Shown here: positions 1 through 64,000 of the stretch, in pieces
How the letters are laid out: each line of letters begins with the position of its first letter
How positions within the stretch are numbered: position 1 is the stretch's first letter
Assembly: GCA_013368315.1 (NCBI GenBank)
Contig: JAACJM010000023.1
Coordinates: forward strand, 650,372 to 714,371
DNA length: 64,000 nucleotides
Reading direction: 5' to 3'
Origin: Tetrapyrgos nigripes
Taxonomy: Eukaryota > Basidiomycota > Agaricomycetes > Agaricales > Campanellaceae
Notes under the pieces: model-generated
Told to the model about the DNA's origin: nothing
The model's input: only the letters and a program-made list of their open reading frames with translations
Database searches by the model: none
Position numbers and translations under genes: made by a program

Positions 1-1271
1 CTGCATCTATCTGTCATAATATACACAAAGTCTGTAGCTATTCTATAAGAATCCCATACAGCCCTGTCCAAATCGAAGTCCCTTCGTAGTAACCCATAAG
101 AAGATCTAAGACAGAAGTTCAGGATGTATCGTCAGCAGAGATGCCAAGCATGCGCGATGTACAATCACATACCATGTACGTGTATTTTGAGACCTGAGGC
201 TATTTATTGTGAATTGCACGCGAACGGCACACGCATAGAATAACTCACCTAGTTGAGAGGAGTGAGAGTATAACGGGACTGTAGAGGAAGAGATGTCAGC
301 TAGGCGTATTCCAAGGGATTGAACAATGCACCGTTTGGCTCTTGAGCGACGTGATGGAAACTATTACTCGCCATATTCTTGACCACCTTACACTAATACA
401 CTGCCCAAAGCACATACACCCCATTCCTGCTACACAGACGCGTTAACGTTAGCTTCTGAACTGGACTATTGCGAAGAGGTTGGGATAAAGAGGGCGATAA
501 AAAGGGTATTTCTGTCACGGCACATCGGGGGACAAGCTTGAGCACGTCTGGTACGCGCTGGGCTGGTGGTGGTAGTAAAGACAGCACGACGTGGCAAAGA
601 GTGCCGAAGGTACCGGCATGAGTCACATGAAACTTTGAGTCATGTTACTTACACGTGACCCTGACGCGTCGCGTTAAAAGGTCTTGCATCCAATTTGCGT
701 CGTCCTCGCTCTGTGTTATGCTAGGTATTCCACTCATAAAAGTAAGAATAAAAACATCCAAGTCAGTAATGAGCAAAATGTCTTAAGTTTTATGGAAAAA
801 AAAAGACAACTTAGACATTAAAAGTGGGAAACCTGAATGAGTGCGGGGATCTCAACAATGAGCGCGGGGATTTTAACAATGAGTACGAGTATTTCAGCAA
901 TGAGTGCGGGAAATGTCGAGTGTGTGCGGGTAGAAATAATAAAAGTGCAAAATGAACTGCATAAGTTTCACATTTTGATTTGGTTCCTTCGACACTTGCC
1001 CGCATTAATATTGCGCAGCGCAGTCGAGGCTAAACGGCGAAAGATCAGAAACGTTGTATACAATAATGCTATTTCATTTCTTTACGAGGTTACTACTACC
1101 CTCCTCTGAAGGGCTCGAGACTCAGACTTCCGTGCATCCACACCACTACCAATCTTCCCGCTTCAAGTTCTGAACCCAACACAAAATTCACATCTCACAT
1201 CACGGTCCAATTCTCTCCGTCGAAGACTAATACTACATATCTACATACATAGTTCGATGATTTTTGGTTCT
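1..1271. other. Intergenic, no supported gene
   Basis: Only short open frames occur, none with a recognisable domain, a signal peptide or plausible splice structure. The one clear structure is a 21-base tandem repeat, listed separately. The first 400 bases may include the flank of a gene outside the window, but nothing shows it. Confidence 0.5.
836..918. repeat. 21-base tandem repeat, four copies
   Basis: Four consecutive units start at 836, 857, 878 and 899 with exact 21-base spacing, each beginning AATGAG followed by a GCGGGGAT-like block. The spacing is a multiple of three, so a short frame on the plus strand reads as four heptapeptides beginning with Met-Ser. No gene context supports translation. 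The last unit lacks its final base. Confidence 0.85.
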
Positions 1272-1697
1272 TCAAGCGCAGACCTATACATGAATTGCCG
1301 ATAACAGCGAGTAAGTCTCTGGACTTTTTATAACAGAAAAATTACAGCACAAAGTACTCACCCCAGGAGCTCCTGAGCAAGAAAGTCCATCACAGCACGT
1401 ATTTCCAAGGAAGGTAGCGCATTGTTGACCAGCAGTCTGACAGACTCCGGGTGTGGGCATGCAGTTCTAAAATTTCGATTAATGAAGGGTAGGCACTTTA
1501 GTTGTCCCAAATAAGAACAAGACACTCACCCCAAGAGGACTTCCATTCGTACACGTCAACCCAGCACAACATTGACTAGAACCTGGTGAACAGGCAGCGA
1601 AGAGGCCAGTACATTGACGTTCTTGGAGTGTAGCAGCCATAGAGACTGAGGCTGTGGCGGTGAGGATGACGGTGAAGAGAGTGGTTTTGAGTTGCAT
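1272..1697 (-). CDS. Small secreted protein with two knottin-like six-cysteine modules
   Basis: Three exons are joined by GT-AG introns (about 1,468-1,530 and 1,275-1,362 region). The product is about 95 residues. A signal peptide comes first (positively charged start, hydrophobic core, Ala-rich cleavage region near residue 20). The mature part has twelve cysteines in two repeats of the same spacing: C-x6-C-x6-CC-x4-C-x8-C, then C-x6-C-x7-CC-x4-C-x6-C. That CC-centred order is the inhibitor-cystine-knot pattern, and differs from the eight-cysteine hydrophobin pattern. The second intron falls just before the last cysteine codon. No function can be assigned; extracellular location is likely. 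The start was chosen as the Met immediately before the signal peptide. Confidence 0.7.
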
Positions 1698-3078
1698 TAT
1701 GATCGTTGATTTGGTGTTGATCTGGTGAGGGATCCTGACTTGTGAAGAGGGTAAGGAGGTAATGATGCCAATGCAGAACACTTGCAGGCCTTTTTATAGG
1801 TTTCAGAACGTATTTCCAGAGGCTAGAGCGTATTTGTTTCATATGGCAAGCTGAGTACACGATGCACATGTATGCTGCTCGCAGCCCGTCGGATGCAGAA
1901 CGTCCTACGTCCCTCTGCGTGTACTTGAAAATCTGTATAGATTGAATACTTTTTTCATAGAATTTTCATAGAATTTTTGGACAGTTGTTCGACAGCGGGT
2001 TCCTGCACCCTGAATTTCCTGACCGGATCTGCTAACTGTCAACCAACAGTGAGTGACATTGTATATGTACCTACTTAATAGCTGTATACATGCTTGGTAT
2101 ACCTATACTGTCAGCGAAAGAGTCAGACTGTCGGACTGAGGGGTAGCGTAGGAAAGGTGTAGGGAAAAGGGTTTTTTGTGGCATTTGCTGATCGTGAAGT
2201 TGAAATGAATTATGACCAATGGCCCAACAATGGCCCGGGTGGCACTTATACTGGCGATTGACTGCCGCTCAAGCGCTCAATTTCTCAGGTGTCGTTCTGG
2301 CCTCGTAAGGGGTAGTTCTTGCTGAAGATGACCCCTTCTTAGGTTCATTGCTCCCCCTATCCCGCTTACCAAACCCTCACGAGGTGTAAGTCGTAATGGA
2401 CAATGGACATGCCATTGATGTTTCACAAAATTCCGAACCGGAGAGCGAGGTGTGTTCCACGAACGTCAAAAGTATACATACTAGCATAAGGACCGTTGGC
2501 CAGTTTCTTCCTGTCGGACTGAGGGGTGGCGTACCAGGAAAGGCCGAGGAAATGGGTCTTTTGTGGCATTTGCTGATCGTGAAGTTGAAATGGCCACCTT
2601 ATGGTGGCGGTATAGATTGCCCCTCAAGTTCAGCTTTTCCGAAATGTTATTCTGGCCCCATACTCGTACTCGTAGATAGTATTTTTTTATTTTTTTTATT
2701 GCTGAGGACTCATCTGATCCCTTTTTGCTTTTGGTTTTCCTCCTGATAAGCTGCCCCCAAAAAGCATACCATGACTCTAGGCCGCGATGGACATGCCATT
2801 AATGTTCTACAAAATTCCGAACCGGAGAGCGACGTGTGTTCTTTGACACGAACGCCAAAAGTATATATGCTAGCATAAGGCCTGACCGTCGGTCAGTTTC
2901 TTCCTCTTTTTACCCTTCCCCTTCCCTCGTTGATTAGTAGACCAAAACGCATCCACGATCTATCTTTTCCTTTCACTCCTTAGGAGCTGACAGTGAGATT
3001 TTCAGGCTGATCCAGATCCATATCCGCATGAAGCCCTCTGGGGAGGTATAGACAGGTCATTACATCTACTTTGATTAA
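1698..3078. other. Intergenic with a tandem duplication
   Basis: This stretch between the secreted-protein gene and the P450 has no supported gene. Its main content is a direct duplication of about 385 bases (2,129-2,905). The rest is AT-rich promoter-like sequence upstream of the secreted-protein gene and downstream of the P450. Confidence 0.5.
2129..2905. repeat. Direct tandem duplication, two units of about 385 bases
   Basis: Unit 1 starts at 2,129 and unit 2 at 2,512, both with TGTCGGACTGAGGGG. The block GGCATTTGCTGATCGTGAAG is found in both units. The block ACAAAATTCCGAACCGGAGA appears near 2,424 and again near 2,808. The copies differ by small indels and substitutions, so the duplication is not recent. 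No transposon ends were recognised. Confidence 0.75.
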
Positions 3079-6000
3079 TCAAGTCGCATGCGCAGGTACA
3101 AACGCCTCTCTAATCAACATCTCATGTTCCCTCGACCGCGGTGTAATCGAGCATTTGAAAGGTGCGGGGTGACTGTAAGAATTTGTCAAAATATGCACGC
3201 ATGATCAGAAAAGCCCCATGAACATAATGAACCAAGCAAGCAAACACACGTACTTTTGAATCGACGACGGGATATACTCCCCCGTGGGTTCAACTACATT
3301 TCCCTGTTCATCTACGGCTTTTTCCAGTTTGAAGACAGCGAGGACGGAGGCGATACATATCCAAAGCGAAGACAAAGCTACGTGTTGACCTGGGCAGACT
3401 CTTTTGGACAGAAGCAAAGAGGAGGGAGGGAGATCACGTCAATTGAAGCCTACTCTTGACAGTACGTTCAACCTAGTACTACCTACCTCCTTCCAAAACC
3501 AAAATCAGCATCAGGATCTGGGATCGCCGGATTCAGCTTTAAGTTTGTGTTTGTTCCATCCTTCAATAATAGTAAGAACCTCTCTGGGTTGAATTTATTG
3601 GGGTCTGGTCCGTAGACTGTTTCGTTATGAAGCATTGCCCTGAGGCCCCGAGTAGTACGAGTGATAAGTATATCAGCGAAATTCGTTGTTGAAAAAGGAA
3701 AGAAACTTGAAAACGTGATCTTGATTTTGTGCTCACCAGACATTCGGAACGATAATCGTGTTCTTTGGGATACGATATCCTTTGTAGATGTCTTCTCCTT
3801 GGAGTAAATGAGCTATACCTGGTTCAATCAAATAAGACTCCTACGAAAAACGCATGGTATGCCACTGTCACGGCGAAGACTTACCAAGGGGACCAACAGG
3901 CTGCCATCTTGAAGTCGAGTATACAGGCAGGATCAAAACGAGCAGAAGGATCCGGAAATGCAGATCAAAATGATGAGCATATAACAAGCTGATACAAACA
4001 CGAAACACTACGTACCTCTGAACCTCTTTGACGATAGCACTCACATACGGCAAGGAATCCCGATCTTTAAAGTCTGGTAACGATACACTTCCTAGAACTC
4101 TATCCAATTCCTCCTGCGCTTTAGCCTGATACTGTGGGTTACAAACCATAGCAAGTACGAAGGAAGAGAATGCAGCGAGGGTTGTTGCTGTACCACCTGG
4201 ATGATTCGTAAAACAGAATTCAATATAAGTAATTAAACCCTGAGTTCTTAAAGATATGATGAAGGAACGTGCCTGTGAACATGCTCACTGCTGTAAGCCT
4301 AGCAACTTCTCTCATATACTTCACTTTCTCAGCTTCAGATTTATCGTGGGGGAGACTGTGGTAAGCTCGTAGTAGGAAGGACTGATGTGCAGTGTCTTGA
4401 GCCTGGCATTGTAAGTAGTTGATTCACGCATACGCAAGTCAGCCAATACTTCTCTGGAGGGGTAAAAGAATAGTAAAGGAGAGGTGAACCTAAATGGAGA
4501 GGGAGGGATGGAGAAGGAAGGGGGGTCAGGGGGGGGGGGGGAAAGCGAAGCGAAGAGAGGGGAAAAAGGGGGAGAGCACAGGAGGGAAAGAAGGGACAAC
4601 GCTCGAAGGAGTGCCCTAGTTCATAAACTTACGATTTGCTTCATAACAACATTAAAAGGCCCATCAGTCATTCGATCCTTATACATCCTCCATTCCCTTG
4701 CTTTCTTCTTAAACGACGCTCCAGGGAACCAAGATGGTACGTGTCTTAGCCAAGGAAATTGATCCTTTTCATCCAATCAGCCAACCACGCCGCACGGTCA
4801 ACGGTCATTAATACAATAGCATAAGCAAAATACTCAGAGCCCGGGATCGTTGGACAGAATCCAAGGCGAACTCGGAGATAGTACTCAATACTCACCACAA
4901 GAAACGCCCCGGGTCTAGCCGCCTCTGTAACCGATTTCAGAGCCACTTCCGCGGCCTCGATGAATGGATCTGATGAAGGCTGAGCAGTTATTCCGTATGT
5001 GATAGATAGGATCAAGGTTCCTGCCATGCTACGAGTCGTACGAGTAATACGAGCGAGTGAATGGAAAGAAAAAGGGAGTTGGACGACGAGTAGTCACCGG
5101 TCAGGAACGTGCAAAGTAATCAGAATCGGACTTACTATCGAAATTTATAACGCCAATCCTCTGGCGTCTCCAGAATGCTATTGATGAGAAGACGACTGGC
5201 TTTGAGAGCGTTTGGCTCGTGATAAGCGGCATCGGATGGATTTAGTTCTTTCAGGTTCGTCAAAAGAGTTGATCATAAGTTATTAGTATTCAGGATTGGG
5301 CTGGGGATGAGGGGGAAGAAGGGGGGGGAGAATTTACTAAGACGCTGTGGAGTACTCACCTTGATGAAACAACTTCCTACACTCCCTCCATAGATTGCTA
5401 TACGGCATGAAGATGAAATCTTCTTTCCAGCTGGTCACAATAAGGATTTGATTTGGGTTTTCTTCTTCATTGAGAAACCTTGAGACTCACCCCATCCTAG
5501 AGTTCAAGAAGTTTATTTCTCGTCGTTTAGAATAAAGAGGATTTTGCAGGAGGGACTCAGACGTACAGCTCATGAGTCATAGTCATCAGAGGTCTGTGAA
5601 GCAAAGTTTAAGGGTCGTGCAGTCAACACTGAGCACGATATCAAGCTCAATATGGAAAAGCTTCTCCCTCACCTACTGGAATACAACGCCGACCTTCGAT
5701 CCATCAATTCAAAAGCAGCTTCTGAAGTGTTCACAACCAAGACAGATGAACCCGCTATATCCAGGTGGATGATGTCGCTGTCTGAAATTTAAATCAATCA
5801 GTAAAGTGTGCATGTGAAGGGCGATGAGGAAGCAGATAACGTACGGTATTCCTTCCCCCAACGCATATACGTGAACCATTCGAACCCTCTGGGTAGATTC
5901 TAAGTTCCGAAGACAAGTCAGTTACGCTCAGATATCGATGTTTGCGAAAACGAAAGGAGGACAATCATACTAGTACTTACCAAAAGATTCCCAACAATAG

Positions 6001-6130
6001 GGAGCTTGGGAGGACCAGGAGGAAGGGGTAGCTTCAACTTGCGTTGACGTGCATAGTTCTCCGTCAATAGAAGTAAAGCTAGAGTGCAAGCGAGGCCAAG
6101 AGTGGTGAAAATTAGGTTATCGTTGACCAT
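3079..6130 (-). CDS. Cytochrome P450 monooxygenase, membrane-anchored
   Basis: A many-exon gene. The N-terminus has a hydrophobic anchor followed by the proline hinge LPLPPGPPKLPIVGN (about 6,000-6,130). Inner exons include the MPYSNLWRECRK helix-C region, the I-helix segment with the oxygen-binding GGTATT motif (near 4,190), the ExxR pair KEVQR (near 4,030) and the haem loop FGFGRRVCPGQH, split by an intron near 3,400-3,490. The final exon follows an intron ending near 3,178 and stops at 3,079. All landmark motifs are in order and no break was found. It resembles the large basidiomycete families close to CYP64/CYP5144-type monooxygenases; substrate is unknown. One intron (about 4,440-4,620) carries a long pyrimidine run on the coding strand (G run on the plus strand). 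Exact exon edges were not all fixed. Confidence 0.85.
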
Positions 6131-6553
6131 GGCTGTAACGGCACCGGTGAGGAAAGAGGGGTGGGACGAGCACTGAGCGAGAAATACTCATCTGTTTATA
6201 CCGCGTTCCTGAAGGAACCCCCGGGCCTTGGGCCATTCGAGATAGCAGCCAAGTAGCAGCTGACCCAACTTACAGGTTCTTCGCATCAGAAAGGCCAGCT
6301 TAACTCTGTAGAAAAGAACAATAAGGAACTCGGAATTCTAACATCAATCTAACATACAGAAGTTTCCCAAGACCCTCTCAAATACAGCTGGAGGCTTGAC
6401 CGATCGGATGATTAACTTGCATCACAAAGTTAACATCCAGGTACGAGTAGATACAATAATAGATTACTATACCACTTGTACATGTAGCTATAGGACGCTG
6501 TAGATAGGGCCAATACTAGATCTCTAGATATAGGTATGCAGTATCCTGCACAG
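6131..6553. other. Spacer between P450 start and eL8 stop
   Basis: The P450 promoter region faces the 3' end of the ribosomal protein gene. No gene seen. Confidence 0.5.
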
Positions 6554-7560
6554 TTACAGCTTCGTGATATTAGCAGCAGCGGGATTCTGTCCAGCAGCTT
6601 TAGCACGCTTGCGAAACATCTGGGTCGACTTGTTTCCACGAATACCTCCACCCCATTGACGCCTGTGTTCATCGTACTTGTCGGTGCTGTGAAGGAGAGA
6701 GCACTCAGTCAGTGTACCATACACAACGAAACGTGACGAAGTAAGTACTCACAAATTAGCTTTAGCAGCACTGACGAGTGTAGCCAATTCCCTCTGGTCC
6801 TCGGACTTGACCTCTTCCAAGGCGACGACAGCCGCAGTCTTTTTGTGGACAACAGCACCGAGACGAGCCTTCCCCTTGATGATGACGTAGGGTACACCCA
6901 TCTTGCGACAGAGAGCAGGAAGGTAGACGACCAGTTCGATAGGGTGAACATCGTGGGCGATGACGATGAGTGAAGCTTTCTTTGCTTCAATGAGAGCGAC
7001 GATGTGGTTGAGACCGTACTTGACGAAGAGGGGCTTCTTAGTATCCTAAAGCAGCAGTCAGTCAACTTCCCAAGTACGGCAAGTAGAAAAGGCACGCACC
7101 GTGTTACCATTACCCTCTGTAGCTGCAGCTGCAGTAGCGGTCAAACGTTCCTTCTTCTCCGTCTTCGTCTCGGGACGATACTTGTTAAGAAGCTTGAAAA
7201 GCTGCGTAGCAGTGTTTTTGTCGAGCGTATGTGAAAACTGGGCGATTGAAGGAGGAACCTTGAGACGTTGGTTGAGAATGACCTTTTGGCGTTGGAGGCG
7301 GACGTATTCGGGCCATTTGACGAAACGAGTAAGGTCAGTTTGAGGCTGGATATCGCCACCTGTAATCCAAACCAATTCAGATATCAAGTAAGACAATCAG
7401 TCTTTCGTGGACGCACCTATGCCAAAGTTTCTGGGATTGGCCTCAAAAAGAGGATTCTTCTTCGTCTTGCTAGCCTTGGAGGCAAACGGAGCCGCAGCGG
7501 GCTTTTTGGCAGATCCAGATTTGGCGGCTTTAGGCTGGTCATTGAGACGAGGTCAGCGTC
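6554..7560 (-). CDS. 60S ribosomal protein eL8 (L7a/Rpl8 family)
   Basis: A component of the large cytosolic ribosomal subunit. Spliced exons read a basic N-terminal tail ([15 protein letters not shown]), then [13 protein letters not shown], the block [15 protein letters not shown], and the L7Ae-type RNA-binding core with [38 protein letters not shown] and [11 protein letters not shown]. It ends in the C-terminal [11 protein letters not shown] block and stops at 6,554. Introns are visible around 6,690-6,750, 7,045-7,100 and 7,360-7,416. The 5' end is unresolved: an acceptor near 7,533 precedes the basic tail, and the expected tiny first exon with the start codon lies further upstream and could not be placed. 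Clear orthology and no damage. Confidence 0.92.
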
Positions 7561-8559
7561 TGTCATCACAAAAAATGACATATGCGCCCCGGAGCTCTAA
7601 CGCTGCTAGGAAGCAGCCCAGCATACATGACACTTCGTCGCTTCATCGCCATCCGTATATTAGGAGAGCTCAGCAGCAGAAGGAGAATGGTACGTATATC
7701 AATCTTTGGCAGATTGTTCGACCTATGAAACGGTTCAGTACTCAAAACGTCATCCAAGTCAAACACGCACCATCCATCTCATTTAGCGGTCTTTGCAGAC
7801 GCTGAAAGAGAGATAAAAGAGCTCCGGGGTGTCCTAGAGGCCATACACACCATTTCGAATCTTGAGGGGTCTTGAGGAGATGAAGAGCTTGAGGTTTTCG
7901 TTCAACTCGTGTTTGGTTGACTAGTTCTATAGAGTGGTTTTAAACCCCGCTATTCCAGACTCTTAGACGCACACTTATAGACACTCATGTACCACGAAGC
8001 ATAGCCTACGGGTCCACGGACCGGTCTTTGAGCAGAAAATTTCGCCTGTACTTCAACTGCATTTTCAGTACTACTCTGATCAGCGCATCAGACAGAGACC
8101 GGTCGCAGAGAAGGAATGTCCCAGGACGTAAAGGGACAGGCTTGAGCATTCCTCGTCTATGTACGTCTCTTTCAAGACGACAGGGTAAGCAAACTTTGGA
8201 GATCCTTCGTCCAACGAGAGTATGAGAGTCTTGGGCTTGGAGAAAACCGCGAAGAAGGAATGGAGTCGCCAGCTCACATAAAGATTGAAGCGATGGGTAG
8301 AAGAATAAAACGCGTCAGACAGGCAGCAGCAAGGCAGCAGCTGGTACGTAGGAGTCGTTAGCACAGGCAAAGAAGCTTAGCGGAGCCAGACTAGTTTGAG
8401 TACTCGAGTTTAGACTCTTCAAACTCCGCTTTTCCTGACTCTGCCACTCTCTGAGCAATTACATCGACCTTTAGGTATGCGAGTACTACTTATAATGCAG
8501 GAGAAAGCAAAGCCAGAAAGAAAGAAAGAAGAAAACCGATACAACTCGATCACCGTCCT
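7561..8559. other. Intergenic, probable eL8 promoter and repeat remnants
   Basis: It should hold the missing first exon and promoter of eL8. A repeat at 7,889-7,975 also occurs near 27.5 kb, and a weaker third copy is visible near 8,390-8,445. Nothing else is supported. Confidence 0.4.
7889..7975. repeat. Dispersed repeat, copy 1 (partner at 27,469)
   Basis: It begins TTGAGGTTTTC and contains CTATTCCAGACTCTTAGACG and CGCACACTTA, as at 27,469-27,566. Both copies lie downstream of broken minus-strand Zn2Cys6 genes, so they probably travelled with that gene. Confidence 0.7.
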
Positions 8560-9770
8560 TAGAACTGAGTAAAATTCCCATATCCAAGGAACTGTCAACA
8601 CTAGCCATGAATGCATCTCAGTCTTCCTGACAAATTTCGTTTCTAATTAATGGAATAATGGTGGACAGTCTTAGAATGTACATCTATCACTGTCAAGACG
8701 AAATGATCTCACCTTACCTCGTTGAATCTCAGAAGAGGATTGTATGGTATCGACAAGCCGAAAGATGGGTTCGACTGCATTAGATCTACAGCAAAGTCAG
8801 TCAGAACAAAGTAGCACTAATCATTGAGTAAAGAAACAAGAAACCTACTTGTTCTGTTATACGCAACAGACTGCAATCCGTGTACCGTCACCGGGTCAAG
8901 GACGTCAAGAAAGTTACCATGAGCGTGGACATGACTCGGGCCCTGATGGGCCCTGCCAATTTCGTCAGGGAAAGTACCAATATCATCCATTGCCTTTGTC
9001 CAATCCGAGGCAGATAGAGATAATTGGGGATTTAGATTTTGTCCAGCAGCGTTAACGTCAAAGAATGCCTCCAGTTCCGTCTCTCACCTTCGTTTCAAAG
9101 TTTCCTGCGGTTCTACCTCCGCTAGATACGATTGCTTGAATAAGGTCCCTAATGGCGTAACAGGGTAAAAAATCTCAGACAGAGAGTGAGTGAAATGAAT
9201 GGATAGATACCTGAAACGTCCTGCGCCTTTGATTCTGAAAAATTTCCGCTTGGAGCTCGGAGACAATAAGAATCTACGCAAATAAAGTTACACACCTTTT
9301 CTCCCATTCCCGTAGGATTTCAACACACTTGTAGATATTCAACATCTCGTTTGGCCGGTCAAGCTGCAATTGCAGCTCCTTGGTCCTGATCAGACATATC
9401 AAAAGGTTTGATGGTGGCTCGCAGGCTGTGCAGCCGTACAGTTTCCTGATGCCGGTCTCCGACATTTGACGTCACCTCAAAATTTGATGCACTTTAACTC
9501 TGCAATTCGGAAAATCTTCTGTATGACGGATATACGCTGCGTATATTCAGAGGCGGGGCTCGGTTGGTATGACAGTGTATGTCGGTGATGCCAATACACC
9601 GGATATACCAATTACAGATTGTCGATGTCGTCATCTTCAGTAGATGGAGAAGGTCCCGTTCGAGGCGGAAGATCGCCCTCAACCATGCTCCTTTAGTACT
9701 TATCGAGTAATCAAAGAGGCATGGGCCATTTAAAGCTGCGACACGACGCCCTTGAGCTTGAGCGGGCATA
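8560..9770 (-). pseudogene. Broken Zn2Cys6 transcription factor fragment
   Basis: Pieces of the same family as the full gene next door, in the right order but with the middle missing. Near 9,640-9,700 the linker VEGDLPPRTGPSP reads as in the fragment at 28.6 kb. At 9,280-9,400 the frame LNIYKCVEILREWEKR matches the C-terminal block VYKCIGMLRSYEGR of the intact gene. Near 8,560-8,630 the last exon reads DAFMASVDSSLD, like the intact gene's terminal exon, but the preceding Trp codon is TGA. The zinc cluster and most of the fungal transcription-factor domain are absent. It lies head to head with the intact gene. Confidence 0.7.
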
Positions 9771-9837
9771 CAATTGCATTACTTCAACATTAGCTTTAGT
9801 ACGTAACCTCTCGTCGTACAACTTGCTTCAAGCCTCC

Positions 9838-12800
9838 ATGTCCGACGAGGAAGACAACTCAAGGTCTGGCTCGCACAAGAAACGAAGGCTACAAAATGCG
9901 TGCGACGAGTGTAGGAAGAAGAAAGGTAAGTGACTTGCCAACTTCTAGAAAACTGTGGCACACTAACCGTCAAAAACCTCGCTGTTCTTCTACGTAGTCA
10001 AGTGTCGGTTCATCCAATAAGTAACTCAATCCAATCCAAGACTCAAGTAGTATCAAAGGTGATGGTGCGAAAATGCCCGGAAATCGCTGTACACGCTGCG
10101 TTTCTCTGGAAATAGACTGTACTCACGTATTGGCAACTATAAAGAAGGTGAGTCAGTAAAGCCCTGACAATAGCGAATCTCGTGTTTATGGAATACAGAA
10201 ACGAGGTCCTCCGATTGGGTATGTATTCAGAAAGAAAATTTTTTCTCCTACTTACGCAGTAATAATTAGTAAACCTCGCGGGTCAAAGTCGATTCGCTTC
10301 ACAATATCGCAGATACTGTCGACCACGAAACCATTTGAAGCACCTGATACTCCTGAGGCAGTATTAGAGCTTTTCAAAGACCTGGCCACCTATGTTAGGA
10401 AGCTGGAAGAAGAGCTGGACGAGCTTCAACAGACATTAATGGCTAAAACTGCAGAAGCCTCATCGGAAGGACAGGATCGTTCCTCAGAGCCCACCCCCGC
10501 GTTCCCTTTCTGGAGTCAACAAAATGTGTTATCAGGCGAAACACCGGAACAGGACGCACGTTCTGTAGAAGGACTGTCTGAACAGCTCAAACGTCTCGTC
10601 CTGGACCAATCCTTAAAGCGTCATTTTGGCACCTCTAGTTCACTGACCCTAGTCAGAGACGCGATGAATGACGTACATCCCCAAGACGTTCAACGCCCAT
10701 CCTCCGATGCAGCTCGCTACTTGAAGGCAAGACGCCCACAGTTTTGGGCCATCTATCCAGTAAGTGTTTCTATTGACGTCGACTAATCAGTGTTTCCGGA
10801 GATGGTTACTCACATCAATCACGCCCATCAGTGGCAAATTCCTCCTCAAGAAGACCTCAAACCTCTCGTTTTTCCAGAGACCAACTTGATGACGAAACTC
10901 ATCGACCTCTACTTCGTCAATTTCAACCAATACTTTCCCATGCTCCACCGTCCTACTTTTGACCGCTCTATCGCTGAAGGCATGCACCTCTGTAATCATA
11001 AATTTGGCTGCGTCCTTCTCGGAGTATGTGCCTTGGGATCCAGATACTGCGACGACCCTGCGATATTAGAGCCAGAGGCGCCGGAATTTAGTGCAGGCTG
11101 GAAGTACTTTAGACAGATTAGACCAATCCAAACCACATACTTGGGCGCGCCTTCTCTTTATCAGCTGCAGACCATATGCGTGAGTATCTTATGCGCTAAC
11201 TCCCGACTCGTCAAATCATCGCCGCTAATTCCTGTTATGTTTCGCAGATCTCCATCGCGTTCCTCCAAGTAACTACCATTCCAGACTCGGTGTGGGTCCA
11301 AATTGCTGTTGGGATCCGTTTAGCACAACAAGTCGGTGCTCACAGACGCAGGCCGGGTCAGAAACCAACTATCGAAGGAGAGTTATGGAAGAGGGTGTTC
11401 TGGATACTCTACGCTTGGGATATATACGGTAGCGCTTTCATGGGTCGGCCTAGAGCTACGTCTTCTGATGAGTACGTATCTCCTATCAAGTTCTCTAACA
11501 GCCGACCACTATCTGACAGTTATGACTTTCTAATCCTCACCCTCTAGCTTTGATATCGACCTACCTGTCCAATGCGACGACGAATACTGGAAACACCCTG
11601 ATCCTGAGCTGGCTTTTAAACAAGCTCCAGGACGTCCGTCTAATTTGGTCTACTTCGTTACATTCTTGAGGCTCCTCGATATTCTAAACATGGCTCAAAA
11701 GACTATCGTAAGTCCCTTGCGACAAATGATACTAATGCGATCTGCTATTAATCTGATTTAACCTGACTCCAACAGTACTTAACCAGACACTCCGACACAT
11801 GGACTATGAAGGGTAGATCAGATTTGGAATGGAGCCAACAAACGGTATCCAAGCTGGACTCGATGTTGAACGACTGGATAGATACTATACCTGAGCACTG
11901 TGAGGGCTTTTCTTTCTCCAATCCGTCATAATTCAGTTTATAACTCAATCCCGGCTACTTATTAGTGAAATGGGATCCAAACAGAGAAAACATCGACTTC
12001 TTCCACCAATCAGTATCTCTCTACGTCAGCTACTACTGGATCCAAATCCTCATCCACAAACCCTTCATCCCTCGTCTCGGTGCCGCTTCAGAAGTCATCT
12101 TTCCTTCAATGGCTATTTGTGCCAACGCAGCAAGATCAGCTTGTCATGTTATGGAGGTACAACAGCGTCGTGGATTTCTACCGCTTCCCAATGTTATTGT
12201 AAGTGTATTCCATAGAATTGACCTCCAGGCGATCTGGTTAATGGATGAGTTTTGGTTGAATATCAGATAACGCTATACAACGCTGCGATTGTTCTTCTCC
12301 TAAATGCATGGAGGGGAAAACATCTCCAGACCACGCCGGATACGAATAAGGAACTAATAGACGTGTATAAATGCATTGGAATGCTTCGTTCGTATGAGGG
12401 ACGGTATGTCTTATTCATTCATGCGTCGGCAAAACAAGAAGCTGACATTTGATCTCAGCTGGCAGAGCGCAGGGACCTACTGGTACGTTACGTCTTCCAA
12501 TGCAACTTGTCCTGCCAAGGTTATGAACAAAATCTCACAACTTCTCTTCCTATTTCCCAGTGATATCATCCGCGAAATCCTCGCCACCAGCAACCTCTAC
12601 AGTCCAGAACCCTTTGGTCCCAGATATCTCAAGCGCTACCGGGACTCCAAGAACGATTCTTTCACTGGTGGACAACAATCGCCAAATTCCAATTCGTCTT
12701 CATCGTCACCATCACCCTTAGGCTCTGGAGAACCTCGAAAGATAGCGGGTACTCATCGAGTATCCGCTTCTGGCAATGGCACTGGTAACATTCGACCCTC

Positions 12801-13607
12801 TGCATCCCCATCTGCATTCTCCACAACCACTTTGATGACTCTCCCTCACCAAGATACTAGCCACGGTACTACCACTCTTAACATCGACCCCATCTTCAAC
12901 CTTCCTTTACGCTCTAACGAATTGGGTAGTCTACCCTCCACGTATCGTTTGACCCCCTTGGTGATGCTCAGGCTTTTGCCGATTCGAGTGGTACCTGGAT
13001 GACTGAGTTGTTTCAAACTGGCAGTGAGCAGTCGCAGGTATCGGTTGCTGGCACCGGCGCCGGTGGCGATGGTAGTAGTAGCAGTGTCAATAACCTTTTA
13101 TCTGGGCTTGGCTTCGGCCACTGGCAGCCTGACCACAACTACTCGAACCTGAACAATCAGGATCCCAGTGGCACTAGCAATAATATGGTGCAAAACCAGG
13201 GCCCGGGCGGGCTGCCCAGCGCAACAAATAATCCGAGTCTTGGTAGCATGGCACCTGGTTATTCGCAAACTGTCATGGCTTCGTTGTTCTCAGCCATGGG
13301 ATCTGGTGAGCTCAGTCAACTCTCAATTGATATAAACAATTAGAACTGAATCTTTTCAACCAATGTTTGCGCAGGACCATCGACTCAGAACTTGAACTTA
13401 CCTTCTCAGCAAATGGGCCAAACAATATTCGCAGATTCAGGCTCCTCCGCTACTCACAGCGACCCTAAGACTATGAGCAGGTACGGGAAATGCATCATAT
13501 ATTTCGATCTTGACTGTTGTTCTGAAAAATTTCCGTTACATAGCAGTGACTGGGATGCGTACATTGCTAACGTAGATGACCTGTTGCGCTCGTTTATGTC
13601 TCAGTGA
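9838..13607 (+). CDS. Zn2Cys6 fungal transcription factor
   Basis: A nuclear DNA-binding activator of the Gal4-type class. Exon 1 starts at 9,838 with an acidic leader and CDECRKKK. After two introns the rest of the binuclear zinc cluster follows (KCR, then DGAKMPGNRCTRC and a sixth cysteine in EIDCTHV). A coiled segment comes next (YVRKLEEELDELQQ, near 10,390). The fungal-specific regulatory domain (PF04082 type) runs from about 10,870 to 12,400: FPMLHRPTFDRSIAEG, GVCALGSRYCDDP, VQIAVGIRLAQQVGAHRR, VFWILYAWDIYGSAFMGRP. The C-terminus is Ser/Asn/Gly-rich and ends in the acidic block DWDAYIANVDDLLRSFM. About ten short introns. One oddity: the frame shifts between 12,930 and 12,970 without a clear intron, so the C-terminal quarter may need a frameshift, sequencing correction or unrecognised splice. 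Target genes unknown. Confidence 0.85.
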
Positions 13608-15161
13608 TACCACATCTATGAGAATAAATAACACTTCTCTCCCCACCCCCAAAGTACACGAGTTGAAGACAATTTGGGAGTCAGTTGATGTATGACTGGT
13701 TGGCGGTCCTTACCCAGAGGAAATGCATTTATGCACGAAACACTCAACATGCTTCAGTGTGGGACTCAGAACTAACCAATACCCACTAAAACCCCTGACT
13801 TCTGAGTCCAATCATTCGGAAGATTCTTCTCTTCGCAGAGTAATCCAGACCTGTGCGGCCTCGTATTTGCCACGGCCCACACCCCCTTCATATATGAACT
13901 CATAATTGTCTTGAAGCTGGCATATTTGATGCAAGCAAAGTGTAAAAATCTAATTGTTATTCGCGGCCCAAAAACGGCCGTCTTCTGACACCCCCCCTCT
14001 CTAGCCGCTTCCAGCAAATTATGGGTGGGTCTCCAAGACATGTTCTAGACGTAATTCTAGCTGTAGAATCGTACTGTGGCTGTGCATACCACCCCTGACC
14101 TGCTACAAGCCAAACATCCACCCTCAGACGGTGAGTTGGCCTGTAACGGGCCAGGGGTAATTTGCACGGCCATGAGACCTACAAATTCGGATTCTACGGC
14201 TAGAATTACGTCTATAACATGTCTTGGAGACCCACCCATAATTTGCTGGAAGTGGCTGGAGGTAGGGGGGAATGTGTGAAGACGGCGGTTTGGTCAGGGG
14301 TGGCCTGCACAGCCACTGGACCTAGAAATTCGGATTCTACGGCCAAAATTACGTCTAGACATGTCTTGAAGTCCCACCCATACTTTGCTGGAAGCGGCTA
14401 GAGAGGGGGGGTGTCAGAAGACGGCCGTCACGGTTTGGGCCGCGAATAACCGGGTAGGTCTTCTCTGTAGCCTCCTTCGTTGCAAGGCTAGCCAGTTATT
14501 TATATCTCCATGCTTTTCTCTCACCTGTTGAGCTGGCTCTTTGTAAGTATGTAGTACAAGTACTCTCAAGTACATTGAACGCCAAACCAATGCCATTGAC
14601 TAAGGACTTTATTATTCAAAAAAAGGTTCGGCCCTTGCTGCTAGCGGCCACACCCCACCGTCATTATAATCATCCCGATTTTACAGAGGTGTACGACCTG
14701 CAGTCGTATCAGCGGGCGCCGGGACGGTTTCAACAAAATGAATCCCCGCGCTGTTTACAATGTTTACAAAATGATATTCATCTCCACCTAAAATAGACTA
14801 ACCTCGATGAACCCTACATATACACACACGAAGTGTAGCTACTGTGTATATCGTCAGTCTGGCTACGCGAGACTAGATGAACCCTGCCGTCCATACAGCC
14901 TTTATGTAGCCCTTTGCAGATTGTTTTACACGTCACTCTGGTAAACCTATAGGTTATTTGATGATATTTGCTCCCATACAAATCGACGTCAGTTACATAA
15001 TTTCAGGAAGGGCTGTATGGAACGTGAACATTGAAAAGCGACAATATATGACCCTGATGTGTCTGCAAGCTCTTCTTGTCCTCTTCCTTCCCCTTCTCGA
15101 CTCGAGGGCGTCTGTACTTTGTACATAGCATACTTCGCCTGACGTGCAAAAGTCTACGATC
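13608..15161. other. Intergenic with a MITE
   Basis: Apart from the palindromic element at 13,956-14,450 there is no supported gene. A block near 13,905-13,950 (TGTCTTGAAGCTGG followed by AAGTGTAAAAATCT) also occurs near 25,990, so the MITE sits inside or at the edge of an older dispersed repeat. Confidence 0.5.
13956..14450. mobile_element. 495-base palindromic MITE made of three related modules
   Basis: Both ends read GTTATTCGCGGCCCAAA inward, followed by ACGGCCGTCTTCTGACAC and a C run. The inverted ends extend over more than 100 bases. Inside are three copies of a module containing GGGTGGG, AAGACATGT, AGACGTAATT and GTAGAATC: one forward (about 13,998-14,095) and two reversed and tandem (about 14,100-14,270 and 14,298-14,430). 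No coding capacity. No target duplication is obvious, so the superfamily is undecided. Confidence 0.8.
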
Positions 15162-16610
15162 ATGATGTTTCGAGTTGCATTCCAAGTCGCTCTAGCGCTC
15201 TCTGCTCTCTCTGGTTCTCTTGGAGCTGCATCACCGAGAAAAAGGTCCTTCGCTGAGGCTCCCGGTCACCCGCACAGTGTCACTTACCATCTGTTATAGT
15301 GCCACGGTCTGTAATGGACGCGCTGAATTGTGCAGCAGGCCGTATGGAAACACGACCTTCCTGGGATCTCATTATTCTTGGTTTGTCAGCAATGATCCTT
15401 TTGCAGGTGGGTGGTGATGATGTTTTTACGTGTTGGCATGATATTAACGTTGATGTAAATGGGAACAGTGGAAAGATCTCAAGAGGTGGATATCCCCAGT
15501 CAGCTCAATTTGGGTGTACGTGTTTTGCAGACGCAAGGTCACGAGTTCGTTGTTGTGATTTTAATATCTCTGCTCAAGCTGCTGACGAGGACCACACTTG
15601 TTCCAGGAAGGACGGCGAGCTACATTTCTGTCATAGTAGTACGTCTTCCACGATCTGGCGGCCTCTCATCCATGATTGATCCTATTTTCATTTTCGTACC
15701 ACAGGTTGTGTACGTAGAGTAAATATTTTATTACCATCTCCCATCACTAAACCTTTCGTGCTTGTGTCGCTTCGTAATCTACTAGCTACTGTTCGATGGA
15801 GGCCTTGTTGGCACCGACTACCTTTCCCAGGTCAAGACATTCCTAGACGCCAACCCTAACGAGGTCCTCACCCTTCTCTTCATCAACCGCGTCGAGGGAC
15901 TATCAATCACAGATCTGTGGAAGCCTGCCTTTGACAACTCCGGTGAGTATACATGCAATCCTCATTCACAAATGTACACATAAAGTTGGATGCATGCTTT
16001 CATACTTAAAGGTTTGACTCCTTTCATCTACGTCCCTCCTCACCAACCCATGAAACGCTCTGAATGGCCAACTCTCGGAGAACTGATTGATAGCGGAAAA
16101 CGCGTGATTGTATTCATGGACACCGGTGCAGATGGAAGTGTTGATTTCATTCTGCCAGAGTTGCCAATGGTGCGTATATCCTCGTCGTTCTCCGAGTGTA
16201 TGCAAAGGTCATATTATAATTGCTCTGACATGCAGCTATGGGAACCTCCAACCGACCCTACCGACCCCAGCTTCCCCTGTTCTGTTAACCGTATCGAAGG
16301 TCCGTTATCGACTGAAGACCACCTCAGCATGCTCAACCATAATCTCGACATCAACCTATTTAATGCGATCCTTATTGGTGACAGGGGAAACGCTTCAACG
16401 ACGAATTGCATAACTTCGTAAGTTATTCTGGTGCTTTAGATATTGAGAAGAGAGATTTTGACCTGATATATGTACATGCTACTCAGAATCCTTGCTAACG
16501 CGAACGGTTGCGCACCACTCGCTGGAGGAGTTGCGCCGAACTTTGTGATGCTTGATTGGGTAAATGTAGGGCAGGGTAAGGCGGCAGTGGACAGGTTGAA
16601 TGGGTATTGA
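15162..16610 (+). CDS. Secreted PLC-like phosphodiesterase
   Basis: A PI-PLC-X-like TIM-barrel protein, common in basidiomycete secretomes. Start at 15,162 gives a signal peptide (RVAFQVALALSALSG). After introns the frame reads VCNGRAELCSRPYGN, TFLGSHYSWF, QLNLGVRVLQTQGHE, GELHFCHSS, LFDGGLVGTDYLSQVKTFL, EWPTLGELIDSGKRVIVFMD and PCSVNRIEG, and the stop is at 16,610. These blocks and their order are those of the family. Two oddities: the first active-site motif reads GSHYS, where relatives usually have GAHDS, so the aspartate partner of the catalytic histidine is replaced by tyrosine; and joining CHSS to the conserved cysteine needs a five-base exon at 15,705-15,709. The second histidine (LHFCH) is kept. 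Confidence 0.83.
15705..15709 (+). other. Five-base micro-exon in the PLC-like gene
   Basis: Between a donor GTACGT at 15,639 and the exon starting LLFDGG after 15,784, the bases GTTGT sit between an acceptor CAG (15,702-15,704) and a donor GTACGT (from 15,710). Including them restores the frame and supplies the Ser-Cys pair expected after CHS in this family. Confidence 0.6.
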
Positions 16611-18194
16611 ACTTGGATTGCAAATGATTTGGATCGTGAAGAAGCAAGAAGAGTGAAAGCTTGAACTGTTTTGGTATTGAGTAGGTGCACGTATGTAATT
16701 TTTTCACGACATTATCTGACATGAATACTCACTATGTGGTCCTGAAGTCACGTTTATGCTGCAATAAATTGGATAAAATTATTCGAACACAAGTCAACGA
16801 AAGTCAGGTAGATTTTACACCTTTTCATCTCGTCGGATAGGCGACCGTTTGGGATGGTCCTAGTCCGTTTCTTGGGACGAGCTTGACGGCCAACTCGATT
16901 ACGACGTTCCCAAAGTATCCAAACCCGTTCTGGGACGCATAGAAGCTCCTACCTCACCACAAAAATTGACAGAGCAAAATATCGAAAAACGGACCAATAT
17001 ATGTCGAAATATTGGCTGCTTTTAAAACAGGGCAATATTTTGTCAAAGCGTTGGAGAAGTATTGATGATATCTTGCCCTGAATTGCGATGTTCCGCAAAC
17101 TGGGTGATACTTTGCCGTATATTGGGCTGTTTTGCAAACTATGCCAGACGGGCTCAAACTTTGGCGGGGTATTAGGAAGATTTTGGGGAAATTTTGAGCT
17201 GTTTTTCAATGTACTGAAAAAGGGTCAATATATTGCTAATACTTCGTAGATACATTCTCAAAGCCATGAGTAGTATATTTCCTCAGCAAAAGTATTTACA
17301 AACATCAGTACCTATGCAGCATCTCATTAAAGTCGGTCCAGGAATATAGTCGACCAAAAAAAAACTACTTTTACACTAGTAAGATTCTACTGCTCCATTG
17401 CAATAATTTAGGTTCTCGTAACGATGCATCAAGGTTGCAGTGTACAACGCGTCGACGAATGCCAGCTACGAGTCCTTCTGGCAAAGAAAACACGTCAGAC
17501 CAGGCAAATACACATATAGGGGGACACAATACTCATCTGCATGACCGAGACCCTCTGCATTCTAAACGCAGAGTGTGAAAGGATTGGGAGGAGTTGGTCT
17601 TGAGGATTAGGCATAATCTGGGTGTAAGAGGGATGGGGCAGGATGCTATACAATGGAGACACCAATCGGCAGGGTCCTTCACCAAAAATAGGAACAAAAA
17701 GAGGAAAGACAGGGCTCAAGGACGATAAGATTGCGAATCTGAAACTGAAGAATTAGGAAAACAAAGGATGAAAATGGGATATAAACAGTACATACCTGGT
17801 TGCACCTTTCCCCATCTCTGTCCCTCGTACTTATACTGTTCTGACAACGGCGTAGTTACCACTAACGTTGACGTTGATGTTTGCGCATATGTCAGTGTAG
17901 TGACGATGACATTGAAGCACGAGATGCTGGGAGCAAGTACTGTAAAAATGTGCCGTTGACGATATCTTGACCTGGACAACCGAGGACTATGAGACGAGAG
18001 CGCGTAATTGACCAGCAAGGGTCCGACTGAAAGTACAGAGTTTGGCTGCGGAAAATGATCAGTAATGGCAGTAGATATGTTCAATTAGTCCCAGCACGCA
18101 CTGGCACGGACAAGAAGTAGCAATGACGAGAAAGAAGAGGAGGTTAGAGGTGTTGGTGGGTTGAGGAAGGGATGCGTACGCAAAGTGTATTCAA
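16611..18194. other. No supported gene
   Basis: It holds scattered AT-rich sequence with recurring GCAATA-TTTTG-like words around 16,960-17,250. A minus-strand frame of 122 codons at 17,716-18,084 has a Ser/Thr-rich composition but no domain or signal peptide, so I do not call it a gene. Confidence 0.4.
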
Positions 18195-18897
18195 AGCTTC
18201 CCCAGTCGACCCCCTCTGCCCCAATCATGTGGCTTGCACGTGGTCTACAGGAGACTATAGGAAGCTAGTGGGCATAACTCCCCAACACCGCCGTAGACTA
18301 TCGGTTAAGCTTTCAGCCCGGGACTGCTCGACGAGGTTTCGATCCTCTTTTGGTGCATTTTTTTCGGAAATGTTATTGTGTAACAATTTCATTGTTCAAA
18401 TCCTATTCACGGCTATTTTACACTTCATTGAATGAGCAGCAGCCCGTGTCTATTGACATGGTCGGTTAGGTGCCTCAAAAGACATTTCAGTCAGTGCCAT
18501 GAGATCCAAACGGCAGGTATAGTACATTCTACATACCCCCAGGCGTTACATTACAGCTAAGAAAGCATTTTGTCATTGCCGGAAATGGTCTGCATCCTCA
18601 CCTGAGGCCCCGCCTGAGTGAAGCAAATGACGGGCTTCGGTAGGGCTTTGGTAGTCTCATCAAAGTCTCATACTTACCCAATATTAGGGCTTCGGCGCGT
18701 TCACAGTCTTTCTGCCATCTTGAAAAATTGTATTTAAATTAATTGTACATATAATCTATTTTAGTGCTTTAGATCACCTTTCTATGAGGTAGAAAGTGAG
18801 CAAGATGCGAAAGAGGATTGAGGCGAGGATTTTGAGGCGCGTCAAGAGTCACGTACCATTCACGTGATTGGGGCAGAGGGGGTCGACTGGGGAAGCT
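18195..18897. mobile_element. 703-base Mutator-like MITE with 10-base target duplication
   Basis: Terminal inverted repeats of about 38 bases start AGCTTCCCCAGTCGACCCCC on the left and mirror it on the right (18,860-18,897), with one mismatch near the inner end (ATGTG versus ACGTG). Directly outside, GTGTATTCAA stands at 18,185-18,194 and again at 18,898-18,907, a perfect 10-base duplication. TIRs of this size with a 9-11-base duplication fit the MULE superfamily. The interior has no transposase. Confidence 0.92.
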
Positions 18898-18907
18898 GTG
18901 TATTCAA

Positions 18908-21900
18908 ACTCCGACTAAAACTAATCAAAACAGGGCGACGCGTCCGTTGACTTCTTTTACTCGTACCACCACCATCTCTGTGCTTCATCTTTCTGGGTCT
19001 AGCTCATCGGCGTCGCTCAACCTGCCAAGGACTTAACATATCTCAACTCAGTTACCACCGAGGACCCACACCCTTCGAAGTCAGCTCCAGCCTCAAGCCC
19101 CTTTACTTTCCGTGGTCATGCACAACGTCGACCGTTGACTATCCTAGGACGCTTCACGCCACGATTTGGGAAGGTTTGGGTAGTATAATGAGCAAAGGTA
19201 CGCGTCATCCTCTCATTTGCCCCCTGTTGCTCACCTTATACGCACCGTGGCTATACATCCCCATACCCTTAAACGATAGGCATATATATCTACTTCTACA
19301 GTGAGTTTTTGGCTCTTCAAGTCTTTCCTTTCATCCTTCTAACGCGTTGAGGGTAGTGCATGCGCATCCACTTTTTGCCTGGCCATCATTCAGTGAGTTC
19401 CTCTCCATTGTATTCCATCTCTGATAATAGTACTCAATATTGGCTAGGTCTTTTCTCCGCATCAACATCAGATTTTGTTCACACTCCATAATCGAATCCC
19501 TTCTGTCCTTGTTTTAGCATCTTTTCCATCCCTCGTGTGTAATTCCTTATCATCAATCTTTTTCCTTATCGTTTCACTTCCTACATAGTGTAGAGCTCTG
19601 TCCTTGTAGTAGGTGTAGTAATCACAGAATATATGTCTTTCTTATGATCAGCTGTGCCCTGGAATGCAAGGAAAGATTGCCTGCTATCCGATGTGTGCTT
19701 TACTTGGTAAAATCTTGCCCACTCCTCATTAGTTTGCCCAGTTTGCAATATTTTGCTTCGTTTTGCAATACTTTGCTCACATTGCAATACTTTGTTCACT
19801 TCGCAGTACTTTTTTCAGCTCGCGTTATATTGCAAAGCGGCCTCAGTATATTCCCGATATACGCTCAAATATTGTCCGTCTCCCTATTATATTGTGGCGT
19901 TTTCCGGACAGACAAAATACTGAAAATCAGACGAGATCTCAGCGCATATTGGGCCGTCAATTTTTGTGGTGCTCATTGCAAAGCTCAAATTCAACACATG
20001 CAACGACTTCGTTTTTACATACATTGGGACCGTATTGTATGGGCTACTGAGGTCCAGAGGGTCCGTGATTTTATTGGCGGCCATGGACTAGACCGTCAAT
20101 CGAGCATAGACGGATTGGCGATGGACCTGCGGGAATTTTTCAGTGCCTGCAATGCTCAAGTCATATATTCTGCTATACCTGCTAATTTTGAAGTATTCTA
20201 GGTGTAGTGTTCGTTCTGTTTGCTATGCAAATAAATATGTAGTTCATCTCAACTCAAGCAGACATTAATCTCGTTGACAACGGACGAGATCATTGACAGC
20301 AGAATAAGTAGAACATCTATTCTGCCAAAGTGCGCTTCATACGCGTCTTTCGTCACTACTACCCATCAAAAGGGTGTGGGCCAGCGCTCCGCGTGGCGAG
20401 TACGAGGCCACAGGGCCCACCACAACTTACTTTAAGGGTCAATGCAGTAAGGAAGGGGCAGACGCAGAAAGAGGACCGAGGAAACAGACAATACGAGCAT
20501 TGACTTCATGGTGGTGCCACGAGTCTAGGATGCTGATCGCTGACGAAAGGGAAATATGAACGGGTGAAAATGGAACGAAATAGGAGAGAGAATGGGAATA
20601 ACCGGGGTACGGAATAGGCATAGCCACAAGCAGAAAGTGAGTATAAAGAACTCAGCCTCATTCTTTGGCCTCGTAATCCAAGTACAACTATTTCTTTGTG
20701 ACCTGCTGAATCAAAATAATGAGTGTCAAGAGACAAGACTATGTTGGAATTCTATATCATCATATCAACCTATCTATCTTTTGTTACAGCATTTGATTCA
20801 TACTTACAGCCTTCAAACAGCCTTTGACTCATCTATTTGATAGCTTTATGATACATCTTTGTTACAGCTTTATGCAGCACTCAAGCTATGCATACCTATG
20901 TAGTATAAAAGCATGTAGAAAGTAGATACTATAATCATGCAATTGCAGTAAGCTGCAAGTGCAATATACACACTGTCAACTTCATATTATGTGGTCTATG
21001 AATTACTTATAGTAATTCCTACAGACTACCATGTATAATCACAACGAACCTTGATTTGAATAGACAGACCACATGAATGAATCCAGAAATATAGATGTGT
21101 TTCATTGGTGGATGGCTCGCTGTTTGGCCCAGGTTGTATCCAATGGAAGAGTTGGGTCATTCTTGAGCTCAAGAAAGGGAAATCTGATGGTAAGCCAAAG
21201 GTTTGACTTCCATTGGATACTGATAAAATATGAGTCAATGTTGTTGGCAGCAGGATAAAATGTTTAAGCTATTTCCAAATGTGGATTCAGAGGGTTAGGC
21301 TTGAAGGACTAGAAAGAGCTTGAGACTGAGGGAATGCTGGGTGGCTGGAACTGGTGGTGCTGTCAAGGTTGCCGATACACTCGAATAACCCCAAGTCACA
21401 CAGTTTGAGGACAGATACAAAGCGATTGATTGAGAGATAGAGATAGAGAAAGAGAAACGAGTAGGCTGACTATGCTCTACACTGCATAGTACTAGTATTG
21501 TAGTAGGGCTGCATGCCCTACCTGTTGTTTCCGACTGTTCTGTTCATTTCAATGTTACTCTATGTTCTTCACTTTTGTTCCTTCTCAACGTCCTAATTCC
21601 CCATCATCCGTTTTTGGGTACTTATAGACATGACATCATTCCCTTCCTTTTCTTCCCCATAAGGCTAGTCCTCCACCTGTCACCAACTCTTTTGTCCAAC
21701 AGTCCGTCTTCCCCCTTTGCACCAACACCTTGAGCAAGTGTTAAGGGTCTGGGGGTCCCCTCCTGTGCGTCGTATCTTCATCTGGTGTTGTACCGACCTA
21801 CAGATGAAAGATAAGTATAGGTGGCAGAAAGTCTATTTGCTTGCGAGCATGGTCTGTTTAGATAGTACTTACTTCTTTTTGACGTCTCCTCTCTTTCTCC

Positions 21901-22076
21901 GCAAACGTACTATAATTATCCTCTGTTGCTTCCTACTCACCAATCTCTCCCTCAATTCCACCTCCTATCTCGCAATATCTTTGTCTGGTCATTCAGTTGT
22001 TTGTTCCTTAAAAATCTTTCTCTCCTTTTAGTCTTAATTGTTGTTAATCTTCGTTTTGGGCATCGGTGAACTTAGG
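18908..22076. other. No supported gene
   Basis: Pyrimidine-rich, UTR-like sequence lies near 18,930-19,580 with several possible GT-AG pairs but no extended frame. Degenerate tandem words occur at 19,744-19,830. The remainder is AT-rich. A TGGCGAGTACGAGGCC-like word near 20,390 also appears near 13,858, 27,265 and 29,445 and may be an eroded transposon end. Confidence 0.35.
19744..19825. repeat. Degenerate 19-20-base tandem repeat
   Basis: Four successive units are variants of TTGCAATACTTTGCTCAC. They differ at two to six positions. Related words also appear around 17,020-17,150, so this motif is not confined to one place. Confidence 0.55.
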
Positions 22077-22078
22077 TA

Positions 22079-23715
22079 CAGTGGCCAAAAAAATTGTCCA
22101 CATGTTTGGCACTTTTGGAAAGATTGCTGATTTAAGAGCTATTGAGCAGAAATCTCAAAACATGGCTGGTGGTAGCAAGAAAGCTTTTGATTAGAGCTAC
22201 AATAATCTGTCTGTTTTGTCTTATTTGGCCACATATCTGTGGAGTTATGATTGATTTAAAATTGTATGTCATTTGGACAATTTTTTGAGTTGCCACTTCA
22301 AAATCATTATTGCAATAACCTGATGTGTTATACATGATGTCATGGGTGGAGCTGTACATTAATGTGATGTATACACCACAATGATGTCATAGCTGCCAGC
22401 TGGAGCATACATAGCAACATACAGATGCTCTACAGCTTCTATGAAAATCATGGGGTCCCTCATATCAGCCCAGAAAGACAATCTCTACTCTCTCCTCCAA
22501 ACTGCCCCTCCCTCTATCAAAATTTCAGCTCAGACTGAAGTATGAAAGCAGAGTGTTGCTTTTATAGGTAGAGAGACATGTTCTGATAAAGGAAACCATT
22601 GGATATAGCACTTTAGAAAGTTAATACCCAGCTGAAAAATGGCCACCTCTGGATCAACTCCCATATTATTAATGCTTTCCAGGATTTTGTTACTTAAGAT
22701 GGTCATATAGTGTTTGCAATCTATCTTCCCCTTCATCTGGACCATTTTTACTGCTTACTGTTGCCCCATACCCTACCCCATCATGTCATTTTCTCTCTCA
22801 AATGTCATCATTTCTGTCACATCTTGCTGTACTATGAATTTATCTCTCTTTTCTCACACATGCTGGGGCATATTTGCCCCGAAATAATTGGTTTTGGTCT
22901 TATCTGAGAAAATAACCCACTTCTAGCCTTCTACAGCCCGGTCTTTTTACATCTGTGCAAACTTCAAGTGAGCCTTGCTGCAAGTCACTGTAAGTTTGCA
23001 CTTGTTCTGTGTTTTGGAGATCGCCACAAGACGTTTTCAGGAATGTTTTGGCTGTTATAGGTTGGGACAGGTTGTCCAAAAAGAGCCTTGATGTTTCAGG
23101 CCACTTGAGTAGCAATCTGGCTTTACCAGAATGGATTTTTTTCCAATCTAACCTCTTCACAAGTAGTAGAGAGCCTCCTAGGACACCCTGCTGTATTGTT
23201 CTCATTGTCTGTATTTGTCTTTTAAGCCACAAAAGCAACTCTTGGCTTCCATACTCCAGTCTGAGCTGCAATTTTTGCAGATGGAGAGGCAGTTAAGAGG
23301 AGAGAGTAGAGATTGTCTTTCTGGGCTGATATGAGGGACCCCATGATTTTCATAGAGGCTGTAGAGCATCTGTATGTTGCTATGTATGCTCCAGCTGTCA
23401 GCTATGACATCATTGTAGTGTATACATTTCATTACTGTACAGCTCCACCCATGACATCATGTATAACACATCAGGTTATTGCAATAATGATTTTGAAGTG
23501 GCAACTCAAAAAATTGTCCAAATGACATACAATTTTAAATCAATCATAACTCCACAGATATTTGGCCAAATAAGACAAAACAGACAGATTATTGTAGCTC
23601 TAATCAAAGGCTTTCTTGCTACCACAAGCCATGTTTTGAGATTTCTGCTCAATAGCTCTTAAATCAGCAATCTTCCCAAAAGTGCCAAACATGTGGACAA
23701 TTTTTTTGGCCACTG
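22079..23715. mobile_element. Mariner-like element with 437-base inverted ends and TA duplications
   Basis: Both ends read CAGTGGCCAAAAAAATTGTC inward and are flanked by TA (22,077-22,078 and 23,716-23,717), the target of the Tc1/mariner superfamily. The inverted ends stay alignable for about 437 bases (22,079-22,515 against 23,279-23,715), much longer than the usual mariner terminal repeat. The 763-base middle holds transposase remains on the minus strand. Confidence 0.9.
22840..23278 (-). pseudogene. Decayed Tc1/mariner transposase remnant
   Basis: Near 22,860-22,920 the minus strand reads WVIFSDKTKTNYFGAN followed by a stop. This corresponds to the Tc1-family second catalytic block (usually SDE-T-x-hydrophobic), with the residue after Asp changed to Lys. 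Upstream frames in the same strand are basic but broken. No full transposase is encoded. Confidence 0.55.
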
Positions 23716-23717
23716 TA

Positions 23718-25384
23718 TATAAGTACTTGTATGTACTGTAATTAACTCACTTTTTCTGCCCCCACAAGTCTGATCCTGAGCCTGAGTCTCATTCCTCTTT
23801 GATTTCATCTACCGAGCCTTTCTGCGAGTCTACTGAGCCTTTATCTGAGCCCGTCTTTGATCCCCTGTTTCTGCCCCTATCCTTCTATCTGGTAAACGCA
23901 TCTGTGTCTTTCACAATAGACACATGCGATTGTCATGAGATTGTTTGCCTTACCCATCTCTCATGTACTCTGCCTTCCGAGCCTCGACCGTTCTCCCTTA
24001 TGTTCTCACTTGGACGTGCAACTCCCCTATAGTATGGAGCAGAGACGAAGTGAACGAACTAAAGGACTAACTAGAATGTCTAGTGGTTTATATAGAAGAA
24101 CAATGAATAAGTGATAGGAAAAAGATAGGAGAAATAGGAGAAACATAGGAGAAAGTGGAGAAATGTAGGGGAAAGATAGGATCAATGGAATGGAAGATTG
24201 ATTGACAGTTATTATAGAGTTTGACAGGTTCTATAAGGTTCGAAGTCAGTAATATAAGGTTTAAAAGGTTTATCGAGGAAATGCAATAGACGAATCAGAA
24301 AATGGGTTCAATAATGAAGTAGAAGAAGGAGGTCAAAGAAATGTAGCAGTTCGTGACAGGTGCTATCATTTAGTGTCATTACAAATCTCAGTGAGGTGTA
24401 TATACTGGATTTTGATGCCCAATCAATATCATAAGTAGCTGGCTACTGCCAGTGACAAGGTATGGCTTGTCACAAAGAGGTAGTCACTTAGATAGTGATA
24501 ACAGCAATGGTGAGGAGCTAACAGACAGCAGTAAGTACTGGAACTACAAGATCTATCAGTAAAAATGAGAGAACTAGTGAGGAAGAGGATACACACCTGG
24601 TCCCAATGACAAAGAGGTCAAGATGGGGAACCAGGTGTCAGGACAGGGTTTATATATGTAAAAGTAAAGGTGTAAAAGAAGCTGTATCAGTGCATAGCAT
24701 GTTGAACAAGAGTCATATGGTGTAAAGGTCCAAGGATATGGAGATAAGAAGAAATAAATAGTACCAAATATAGATGTCATGACATGGCTCTTGTGGTGTA
24801 ACTGCTATTATCAAGCTATGAAGAGGGTATTTCGTCTCCTGTACTGGATAGAGGTAATGACACAACTCAAGAACAGTTATTGATGGCAGTGGCAATGCAC
24901 TGCCAACTGGAAGCTCAGGAACACTGTGGAACATCAATATTGTGCTTACAGTATGAACTTCAGAGTCAATCACTATCAACACTTGAGTACAAGAACACAA
25001 ATTCTAGCAACAGAGGTGCTGGAAAATGAACAGTCTGGAATACACTGCTCATAGCTCTCAAGTCAGTGGCACTGATGATGCTGGTGCCTATTCCTAAAAG
25101 TGGCAGTACTTCCAGTACTTCATTGAGCATACTATTTTGGAGCTTTTAAGCTGCTAGCTAGCTTACAAATCAGTATTGAGTTCATTGACAAGACATTGTC
25201 CAATATCCAAAATTAACCAGCCATTAGTGCAAGTAGAAATTTAAATACACAGTCCAATCAAGCTAATATGTCCCCCCTTCAATTACATGATAGTGATATT
25301 AACGCTCAATGATTGCACTTCAGGAGATAAGCTTGCCTAGATCATTGATGAGCTCAAAGTTGGTGTTTTACAAAAGTATACGCA
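23718..25384. other. No supported gene
   Basis: AT-rich sequence with short purine-rich repeats (AGGAGAAA words near 24,115-24,180). Nothing with coding or transposon structure was recognised. Confidence 0.4.
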
Positions 25385-25817
25385 ACGCACCCCTAGCAAA
25401 TAGAAATGCGCAAAGTTCAACTGGGCAGTCCCCTTAGGGGTATCAGCTGGTATCTGCACAGTGACATTCATGCTCATTTCCAAACTGGGGGTTGAAGTCC
25501 CCATTGTAAAGAATTTTTCCCATAGTTAGTGAGGGGTCAAGGCAAGCCTGAATGTTACTGGGACATGATGTAAGGCTGATGATGATTCCCACTTCTTGGG
25601 AGCTTGAGATGGTGTCTTAAGTCATGGATATCACTTTCTATTAGCCTGAATCCCAAGTACTATCGCAACCAAGACTTACAGGGTGAATCACATCGACGTT
25701 CAGACTTGAACCAGCAGCGACAGAAGTGCCGTTAGTCAGGAAGCCAATGTAGGTGCTTTGGGCAAGTGCTAGGGCTGACAGAGATAGAGTAGACAGAGCG
25801 ATGGAGATGTACTTCAT
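25385..25817 (-). pseudogene. Small secreted protein gene, frame-disrupted
   Basis: From 25,817 the minus strand encodes a good signal peptide (MKYISIALSTLSLSALALAQ) followed by FLTNGTSVAAGSSLNVDV, then a donor at 25,679. The next exon region reads SQEVGIIISLTSC and MGKILYNGDFNPQF, and after a one-base shift MNVTVQIPADTPKGTAQLNF. The order resembles a family of basidiomycete secreted proteins of unknown function. The shift near 25,470 and an uncertain intron phase suggest recent decay; a sequencing error is the alternative. Confidence 0.5.
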
Positions 25818-27453
25818 TGTTTGAGTGAGTGAGAGCCAAGTAATACTAGTTGGGGCTGGTATACCTAAATCTGCAGAGACCCCTTGTGGGGCTGCAGGGA
25901 CCTGGCTCTAATTTGGAGGTACCATCTAAATTTATCATATATGACTTCCTGTACTGTAGAAACTATATAAATGAGCTGAGAGTTGTCTTGAAGCTGGTAT
26001 ATTCAATGCAAAGAAAGTGTAAAAATCTTCAAAAAAGAGGGATAAGCACAGCCACAATTTCGCTTTTTTTCATGTTTGTTTGCTATACTCATACAGATTC
26101 TTTCTATAAAAGGATCTCAAGTCCCAACAGGACACTTATTCACCCTTACATTATTCACCCTTACAAGCATAGCTCCTTGCAAAAGTGGCAAGTGAGGATG
26201 GTAACAGCTGGCTTCGGGAATTTATGGTATGTTTTTCACACATCTTTAGTGCTTTGAGAGGCTTGCTCTACACATTTTTCATTATTGGGCAATCAGTAGT
26301 ATCAGCACTCATGTCTGAGCATGTATATTATGAGGCCGAATGAAATGAGGGTGGGTTCTTTACACTCCATTTCTGCATGTGGCAATGTTGAATCGTACCC
26401 TGCTTTTCCTGTTTGTAAATTCCTAAAACTCCCGCGCTTTGTTTTGGACTGTGACATAACATTTTGTTTGTTACAGTTTTCGTAGTGTTGCCAGCCACGC
26501 TCAACTTCAGTGTACCTGCCCACCTTGTCCAGCTTCTAGCCATCTTCCATTGTCACCTACATCTACATTCTCACCAGTACTTTATCATCATTTCCGCCTA
26601 CAGCACTCCTGGTACATATGAATGGATCTCTTCGAAAATTTTCACTCCTAGGGCCCATGTCACTTCTAGGTTATGAATAGTAGCATCTACAACCCATCAT
26701 AGCATTCAATTTCTTTCCTTTTCATATCATCATGACTTCTCTTAGTTATCTTTGTTGTATCTGACAATTCACTATTCCTTTTGAAGTCTTTTAGTATGGT
26801 TTTCTGATTGAGTCTTGGTCTAAATTCAGCTGTGTATTACTACACTTCAGTCTCTGTAGCCCTGCACACTGTCCACTTTTTACCCTTTCAAGACAGGGGT
26901 TGCGCCTACATGTCAATGTATTTGGTTGTTCTCAGTAGGATCACTTGTTTACAAGCATGACTTGTTGGCTAGAATTAAATCAATCAATTTATCTTGTTAT
27001 ATGAAGCCTTGCATGTTGGGTCAATACAGTCAGTCTAGGAAACTAGACACAAAAACAACAAGAGAAAATACTCACCTACTAACACTAACCATATAATCCT
27101 GACTACATTGACCTCTGGGTCTGGGTCAAGAGGTCCATGCTATGAACTCTGCATGATAAAGGCAATGTAATTAGGGGGCTGCATTTACTAGTATTTTTTT
27201 TGACAGGGGATAGAAAGAAGTTCAACAAAAAGTAACATGTATTTCAGTGTTTGGGGAGCTCTGGCCTCGTACTTGCCACACCTCAGTGCTGGCCCATACC
27301 CCTTTCATTTTTTTTGAATTTTGTTAACACTGTTGATAAGTAGTTGTAGTCAAAAGCATGTTCAAAGACTCAGTCATTGCGTAGTTTCCAGATGAGGAAG
27401 ATGGCTTCAGTGATAAGTATTGTAAATAGCTTTGAAGCACCAGGGAGTTGTTT

Positions 27454-27479
27454 GGAAAACCTCAATATTGAGGTTTTCC
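27454..27479. repeat. 26-base perfect palindrome
   Basis: Arms of 13 bases, GGAAAACCTCAAT and its complement, meet without a loop. The right arm is also the start of the dispersed repeat at 27,469. Confidence 0.85.
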
Positions 27480-27566
27480 TTCAGCTTGTGTTTGGCTGAC
27501 TAGTTCAGACAGAATTTAGAGTGGTTTCAAACTCCGCTATTCCAGACTCTTAGACGCACACTTACT
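27469..27566. repeat. Dispersed repeat, copy 2 (partner at 7,889)
   Basis: It shares TTGAGGTTTTC, GACTAGTTC and CTATTCCAGACTCTTAGACG with 7,889-7,975. As there, it lies 3' of a broken minus-strand transcription factor gene. Confidence 0.7.
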
Positions 27567-28175
27567 TGCACTTGAAATTCCTGGATAAGACTCAATTCTC
27601 TTCCAGTGATTTACTTTTCATAGTTGACTATATAAATTAGTGCTGTCATGACGAGTCCCCAAACTGCCCATCTTGAATACTTTCCTTTCCCATCCTAAAC
27701 ACAACCAAAACATCTGTTCTCCCAAATCTCTTGGTAACAATGCAGTCCAAAAGCTTCGGCGAGCTAACAAGAAACATATTAGCCATAGAACAGGGGAGAT
27801 TGCATAGATGCGTACCAGAAACAATGATCCGAATACAAGTCTTCCACATCTATCTTCGCACTCTCTGTACTAGGTCCAGCAGATATGTTCACCATTGCCA
27901 ATATTATGGTGATGGAAATGAACAAAGTATCATTAGCCATCCAGCCTTGCCTGACGCAGATTCTGTATAGTAATATCCCAGCACTTGGACCATAGCTATG
28001 GTAATTGAATTCTCCTCCTCTTCCTCCCTATAGATGCATTTAAAAGAGATATTTCAAACCCAGGAGCCATGAAGAGCACTATTCTTGGTCAGCTCTAAAA
28101 CAGAATCGGAAATCGTAGCCTCGGAAAATCGTAGCTTCGTAAAAATTGTAAAGCCTCAAACTCGCAAGGTAAAAC

Positions 28176-29320
28176 TCAGAATTTATTTTTTAACACTTTG
28201 AACACCATAAGCAATGCCCCAAATCGATGATCGCGAAGGTGAAGCCCTTCTGCAACAGACCGTTCGAAGCTTGCTTGATGTAAAAGTGGCTGATAAGGAT
28301 GATGAAAGGCAAAGTAGGATTCCAAAAGCAATTGTAAATGGTCATCATTTGGAAATTGGAGCATAGGCTCTTCCTCGACGCGTGTTCTTTCATACTTGAC
28401 TTCAATAATCAGCCAACGGATTACGTCATACAGAAGTGGTATCGGGCTCACCGGCGATGACATCCAATACTCGGACCTCTTGTCGAAGGCAGGGCCGTAC
28501 TTTAACTATTCGAGAGCACTAGCGACCAAAAATACTGCTTGACTTGCCGAAATGGCGATTCTCTATCCGGCTGAGACGCACTTTGGTCAGTTCTTCACTC
28601 AAGAGTTCCCCTTCGCTACAATCTGAACCGTCATCTTCAGTAAATGGAGAAGGTCCTGTTCGAGACGGAAGATTGCCCTCAACTATTGGAGAGGATTGGA
28701 CCAAGCTCTCTTGCCGACGTGCACGGACGAGTTCTTTCTCCAGATGGCGCACATACGACGCGATTTCTACCATAATTTCACGAACAGATTCTTCATGCTC
28801 CGGGATGATGAAGGTGTTTGGGGCATCGGAAAGAATGGACGAAATAATGGTTTTGACTGCCGTGAAGTTTGCCTGAGTGCTAGGTAGAATTACGTGCATG
28901 AGCCACGAAATCAGGACGAAAGAATAGAAGGAGGATGCACTTTGTTTTCAGTCCCCGTTTCTGCATATGCAACGCGTGTGAATTATACATCAGTGATGAA
29001 GAAACCTCGAATGAGCCTACCTTTTTTTCGGCCAAATGAGTGCACGTTTTCGTTAGGGTTATACAACTAGGACATACGCCGCCTGGCATACTCACACTAT
29101 CGCCTGATAACAGGCCAGGATGGACGTTCCCTAAAGATGCTGATCGAGATTGTTTGATACTCACATCGTACCGTACAGATTGTGAGCCACCAAAGGAAGT
29201 ATTAGCGATGAAAGTACTCTGAATGAGAGTGCAGTCAATCAAACCTTTTCTGCGCCGACATTCATCGCAAGCATTCGGAGTCCTTCGCTTTTTGCGAGTC
29301 TCCCCGTCTGTGTTTGACAT
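28176..29320 (-). pseudogene. Truncated Zn2Cys6 transcription factor
   Basis: Same family as the gene at 9,838. The start at 29,320 reads a basic leader and CDECRRRKG, half of a zinc cluster; the other half (CPSCITLTKTCTH) is visible near 29,040-29,090. The coiled segment YVRHLEKELVRARRQES and linker NLPSRTGPSPFTEDDGSD follow at 28,660-28,780, then FERSVAEGLHLRDHRFGALL near 28,210-28,270. The frame then leaves the family and stops at 28,176, so most of the regulatory domain is missing. It could still encode a short DNA-binding protein, but a fragment is more likely. Confidence 0.7.
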
Positions 29321-29830
29321 AATCCGCGTTCTGAGAGGCTCAAAGACTCAAAGAGTGTTAGTGATAGCTATCTTTGAGACTGTGGTGGTAGTGGTAAGAA
29401 AGCATTCGCGAGAGCATTAGAGCTGACTGGGGAAAGGTGCCACTGCTTCGCATGGCAAATTACGAGGCCTGTTTAAGTAAAACAGTTTCGTATGCAGTAA
29501 AAAATTCTTTTAATTAGATAGAGCCCAATACTGTACCATTTTAATGTAACAGCGCCCTTAAATGACCTTGGATTAGAGGTATCCATAGTGATTCAGAGTC
29601 TCAGAGAGTGGCTCTTGATGACTTTTGATGGCTGTTGAGGGAAGGTAAACGCGTCTGAACCTGGTGCATTGACAGCGATGGAGGGAAGGCAGGAATGACG
29701 TGTCAGTTGAGCGTCAGCTGAAATGGCAGTGTTCGGGCACTTCGGAGCGCTGAGGTGGCGTGTAAAAGTTAGAACCCGTGAGAAAGCTTGATACTTGATT
29801 GGGGGTTGACATAAGTTAACTCGGCCTAAA
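29321..29830. other. Spacer before the large inverted structure
   Basis: No gene. A word near 29,440 (GCAAATTACGAGGCC) recurs at three other places in the window. The homology to the far arm begins abruptly at 29,831. Confidence 0.4.
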
Positions 29831-30310
29831 CACGCCGAAAAGGGACAAATATCCGCTCGACGGATAGGTGATCTAATATGTGCATGGAAATAAGATACAT
29901 TAGGAACCCAGATATAAGTCGAAATAGATCATGTATTAGTAAGTTAGATATCTAACCAGAAAGTTGATATATTAGGATGCCTTACGGTACATTTAATTCG
30001 TGACCAGACACATGTCATATTAGATCTTTGGAAAGAAGTACAAAAAGATTTTCAATTCGCACACCTATTCAAACAAAAGAAAGATCACCTATCAATTTTG
30101 CGGATTTGTGTCCAGAAATGGTATGTATCTGGAATCCAGATATATGTACAGATACGAGTCTCAATATATCATGCATCTGAACTCTAGATAGGTGTACTAA
30201 TAGATGATATTTATGGACTACTGATACAATGCTGGTGCGTCAGTGATTTGACGCAAGTGCGTGTCCAACGCGTCAACATAAAGACGCGTCTGCTTTAAAA
30301 TATCTTAGTT
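29831..30310. repeat. AT-rich subterminal repeat zone, left arm
   Basis: Many short direct and inverted words, including GATAGGTGATCT near 29,862 and its complement near 30,084, and GGACAAATATCCGC near 29,844 against a variant complement near 30,106. Subterminal arrays of short transposase-binding words are typical of CACTA elements. No coding sequence. The same zone in the right arm is about 63,490-63,970. Confidence 0.65.
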
Positions 30311-30417
30311 ACAAATTCCTATATACATAAGTGGTCCTACACCTTAGCAGCGATTCGAAAGCAGATTTAATAGCAGGAAAGCAAAAAAAAAAAACACCAA
30401 AAACCAAAGAAAAAGCA

Positions 30418-30890
30418 TCAAGTGCATCCCACTCTCCTGGTCTCTACAAGTCGCTTCGCCGTGGCGACGGCGTTGCGAACATCCTCCAATCCGAAATCCA
30501 GCTCCATGACAAATTCTTCCTGGTGCACCACAAGGCAATCCGGGCATGACCTGTGGATCTTGGTGGCGTATTGTAGTATCTGTCGATGGGCTTCGTGTTC
30601 TGTGATGAAAATGAGTAGTGTTCGAATTGGGAAACCCCACACGACGCACCAACGACATACGCCGTATTCCTACCTACCACCTTCACCGAATACACCAGTC
30701 TAAACCCCTTTGACTGGTGTCCCCTCCTCCATTCCCTGAGTCTGGTCTCGGGCGTGCGGCCCGTGGACCCAATTTTGTACTTGAGTTTTCCACTACCCTC
30801 ATTCAAGGCGAAAACATACACCACAGAATCCGTTCCGGAAGACGTCGATGCAGACGCAGCTACTGAAGACATCGGCATAGATGCCCTCAT
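30418..30890 (-). CDS. GIY-YIG endonuclease (T5orf172/MUG113 type), left copy
   Basis: Two exons joined by an intron at about 30,600-30,673; the stop is at 30,418. Starts at 30,890 or 30,878 are both possible. A Ser/Ala-rich leader of about 25 residues precedes VVYVFALNEGSGKLKYKIGS, which carries the GIY-like (VYVF) and YIG-like (YKIGST) elements. The arginine helix ETRLREW follows. After the intron come VEHEAHRQIL, a CPDC pair and HQEEF, where the glutamate fits the family's catalytic acid. About 130 residues, close to a complete single domain. The frame is intact in both arms, unlike the transposase. In other mobile elements such nucleases cut DNA; the role here is inference. Confidence 0.75.
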
Positions 30891-31289
30891 AGAACAGGAA
30901 CCTGGTGAGCGGACAGGGAAGACGGAAAACTTCAAAACACTGGGAAAGATTGTTTATACTCCAGAAGTGCACACATACCATGAGAGCACGTTGGAGTTTG
31001 CAACGTTGGGAGATTGGCGTGGACAGAGGTGGGAGCGGCCAGGTGTTTGTCAGTTGTTTGTCGCAGCTGTTTGTTGCGACTTCCATATATGTACGGTCAC
31101 CACCCATCCTCCAACCATCCTCCAACCATCGCCCGCTTTGGGACGAGTCAACACAACGTCCATAGGAGAAGATTGGGGATTTGGCTCAGATACACAGGAT
31201 GCAGTAATCTCCATGTTCTCAGCAGGGTCTTCAGAACGACCATCAACATCGCCTGCTTCGGGAAGAACAGACAAAACGTCCGCAGCTGA

Positions 31290-32459
31290 TTTGGTTCCTC
31301 CTGAACCTACAACTCAACCTGCCTTTGTAGCCGCCACCTGCCAACCCACCTTCCATGCATTCAGCCCCTCCTGTGCCGTCTCAACCTCCCAATGGTCGAA
31401 TGCCTGGCCCACAGCCGCATCAGCTGCCTCAGCATCTTCAGCCCTACCCATAATACATGCACCCGCCATATCCCTATCCAATGCCAGGATATTATACCCC
31501 TCCACCTGGTTCTGGCCCTGTCCACTCACCACCAAATGCCGTTGGTCAACTTTTCAACGACTCGTGAATACCAGGTTCGGGTAACGGTAATGCACAGAGA
31601 GGTAATCCCAACCAACGTGGTATGCCGAGAAACGGGGGTAACTCGGTGAACGGTGGAGGAAAACGTAATAATGCCCCGTTGCCTCGACCAGCGTGGAGTT
31701 ATGGGCCTGGTATTGGTATGGGCGGTGTGCTGATGAACGGTGGAAACTCGACAATGAATGGAGGTGGTGAAATCATAGGCCCAAGACTGAGTTCATCTAT
31801 GCGAAGACAGTCGAACACCAGTACTGGAAGCTCTGGTAACTATCGTCCTTCTCCAAATGACGATGTTGCTTCTACTGCTGTAAGTTATTCCTCATTAATA
31901 TCTGAAAGTCTGATTAACGGCCTTGCCGAAGTCATCTTCAACATCGTCATCATCAAGGTGGACGTACACTTCAACGGCCTCCTCGCAACAGCATCCCCTT
32001 CCTGCTCGTCCCGACTGGGCAGTTGGGCTAAAGCCAGATCCTACTCTGCATGCAACTAACCGCCGCCACGATCATTCTCACACCAATTCGCAGAACATGT
32101 CGCCCATATCACCTCCTCAGGCGCTGAGCGGTGGATCAAACGCAGCCAGTCTATCTGCAGTCCACTGATTTCCCTCCTCTTTCCCTCTCATCGCCTGAGA
32201 AACAGACTCCAGCCGTCGGCGGTGCATGGACAAATAATGTGACTCGCTCTCTGTTGATGACTCCACCGAGTCAGTCCATGCCTGGAAATGCACTCGTTCC
32301 TCAACCAGGCCTAACACATCTCAATGTTGTTGTTAATAACAACAATGCGATGCCACGACTCGATGACAGCTTTGACCGGTCGTCATCAAAAGCTGCCGAG
32401 TTGTACAATCCAATAGTTGTCAAGAGACCCACGCTGAACGTCCTGTATTTACCGTGGTA
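31290..32459 (+). pseudogene. Captured R3H-SUZ-like host gene fragment, left copy
   Basis: Antisense to the other arm genes. The frame passes PYPYPMPGYYTPPPGSGP and a stop near 31,565, then PLPRPAWSYGPGIGMGG, SSSMRRQSNTSTGSSG, an intron (about 31,879-31,930), LPARPDWAVGLKPD and TDFPPLSL. The Pro/Gly/Ser-rich tail fits the C-terminal half of a fungal R3H-SUZ RNA-binding protein; the diagnostic SUZ part survives only in the right arm. Introns are retained, so capture was from DNA. Contains stops and lacks the SUZ segment. Confidence 0.55.
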
Positions 32460-33060
32460 GACTTGACTACCAAACCCGAAACACCTTCGAACCGTACAGA
32501 AGATCCACGACTTTTCGTCATGGGGGTCTGCAAAGCCAATTGTTCCGTAGATGACGCCAGTAAAGCCCACTGTCCAGTTCTGCAGGGAAGCATATCAAAA
32601 ATTGTCCTGAAAGGTCATTGTCGAGGGTTATTGACACACCTTAGCAACGGCAACTACTAGACTTATATCCAGCACCAAGGGCCCTTCCCTCGCTTGGTTG
32701 ATGACCGTAGCAAATTCTGCAACTCTGCTTGTGGACACGATGTGATCGTGATAACCTGCAGGGGTGGCGGCATTAGCAGCAATTATAGACAGAGTCAGAA
32801 GAGAACTCACCGGTTGTGCTATGTAGAGCTCCCAACTCATTCTGAATGGTGCGTTGGAGATGAGCACCCGTTTCCACATCCATGCTGGCCAGTAGTTTAG
32901 CTACATGCAGGAAAAAGACATGTCAGGACTCACTGGAATAATTATGTTTTTCACAAGTACCCAACAGAGTGCAAGTGGCCTCTCGCCAGCACTGAATTTA
33001 GATACTAGAGAGATAGGTCAACGCAGACTCCGATTTGGGAAGATAGCTCACCTCGACGAT
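32460..33060 (-). pseudogene. Unknown spliced gene fragment, left copy
   Basis: Exon-like blocks on the minus strand are separated by good GT-AG introns: KPLALCW, WKRVLISNAPF with RELYIAQP, then KREGPLVLDISLVVAVAK-like and FTGVIYGTIGFADPHDEKSW. No domain recognised. Homologous blocks are in the right arm (60,990-61,540) and in partial copies at 54,930-56,000. Whether it is a broken gene of the element or another captured fragment cannot be told. Confidence 0.4.
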
Positions 33061-33080
33061 ATGTGCAGGTCCTGTGTCCG

Positions 33081-33165
33081 CAGATAGAAGCGGATTCTAT
33101 ATGCACCAGAGAACGAAACAAATTCGTCCCTGAATCGTGTAGCACCGAAACGCATTCGAATGCCA
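33081..33165. repeat. Double-hairpin repeat, copy 1
   Basis: First hairpin 33,081-33,103: nine-base arms CAGATAGAA and TTCTATaTG around GCGGA. After CACC comes a second, weaker hairpin with GAACGAA and TTCGTCC, then GTAGCACCGAAACG. Confidence 0.7.
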
Positions 33166-33559
33166 AATAGATGAGAATGAGAGGTCAAGCAAGGGGGATG
33201 AGAGTGACAGTCAAGACGACAATTGACTGAGTTGAGTCTTGACTCTTTTTGGAGGCTGGCAATGCCTGCAGGTTCTGGGAGCTTACCAGTTGGATTGAAA
33301 ATGTGACAGGACATAATGGACAGTACATGTACATATACATGAATTACGATGTTGCTTTTTCTTCTCCTTCTGGTCAAGCCCTGGAGAGATTGACAAGGAC
33401 AGATCTCCCGAAAGAGTAATCATAATGAGCTGCATGGGCTACAACCTTGTCCAAACCTATGACATGTTTTTCCGCGCTGAGAGAGGAGTATGTAGTGGCC
33501 TGGAAGTGGGGATAGCAGAGGAAAGGGTCAGAAAGAGGCTTTTGTAATGCCTGAAACAG

Positions 33560-36500
33560 TCAGACATGGACGAGGATCTCTGTACCTTGCGAAGTGGAAT
33601 GGTTTTTGATGAACTGGATTTGACCAGCTGTGAGTGAGTCACACTCTGGAGACCGATAGAAAATGTGCGAATTGCCAGGAGTTGTTTCCACAGCAGATAA
33701 GTTGTGTCCTTGAAACTTGGCGTGTCCATGTCTTTTGCCTGTCATTTCACGGTTTTCTTGGACAGGAGTAGCATTTACTGGCACGAAACATTTGTCGAAA
33801 AGAACTTTGAGCTGCTTCACTGCCTCGGGACACTCTGGACGTCAAAGCCAGCGGCGAATATTGGCTGTATGCACTAAGGACTTTATGATTGTAGATTCCA
33901 TAACACCTAAACAACAATATAAGCAGGATGATAGATGAAGACAATCATTACTCACCACCAATGTTATCATTAGTATTGATTTTCTGTAACGCTCCGACCA
34001 AGCGCTCAAACGGAAAGCACCACCAGTTGAGTATAGGCCCATAGCGTATCAAAAAATCGTAGATGTGCCCCGCTGCGTGAATATTGGGACGAGGAGCATG
34101 CTCTCTGGTATGAGGATGTATAGTGCATAAATCGTTGACCCAGCTGTCTATGAAGTCCCGGAATGCAGTCGCACGATCGGACGTCATTGTATACCGGCAA
34201 ACTATCATTATGGCCTGGAAGAGCGACATGGTATGGTCCAAGACCATCCGTAAAACATTAGGATCTTGGCTCGGCGGAGAATCTTTGTCTCCCCACAAGG
34301 TTACGAGGGCAATTGGAAGGTAGATGGTGCTGAGGGTCCTCCACTCATCAGCTTTGATAGTTCCTGCTGCGACATCACCATAGTTCTTAGGCACAGAGTT
34401 TACCCATGACGGGGTGAAAGTGTTTTTAATGACGTGACGGATGCGAGCTAAAGTTTCAGGGGAACCGGTGACAGGAAGCTGGTGATTTGAGTGAAAGGGT
34501 TGTTTTAATCTCTGCGGATGGAATCAGAGCTGCCTAAATAGCAAAAGAAATAGAAATTCTTACCCAGTTGATTAAAATTGCAACGAAGTGAGATTTTGTA
34601 CAAGCCTCTTTGTCAAAAGGAAAGTGTGTTTCCACTTGCTTTGCCTTTGATTTCTCAGAGACTCGCTTCAGGTAAAGATTGGCGACATTATCTTGGATGT
34701 CCTTTAGGGTCAACGAGAGCTGCAAACTGTGCACAACGAAGTGCAACGCATCCAGGTTGCCTGAATTAAATAGCTGGGTCCATAATTCGTCCAGCGTGAG
34801 CGCCTTGTCGCCTTTGAGGGCAATGCAGAGGGCTGTCTGAAGCTTGGCAACGCGTGAGACATCCTTTTCCTTCAACATGCAACCTGGGGGGGCAACTTCG
34901 TCCGAGTAGTCAACCCATGGCCAGTCATATGCAAATCGATGATCTTCCAAGTCGGTTTTGGTTTTCATTGCACTGGCATCCAGACGAAGGACGTGACAGC
35001 AGTGGTAGTGAACAATGCCCTCAAGGAGGCAATGCATAGTATCAATCACAAGCATCTTAGTTGGATCCCAGTACTTGAGCAGCCAGAGCGAGGACCAACG
35101 AACTCTGCGCTGCTTGAAAAGTGATTTGCGTTGTGCGACTGTCTCAGTGTCTCGATACTGCTCTGCCAGATGCCGTAGTTCATTAACGTCTCGCGTGTTC
35201 CAATGTGAGTGATTGGTACTGAAGATCTGGTTCCTGCCTCGCAATGGACACACCGTGCATATGAATTCAGAGTTGACGCCCTGGAATCCAGCTACCTTTC
35301 GCGCAGCGGGAAGATCATTGACGGATAAAAAGATTCCTGCTTCGACCACAGATTCCAGCTTGGAATCAGCTGTCTGCGAAACCTTCAAACCCGGTCTCCA
35401 GGCCGTAGCAAACTTCTCGATGACTGGGCGTACGAAGTGGTCCATTTCATCGACGTCTGGCTCTTTTGGACCAGGTATGATACTGGCATGGTACAAGTAT
35501 TTGGGAAGGTAGCAGATGGAGGGACCAAGGGCCAGGTTGGTGCAGGATATGACACCGATGGACTGAGTGGGGCCACGGTGAGTTATACCATTGGGGTTGA
35601 GAAAGTCTGTGTGGATGGAGAAAGCAAGACGGATCTTGGCACCACGATTCACGAATAAGGATCCATCAGGCCCCTTGAAATCCATTGTGAACTCGGCATC
35701 GAACACGTCTTGGATGTCATCGTGTTGTTGCCCACTGCTTATAGCATTGTAAGCATCATCAGCAGCCTTCTTCGAGCACTCGAGGTAGGTAGGATCACCA
35801 AGACAACAGGCCAGGTAGTCGTGAAAAGAGTTGACTAGGTAGGGTTTTATGGGATGGAATGTGCCATCGGAACGACGAGTCAAGAGGCTGGTGCCACAAA
35901 TGGACACACCACTCTCTCCAACAACCCGGTTGGTGCATGTCTCGGGGTAATGATACTGTCCGTTATCAATCAAGACTCCTTTATTTGTGAAGTTGCACGT
36001 CGGACAGGTAGCGTAGCTGTCGAAGCGACCTTCAGCCCCGAACCGTTTGAGAGCACCAGTGAGGGAGTTGGGCATACCAGCGATGACTTCATCCTGAGAA
36101 GGTGAGAAAGGGTACGGAGTGTTGCCAGTATTATCAGGGCGGGCAGTAGACATGCCCAATTTCACCAACATGACTGATACCCCGACGAGGAAGTTGCATT
36201 GGACGATGGACAGACCTATCACCATGTTGCAAATGACAGCAAGTAGGACAAGGACCTGATTGATTTGATCCATATAAAAGAAGTCGGATTGATGGACATA
36301 ATCTGTAAGCCAATTAGAAATGTTGAAAAAAAATCAGACAGCGACACACCTTACCTGTGTTAATTTTCACTGGGGCTTTAGGGATGCGTAAGAGCTTTAT
36401 CGTATCGGTTTTGACTAGGAGACTCCTAAGGCGTTCATGCAATTCTTTCCTCTGTTCAGCCAACTCTTCCTCCACCTTCAAGGGTGAGCTTGTGCTACTA

Positions 36501-37557
36501 CGCTGCCTCGCCTTCTTCTGCCTATCCGTTGCCTTCTCAAAATACTGCGTGACCCGTTGCAAGTTTTTCTGGGTGAAAGTATGCACCAAATCCAACCTCA
36601 AAGCTTGCTGTTCATCATCCAAGGACGAAAACCCATCACCAAAAATCAGCTCTTCCTGTTCCTGTAAGTTCTTGTTGATCCCTTCCAAATCATCAAGTTC
36701 GTTTTTATCGCAACGCGTAAATACTGAGTTTAGTTGTGGTGGGGAACAAACTGGCTTGGTGGACTGTAGGGAACCTGGGGATTGATTTGATCCTGACTGG
36801 CGTCGGGGTGATGGTGAAGAGGAGGAAGCCGATCCAAATTGACGTCCAGGTGTGCAAGATGGGGATAACGCGGCCCTGGGTGCATTCACGGTGGCTTATA
36901 CACTCTGAAGGGCATCAGATAGAGGCAAGGGACGATACGTGTGGGAGGGAGCACTAGTAGGCGGATAGGCATCGTCCGAAGAAGAAAACAGCTTGCTGTG
37001 CGAGGAACCATCTGTGCTAGTTGCAGTCATTGTCGCTGCCGTGATGAGGTTCACGATCATGTCCTCAGCATGGTCGTTGTTCGGGGTCTAAATTGCTATG
37101 AGAATAACGTTCACAGGGAGAACGAGAGTGGCACTCACATCAAGACTAAGAGCATTCATTCTACTGACTACATCAAATGCTGGCGGCGGTAGTGACTGAG
37201 CAAAGATATCAGTGGAAGGAAGGTACCATTAGCTGGTAACACTCACTGAGGTGTTAGGCGACTTGGTTCCATCAAGACTAAGTGCAGCAAGTCCATTGTG
37301 GAGATCAGATGCTAGCGGTGACTGACTGAATTTTAGTGAAGGGAAGGGTAAACATTTGACTAGTGCCACTCACTGAGGCTGAGAAAGTTCCAGGCATATG
37401 AGATTCCTCCTCAAGATTGAGACTGCTCATTCCATTAACGAGCTCAGGGGGTAACGGCGAGTGAGACTAAGAGAGATTTGAGTGGAAGTAAGTGTATTGG
37501 TTAACTTGAACTCACATCGCGAGGGGTTTCTTGACCCGAGTCACTGATATCCGACAT
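33560..37557 (-). pseudogene. tnp2/CACTA-type transposase, left copy, two nonsense codons
   Basis: A multi-exon transposase. Start at 37,557 (MSDISDSGQETPRD); three short related exons follow, then a large exon with a Ser/Pro-rich region and the coiled helix EEELAEQRKELHERLRSLL. The main exon (34,534-36,300) is an unbroken frame with CPTC, the block SIIPGPKEPDVDEM, NDLPAARKVAGFQGVN, CTVCPLRG and LVIDTMHCLLEGIVHYHC, all landmarks of the tnp2 (PF02992) family. Further exons give YGPILNWWCFPFERLVGALQ and NTN, matching the DUF4218-like C-terminus of plant and fungal CACTA transposases. TGA codons at 33,842-33,844 and 33,560-33,562 stand where the right copy has CGA. The core catalytic region remains open. 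Confidence 0.8.
37110..37500 (-). repeat. Triplicated exon-intron unit in the transposase 5' end, left copy
   Basis: Mirror of 56,546-56,873. Three consecutive short exons with similar flanking introns encode variants of S-P-L-P/A ... NG(M/L)xxL(N/S)L. See the right copy for coordinates. Confidence 0.6.
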
Positions 37558-38004
37558 GGCCTATAAAAATGGTCAACATATGTGCGTGGTATGAAAGAAC
37601 CTTACTCACATCAGGATCTGGGGATGCCCAATAGCTTCTAAAGCCCCTGGTAAGTGAGGAGAACATAGAGTAAGTGAGAATACTGAAAGACAAGCCATCC
37701 GTATAAAAAGCATGAGGAAAACAAGGTCGTACAAAAGTTTGCCATGGAGACCACCATCCTTATTCTTCAGTCCTCTGGCCTTGTATTCCTGACCACGGAC
37801 TTCTTCTCATCCAATGCCTTTGTATTGTATATATAACCTATGAAGAGAATCCCTCTAGTCTTTGAAGAGAAGGATACCTTGTACTTGAGATCGTGATGGT
37901 ATCCATACAGCTGAAGGCGAAGCTACTTCTGCTCCTTCTCAGCCCACAACAAAAACAGAGATACGAGATATACTCACTGAGTGTTCCGATTGTTAACCTT
38001 ATTG

Positions 38005-39395
38005 TCATCTATTGCGAGTCCTTCCGTGGTTGGAATAACCTGGAAGGAGATAATCCCATTAGCCTGTGAAGTGCAGGTAGAACCGCATTCTAGCTGCACC
38101 AGAACGAAACGAGAGCGCGGTAAAATAGCAGCACGTCCAAAAACATCGAAAAAGAGCTGTGTGTAGTGACGAACCAAGCTCCTCTCCCACTCCCAGCTAT
38201 GACCAGCATCTGGTAGGGAGCCCTGCAGCATTTCGGGCATTTGGTTCTCCCCAAGCTTTCATTACGTCTCTAAATCATTGCAACCGGACAGAACGAAATG
38301 ACCATTCCGGGGAAGAGAGACCAACCGGACCTTGGTCAAAATTGACGTTGGTCAAAGAGTCCTCTGGGAAAATAGAACATAAGAGATATGTATGTTCAGC
38401 TGTTGAGAAGTAGTGACTGACGAGGTTGTGGTCTTCAAGATGGTTGGGTCATAATGGGGGGACATCATGAATTGGATATAAAACCGAGTGATGGCGTTCA
38501 TCTGGGTAATGTGATTTGGCAATCCAGTGAAGACGTCTGGAAGCGGTGGGTTCAGGAGTGGAAGAGCAGAACATGAATATACAGGGACAGTCTTCAAGAT
38601 TATCTGGTCAGTGAAGGAGGAGAGTGGACGAATATGGTAGACTGGGACCGGGACACGCTGGAACAGCTCGACAACATGCAACTGGTATGTAAAGCAGCCC
38701 ATAACCTTCACTGACTTCAGTGCAGGGTCTGTAGGGGCACCGTCCATCACAGGCTTGTAGAATTGCATGTACTGAAGGAGAGCTGCCAACTCCAACCATG
38801 TACGCTGAAGACCCGCTATAGTTATATGAATTGTGAGGAAGTCGTAACGACCCTGCTTCAGCCTGTCCCGATACGCCTTGAGACGACAGACCAGTAGGTT
38901 GCAAAAAGAGCGGGAGATGGAGACTGCGTCAGCAGAATAGTTTGTTGCCTGCTGCTCGATGAAAGTGACTGCTTTCTCATAAAGAGCAAGCCTGCTGCGC
39001 TTGAGTAGGCCAGTACCCTGGAGAGATGTATTCTGATCCCACTCAACGTCCTTCTCCAAGACGTTCTCCCAGATATATAAATGATCTTTGTATGGGTGGG
39101 TCATGCCGGAATGGGAAGGGCGGCAAGGAATAACAGCAAGATGCGCCGTGAGGTCGTCATAGTATTGAGGATACTGACTGAAGTCATGTTCACCAACCCG
39201 ACTGTCTTCTGTGACTCGAATAGTTTGCCTGGAGGGAGGAGAGGGTATCTGGCTCGAGGGATAATGGCTGGTGATGAACTGGTCCCCATGAATGGCACCG
39301 ACAGCTCTGTCAGCCGCTACGAGAGCCACATAGCTGCGTTCCACATCATCTGGAGGGGCGTTTTTCGTCAAGTCGACATCAGCCAAGGAGGTCAT
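38005..39395 (-). pseudogene. Truncated paralog of the 46.7-48.6 kb gene
   Basis: The frame from 39,395 (MTSLADVDL) runs about 347 codons. It matches the plus-strand gene at 46,719 in LTAHLAVI, VPVPVYHIRPLS (there IPVYYVRILS) and VFTGLPNHITQMNAI (there VIFTGLAQNPERYVTM). It then skips about 250 residues and resumes near 38,240 with WERSLVRHYTQLFFDVFGRA, which corresponds to IERDLAFYYTSSFLDVFFRA at the other gene's end. So it is an internally deleted inverted copy. Family unknown. Its C-terminal piece runs into the inner end of the left arm. Confidence 0.65.
38073..38110. repeat. Double-hairpin repeat, copy 2 (degraded)
   Basis: Arms GCAGGTAGA and TTCTAgCTGC around a short loop (38,073-38,097), then ACC and AGAACGAAACGA. 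It sits at the inner end of the left arm, as copy 6 does at the inner end of the right arm. Confidence 0.6.
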
Positions 39396-39460
39396 CTAAG
39401 GAAAGCACGTTTAATCTCAATCAAAAGAATATTATGAAACATGCATACAGCACGTGAACT

Positions 39461-39670
39461 GGGGGTGTCAGGGAGATGGAAAAAAATTGTTTGGATTCAC
39501 AACGATGGCATAAATTGGGGGTGCCAGGGAGATGAAAAAAAAAAGACTGTTTGGATTCACGACACCAAGTCAGAACTTGCACCACACCAAGTGATGCAAA
39601 TGAGAGGACGAGTCGGAAGGTGCACCACACCAAGTGTTGCAAATGAGAGCACCAAGCTCTCAGAACAGCT
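39461..39670. repeat. Two short tandem duplications
   Basis: At 39,461-39,565 a unit of about 60 bases (GGGAGATG, A run, TGTTTGGATTCAC) is repeated twice. At about 39,575-39,650 a unit of about 45 bases (GCACCACACCAAGTG, GCAAATGAGAG) is repeated twice. Confidence 0.7.
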
Positions 39671-39845
39671 GCGATTATGAAAATGAGGCGCGTAGCGAAA
39701 CGTAGATGTCGAGAGAGGTGGACAAGAAAACAATTAGGTAAGCGCGCTGATAGCTAGCCATGGTGGAGCCTTGCCGCGTCAGACTCTTGAATCTAATTAC
39801 TTTAGTCTTTGGATTCCATCAGCTTCGACCTCGAAAGTACGCTCT

Positions 39846-39922
39846 GCAGCTGCGGCGACAAGCTGGACACCTAGACCAGCCCCTGTACAGAAGCGATGAC
39901 ACCAAGTCATTGCGCACGCAGT
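39846..39922. repeat. Inverted repeat flanking the kinase-like gene, left
   Basis: GCAGCTGCGGCGAC, AGCTGGACACCTAG and ATGACACCAAGTCA here match the reverse complement of 42,079-42,171. The pair encloses the gene at 40,103-41,939 and no other. The right partner has about 20 extra bases. Confidence 0.75.
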
Positions 39923-40102
39923 GGCGTGTTAGAAGCTGGAAGAGCGGAGCGTTGCTTAGTAGTGTTTTGCTTTTGCGTTGTTCAAGCAGAAACAAACGTC
40001 CGCTGTTTTTGTTTACCTTTACAAATGTCCACTGTTTACTCCAACAATAAATATATTATACATGACAATGTAATAAATGTGCAAAGTATTTACATGCGAT
40101 AT

Positions 40103-41939
40103 TTATGAGGGAGAGTCTATGATGCCGAGTACCCTATCCTGCATCCTAAAGAGTGAGCTGGAGTCCATATTCTCTGCACAGCCCAGGAGACTCTGCAGCT
40201 CGGCTATCACACACTGGTCTCTACACCCCAAACAAACTCCAGAGTCCATGAGGACAGAGCATCCAAAATCAATCAGAGTGATCTTCCCGTTAGTATCCCG
40301 AGTGACGTTCAGCGGTCGAACATCATGATGATGAAAATTAAAGGAGTTCAATATCATGATTAGTGACAATAGCTCCTTCCTTTAAATGAGTCCAATGTAA
40401 GTAGTAAAGGACGGGGAGAGAAAAAGTAGCTCACAAGTCAGATTTGTCCAGTTCAGTCCAATCATGGAAAGCCAGCCCTGTGTATGAGAAAAGTAACAGG
40501 TTGCAGGCATATCCTGAATAGCTCCCCAAGAGCTTGGGAGCATTGCGTGGCAGTATTGAAGAAGCCAATAAAGTCATCCTATGCTCATGTTCAAATTCCT
40601 TCCTTGACTGTATTGTCTTAGTGACAACGGCATGTTGAAGATTGATGGCAACTTTCTTTTTGTTATTAGAAAGTAGGATGTGGGGGAAGCGGAGCATAAC
40701 GAATGGTAGCAGGCAGTGGAGGATGGATGGTAGTATGTGGCTGGAAGAAGAGATGAGATCCAGTAATTTGAGCCATGGTCTAAATGCTTACACGAAACAC
40801 ATATTTTCAAACTGATAATGAAATTGCTCCAAACCCAGCTCGATCCTCAAGCTGGGCAGATATGGTAGGACTGCCTTGAGGCATACTGAAAAGGAATCCT
40901 GAATTACAGCGGAAGCAGATGTGGACAATGATATCAGTGGCAGAGCTAGGTTGCGCGCGTAAACCCGTTCTGGATATGGCACCATTCGCCGGTTTGAACC
41001 GAGACTGTACCACTCGTCCAAACCATCCTCGACGTCGTTAATAGCTGCCAGAATCCAGACAGCGTCCTTAATTGTATCTGGGCCAGAATCCTCATCCTCA
41101 GTGCACAACAAATTGTTGCCCTCCTTCACTGCGTATAATGCTTTCTCCATGGTGTAGTAGATACTCCTTTTGACGTTGTCGGAATGGAACATCTGTGTTA
41201 CCAACTGAGAAGACAAACATTAAAACGGAATGGAAAACATATATGCACACTTTACCTGCACTACTGCCTTGTTGGTTGCTGATACACTCTGACTGTCGAC
41301 AGTGGGCCACACTATGGGGTAGTTGGCCCCTTCCGCCTGCTGGTTGAACATGGTCTGCCCAGTCACCACTCCCTTGTCCTCCACCGTCAAAAGTCTTCTT
41401 GTGAGATGAGCCGGGTGTATATTGGATGATGGATTGAGCGCGGGGAAGATGAAAATGATGGTGTGATCCAGTTTAATAGACCAGACGTCGTCAGTAATCT
41501 TCTCGGTATGGGATTCGAGTCTGGGTTTAAGATGCCTAAGTTTATCGTTCTTGGCGACAACTGCCCAGAGAGCAGTGGTTATCATTTTGAGCTCCTCGTC
41601 ACGGTGTCGTTGAGTGTCTGCCTCTGTCGTTGCCAAGAATGGAGTTGACCATTGCGTTGCAATGGTAGAACGTATGTAGCTGATGGCGTCCTCCGCAGCG
41701 TCGGTAGTCTTGAGTATCGGCTCCCACATGTTGCTGGCTTTGTCCAGTTCCTCATTTGAGCGTTCTAGTGTTGTAACCCGGTATTTCGGAGGAAGACCAA
41801 GTTCGCCCTTGGAAGATTCTTTGGTCGATGATGTTTGTGTTTCCACTGTCGGAAACAGCATCCGTACTCGTGCGGTATTGATCTCGGCCAAGAGGTCGTA
41901 GACTGATGTTGGGGGTTGCGTTGGGAGTTGCATTGCCAT
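40103..41939 (-). CDS. Unknown N-terminal domain fused to a kinase-like C-terminus
   Basis: Several exons. The N-terminal part (about 330 residues) starts TQPPTSVYDLLAEIN and has NMWEPILKTTDAAEDAISYI and DAVWILAAINDVEDGLDEW; I do not recognise it. After introns near 40,790 and 40,385-40,435 the C-terminal part reads LLPFVMLRFPHILL, KKVAINLQH, a helix KEFEHEHRM and LGSYSGYACNLLLFSYTG, then NFHHHDVRPLNVT and GKITLIDFGCSVL. The last two match the catalytic loop (HxD...N) and DFG of protein-kinase-fold enzymes. The gene is compact and lacks much of the normal C-lobe. It is flanked by its own inverted repeats. Start chosen at the Met matching the paralog at 42,317. Kinase-like modules are known in transposon-linked fungal effector families; function here is inference. 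Confidence 0.6.
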
Positions 41940-42078
41940 CAGGAGCAAGCAGGGCAGCAAATTTGTCCGTCCGTAGACACGCATTGTATTGGTGTAACTT
42001 GCCACGTGATGTGACTATACAAATTTGCAACATCATCCCCCAGCTCTCCAACTCTCCAACAGGTTGGGCTGAGCATCC

Positions 42079-42171
42079 TTGCGTGCGCAGTGACTTGGTG
42101 TCATTGCTTCTGTACATGACTAGGAGTTATGTACAGGGCTGGACTAGGTGTCCAGCTCGTCGCCGCAGCTG
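42079..42171. repeat. Inverted repeat flanking the kinase-like gene, right
   Basis: Partner of 39,846-39,922, with an internal duplication of TGTACATGA/TATGTACAG type adding about 20 bases. Confidence 0.75.
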
Positions 42172-42316
42172 CAAGTGTAAATCCGAAATCGTCTGCAAAG
42201 AGTAGTGCTCAACTGTCGCGGTGCTTCCGGTGAGCTTGATGATGTAATCAGCAGCACCCTCAACGAGCGTGTTGCGTAGATAGCCAATCTGATCATTTTT
42301 CATTTTTCTCGCGGCA

Positions 42317-43650
42317 ATGCAGTCGACAACGCAACCCCCAGCGCAAACTCCAACATCAATTTATGACCTCTTGGCCGAGATCAATGCCACACAAGCACTG
42401 AGGCCGTTTCAGGCGATGCCATCACAGACACCATCTACCAAAGACCATTCCACTGGCGAACTCCGTCTTCCTCTCCAGAACAGAGTCTCAAGACTTGAAC
42501 GCTCAAATAAGGGACTGGACCATGCCAGGAACATGTGGGAGCCGATACTCAAGACTACCAATGCTACGGAGGACGCCCTTACCTACGTCCGGTCTACTAT
42601 TACAACACAGTGGCTAGACACGTTCTACGAGTACACAGAATCTGACACTCATCGGCACCGTAACGAAGAACTGAAAATGATAACCACTATCCTCCGGGCA
42701 GTTGTAGCCAAGAATAGGAAAGTTATGCGCTATGATCCCCGACTCAAGGTGCTGAACGAGCGGAGTGCTAATGATGGAGGCTGGTCTGTTAAACCAGATC
42801 ATACAGTTATTTTCTCCTTCTCCACACTCGATCCAGGTGTCAATAAACACCCGGTTCCTCACACAAAAAGCCTTTTGACTGAGGAGGACAAGACAATTAC
42901 GACTGGGAACACCATGTTTAAAGAGGACGTGGAAGGCTCAAGCTGCACCATAAACTGGCCGACTATCAGTAACGAGAGTGCATCAATGACCAACAAAGTC
43001 GTCGTACAAGTAAGTGTGCAGATATGTTTTCCATTCCGTTTTAACATCAGTCTTCTCAGATAGTGACCCAAATGGCTAATTCTAGCAACATCAATAGAGG
43101 GATCTTCTACACCCTGAATAGGGCATTATACGTCATGAAGGAGGGCGACACTTTGTTCTGCACCAAGGATGCTGGCCCAGATATGATCAATGACGCCGTT
43201 TGGATTCTGGCAGCTATTAACAACATTGAGGATGGTTTGGAGACGTGGTACAAGAATACTAAAAACCATCTAACAATCGGCTCGGACCGGCGAAAAGTAC
43301 CAAACCCAGAAGAGGGCGGTTTACCTTACACCCGCAACAGCCCAGTGTCATCACTGTCTACCATCACTGCCCCTGTAATTCAGGATTCTTCTTCCCTCTG
43401 CCTGAAGACAGCTCTATCATTTCTGTCTGCCTTGAGGATTGGGCTACCTTTCATGTAAGCATTTGAACTATGGTTCAAATTACTGGATCTCATCTCTTCT
43501 TCTAGCCGCATACTACCGTCCATCATCCGCTGCCTACTACCATTTGTTGCCCTCCGCTTCCCCCACATCATCCACTACCTACTACCATTCATTGCCCTCC
43601 GCTTCCCCCACATCATACTTACTTATAACAAGAAGAAAGTTGCCATCAAC
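42317..43650 (+). pseudogene. Inverted paralog of the kinase-like gene, lacking the kinase part
   Basis: Head to head with the gene at 40,103-41,939. Exon 1 (42,317-43,010) reads TPTSIYDLLAEIN and NMWEPILKTTNATEDALTYV; exon 2 (from 43,060) reads DAVWILAAINNIEDGLETW. Both are clear homologs of the minus-strand gene at moderate divergence. After an intron near 43,458-43,505 a CCGCTTCCCCCACATCAT unit is duplicated and the match ends at RRKLPS, just where the kinase-like half would begin. The first two exons are intact, so a truncated protein is possible. Confidence 0.6.
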
Positions 43651-43829
43651 TATTCCGGTGAGCTCATTTTATCTCTTATACACCATCCTATAAAACTAAC
43701 TCTCTGCTTGTGTTCCGCACAGTCATCGTCATTGCCTCCTCAGTTTGTTCCCTTCTCAGTTTCCTTTACTCCCGACGCTGTTGAGACAGTCAAACAAAAG
43801 ATGAGTGTACGGTATTCACCGACAGTACT

Positions 43830-44040
43830 GCCCCGAGTCTTGGTGTATTGTCGGAGTGGAATTCTCGTGTCGGTGTCAGGAAGGAGGGCCATAGTATCAG
43901 CCATGGAAGTTCATTGACGTCATCTCGTTGGTTGCATATGCCCTCTCGTTTAGTGCTGCACTCTATATATGTACTTTTACATTTGTATATCTGTTTGTCT
44001 AATTTCACTCCTCATTGTATTGCAAGCGTCTGATAATCTA
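43830..44040 (+). pseudogene. Fragment of the zinc-finger-like gene's last exon
   Basis: The plus strand reads SEWNSRVGVRKEG and, in a shifted frame, a CATCTCGTTGGT block. These match SEWNSRVGVQKD and the corresponding block on the minus strand at 44,600-44,735. It is an inverted partial copy, frame-broken. Confidence 0.5.
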
Positions 44041-44268
44041 GAACCATGTGCAAAACCTTGCCAGTGGACCAGTCTCAGCCGACGGAGCTGCTCGAGGCCG
44101 TTAAACAGAAAGTGCTTTCTTTCTTTTTTTTAAAAAAAAATCTTCTGATCGTGAAGTAGATACTCAAAGATTGGTCGGGCCTGATCTACGTCGAACACTG
44201 GCCCTTGAAGTATCTCATGATCGTATGCAAGCGGCAGTATGAGAAGAAACCGGGGGCAAAGAGAAGGT

Positions 44269-44311
44269 AGCTGACGCTGGTGTGACACTGGGCGTGGTGC
44301 CAGCGTCAGCT
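44269..44311. repeat. 12-base-stem hairpin
   Basis: AGCTGACGCTGG (44,269-44,280) pairs with CCAGCGTCAGCT (44,300-44,311) across a 19-base loop. It lies in non-coding sequence between two converging gene fragments. Confidence 0.75.
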
Positions 44312-44582
44312 GGATTGCCGCTGGGTTTCTAATACTGGGAAATAACTTTTCTACTGTGTAGAATACTTGTATGAAAATGCTGGGATTCTTAATAGCTTTT
44401 GCACCCAAAAAACTGCGAAGTTTTCCAATACATTTGCCTCCTGACTTCACTTTTAGACTACGATGAGAGCCATGCAATTCATAGTAATATAATTTATGAG
44501 CACATTACGACGGCAGAAGTAGACATACAAACATAGGTATAGGTATGAGCGGAACGTAGATACACACTTCAAGAAAACAGGA

Positions 44583-45647
44583 TCACAGAAAGACAGGACA
44601 TTTACGACCAACGAGATGACGACGATGGGCAGGAGCCGAGCGCACAACTCTACACGTTGCACATTGGACTTCCATAGTTGATACAATGGCCCACACATCC
44701 TTCTGAACACCAACACGAGAGTTCCATTCTGAAAGTGCCGTGAGAGTCGGGGCAGCTCGGTCAGACCACTCTTCCATTCCAGAGACAGGAACATCAATGA
44801 CCGATGCAACCAAAAGTGTAAGAGCTGGCGGAAGGCGTGCCAAAGCTGGTAAAATATGTCAATGATGGCACAAAGGGAGCATAAGGGTCATCTTACTCAC
44901 ATTGCACAGGTTTATGCCAGTTCCTGCATCTGTGAACATCATCGAGGTGGTCTATGTAGCTGTCACGAGAGAAAGAGCATTGGCAGACGCTGCAGTCTAC
45001 AGATGAGGCTTGCACATCTCCCCATACACCTTCTGGGATGCCCCGCTTGGAATGCAGATTACGGATCGCAAAGCCAATGGGGGTACCAAAAAATTTGAGG
45101 TTGGAGTTCATGAGATAATGTCCCTTTGGATTAATGGCGAGATCCCAAGGTTGGAGATATGGATGAGTGGTGCTTTTATGGGTAGGATGCTTCGATTTTG
45201 AATCTGAAGCAAGTCAGCTCTTATGAGCAAAAAGGTATTGAAAGACTTACTCCGATAGTTGCCTTTGGCATAGGCGTTCTGGACCCTACGGATAAGGGCT
45301 TTGTCTATAAACAGATGAGAACAATTCGAAAAAACAGTAGACTTTTCAGTGTAGGACTCACCGTGGTCAGTACGAGCTAAGTTCTTGTCCTCGGAAAAGA
45401 ACCCACGAAAAGTTGATGTAGATGTTCTTGCTGTCGCTCTCGGTCTTGGTGACGGCTGCACTGAGCTTTCTTTATCAGGGAATGAAGCTTGATCGACGTT
45501 GCTGTCCAAATCCTGAAGCATCAGCTTTTGCGCAAGCTGGGGGGGAAAGGATGGTGGGTCTCGGAGCCTGACTGCTGCAGTGTAAGCTCGGGTGACAGGC
45601 CGTTGCTGTGTAGAGAGTGATACGTTGAGAGTGCGAATGGGAGGCAT
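44583..45647 (-). CDS. Zinc-finger-like protein of unknown family
   Basis: Start at 45,647; exons are separated by introns near 45,315-45,362, 45,203-45,250 and 44,850-44,903; stop at 44,583. The N-terminal third is Ser/Thr/Pro-rich (STSTFRGFFSEDKN). The middle reads IRRVQNAYAKGNYR and SNLKFFGTPIGFAIRNL. Then comes CSVCQCSFSRDSYIDHLDDVH, a C-x2-C ... H-x4-H arrangement resembling a C2H2-type finger. The C-terminal exon has LSEWNSRVGV and a QCATCR pair. A partial inverted copy lies at 43,830. Intact as spliced. DNA or RNA binding is a guess from the finger only. Confidence 0.55.
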
Positions 45648-45707
45648 TGCAGATGGGAGGAATTGACCCAGTGAAGCTACATGCTGCTCCTTTATCCTCA
45701 GTCTCAG

Positions 45708-45936
45708 AGATACGAAATATGCTCACCGGGTATGATTTAGAAGCAAGTGTTCCAATTGTTAACTTATTGTCAATCTGTTGCGAGTCCTGGGCCTGATCAT
45801 GAATGGAATGAATGAAGCCTGCAGGTAGAAAGATACAAAATATGCTCACCGGGAATAATTTTAGAAGGAGGTGTTCCAATTGTCAACTTATTGTCAAGCC
45901 CTGTGGGAGTGGAACGAATGGAGCCTGCAGGTAGAA
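45708..45936. repeat. Tandem duplication, about 123-base unit, carrying the boundary motif
   Basis: Unit 1 from 45,708 and unit 2 from 45,831 both begin AGATAC, contain ATGCTCACCGGG and a GTGTTCCAATTGT block, and end GCCTGCAGGTAGAA. The unit's end is the first arm of double hairpin copy 3. Confidence 0.8.
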
Positions 45937-46000
45937 GCGAATTCTACCTGCACCGAAAGACGAAACGAATTCGTCTTTCACATTGAGTAGCAACGAAACA
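45927..46000. repeat. Double-hairpin repeat, copy 3 (best preserved)
   Basis: Two perfect hairpins in a row. The first, 45,927-45,951, has ten-base arms GCAGGTAGAA and TTCTACCTGC with loop GCGAA. After ACC the second, 45,955-45,979, has ten-base arms GAAAGACGAA and TTCGTCTTTC with loop ACGAA. A tail AGTAGCAACGAAAC follows. Confidence 0.9.
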
Positions 46001-46019
46001 AATTCGGATGCTAGCAAAC

Positions 46020-46468
46020 GCGCGGGATGAAGTACTACGTTACCGTAGGGGGTTTAGAGACACATGACGAAAAGTAGTTTTGCCAAAAGCATTGACGAAA
46101 CGCAACAAGACTTTGCAAAATTCGAAAGGGTCCAATGTTGTTGTTTGGCTGCAGCGTTAACTGGCAACTGCATCTGGTTTTATATTTTTTTGGGCTGCAG
46201 CACATCTTCATACACTTCTCCTTCTCCTCTAGCTCTCACCTTCAAAACTCAAACCATAGCCTGCTGTCGCGCAGCTATCCTATTTTGTGACTTGCTTCGT
46301 GCAATCCATTATAGCTTGAATTCGCTTCGAGTCAACATCTTTTTAATGCAGAATTGTTTATTCATCTTTCCATTATCGCTGCTCATCTTTTTTATCCATC
46401 CTCAGTCAGTTCTTTCACAGTAGGTAAATCCAATCTTGCTAGAATAACACTGAAATTGTCTTCGCAGA
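46020..46468. other. Intergenic, upstream of the 46.7 kb gene
   Basis: AT-rich promoter-like sequence. A possible first exon starts at 46,469 (MSSTSKPMYLAKDL) but its frame does not join cleanly to the main exon. Confidence 0.35.
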
Positions 46469-46718
46469 TGTCCAGCACTTCGAAACCAATGTATTTGGCG
46501 AAAGACCTCATCAAAGATCCCAGTATCCTCACTCTGTTTGCAAAGCCCAGAACTCGTGTGTTTTACCATCATTTACTGGCTGGGTATGCAATGCTAACCA
46601 AACCACAGCTCCCAAATCCTTCGATGGTTTATGTGGCAATCATGTTGGAGAGGTCCTGGTATCCACACCTAACATGTCAACCATCTACCACCCTCCTCTG
46701 AACCAATGCTCCGTCTGA

Positions 46719-48569
46719 ATGAGGAGAGATGGTCATTTTGGCCCAGATGACCCTCTGTACTTTCCTCAGCCATTCCATCATCCAACTGCCCATCTCGCAG
46801 TCATCAGAGCCCCTCAACCCTCACCTGATCACCCATTCGCTGTCACTTGGATCATCCCCAATAGTTCTCATTTTGAGCCCTCCTCTCAGACATTCTGCGT
46901 CGGATTCGGTTTCTTAAATAGACGTATTCGTTCTAAGCTTGTTGCTTTGAGCGATACCGTCCTCAAGTTAATACCACATGGGCAAGAGGATGATCCATAC
47001 ATTCGCTCAAGTCGTGAACACCTTCGTTGTCCGATGGACCACCTGAACCTATCTGCACCCATGGATGATCTCTTTCTCTGGTTCCAATGTGCTCAGTGCC
47101 ACCTTCTGGAATTGGACGCAAGAATTCGGTGGATTACAACCTTTCGGGAGAGGTATGGAGCAACACCTGGTGCAGATCACCCAGGCATGGCCGATGATTC
47201 GTTGGTTGGGGCCTTCTCCGATAATTTAGACGTTCTCGAGAATCTCTTTCAGTGCCAAATCCCGGTTTACTATGTTCGCATTCTATCCCGTGCGGGCAAC
47301 GCTCAGATAGAAAAGTTGCAACATTTTCCCCCTCTTAACCAAAAAACCCAGTTGCACAGTGGGTTTGAGGTCGACTTGTCTGACAAAGTCCCATCACATC
47401 GCGTTATCTTCACTGGCCTTGCGCAAAATCCTGAGCGATATGTGACAATGGTCAACTACGTCATCTCGCTTTTGGATTATCCTTCTCCACTCGGGAACTC
47501 TACACCTCGAAGCTCGACATCCATGCAAAAGGCGAACCTTCCTTTTCAATCTTCCCTTCCCACCAGGTCCACCTCCTCCGCCTCCCAAGGACGATATGCT
47601 CCATGTAAGGTTGCTCAATGACCCTATTTCTCTCTCCGATTCACGTTTTCTATAGATAAGAGAGGAGGCAAAGCCAAGCAACTCGCTGACGGTTTCAACA
47701 ACACTTTCATCACTCCCTCTGGCCCGCTTATGCCGCAATCAATAGACAACTGGAGAACGGCATTAGAGGGACTTGCAACCCACAATCAGTCTCTTGCTGC
47801 CCCTGAGGGAGTAGACCATGGCTTTGCTCTTCCACCTGCAGACTTAATTGTGATGACCGGTAACCAGTCGATCGCTGCTACCCTCTTTCGCAACTACCTC
47901 AAGTTGAAGGATATCTTCATTTACCGCCTCTCATACAGCTCTGAACGCTATTCAAAGAAACAATGGCGACAGCTGCTCACTATTGACAAGGGACAGGAGA
48001 TCCGCTCAGACACATGCACAGGGAAGCAGCGACTGGAGATGCAGACTCTCCTGAAGAGTATGGTGAGCAAGAATACCGTCCAATTTGATCAGCTACTGTC
48101 TGCTCCTGTGACTTGGCACAGTCAAACGATCGACGGTACCCATGTACCGCCAGCTCACCTTGCCAAGGAGATCATCTGGGAACTGTATGAGCTCAACTTC
48201 CAGCAGGACCTCGTCGCATTGGACGCCCATCTCGACGAGAGCAATATGTTGCTGCCAGAACACCATAATCTTCTTGACCGGTGCTGGATTGGAGCGAGAG
48301 AGTACGCTGATTGTCAGAAGGTGCAAGATGGGTTAGCTTCCATGGATCCCACAAAAAGATCTCGGGTCTTAGGAGCTCTTCACAAGGTGATGACTACCTG
48401 GCGTGGACCGAAGCCTCCTGTGCTGTTGTCTGGGTTTCCGGTTGATATGAGTGGTCACAATTTTGGGACTCGGCTTGACCAGATTGAAAGAGACCTTGCT
48501 TTTTACTACACTAGCTCTTTTCTCGATGTATTTTTTAGGGCAGCTTCCATACCCTACCGCTTGTCATAG
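46719..48569 (+). CDS. Unknown protein of an element-linked family (full-length relative of 38.0-39.4 kb)
   Basis: Two exons with an intron at 47,605-47,655 (GTAAGG...TATAG), about 600 residues. Blocks include PTAHLAVIRAP, IPVYYVRILS, VIFTGLAQNPERYVTM, then GGKAKQLADGFNNTFI, MPQSIDNWRTALEGLA, KLKDIFIYRLSYSSERYSKKQWR and the C-terminal IERDLAFYYTSSFLDVFFRA. No known domain. A TGA lies directly before the Met at 46,719, with open frame upstream (MSTIYHPPLNQCSV), so the 5' end may be longer and interrupted. The truncated inverted copy at 38.0-39.4 kb shows it is a repeated component of the structure. Confidence 0.6.
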
Positions 48570-48859
48570 TCACCATTGTATGATTATTTGTAATGTCTAG
48601 CTACCGAATGCGTCGGCGTTGACAAAGGTTGACAATAGGAGTTATTTTCTTGTCAAACGTGTCGTAACGACTTATCTCTCCTCCGTGTACTGAGCTTTGC
48701 ACAGCTCAGGAGAGGAACACATCAATTTATTGGAGACCTAGGTGAGTCCGTTATACTGCAGGTACAGCCAGTTTTGCTAAGTCACATCACAGAGTATCAA
48801 GGTCAAGGCTAGCCACGCTCTCTATCCCAAAGTCAAGGCTAGTCACACTCTCCATCCAT
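48570..48859. other. Spacer with short tandem repeat
   Basis: Between converging genes. AAGGCTAGCCACGCTCTC and AAGGCTAGTCACACTCTC form a two-copy tandem near 48,805-48,855. The differences are at CpG sites. Confidence 0.5.
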
Positions 48860-50335
48860 TCACGTGCTTCCTGTATAGTCGGCCTGAGCAAAGAAAATTG
48901 TCAAACGATCAGAACACTCACCGGCGGCAGGTTTTGCAAGACGAAAAGAACAGACAGCAGTACACAAATCACTTGCCACCCGGAGAGTCCTTGGAGGAGC
49001 CTGCCCTGGCGTGCTGCCTCCGGTCGCGACGCAGGCGTCTTTCTCTCCCATACTTGAAGAGCCGTTCTGCCTATCTTCTCTCCCGATCTTCCAACTATTA
49101 TCATCGGTACTCCCTCCATCTCCGTCGTCTGTGGTCAGTGTCAGACACCATTGTCTGTCCATGTACAAAAGCCACGTACCATGACCAATTGGACCCAGTC
49201 CTTGCACCCAACGTGGATGATGTCATTGACCTCACCTGTCCTTCGGTCAAACACATAAACGTCCCCGTGATCACTCCCAGTGACTATCGCTTTTCTGCCA
49301 TCGTGAAAACATACGTTTCTGGAACGCCTTTCATTGGTCTCTACGGCAAATGTCTTTACTCTCTCTGACCCAGAGAGCTTGTAGAGAGCGACGCCTTGCA
49401 ATGTATCATCCAGGATGTATGCGTCGTCTTTGACGCTGATAGCTGCACCCCCTCTTTCGAGCTGCAGTGAGAACGAAGAAAGAATGTAGCTGGATTAGGC
49501 CACTCACATCACCACACCAGTGGTCTTTGTCATGGTGACTTTGCCTCCTGCGTCAATGATGTTACTGTTCTGCAGTGTGAGTCATCTTACAAGAATGCTA
49601 TGCTTCACTCACTCACATTTCACTGTCTTCCCTCCCAAAAGACCAGATTTCAGGACCACGGGCAGCCGTTTGTCCGAATGCCACTGCCTGTGGCCAGTGA
49701 TTTTTGATCCTGGTCAATTTAACAACAGTTAGTCTCATTAGAGGGCCGACTACAAATTGATGAACTATCTCGGAACGGTGTACGATGGCAAGTTGGCCTG
49801 AGGTCGCATCGAACGCCATCGCTGCTATCTCCTGCCCGTCTTCTCCGCCTTCGAGACAGTTACAATATACCTCAGCGAACTATGGACGGAAAGTTGTTGG
49901 GTCAAGGCACATTGCGCTCAGTCAGGAGTTCACTGACTTACATCTTGTTCCTTTCTACTGCGCCACCAGATGGATAAATACCCATCATCCGTTCCAAATG
50001 CGAGGCCGTCATCTGTGTCGTCCGGTCTGATCATCCATGCGAGTGCGGTGGTGACTCCCCTGTCACCAGCACCAGCTGGTGACCCCAGAAGCTTCTTCTC
50101 TTGCAGGTTCCAGATATGGGTTCCGTCTCGGCCTATGAAAATGCACTTATAAGGGCTTCCCTGCAGAGAAGATGTGGACTCACCTCCAGAGGCGACGTGA
50201 CTGCCCAGCGGATGAGCAGCAATACACGCTACCTCCCCATAGTGTCCATCTAGGAGCGCATGCAGGGTGTATTTTCCTTTGGTACTCTTTCGTGTTTTAG
50301 TGTCAGGTTTGGTGGTGAAGGAGTAAGGTGCCATT
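48860..50335 (-). CDS. WD40-repeat protein
   Basis: Start at 50,335 (MAPYSFTTKP). The first exon ends HYGEVACIAAHPLGSHVASGG, a WD40 blade start. The next reads RDGTHIWNLQEKKLL and the acidic DGLAFGTDDGYLSIWW. Later exons give GGEDGQEIAAMAFD, GQLAIVHRSEIVHQFVV, RIKNHWPQAVAFGQ, GPEIWSFGRED, DGRKAIVTGSDHGDVYVFDR and RSGEKIGRTALQVWERK, and a hydrophobic stretch (WQVICVLLSVLFVLQNL) near the C-terminus. Introns are short and in phase, the frame is intact, and the stop is at 48,860. About 400 residues, a beta-propeller scaffold. Similar propeller proteins are multicopy in agaric genomes. Role in the element unknown. Confidence 0.75.
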
Positions 50336-50555
50336 GAGGAATTGGATACAGCGAACTCTTTCTCAAGTATTTGAACTCGGCCACCTCGTCTCGTTATTAT
50401 TATCTCCCCAAGAGCATCACTTGACCAGGAACAAGAGAACAATTAACGAGCGCGATTCTCGCACTTTTTTTAGACACCACCTTCAAAAGTTATGTCCCAC
50501 CTCATATCTTTCCTTCTTCACTTCCTTTGCGCCAGCGGACGTCAAAGTCCTTGCA

Positions 50556-51343
50556 ATGTCCTTCCCATCCCCAAAGTTCTCCACCCCTAGCTCTACATTC
50601 TCCTGAAGGGCCACCATTCATCCCAAAGTTATTCCTTTATATGCTACAGTCATCCCCAGATGTGCGGCGCCCCCGCTCTCTATCCATAGGGTCCTACCAG
50701 AGAGGCCTTTATTTCATCCATATGCATCTGGCAGACGTGAAAGACCGAGCCCCATCCTCGTCATACCTCCAAGCTCAGATGGCAGTCCACCATCGCCTCA
50801 ATCTCTGTTGACGCCCCTGGTTGATGAAGAAACGTCGTCAGGTTCATCCCAAGCACAGGTCATGCCAATCCAACCTCCAGCCAACGGGGAGCTCACAGTT
50901 AGATCGGCAGGCTGGGATACCCATCAACAAAGAGACTATCATGTAAGCACTCGTACCTCAATTACATTTGCGTAGTCACCTATCTTTCATTTAGGGAATA
51001 GCCAGAGAGGCAATACAAATGCATCTCGACACGACCTTGACCCTGAGCAAACAAAAGAACAGTGCGAGGGAAATGGCCAGGAAACATGCAAGTGCTGCAT
51101 TTCAAACTACTACAGCCATTATCATTGATCGTTGCATTACAGATAGAGGATGCTATCGAGGTGTTCAGAGACCATGCGAATCACTGGGGTGCCGATCTCC
51201 TTCTCAAAGACCAGCTCAAAACTCTGAGGGATATGGAGGCAGCTAGGTCGAGGAAGAGAGGGAAGGAGAGAGATGAGGAGGGTGGTGCACAAGACAGTGC
51301 ACCGAGGGGGAAGGGAACAAAGAAGGTTACTTTTGCGGCATAA
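50556..51343 (+). CDS. Unknown Pro/Ser-rich protein with basic C-terminus
   Basis: Divergent from the WD40 gene. Visible frame: VIPLYATVIPRCAAPPLSIH, LLTPLVDEETSSGSS, IQPPANGELTVRSAGWD, then an intron (from 50,944 to about 50,996), a short exon (REAIQMHLDTTLTL), a probable GC-AG intron near 51,090-51,143 and IEDAIEVFRDHANHWGADLL with a Lys/Arg/Glu-rich tail ending KKVTFAA. The 5' end is uncertain: the Met at 50,556 leads to a stop at 50,604 unless a short intron or frameshift is assumed. No domain recognised. Confidence 0.45.
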
Positions 51344-52048
51344 TGCATCCTTCTCGACGTACACATTACAGCCAAGCATATTCCTAATTATCCCTATAGT
51401 TGTCTATGATCGTCTTCTCCGAAGTCCTACGGAACAATTGTGAGCCATGGTTAGACTTCAGCTAGGGTCTAGAGGTCACTAGCCATCATGACTCAATGCG
51501 TTAGTTTCCCTGATGCGTCGATTCGCGTCCCTTCCTGCTATTTTTCTCCAGTCATAATAGACTTCTGGACGCTATTCAAGTCTTCCTCCTGCATGTGATC
51601 CCTCACCAAGTTTTCTTCCAGCTTCTATTGATCGTCGCCTCATCTTTCTTCCGAGTCTGAAGTTTTTGTTCGTCAAGTCTCACACATTAACAATTGGAAA
51701 AACCCGGTGAGCATGCCTGTTTTGTTGTGGACTGAGGATGATAAAAAAGACCTGCGAGCTCTATTGGTTCCACTCCCACAGTTCCAGGACAGGACTTGCC
51801 ACAGAATGACAATAAGCTAACAATTTGGAGTGCAGATGAATCAAAGGTGCGTATGTCTTTCTTCAAAGCTTCAATTCGTCAAGTCTCCAATTGTCTTCTT
51901 GTGCCGACGAATCAAAGGTGCATTCGTATTAAACGGCGACTAGATCTTCTAATAGCTTCATCCTCAAGCAGCTGTACCTTACACGGCCTGGTGCCCCAGT
52001 CTCAAATCTACCAGTCATTACTGCGTCTTTTCCAATTAAATACAGATC
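51344..52048. other. Spacer with boundary motifs
   Basis: It holds one full and one partial copy of the boundary motif (51,783-51,832 and 51,685-51,712). No gene. Confidence 0.4.
51783..51832. repeat. Boundary motif copy (core)
   Basis: CCAGGAC, TTGCCACAGAATGACAATAA and CTAACAATTTGGAG match the reverse of 45,747-45,790 and 37,981-38,020 and the same strand at 56,186-56,230. Confidence 0.65.
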
Positions 52049-54510
52049 ATGGACGACTCGCAACTACTATCTTCTGAAGTTGTCCCTTCTCAGCGTGCCG
52101 CTGGCGGACCACCCCCTGCTGACCTATCTGGTAGCCATGTTACCAGAACAGAGGTACACTCCCTACAATTGTACGATGCACTTCACAAATAATCATGTCC
52201 CTTCGCAGGTACCTTCAGCAAACAGCACCCTTCTTTCAGCTCCGTTTAGTTTCCGCAACTTCTTGTGGAGGCCCCAAGCCTCGTCAGACAAACCGCCTGA
52301 ACACACTTCCAACACGCCCAGAAATAAACGCCAACGCGACCGCGACGAGGATGGACCCTCAACATCGTCTGACCGTGTAAAATATCGTCCAGCGGTCACA
52401 CAGAAAGAGCTTCATAAAGTGCATATTTAAAATAAATCACTGGCATACGTGAGACCTAAACAATATTGTCAGCAACACGGGAAATTGAAGCATACGCAAA
52501 AAGTTCTTCAACAGTCCCGCCGTAATGAAGCAGACCAAAGACGACAAATTCAGGATCTACAAGGACGTCTGTATCTGCACGAAGTTCAGAAGGAGCCTCT
52601 CGAGGACAGAACTGAGGAGGAACTCTACGAGGACAAGGACATGCAGGCAGAACTTGATGCTGTAATCCACCAAGATGACATAGTCATTAAACAACTAGTA
52701 TGTGCTCTCGTTCCTTTCTGATTTTTTCTTTTCGCATACTGACAGGTCCCATCCAAAAGCAAAACCAACTTGCACAGTCCGAAGCGGATTACAGACAAGT
52801 TCAGCAGGAGAAGAAGGAATTCAACGCTCTCCTGAATGTGTTGGTGAGTGCTTAAAACTCTTGTTTACTGATAGCTTCCTGACATGCAGACTTCAGCGAG
52901 CAGAAATGAAGGAGATGGTATGTTGTTGTCAGATAGCTCCAGTATGTCCGTGATCCTCAACCCACAACAGCGTCAAAAATATGATGATAATGAAGAAAAG
53001 CTTAGAATAGCTGAGAGGGACTTGGTGAGTGCTTTCTCAACCTGGCAGGACAGAGCTTGAACGTAGATTGTCAGGTGCAACGGGAGACCCAGATTTGGTC
53101 CTTGCAATCCAGGCCTCGGCACTCAGGTCAATCCCCGCGGACGTCTCAATCCCAGCAAAGTCACGTCGAGCAGGACATAGACATGGATAATCTGTCTGCT
53201 TCTGCCACTTCTCAACGGACAGCATCTACTTCAGAGGGTACATCTCCCTCCGCATCCTCAACCACTTCTTCCACTCCTTCTAACATTGATACCACTCTTG
53301 AAACACTTCTCCATAAATTGAACGAGCTTGAACGGCGATTTGGAAACACGCAGACTTCACCCACCGTTGCACAGACTACGACCACCGCCTGAGGTAGACG
53401 TCGTCAGAAGTATGAGGCCAAGGAGGGCAGTCAGCGCTTTATGAAGGAGCTGAAAAGGGAGGCCATGGATTCAATGCCTGAGGAACTGAGAAACGAGTGG
53501 ACAGTATGTGTATCCTGTGTCCTATTCCAGACTAAGACTCACGGATTTTTTAAGAGTGCAGCCCGACAAGAGTTCAGAAAACTTTGTGGCATCCATTCTT
53601 TTGACGCCGGCGACTACGACCCTCTCGACGAGGAAACTGCTCAAGACCACTCGCTTGGACATCACCCTGGTCCCGAGGGTGATTTGCAGTATTGGCTCTA
53701 CTTCGGCGACAATTGGCGTCAAATCAAATGGAACAAGATTGTTGTATCCAACTTTGCTTCAAAAGTATCTGAAGCGACGCAACATCTGGAACGCTTGTCC
53801 TCAGACACAATTGAAGCTTTTATTTGGGGCTTCGCGACGCAGGTCCAGGAAGCGTGGAAGTGGTCTGTCCCTCGCCTAAATGAGACTCAGGGAGATGCTG
53901 GTGCTCGAGCGAGAGAATATAAAGCCCATGACAAAAGGAGGAAAAGGGTTTACTCCCGCAAGAAAGAGGTGATGAAGTTCTCAAATAGATTTTGACTGCA
54001 AAGGTTGCTTATCCTACTACACAGAAATTCGAGAAGCGCCAGAGTCACGTCAAGAGCCTGGTCAATGATCCACATGATAGGGTTAAGTGGCAAATGGCAC
54101 AAGACATCCTTGATGAACTCGACATCGTGGGTCAATCTTCGGAGTGCACAGATGACGAGGACCCAACAGGACTGAAAATTCTGGTTCCAAAGTACAGGTG
54201 CAAGGTCATTGGCCCAATTCTCCATGAAGTTGATGAGAAAGGTAGTGCCTTTGACCAGCGAACGTTGAAGGAGCTTGGATTTCGACAGGTGATGAGGGCA
54301 GTCAAAAAGCGACGCATTACTGAGGAGGTGTCTTCTAGCCAACCATTGAAGTATCTACCTCATTGCTACTACAATGCCGAGTATCTCGCTGGATTATCGG
54401 ATCCCGCACGAGAAGATTTATACATCTCTGAAAAGCAATACCCTTTCTTTGAGCAGTGGGCTATGAGGCAAGAGAGTGTAGGGGCGGGCTCAGCTAGTAA
54501 TGGACAGTAG
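52049..54510 (+). pseudogene. Coiled-coil protein gene with one in-frame stop
   Basis: Start at 52,049 (MDDSQLLSSEVVPSQRAAGG). About eight exons. Order: Ser/Pro-rich leader, a basic patch (RNKRQRDRDEDGPSTS), a long coiled coil (KVLQQSRRNEADQRRQIQDL, QLAQSEADYRQVQQEKKEF), a Ser/Thr-rich linker, and TTLETLLHKLNELERRFG. At 53,390-53,392 a TGA interrupts an otherwise continuous frame (TTTTA stop GRRRQKYEAKEG). The rest continues open through KLCGIHSFDAGDYDPLDEET, LYFGDNWRQIKWNKIVVSNF, KFEKRQSHVKSLVNDPHDR and CKVIGPILHEVDEKG to 54,510. The stop could be a CGA-to-TGA change. If it is real, the gene is two halves or dead. Similar architecture is common among uncharacterised agaric proteins; function unknown. 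Confidence 0.55.
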
Positions 54511-54800
54511 TTACCGACTCAGACTATGTATATATGTTTACTTAACCTTTTGATGAAACACGAGAATGCTTTGGTATTGGTCGTTGACTAGTATCGGAAA
54601 ACCAGACATGAAGAGGGCTCTACCTCATTTCCACATGCTGAGCTTCACCCAGTCATTGTTTTTTACTATTAAAAGACGTTATTCTGGGTTATTGTAGAAA
54701 AAATGCGTCACGTGCGTCAAGGTCCGCGTCTCAGTAAATTGTCATCTTGACTCTCACTCCCATCCTCTCCACCCCCTTGACCTCTCACTCTCTTCTGTTT

Positions 54801-54884
54801 GGCATGCGAACGCGTTTCGGTGCTATACGATTCGAGGACGAATTTGTTTCGTTCTCTGGTGCAGATAGAATCCGCTTCTATCTG
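54801..54884. repeat. Double-hairpin repeat, copy 4
   Basis: Second-family form: GGACGAATTTGTTTCGTTC, then CAGATAGAA (54,862-54,870), loop TCCGC, TTCTATCTG (to 54,884), a perfect nine-base stem. Confidence 0.8.
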
Positions 54885-55104
54885 TGGACACAGGACCTGC
54901 ACATCGATTCTGGACAGTCGAGGTGAGTTATCTTGGGTTGACCTATCTCTCTAGTATCTAAATTCAGTGCTGGCGAGAAGCCACTTGCACTCTGTTGGGC
55001 ACTTGTGAAGTATCACGATCGCATCATATCCACGGCTGCAGACAGAGTTGCAGGATTTGCTACGGTTATCAACCAAACAAGGGAAGTCTCTTTGGCATTC
55101 AAAT

Positions 55105-55177
55105 GTGTTTCGGTGCTACACGATTCGGGGACGAATTCGTTTCTTTCTCTGGTGCAGATAGAATCCGCTTCTATCTG
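55105..55177. repeat. Double-hairpin repeat, copy 5
   Basis: Same layout as copy 4; the CAGATAGAA/TTCTATCTG hairpin lies at 55,155-55,177 with loop TCCGC. Confidence 0.8.
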
Positions 55178-56100
55178 TGGACACAGGACCTGAACATATC
55201 AATCCTGCACACTCGAGGTGAGTTATCTTCCCAAATTGGAGTCTGTGTTGACGTATCTCTAGTATCTAAATTCAGTGCTGGCGAGAAGCCACTTGCACTC
55301 TGTTGGGCACTTATGAAGAACATGATTATTCTAGTGAGTCCTGACACGTCTTTTTCCTGCATGTAGCTAAACCACTTGCGAGCGTGGATGCGGAAATGGG
55401 TGCTCATCTCCAATGCACCATTCAGAACAACTCGGAGGCTCTACATAGCACAACCGGTAAGTTCTCTGACTCTGTCTACAATTTTTGCTAATGCCGCTAC
55501 CCCCCTGCAGGTTATCACGATCGCATCATATCCACAGGTACATGCAGAGCTGCAGAGTTTGCTAGGGTCATCAACCAAACGAGGGAAGGGCACTTGCTGC
55601 CGTTGCTAAGGTGCGTCAATGACCCTCGACAATGACTTTTTAATTTTCTTCTCTGTACAGCAAACAATGAGGTCTTACATCATACGTCACAGATACCAGA
55701 TGCATTGTTGAGAAAGATTGAGGCAATCTTTTGGTACGTCTTTTTCGGCTTCCTTTCAGGGCGATTTTTAATATGCTTCCCTGCAGATTACGGACTACAG
55801 AACTGGATGGTGGTTTTTACTGGCGTGATCTACAGAACAACTAGCTTTGCAGACCCCAAGACGAAAAGTCGTGGATCTTCTGTACGGTGCTGTCTCCATC
55901 GAGTTTGTCGCTAGTACCACCTTCTCGGCTGCGTCAAACCGTTTCCTTGCCTGGACTCGACACAGGGTTGGTGCTGTGTCCAAGCTAACTCGGTTGGTGA
56001 CCCTCACCAGTGTGGATTTGTGTCTAAATTACGTCACCTGTGTCGCAGTAGCTCGTCATCTTCAACTCCCATCCCTCATCCCGCATCTGCTGGCATCCGA

Positions 56101-56175
56101 ATTCGTTTCGGTGCTACTATGTGAAAGACGAATACGTTTCGTCTTTCGGTGCAGGTAGAATGTGCTTCTACGTGC
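56101..56175. repeat. Double-hairpin repeat, copy 6
   Basis: GAAAGACGAA (56,123-56,132), loop TACGT, TTCGTCTTTC (56,138-56,147), then GGT and GCAGGTAGAA (56,151-56,160), loop TGTGC, TTCTACGTGC (56,166-56,175). Loops differ from copy 3 while the stems are conserved. It marks the inner end of the right arm. Confidence 0.85.
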
Positions 56176-56185
56176 AGGCTCCAGC

Positions 56186-56230
56186 CCTGGACTCGCAACA
56201 GATGACAATAAGGTTAACAATCAGAACACT
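56186..56230. repeat. Boundary motif copy (right arm inner end)
   Basis: ACTCGCAACAGATGACAATA and GGTTAACAATCAGAACAC. Reverse-strand relatives lie at 37,981-38,020, 45,747-45,790 and 45,871-45,898. Confidence 0.7.
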
Positions 56231-56455
56231 CAGCCAGAGGACCGAAGAATAAGGATGGTGGTCTCCATGGCAAACTTTTGTACGACCTTGTTTTCCTCAT
56301 GCTTTTTATACAGATGGCTTGTCTTTCAGTATTCTCACTTACTCTATGTTCTCCTCACTTACCAGGGGCTTTAGAAGCTATTGGGCATCCCCAGATCCTG
56401 ATGTGAGTAAGGTTCTTTCATACCACACACATATGTTGACCATTTTTATAGGCCA

Positions 56456-59400
56456 TGTCGGATATCAGTGACTCGGGTCAAGAAACCCCTCGCGATGTGA
56501 GTTCAAGTTAACCAATACACTTACTTCCACTCAAATCTCTCTTAGTCTCACTCGCCGTTACCCCCTGAGCTCGTTAATGGAATGAGCAGTCTCAATCTTG
56601 AGGAGGAATCTCATATGCCTGGAACTTTCTCAGCCTCAGTGAGTGGCACTAGTCAAATGTTTACCCTTCCCTTCACTAAAATTCAGTCAGTCACCGCTAG
56701 CATCTGATCTCCACAATGGACTTGCTGCACTTAGTCTTGATGGAACCAAGTCGCCTAACACCTCAGTGAGTGTTACCAGCTAATGGTACCTTCCTTCCAC
56801 TGATATCTTTGCTCAGTCACTACCGCCGCCAGCATTTGATGTAGTCAGTAGAATGAATGCTCTTAGTCTTGATGTGAGTGCCACTCTCGTTCTCCCTGTG
56901 AACGTTATTCTCATAGCAATTTAGACCCCGAACAACGACCATGCTGAGGACATGATCGCGAACCTCATCACGGCAGCGACAATGACTGCAACTAGCACAG
57001 ATGGTTCCTCGCACAGCAAGCTGTTTTCTTCTTCGGACGATGCCTATCCACCTACTAGTGCTCCCTCCCACACGTATCGTCCCTTGCCTCTATCTGATGC
57101 CCTTCAGAGTGTACAAGCCACCGTGAATGCACCCAGGGCCGCGTTATCCCCATCTTGCACACCTGGACGTCAATTTGGATCGGCTTCCTCCTCTTCACCA
57201 TCACCCCGACGCCAGTCAGGATCAAATCAATCCCCAGGTTCCCTACAGTCCACCAAGCCAGTTTGTTCCCCACCACAACTAAACTCAGTATTTACGCGTC
57301 ACGATAAAAACGAACTTGATGATTTGGAAGGGATCAACAAGAACTTACAGGAACAGGAAGAGCTGATTTTTGGTGATGGGTTTTCGTCCTTGGATGATGA
57401 ACAGCAAGCTTTGAGGTTGGATTTGGTGCATACTTTCACCCAGAAAAACTTGCAACGGGTCACGCAGTATTTTGAGAAGGCAACGGATAGGCAGAAGAAG
57501 GCGAGGCAGCGTAGTAGCACAAGCTCACCCTTGAAGGTGGAGGAAGAGTTGGCTGAACAGAGGAAAGAATTGCATGAACGCCTTAGGAGTCTCCTAGTCA
57601 AAACCGATACGATAAAGCTCTTACGCATCCCTAAAGCCCCAGTGAAAATTAACACAGGTAAGGTGTGTCGCTGTCTGATTTTTTTTCAACATTTCTAATT
57701 GGCTTACAGATTATGTCCATCAATCCGACTTCTTTTATATGGATCAAATCAATCAGGTCCTTGTCCTACTTGCTGTCATTTGCAACATGGTGATAGGTCT
57801 GTCCATCGTCCAATGCAACTTCCTCGTCGGGGTATCAGTCATGTTGGTGAAATTGGGCATGTCTACTGCCCGCCCTGATAATACTGCAACACTCCGTACC
57901 CTTTCTCACCTTCTCAGGATGAAGTCATCGCTGGTATGCCCAACTCCCTCACTGGTGCTCTCAAACGGTTCGGGGCTGAAGGTCGCTTCGACAGCTACGC
58001 TACCTGTCCGACGTGCAACTTCACAAATAAAGGAGTCTTGATTGATAACGGACAGTATCATTACCCCGAGACATGCACCAACCGGGTTGTTGGAGAGAGT
58101 GGTGTGTCCATTTGTGGCACCAGCCTCTTGACTCGTCGTTCCGATGGCACATTCCATCCCATAAAAACCCTACCTAGTCAACTCTTTTCACGACTACCTG
58201 GCCTGTTGTCTTGGTGATCCTACCTACCTCGAGTGCTCGAAGAAGGCTGCTGATGATGCTTACAATGCTATAAGCAGTGGGCAACAACACGATGACATCC
58301 AAGACGTGTTCGATGCCGAGTTCACAATGGATTTCAAGGGGCCTGATGGATCCTTATTCGTGAATCGTGGTGCCAAGATCCGTCTTGCTTTCTCCATCCA
58401 CACAGACTTTCTCAACCCCAATGGTATAACTCACCGTGGCCCCACTCAGTCCATCGGTGTCATATCCTGCACCAACCTGGCCCTTGATCCCTCCATCTGC
58501 TACCTTCCCAAATACTTGTACCATGCCAGTATCATACCTGGTCCAAAAGAGCCAGACGTCGATGAAATGGACCACTTCGTACGCCCAGTCATCGAGAAGT
58601 TTGCTACGGCCTGGAGACCGGGTTTGAAGGTTTCGCAGACGGCTGATTCCAAGCTGGAATCTGTGGTCGAAGCAGGAATCTTTTTATCCGTCAATGATCT
58701 TCCCGCTGCGCGAAAGGTAGCTGGATTCCAGGGCGTCAACTCTGAATTCATATGCACGGTGTGTCCATTGCGAGGCAGGAACCAGATCTTCAGTACCAAT
58801 CACTCACATTGGAACACGCGAGACGTTAATGAACTACGGCATCTGGCAGAGCAGTATCGAGACACTGAGACAGTCGCACAACGCAAATCACTTTTCAAGC
58901 AGCGCAGAGTTCGTTGGTCCTCGCTCTGGCTGCTCAAGTACTGGGATCCAACTAAGATGCTTGTGATTGATACTATGCATTGCCTCCTTGAGGGCATTGT
59001 TCACTACCACTGCTGTCACGTCCTTCGTCTGGATGCCAGTGCAATGAAAACCAAAACCGACTTGGAAGATCATCGATTTGCATATGACTGGCCATGGGTT
59101 GACTACTCGGACGAAGTTGCCCCCCCAGGTTGCATGTTGAAGGAAAAGGATGTCTCACGCGTTGCCAAGCTTCAGACAGCCCTCTGCATTGCCCTCAAAG
59201 GCGACAAGGCGCTCACGCTGGACGAATTATGGACCCAGCTATTTAATTCAGGCAACCTGGATGCGTTGCACTTCGTTGTGCACAGTTTGCAGCTCTCGTT
59301 GACCCTAAAGGACATCCAAGATAATGTCGCCAATCTTTACCTGAAGCGAGTCTCTGAGAAATCGAAGGCAAAGCAAGTGGAAACACACTTTCCTTTTGAC

Positions 59401-60553
59401 AAAGAGGCTTGTACAAAATCTCACTTCGTTGCAATTTTAATCAACTGGGTAAGAATTTCTATTTCTTTCGCTATTTAGGCAGCTCTGATTCCATCCGCAG
59501 AGATTAAAACAACCCTTTCACTCAAATCACCAGCTTCCTGTCACCGGCTCCCCGAAACTTTAGCTCGCATCCGTCACGTCATTAAAAACACTTTCACCCC
59601 GTCATGGGTAAACTCTGTGCCTAAGAACTATGGTGATGTCGCGGCAGGAACTATCAAAGCTGATGAGTGGAGGACCCTCAGCACCATCTACCTTCCAATT
59701 GCCCTCGTAACCTTGTGGGGAGACAAAGATTCTCCGCCGAGCCAAGATCCTAATGTTTTACGGATGGTCTTGGACCATACCATGTCGCTCTTCCAGGCCA
59801 TAATGATAGTTTGCCGGTATACAATGACGTCCGATCGTGCGACTGCATTCCGGGACTTCATAGACAGCTGGGTCAACGATTTACGCACTATACATCCTCA
59901 TACCAGAGAGCATGCTCCTCGTCCCAATATTCACGCAGCGGGGCACATCTACGATTTTTTGATACGCTATGGGCCTATACTCAACTGGTGGTGCTTTCCG
60001 TTTGAGCGCTTGGTCGGAGCGTTACAGAAAATCAATACTAATGATAACATTGGTGGTGAGTAATGATTGTCTTCATCTATCGTCCTGCTTATATTGTTGT
60101 TTAGGTGTTATGGAATCTACAATCATAAAGTCCTTAGTGCGTACAGCCAATATTCGCCGCTGGCTTCGACGTCCGGAGTGTCCCGAGGCAGTGAAGCAGC
60201 TCAAAGTTCTTTTCGACAAATGTTTCGTGCCAGTAAATGCTACTCCTGTCCAAGAAAACCGTGAAATGACAGGCAAAAGATGTGGACACGCCAAGTTTCA
60301 AGGACACAACTTATCTGCTGTGGAAACGACTCCTGGCAATTCGCACATTTTCTATCGGTCTCCAGAGTGTGACTCACTCACAGCTGGTCAAATCCAGTTC
60401 ATCGAAAACCATTCCACTTCGCAAGGTACAGAGATCCTCGTCCACGTCCGACCGTTTCAGGCATTACAAAAGCCTCTTTCCGACCCTTCCTCCGCTATCC
60501 CCACTTCCAGGCCACTACATACTCCTCTCTCAGCGCGGAAAAACATGTCATAG
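56456..60553 (+). pseudogene. tnp2/CACTA-type transposase, right copy, three frameshifts
   Basis: Exons: 56,456-56,497; 56,546-56,638; 56,691-56,765; 56,817-56,873; 56,925-57,657; then 57,710 onward, with the C-terminal exons to 60,553. The domains are as in the left copy (IIPGPKEPDVDEM, NDLPAARKVAGFQGVN, MHCLLEGIVHYHC, YGPILNWWCFPFERL). Compared with the left copy it lacks one G at about 57,886, has an extra A in the run 58,163-58,167 and lacks one T at about 59,553. The C-terminal codons that are TGA on the left are CGA here (60,167 and 60,449). Neither copy is whole, but their lesions lie in different places. Confidence 0.8.
56546..56873 (+). repeat. Triplicated exon-intron unit in the transposase
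   Basis: Three successive exons of 93, 75 and 57 bases, all whole codons, are separated by introns of about 50 bases beginning GTGAGTG and ending CAG. They encode SPLPPELVNGMSSLNL, SPLASDLHNGLAALSLD and SLPPPAFDVVSRMNALSLD, clearly related to one another. The intron starts and ends are also alike, so the whole exon-intron unit was duplicated. Confidence 0.7.
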
Positions 60554-60839
60554 GTTTGGACAAGGTTGTAGCCCATGCAGCTCGTTATGATTACTCTTTC
60601 GGGAGATCTGTCCTTGTCAATCTCTCCAGGGCTTGACCAGAAGGAGAAGAAAAGGCAACATCGTAATTCATGTATATGTACATGTACTGTCCATTATGTC
60701 CTGTCACATTTTCAATCCGACTGGTAAGCTCCCAGAACCTGCAGGCATTGCCGGCCTCCAAAAAGAGTCAAGACTCAACTCAGTCAATTGTCGTCTTGAC
60801 TGTCACTCTCATCCCCCTTGCTTGACCTCACCTATTTGG

Positions 60840-60921
60840 CATTCGAATGCGTTTCGGTGCTACACGATTCGGGGACGAATTTGTTTCGTTCTCTGGTGCA
60901 TATAGAATCCGCTTCTATCTG
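60840..60921. repeat. Double-hairpin repeat, copy 7
   Basis: Mirror of copy 1: GGACGAATTTGTTTCGTTC, then CATATAGAA, loop TCCGC, TTCTATCTG (60,899-60,921). One arm base differs from copies 4 and 5. Confidence 0.75.
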
Positions 60922-60989
60922 CGGACACAGGACCTGCACATATCGTCGAGGTGAGCTATCTTCCCAAATCGGAGTCTGCGTTGACCTAT

Positions 60990-61540
60990 CTCTCTAGTAT
61001 CTAAATTCAGTGCTGGCGAGAAGCCACTTGCACTCTGTTGGGTACTTGTGAAAAACATAATTATTCCAGTGAGTTCTGACACGTCTTTTTCCTGCATGTA
61101 GCTAAACTACTGGCCAGCGTGGATGTGGAAACGGGTGCTCATCTCCAACGCACCATTCAGAACGAGTCGGGAGCTCTACATAGCACAACCGGTGAGTTCT
61201 CTTCTGACTCTGTCTATAATTGCTGCTAATGCCGCCACCCCTGCAGGTTATCACGATCACATCGTGTCCACAAGCAGAGTTGCAGAATTTGCTATGGTCA
61301 TCAACCAAACGAGGGAAGGGCCCTTGGTGCTGGATATAAGTCTAGTAGTTGCCGTTGCTAAGGTGCGTCAATAACCCTCGACAATGACCTTTCAGGACGA
61401 TTTTTGATATGCTTCCCTGCAGAACTGGACGGTGGGCTTTACTGGCGTCATCTACGGAACAATTGGCTTTGCAGACCCCCATGACGAAAAGTCGTGGATC
61501 TTCTGTACGGTTCGAAGGTGTTTCGGGTTTGGTAGTCAAG
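60990..61540 (+). pseudogene. Unknown spliced gene fragment, right copy
   Basis: Exon-like blocks EKPLALCWVLVKNIII, WKRVLISNAPF, then after an intron at 61,192-61,247 a block ending GPLVLDISLVVAVAK, and after an intron from 61,361 to 61,421 NWTVGFTGVIYGTIGFADP. The introns have good ends. No start codon, no domain. Same as 32,460-33,060 in reverse. Confidence 0.4.
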
Positions 61541-61541
61541 T

Positions 61542-62520
61542 CTACCACGGTGAATACAGGGCGTTCGGCGTGGGTCTCTTGACAACTATTGGATTGTACA
61601 ACTCGGCAGCTTTTGATGACGACCGGTCAAAGCTGTCATCGAGTCGATGTGTTAGGCCTGGTTGAGGAACGAGTGCATTTCCAGGCATAGACTGACTCGG
61701 CGGAGTCATCAATAGAGAGCGAGTCGCATTATTTGTCCATGCACCGCCGACGGCTGGAGTCCGTTTCTCAGGCGATGAGAGGGAAAGAGGAGGGAAATCG
61801 GTGGACTGCAGATAGACTGGCTGCGTTTGATCCACCGCTCAGCGCCCGAGGAGGCGATATGGGCGACATGTTCCGCGAATTGGTGTGAGAATGATCATGG
61901 CGGCGGTTAGTTGCATGCAGAGTAGGATCTGGCTTTAGCCCAACTGCCCAGTCGGGACGAGCAGGAAGGGGATGCTGTTGCGAGGAGGCCGTTGAAGTGT
62001 ACGTCCGCCTTGATGATGACGATGTTGAAGATGACTTCGGCGAGGCCGTTAATCAGACTTTCAGATATTAATGAGGAATAACTTACAGCAGTACAACATC
62101 GTCATTTGGAGAAGGACGATAGTTACCAGAGCTTCCAGTACTGGTGTTCGACTGTCTTCGCATAGATGAACTCAGTCTTGGGCTTATGATTTCACCACCT
62201 CCTTCTCCTTCTCCTTCTCCTTCTCCTTCTCCTTCTCCTTCTCCTTCTCCTTCTCCTTCTCCTTCTTTTCCTTCTCTTCAAAATCCATGGATATCCTGTT
62301 ACGTGCTGCATTGTATGCAGCCTCGCGTTCTTCAATAGTCATCCACTTCTTTCCGCTTCCGCCAGTGGCATTACTACGTCCTCCATACTGCCGGCTTCAG
62401 AGGGTTCGACATCGGATGAGTCGGCGTCTTCAGTTGGGCTTGACACGGTGATCTTGTTGAGACCGACGCATAATTTTGAAGGCAGGTTGAGTTGTAGGTT
62501 CAGGAGGAACCAAATCAGCT
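61542..62520 (-). pseudogene. Captured R3H-SUZ-like host gene fragment, right copy
   Basis: Antisense to the arm's own genes. Reading on the minus strand: PAFKIMRRSQQD, the typical end of an R3H segment; KKWMTIEEREAAYNAARNRI, the SUZ-type block; a long Glu-Lys repeat encoded by the CCTTCT microsatellite; then GGGEIISPRLSSSMRRQSN, LPARPDWAVGLKPD and TDFPPLSL. The Pro/Gly-rich stretch present in the left arm is missing. Introns are retained. R3H-SUZ proteins bind RNA; this copy has no start and broken frames. Confidence 0.6.
62198..62267. repeat. CCTTCT hexanucleotide microsatellite
   Basis: About eleven units, encoding alternating Glu-Lys on the minus strand inside the captured R3H-SUZ fragment. 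Absent from the left arm because that segment is deleted there. Confidence 0.9.
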
Positions 62521-62916
62521 GCGGACGTTTTGTCCGTTCTTCCCGAAGCAGGCGATGTTGATGGTCGTTCTGAAGACCCTGCTGAGAACATGGAGATTAC
62601 TCCATCCTGTGTATCCGAGCCAAATCCCCAATCTTCTCCTATGGACGTTGTGTCGACTCGTCCCGAAGCGGGCGATGGTTGGAGGATGGTTGGAGTGACC
62701 GTACATATATGGAAGTCGCGACAAACAGCTGCGACAAACAACCGACAAACACCTGGCCGCTCCCGCCTCTGTCCACGCCGATCTCCCAACGTTGCAAACT
62801 CCAACGCGCTCTCATGGTATGTGTGCGCTTCTGGAGTATAAACTCTCTTTTACAGTGTTTTGAAGTTTTCCGTCTTCCCTGTCCGCTCGCCAGGTTCCTG
62901 TTCTACGAGGGCATCT

Positions 62917-63377
62917 ATGCCGATGTCTTCAGTAGCTGCGTCTGCATCGACGTCTTCCAGAACGGATTCTGTGGTGTATGTTTTCGCCTTGAATGAGGGT
63001 AGTGGAAAACTCGAGTACAAAATTGGGTCCACGGGCCGCACGCCCGAGACCAGACTCAGGGAATGGAGGAGGGGACACCAGTCAAAGGGGTTTAGACTGG
63101 TGTATTCGGTGAAGGTGGTAGGTAGGAATACGGCGTATGTCGTTGGTGCGTCGTGTGGGGTTTCCCAATTCGAACACTACTCATTTTCATCACAGAACAC
63201 GAAGCCCATCAACAGATACTACAATACGCCACCAAGATCCACAGGTCATGCCCGGATTGCCTTGTGGTGCACCAGGAAGAATTTGTCATGGAGCTGGATT
63301 TCGGATTGGAGGATGTTCGCGACGCCGTCGACACGGCGAAGCGACTTGTAGAGACCAGGAGAGTGGGATGCACTTGA
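62917..63377 (+). CDS. GIY-YIG endonuclease (T5orf172/MUG113 type), right copy
   Basis: Exon 1 62,917-63,121, intron 63,122-63,195 (GTAGGA...CACAG), exon 2 63,196-63,377. It reads VVYVFALNEG, YKIGSTGRTPETRLREW, VEHEAHQQILQY, CPDC and HQEEFVMELDFGLEDVRDAV. Differs from the left copy by a few substitutions and keeps all key residues. The Met used on the left at 30,890 is ACG here, which favours the start at 62,917. A frame upstream, open through a possible intron, could extend the N-terminus. The gene lies about 590 bases from the arm's outer end and points outward. Confidence 0.75.
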
Positions 63378-63489
63378 TGCTTTTTAGGTTTCTTTGGTTT
63401 TTGGTGTTTTTTTTTTTTGCTTTCCTGCTATTAAATCTGCTTTCGAATCGCTGCCAAGGTGTAGGACCACTTATGTATATAGGACTTTG

Positions 63490-63970
63490 TAACTAAGATA
63501 TTTTAAAGCAGACGCGTCTTTACGTTGACGCGTTGGACACGCACTTGCGTCAGATCACTGACGCACCAGCGTTGTATCAGTAGTCCATAAATATCATCTA
63601 TTAGTACACCTATCTAGAGTTCAGATGCATGATATATTGAGACTCGTATCTGTACATATATCTGGATTCCAGATACATACCATTTCTGGACACAAATCCG
63701 CAAAATTGATAGGTGATCTTTCTTTTGTTTGAATAGGTGTGCGAATTGAAAATCTTTTTGTACTTCTTTCCAAAGATCTAATATGACATGTGTCTGGTCA
63801 CGAATTAAATGTACGGTAAGGCATCCTAATATATCAACTTTCTGGTTAGATATCTAACTTACTAATACATGATCTATTTCGACTTATATCTGGGTTCCTA
63901 ATGTATCTTATTTCCGTGCACATATTAGATCACCTATCCGTCGAGCGGATATTTGTCCCTTTTCGGCGTG
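63490..63970. repeat. AT-rich subterminal repeat zone, right arm
   Basis: Mirror of 29,831-30,310 with a net difference of about six bases. Same short inverted words. Ends at 63,970; the last 30 bases of the window lie outside the match. Confidence 0.65.
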
Positions 63971-64000
63971 TATCTTAATATATGGATAAAATCTTTCCGA

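Follow-up and report, generated by a model that had tools for sequence, protein, structure and literature searches.

A 34-kb inverted structure in Tetrapyrgos nigripes as a probable giant CACTA/EnSpm-clade transposon with 8-kb gene-bearing ends

Introduction

In composite transposons such as Tn5 and Tn10, both arms are themselves mobile IS elements, each with an inner and an outer end. Among the cut-and-paste elements cited here, inverted ends range from ~13 bases in a soybean CACTA element to ~1.26 kb in Galileo (PMC2613891, PMC3573991). Fungal EnSpm/CACTA elements of the CMCT clade are described as having CAC..GTG termini, 3-bp duplications and C(2)C and H(3-4)H motifs between the second D and the last E of the transposase (Kojima 2025, PMC12730594). 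Large members of the superfamily are known: the soybean CACTA element Tgmt* measures 20.5 kb, with 13-bp inverted ends and a 3-bp duplication (PMC2613891), and CACTA families of Chondrus crispus reach 16-20 kb with 4-5 ORFs (Kojima 2013, cited in PMC6431247). Long inverted ends are reported from other superfamilies. In Galileo, a P superfamily element of Drosophila with 7-bp duplications, inverted repeats can grow by recruiting internal sequence, the longest (~1.26 kb) being found in copies without a transposase ORF, and chimeric copies have unlike flanks (PMC3573991). Teratorn, a piggyBac/herpesvirus element, combines a piggyBac-like transposase with 18-bp terminal repeats, internal repeats and viral genes (PMC6431247).

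Here, we analyse a stretch of 64,000 nucleotides from the basidiomycete Tetrapyrgos nigripes (contig JAACJM010000023.1, positions 650,372 to 714,371; hereafter the window). It contains two inverted arms and a core that, in all likelihood, form one giant element of the CACTA/EnSpm clade, whose family is inserted at no fewer than nine sites with 3-bp duplications where both sides are comparable.

Results

Comparison of the window with itself by blastn revealed a 34-kb inverted layout, in which arms that are 97-99% alike surround the core:

29831..37779, plus strand: left inverted arm, 7.95 kb, from self-blastn, outer end at 29831
56233..63970, minus strand: right inverted arm, 7.74 kb, from self-blastn, outer end at 63970
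37780..56232, no strand: core between the arms, 18.5 kb, from colinearity with other copies
29831..29854, plus strand: element terminus CACGCC..., 24/24 identical to 63970-63947 on the opposite strand
63947..63970, minus strand: element terminus ...GGCGTG, 24/24 match to the left terminus, also in the junction list

The arms pair in three inverted blocks, 29830-31325/62479-63971 (97.1% identity), 31756-32320/61646-62205 (96.8%) and 32356-37779/56233-61646 (98.9%). Apart from the stretch at ~31326-31755, which is unlike between the arms, this confirms the mirrored 8-kb arms seen in the first-pass annotation. Full identity of the terminal 24 bases is confined to 29831 and 63970, and the best match elsewhere in the window is 17/24; no terminus-like sequence was found at the inner arm borders, as had been noted before.

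The same outer end recurs across the genome. We read 24 end junctions, two in the window and 22 elsewhere, with 17 different flanks, which therefore represent 9 to 14 insertion sites. All but one start at the identical base, C44 being one base short; 22 begin with CAC, C48 has CAT and C44 lacks the first base. Outside the window, 21 of the 22 junctions have the outer end as at 29,831 next to differing flanks, so that the search for copies ending elsewhere than at 29,831/63,970, proposed with the annotation, yielded only the one-base offset of C44. Two short pieces that match at 90% or more from the first or second base (C252:2857 and C127:3222) lie outside the junction set, C269, C192 and C127 share portions of the outer 470 bp but lack the full end, and two (C167 and C63) of 28 listed places were read. 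The idea of one-ended insertions (C44, C48, C153, C32) was dropped for C48, where a second arm was found.

Are the insertions flanked by target site duplications? All six short relatives that were read have duplications of 3 bp (ata, ata, ata, tca, aat, cta), as do three giant insertions, of which one lies within a single contig and two are paired across contigs. The first, on C2, has AGT on both sides and was read directly. The other two were paired via copies of the interrupted repeat, the left end of the window with C181 (duplication AAA) and C231 with C496 (ACG); these pairings run through 11 bp (C181) and ~40 bp (C496) of dispersed repeat, and pairing and duplication are not independent of each other. 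The partner end of C155R was not found in the two places read (C56, C6) of 40 listed. As assembled, the two sides of the window copy mismatch, AAA on the left against TAT on the right, and the annotation had recorded no target duplication; a 3-bp duplication is present, its right half lying on contig C181. None of the giant copies was matched by an empty allele among the loci read, and a search for the empty site of the C307/C481 insertion gave C307, C481 and more distant matches only.

The contig of the window, C23, ends at window base 64000, 30 bp past the element, cutting locus L008; the contig on which protein P0126 is annotated is 714,371 bases long, in agreement with this end. The flanks are:

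29426..29830, plus strand: left flank, a cut copy of a dispersed short repeat, of which five other copies read continue CGGCCTAAA-GGGCCTCGTAA
63971..64000, no strand: right flank and end of contig C23, equal to the flank of the C307/C481 insertion and not to the left-flank site

The inner part of the right arm (56233-59499) has 13 mismatches against the left arm and 59 against C307, whereas the outer part (59500-63970) has 113 and 4, respectively, and its outer 4.5 kb therefore probably come from another copy. Most likely, these 4.5 kb and the 30-bp flank were joined from the C307/C481 insertion, so that the assembled window copy, with its left end in the short repeat, is probably a chimera. 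Of the matching outer borders described earlier, the ends themselves hold; on the right, another copy has probably been joined on, which could not be seen from the window alone. A real recombinant, in which ectopic crossing-over rather than a misjoin united the ends of two copies, would agree with the lack of a duplication between the unlike flanks and with the abrupt change in similarity at ~59.5 kb, both of which are reported from Galileo chimeras (PMC3573991). We regard it as unlikely, given that the contig stops 30 bp after the element, that the same flank runs on in two other contigs and that the left side has its matching right side, with the duplication, on C181.

According to the annotation, each arm carries a transposase and a nuclease, here recognised by Pfam domains in the left arm and by mirrored ORFs in the right one:

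33951..37500, minus strand: tnp2-type DDE transposase gene of the left arm, several exons, approximate (Pfam PF02992; 599-aa open exon 34537-36333)
56510..60060, plus strand: right-arm copy of the transposase gene, approximate (ORFs 56925-57695, 57882-58214, 58165-59475 and 59479-60060)
30421..31313, minus strand: T5orf172 (GIY-YIG type) nuclease gene of the left arm, approximate (Pfam PF10544; annotated protein P0126; ORFs)
62491..63374, plus strand: right-arm copy of the T5orf172 nuclease gene, approximate (mirror ORFs)

The left-arm transposase matches tnp2 (Transposase_21, PF02992) with E=1.7e-10 and 40.9 bits (cut-off 28.6), and the left-arm nuclease, scanned as single ORFs, matches T5orf172 (PF10544) with E=9.9e-6 and 26.4 bits (cut-off 20). 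Compared with its left counterpart, the right-arm transposase gene has a broken reading frame at ~57.9-58.2 kb, owing to a natural change or a sequencing error. In transposase P0002, residues D587, D684, C703 and C706 are invariant in 22 sequences. Exon 33951-34523 encodes IHAAGH...FER; H-x3-H followed by FER is present in both arms, with its E as the putative last E. This pattern matched 15 of 122 sequences, two of which (P0038, P0092) do not represent this motif, and many of the rest are incomplete. The predicted fold of the transposase appears nearest to RAG1: in a Foldseek search with the model, which is without the last exon, the best 29 matches (E up to 0.0052) were RAG1 or its lancelet relative, at low TM-scores of 0.13-0.34. 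In a second structural search, matches to a helical bundle (residues 227-350) took up the list and no RAG1 row appeared, so that it speaks neither for nor against this match.

The CAC..GTG ends, the 3-bp duplications and the tnp2 transposase together fit the CACTA/EnSpm clade. CACTA elements typically also have short, closely spaced subterminal repeats; in the outer 470 bp, exact k-mers of 6 to 8 bases were not clearly more repeated than in 300 shuffles, a test that concerns non-degenerate repeats. Assignment to a different clade, whether Plavaka or integrated virus-like elements, draws on the unusual size and on the Plavaka Pfam domain in two transposase homologues (P0054, P0113), and we consider it improbable. 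Plavaka termini are given as TGT..ACA or CATCA..TGATG (PMC12730594) against CACGCC..GGCGTG here, and viral integration is rejected because no viral Pfam family reached the cut-off in the frames scanned, which include part of the core strands.

The features recognised in the core are:

38355..39395, minus strand: 347-aa ORF, distant paralogue of the gene at 46719 (BLASTP E=6e-8, 26%)
40106..40381, minus strand: kinase-like fragment, weak (Pfam Pkinase E=3.9e-4, below cut-off)
46719..48566, plus strand: gene X, probably spliced, multicopy (genome matches; P0122, P0123)
49144..51295, minus strand: WD40-like gene, weak (Pfam matches below cut-off)

Gene X has 34 matches in the genome, some partial, of which five (window included) are at 97-100% and 22 at 89-93%, and a homologue in Dendrothele bispora. 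Copies of the WD40-like gene at 71-76% lie near gene X in other contigs. Frame-wise Pfam scans, run on all frames other than the plus strand of the arms, 37780-42000 and 54600-56232 on the plus strand and 47000-48500 and 51500-56232 on the minus strand, gave tnp2 and weak WD40 matches only (the best of the latter at E=1.6e-5, under the curated cut-off); scans of single ORFs added T5orf172 and the weak kinase. NCBIfam gave no match in seven proteins. Of the core genes named earlier, the WD40 and kinase-like ones thus retain weak sub-cut-off matches, and there was no confirmation of the zinc-finger-like and coiled-coil ones.

Other copies share this organisation. On C2, both ends lie on one 1.4-Mb contig in arm-core-arm order, an internal deletion reducing the copy to 20.5 kb; on C48, inverted arms (405242-411278/430334-424298) are 99.87% identical; and C492 has both inner arm borders among the matches listed. 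The inner arm border is common to 13 of 15 strong places among the matches listed; likewise among these, at least five places (window included) cross the left-arm inner border at 37779 and at least eight (including the window right arm) break there. The right arm continues into the core in C307, C344 and C481, and all right-type copies whose inner border was read (window, C307, C344, C231, C481, C48) enter the same core. Its right half is colinear in C307, C481, C344 (interrupted) and C492, parts of it are found in C231, C151, C2 and C48, and its left part (37950-44393) varies among copies. A complete 34-kb copy was not seen on any one other contig, and many copies show a single end or stop where their contig does. 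The arm-core-arm plan is native to the family.

These copies bear on the two remaining readings. In a one-off inverted segmental duplication of a simple 8-kb transposon region, the core would be ordinary host DNA; this would agree with the lack of inner ends, with core genes unlike those of simple transposons and with the single transposase-like region seen, among the matches listed, in each relative carrying gene X at ~90%. We hold it very improbable: the same inner border and core recur in copies with different flanks, outer ends are shared, 3-bp duplications are present, and C2, C48 and C492 also speak against it. More plausibly, a duplication gave rise to the arms of the family. A composite of the Tn5/Tn10 type, with two independently mobile 8-kb elements carrying the core between them in inverted orientation, is the least credible reading even though transposase and nuclease ORFs are present in both arms, because no terminus-like sequence lies at the inner borders, right-type copies read there all continue into the same core and no lone 8-kb arm with its own 3-bp duplication was present among the matches listed.

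How alike are the arms within a copy? C48 arms are 99.87% identical to each other and 93-95% to the window, and the inner arms of the window differ from each other at 13 positions over 3.3 kb, compared with 59 mismatches to C307. In C231, the inner half is similarly close to another insertion, C155R (99.7-100%), and to the partner of C231 itself, C496 (99.5-100%), and the outer half is closer to C496 (99.1-99.5%) than to C155R (98.4-99.2%). In two copies, therefore, the arms are closer to each other than to other copies; the third case is mixed and counts against arm-to-arm conversion.

Discussion

Shared ends within different flanks, 3-bp duplications and the recurrence of the plan in other copies support the giant CACTA-like element suggested by the first-pass annotation; "composite" in its bacterial sense is unsupported because no inner ends were found. 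The element and the inverted duplication that had been offered as alternatives are not exclusive, in that the former stands and an inverted duplication of an end bearing the transposase is the probable source of its long ends. The right arm would then be a reversed second copy of an ancestral end with transposase and nuclease. The predicted RAG1-like tnp2 transposase encoded by the element likely mobilises it by cut-and-paste, acting on the outer ends (29,831 and 63,970), and the core genes may be element genes, perhaps encoding accessory DNA-binding proteins. Gene conversion may keep the arms alike within a copy, with the nuclease possibly starting arm-to-arm exchange; the two transposase copies would therefore back each other up. 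We propose only tentatively, and with more doubt than belief, that the ends are whole 8-kb gene modules repairing each other by conversion, possibly begun by the nuclease, around a core that is a swappable multigene load.

Ends that hold the transposase form a large palindrome, which would be hard for hosts and assemblers to handle, and they offer a route to keep the enzyme intact through copying between an element's own ends. If this is true, the family would allow ideas on concerted evolution within a transposon, and on how fungal DNA transposons reach tens of kilobases, to be tested, and would represent a self-proofreading palindromic transposon, a eukaryotic counterpart of composite transposons in design, not descent. 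It is also a warning that such elements can be misjoined in assemblies.

What is new here is the combination of 8-kb gene-bearing ends and a multigene core in a giant CACTA-clade transposon. With Tn5/Tn10, it shares inverted transposase-bearing arms flanking cargo, but it shows outer ends only. Its termini are CACGCC, unlike the CACTA of the clade's name. Teratorn, as described, is likewise giant, with a unique region enclosed by long inverted repeats, but differs in transposase, repeats and viral genes (PMC6431247). Galileo, in its published account, is alike in long terminal inverted repeats and chimeric copies and differs in superfamily and duplication length (PMC3573991). Giant size is common to Tgmt* and the Chondrus families, as are the 3-bp duplication (Tgmt*) and extra ORFs (Chondrus), whereas the accounts in PMC2613891 and PMC6431247 do not describe long gene-bearing inverted ends for them. 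The fungal CMCT clade, as characterised in PMC12730594, comes closest, with the same CAC..GTG termini, 3-bp duplications and DDE transposase with C(2)C and H3H; the element described here differs from it in its 8-kb inverted ends with transposase and GIY-YIG type nuclease and in its large multigene core.

The outer ends and their insertion sites

Numbers with the prefix C denote contigs of the same 98.5-Mb genome and those with L loci on them; the window (C23, 650,372-714,371) lies at a contig end. The parts of the giant element and its small relatives are as follows.

29,831-37,779: left arm
37,780-56,232: core, with the multicopy gene X at 46,719-48,566
56,233-63,970: right arm
C252, C138, C296, C75, C253 and C122 (L045-L056): non-autonomous relatives of 660 bp, each with inverted 218-bp ends and a 3-bp duplication

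The outer ends at 29,831 and 63,970 are the ends of a mobile family. Its outer 470 bases, used as a genome query, gave at least 51 matches, and the outer border that the first-pass annotation had expected other copies to share was found in them: 21 of the 22 junctions read besides the window's two start at the base equivalent to 29,831, and the remaining one, on C44, falls one base short of it. The 24 junctions, a count that leaves out two short end-reaching pieces (C252:2857 and C127:3222), represent 17 different flanks and, because three flank pairs appear to be the two sides of one insertion each, between 9 and 14 insertion sites. Matches to the outer 470 bases that lack a full end lie on C269, C192 and part of C127. 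In the 660-bp elements the ends are about 80% like those of the giant and exact duplications were read in all six. Units with these ends have thus inserted repeatedly, with 3-bp duplications.

The first-pass annotation saw no target duplication, which holds for the window as assembled (AAA on one side, TAT on the other) but not for the family, since the C2 copy, both ends of which lie mid-contig (1.4 Mb), has AGT on either side. The window's left flank (29,426-29,830) belongs to a dispersed repeat and breaks off, where five other copies of this repeat run on from CGGCCTAAA to GGGCCTCGTAA; an end on C181 has as its outward flank AAAGGGCCTCGTAA, the missing remainder of that repeat, with AAA doubled. 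Likewise, an end on C231 (flank ..GGACG) pairs with one on C496 (outward ACGCGAATCC..), with C167 and C63 supplying the intact copies. Because both pairings rely on dispersed repeats, each might, strictly speaking, instead reflect two separate repeat copies hit at one identical base. The short repeat of the left flank has at least 38 other matches (87-98%), and GGGCCTCGTAA is terminal in the five copies read.

The mirrored arms and the right side of the window

In the window self-comparison the arms form three colinear inverted blocks (97.1, 96.8 and 98.9% identity; 29,830-37,779 and 56,233-63,971), interrupted by one unlike stretch near 31.5 kb, so that the proposed 8-kb mirrored arms are real. 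Outside the element, the window holds a 494-bp inverted repeat (22,070-22,563 and 23,231-23,724; 94.9% identical) and a palindromic and tandem-like repeat (13,956-14,450).

Were the mirrored arms an assembly artefact? The arm-core-arm plan is not peculiar to the C23 assembly. A left-inner-border probe (36,400-38,100) found at least 15 strong sites, two of them in the window. Among the matches listed, the border is crossed in five (C23, C155, C2, C496, C492), the match breaks within about 10 bases of it in eight (C23 right, C481, C231, C307, C492, C151, C48, C344) and it ends before the border on C513 and C534. Both border types occur together on C492, a 23.6-kb contig whose left core was absent among the 39 core candidates scored out of 110. 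The C2 copy, internally deleted to 20.5 kb, retains its two ends and some of the core; C48 has inverted 6-kb arms, 99.87% identical, but no right outer end was found there; on C344 colinearity with the window begins at the right end and ceases at 46,704. Copies differ in the left part of the core (37,950-44,393). An 11.7-kb insertion splits the C344 copy (L035/L036); its 9-bp duplication reads tctgttgca, and its inverted ends (about 65 bp) are imperfect, at 77%; a core copy on C236 shows a 12-kb gap and a 9-bp overlap, perhaps from the same family.

The right side of the window probably comes from another place. The 30 bases between 63,970 and the contig end are identical, save one base, to the flank shared by C307 and C481, which has only more distant matches elsewhere in the genome. 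Outward of 59,500 the right arm has 4 differences to C307 and 113 to the left arm; inside this point it has 59 and 13, respectively. The simplest reading of this change of likeness is that the assembly passes from one copy to another at about 59.5 kb; a real crossover between copies is the rival account.

Arm proteins, core genes and a possible mechanism

The left arm encodes a T5orf172/GIY-YIG type protein and a tnp2 transposase, both oriented toward its outer end. The right arm mirrors these ORFs with an interrupted transposase frame. In 22 aligned transposases (numbering of protein P0002), both Ds (DF at 587, DLPAARK at 684) and C703 and C706 are invariant, and the exon after the cysteines, present in both arms, contains IHAAGH and FER. 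Kojima (PMC12730594) reports this pattern of C(2)C and H(3-4)H for a clade including EnSpm, Transib and RAG1. With a predicted structure lacking the last exon (mean pLDDT 66), the 29 best Foldseek matches were all RAG1 or its lancelet relative, at low TM-scores; a second structural look listed only helical bundles.

Gene X has 34 matches in the genome, 22 of them at 89-93% and some partial, and in many of the latter contigs a WD40-like region (about 75%) lies close by. ORF 38,355-39,395 is a distant paralogue of gene X. Homologues of gene X and the transposase in Dendrothele bispora have locus tags six apart and contigs of equal length, and therefore their association probably predates Tetrapyrgos nigripes. 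An inverted pair of related core ORFs (40,642-43,649; 75-88%) has similar sequence on C236 and C15.

The encoded RAG1-like transposase would move the element by cut and paste; any role of the nuclease is conjecture. Since relatives with gene X at about 90% show, among the matches listed, one transposase-gene-like region per unit followed by short left-core-like stretches, the right arm probably arose as an inverted duplicate of an original left arm. On C48 (99.87% vs 93-95%), and likewise in the inner parts of the window's arms (about 99.6% vs about 98%), arms are more alike within than between copies, which suggests gene conversion between the arms of a copy. This is not general, because the inner half of C231 is equally close to C155R, an end of another insertion, and to its own partner C496.

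Comparison with known elements

The CAC..GTG termini, 3-bp duplications and tnp2 transposase place the element, within the clade, with EnSpm/CACTA, as the CACTA-like label had proposed. The termini of Plavaka elements do not fit this element. The titles and abstract openings consulted, from a collection with few subscription papers, contain no description of this family or of transposase-containing CACTA ends. A soybean CACTA element of 20.5 kb has inverted ends of 13 bp (PMC2613891), whereas the arms here reach 8 kb. Galileo likewise has long, growing inverted ends, but these extend to at most about 1.26 kb and are longest in copies without a transposase ORF (PMC3573991).
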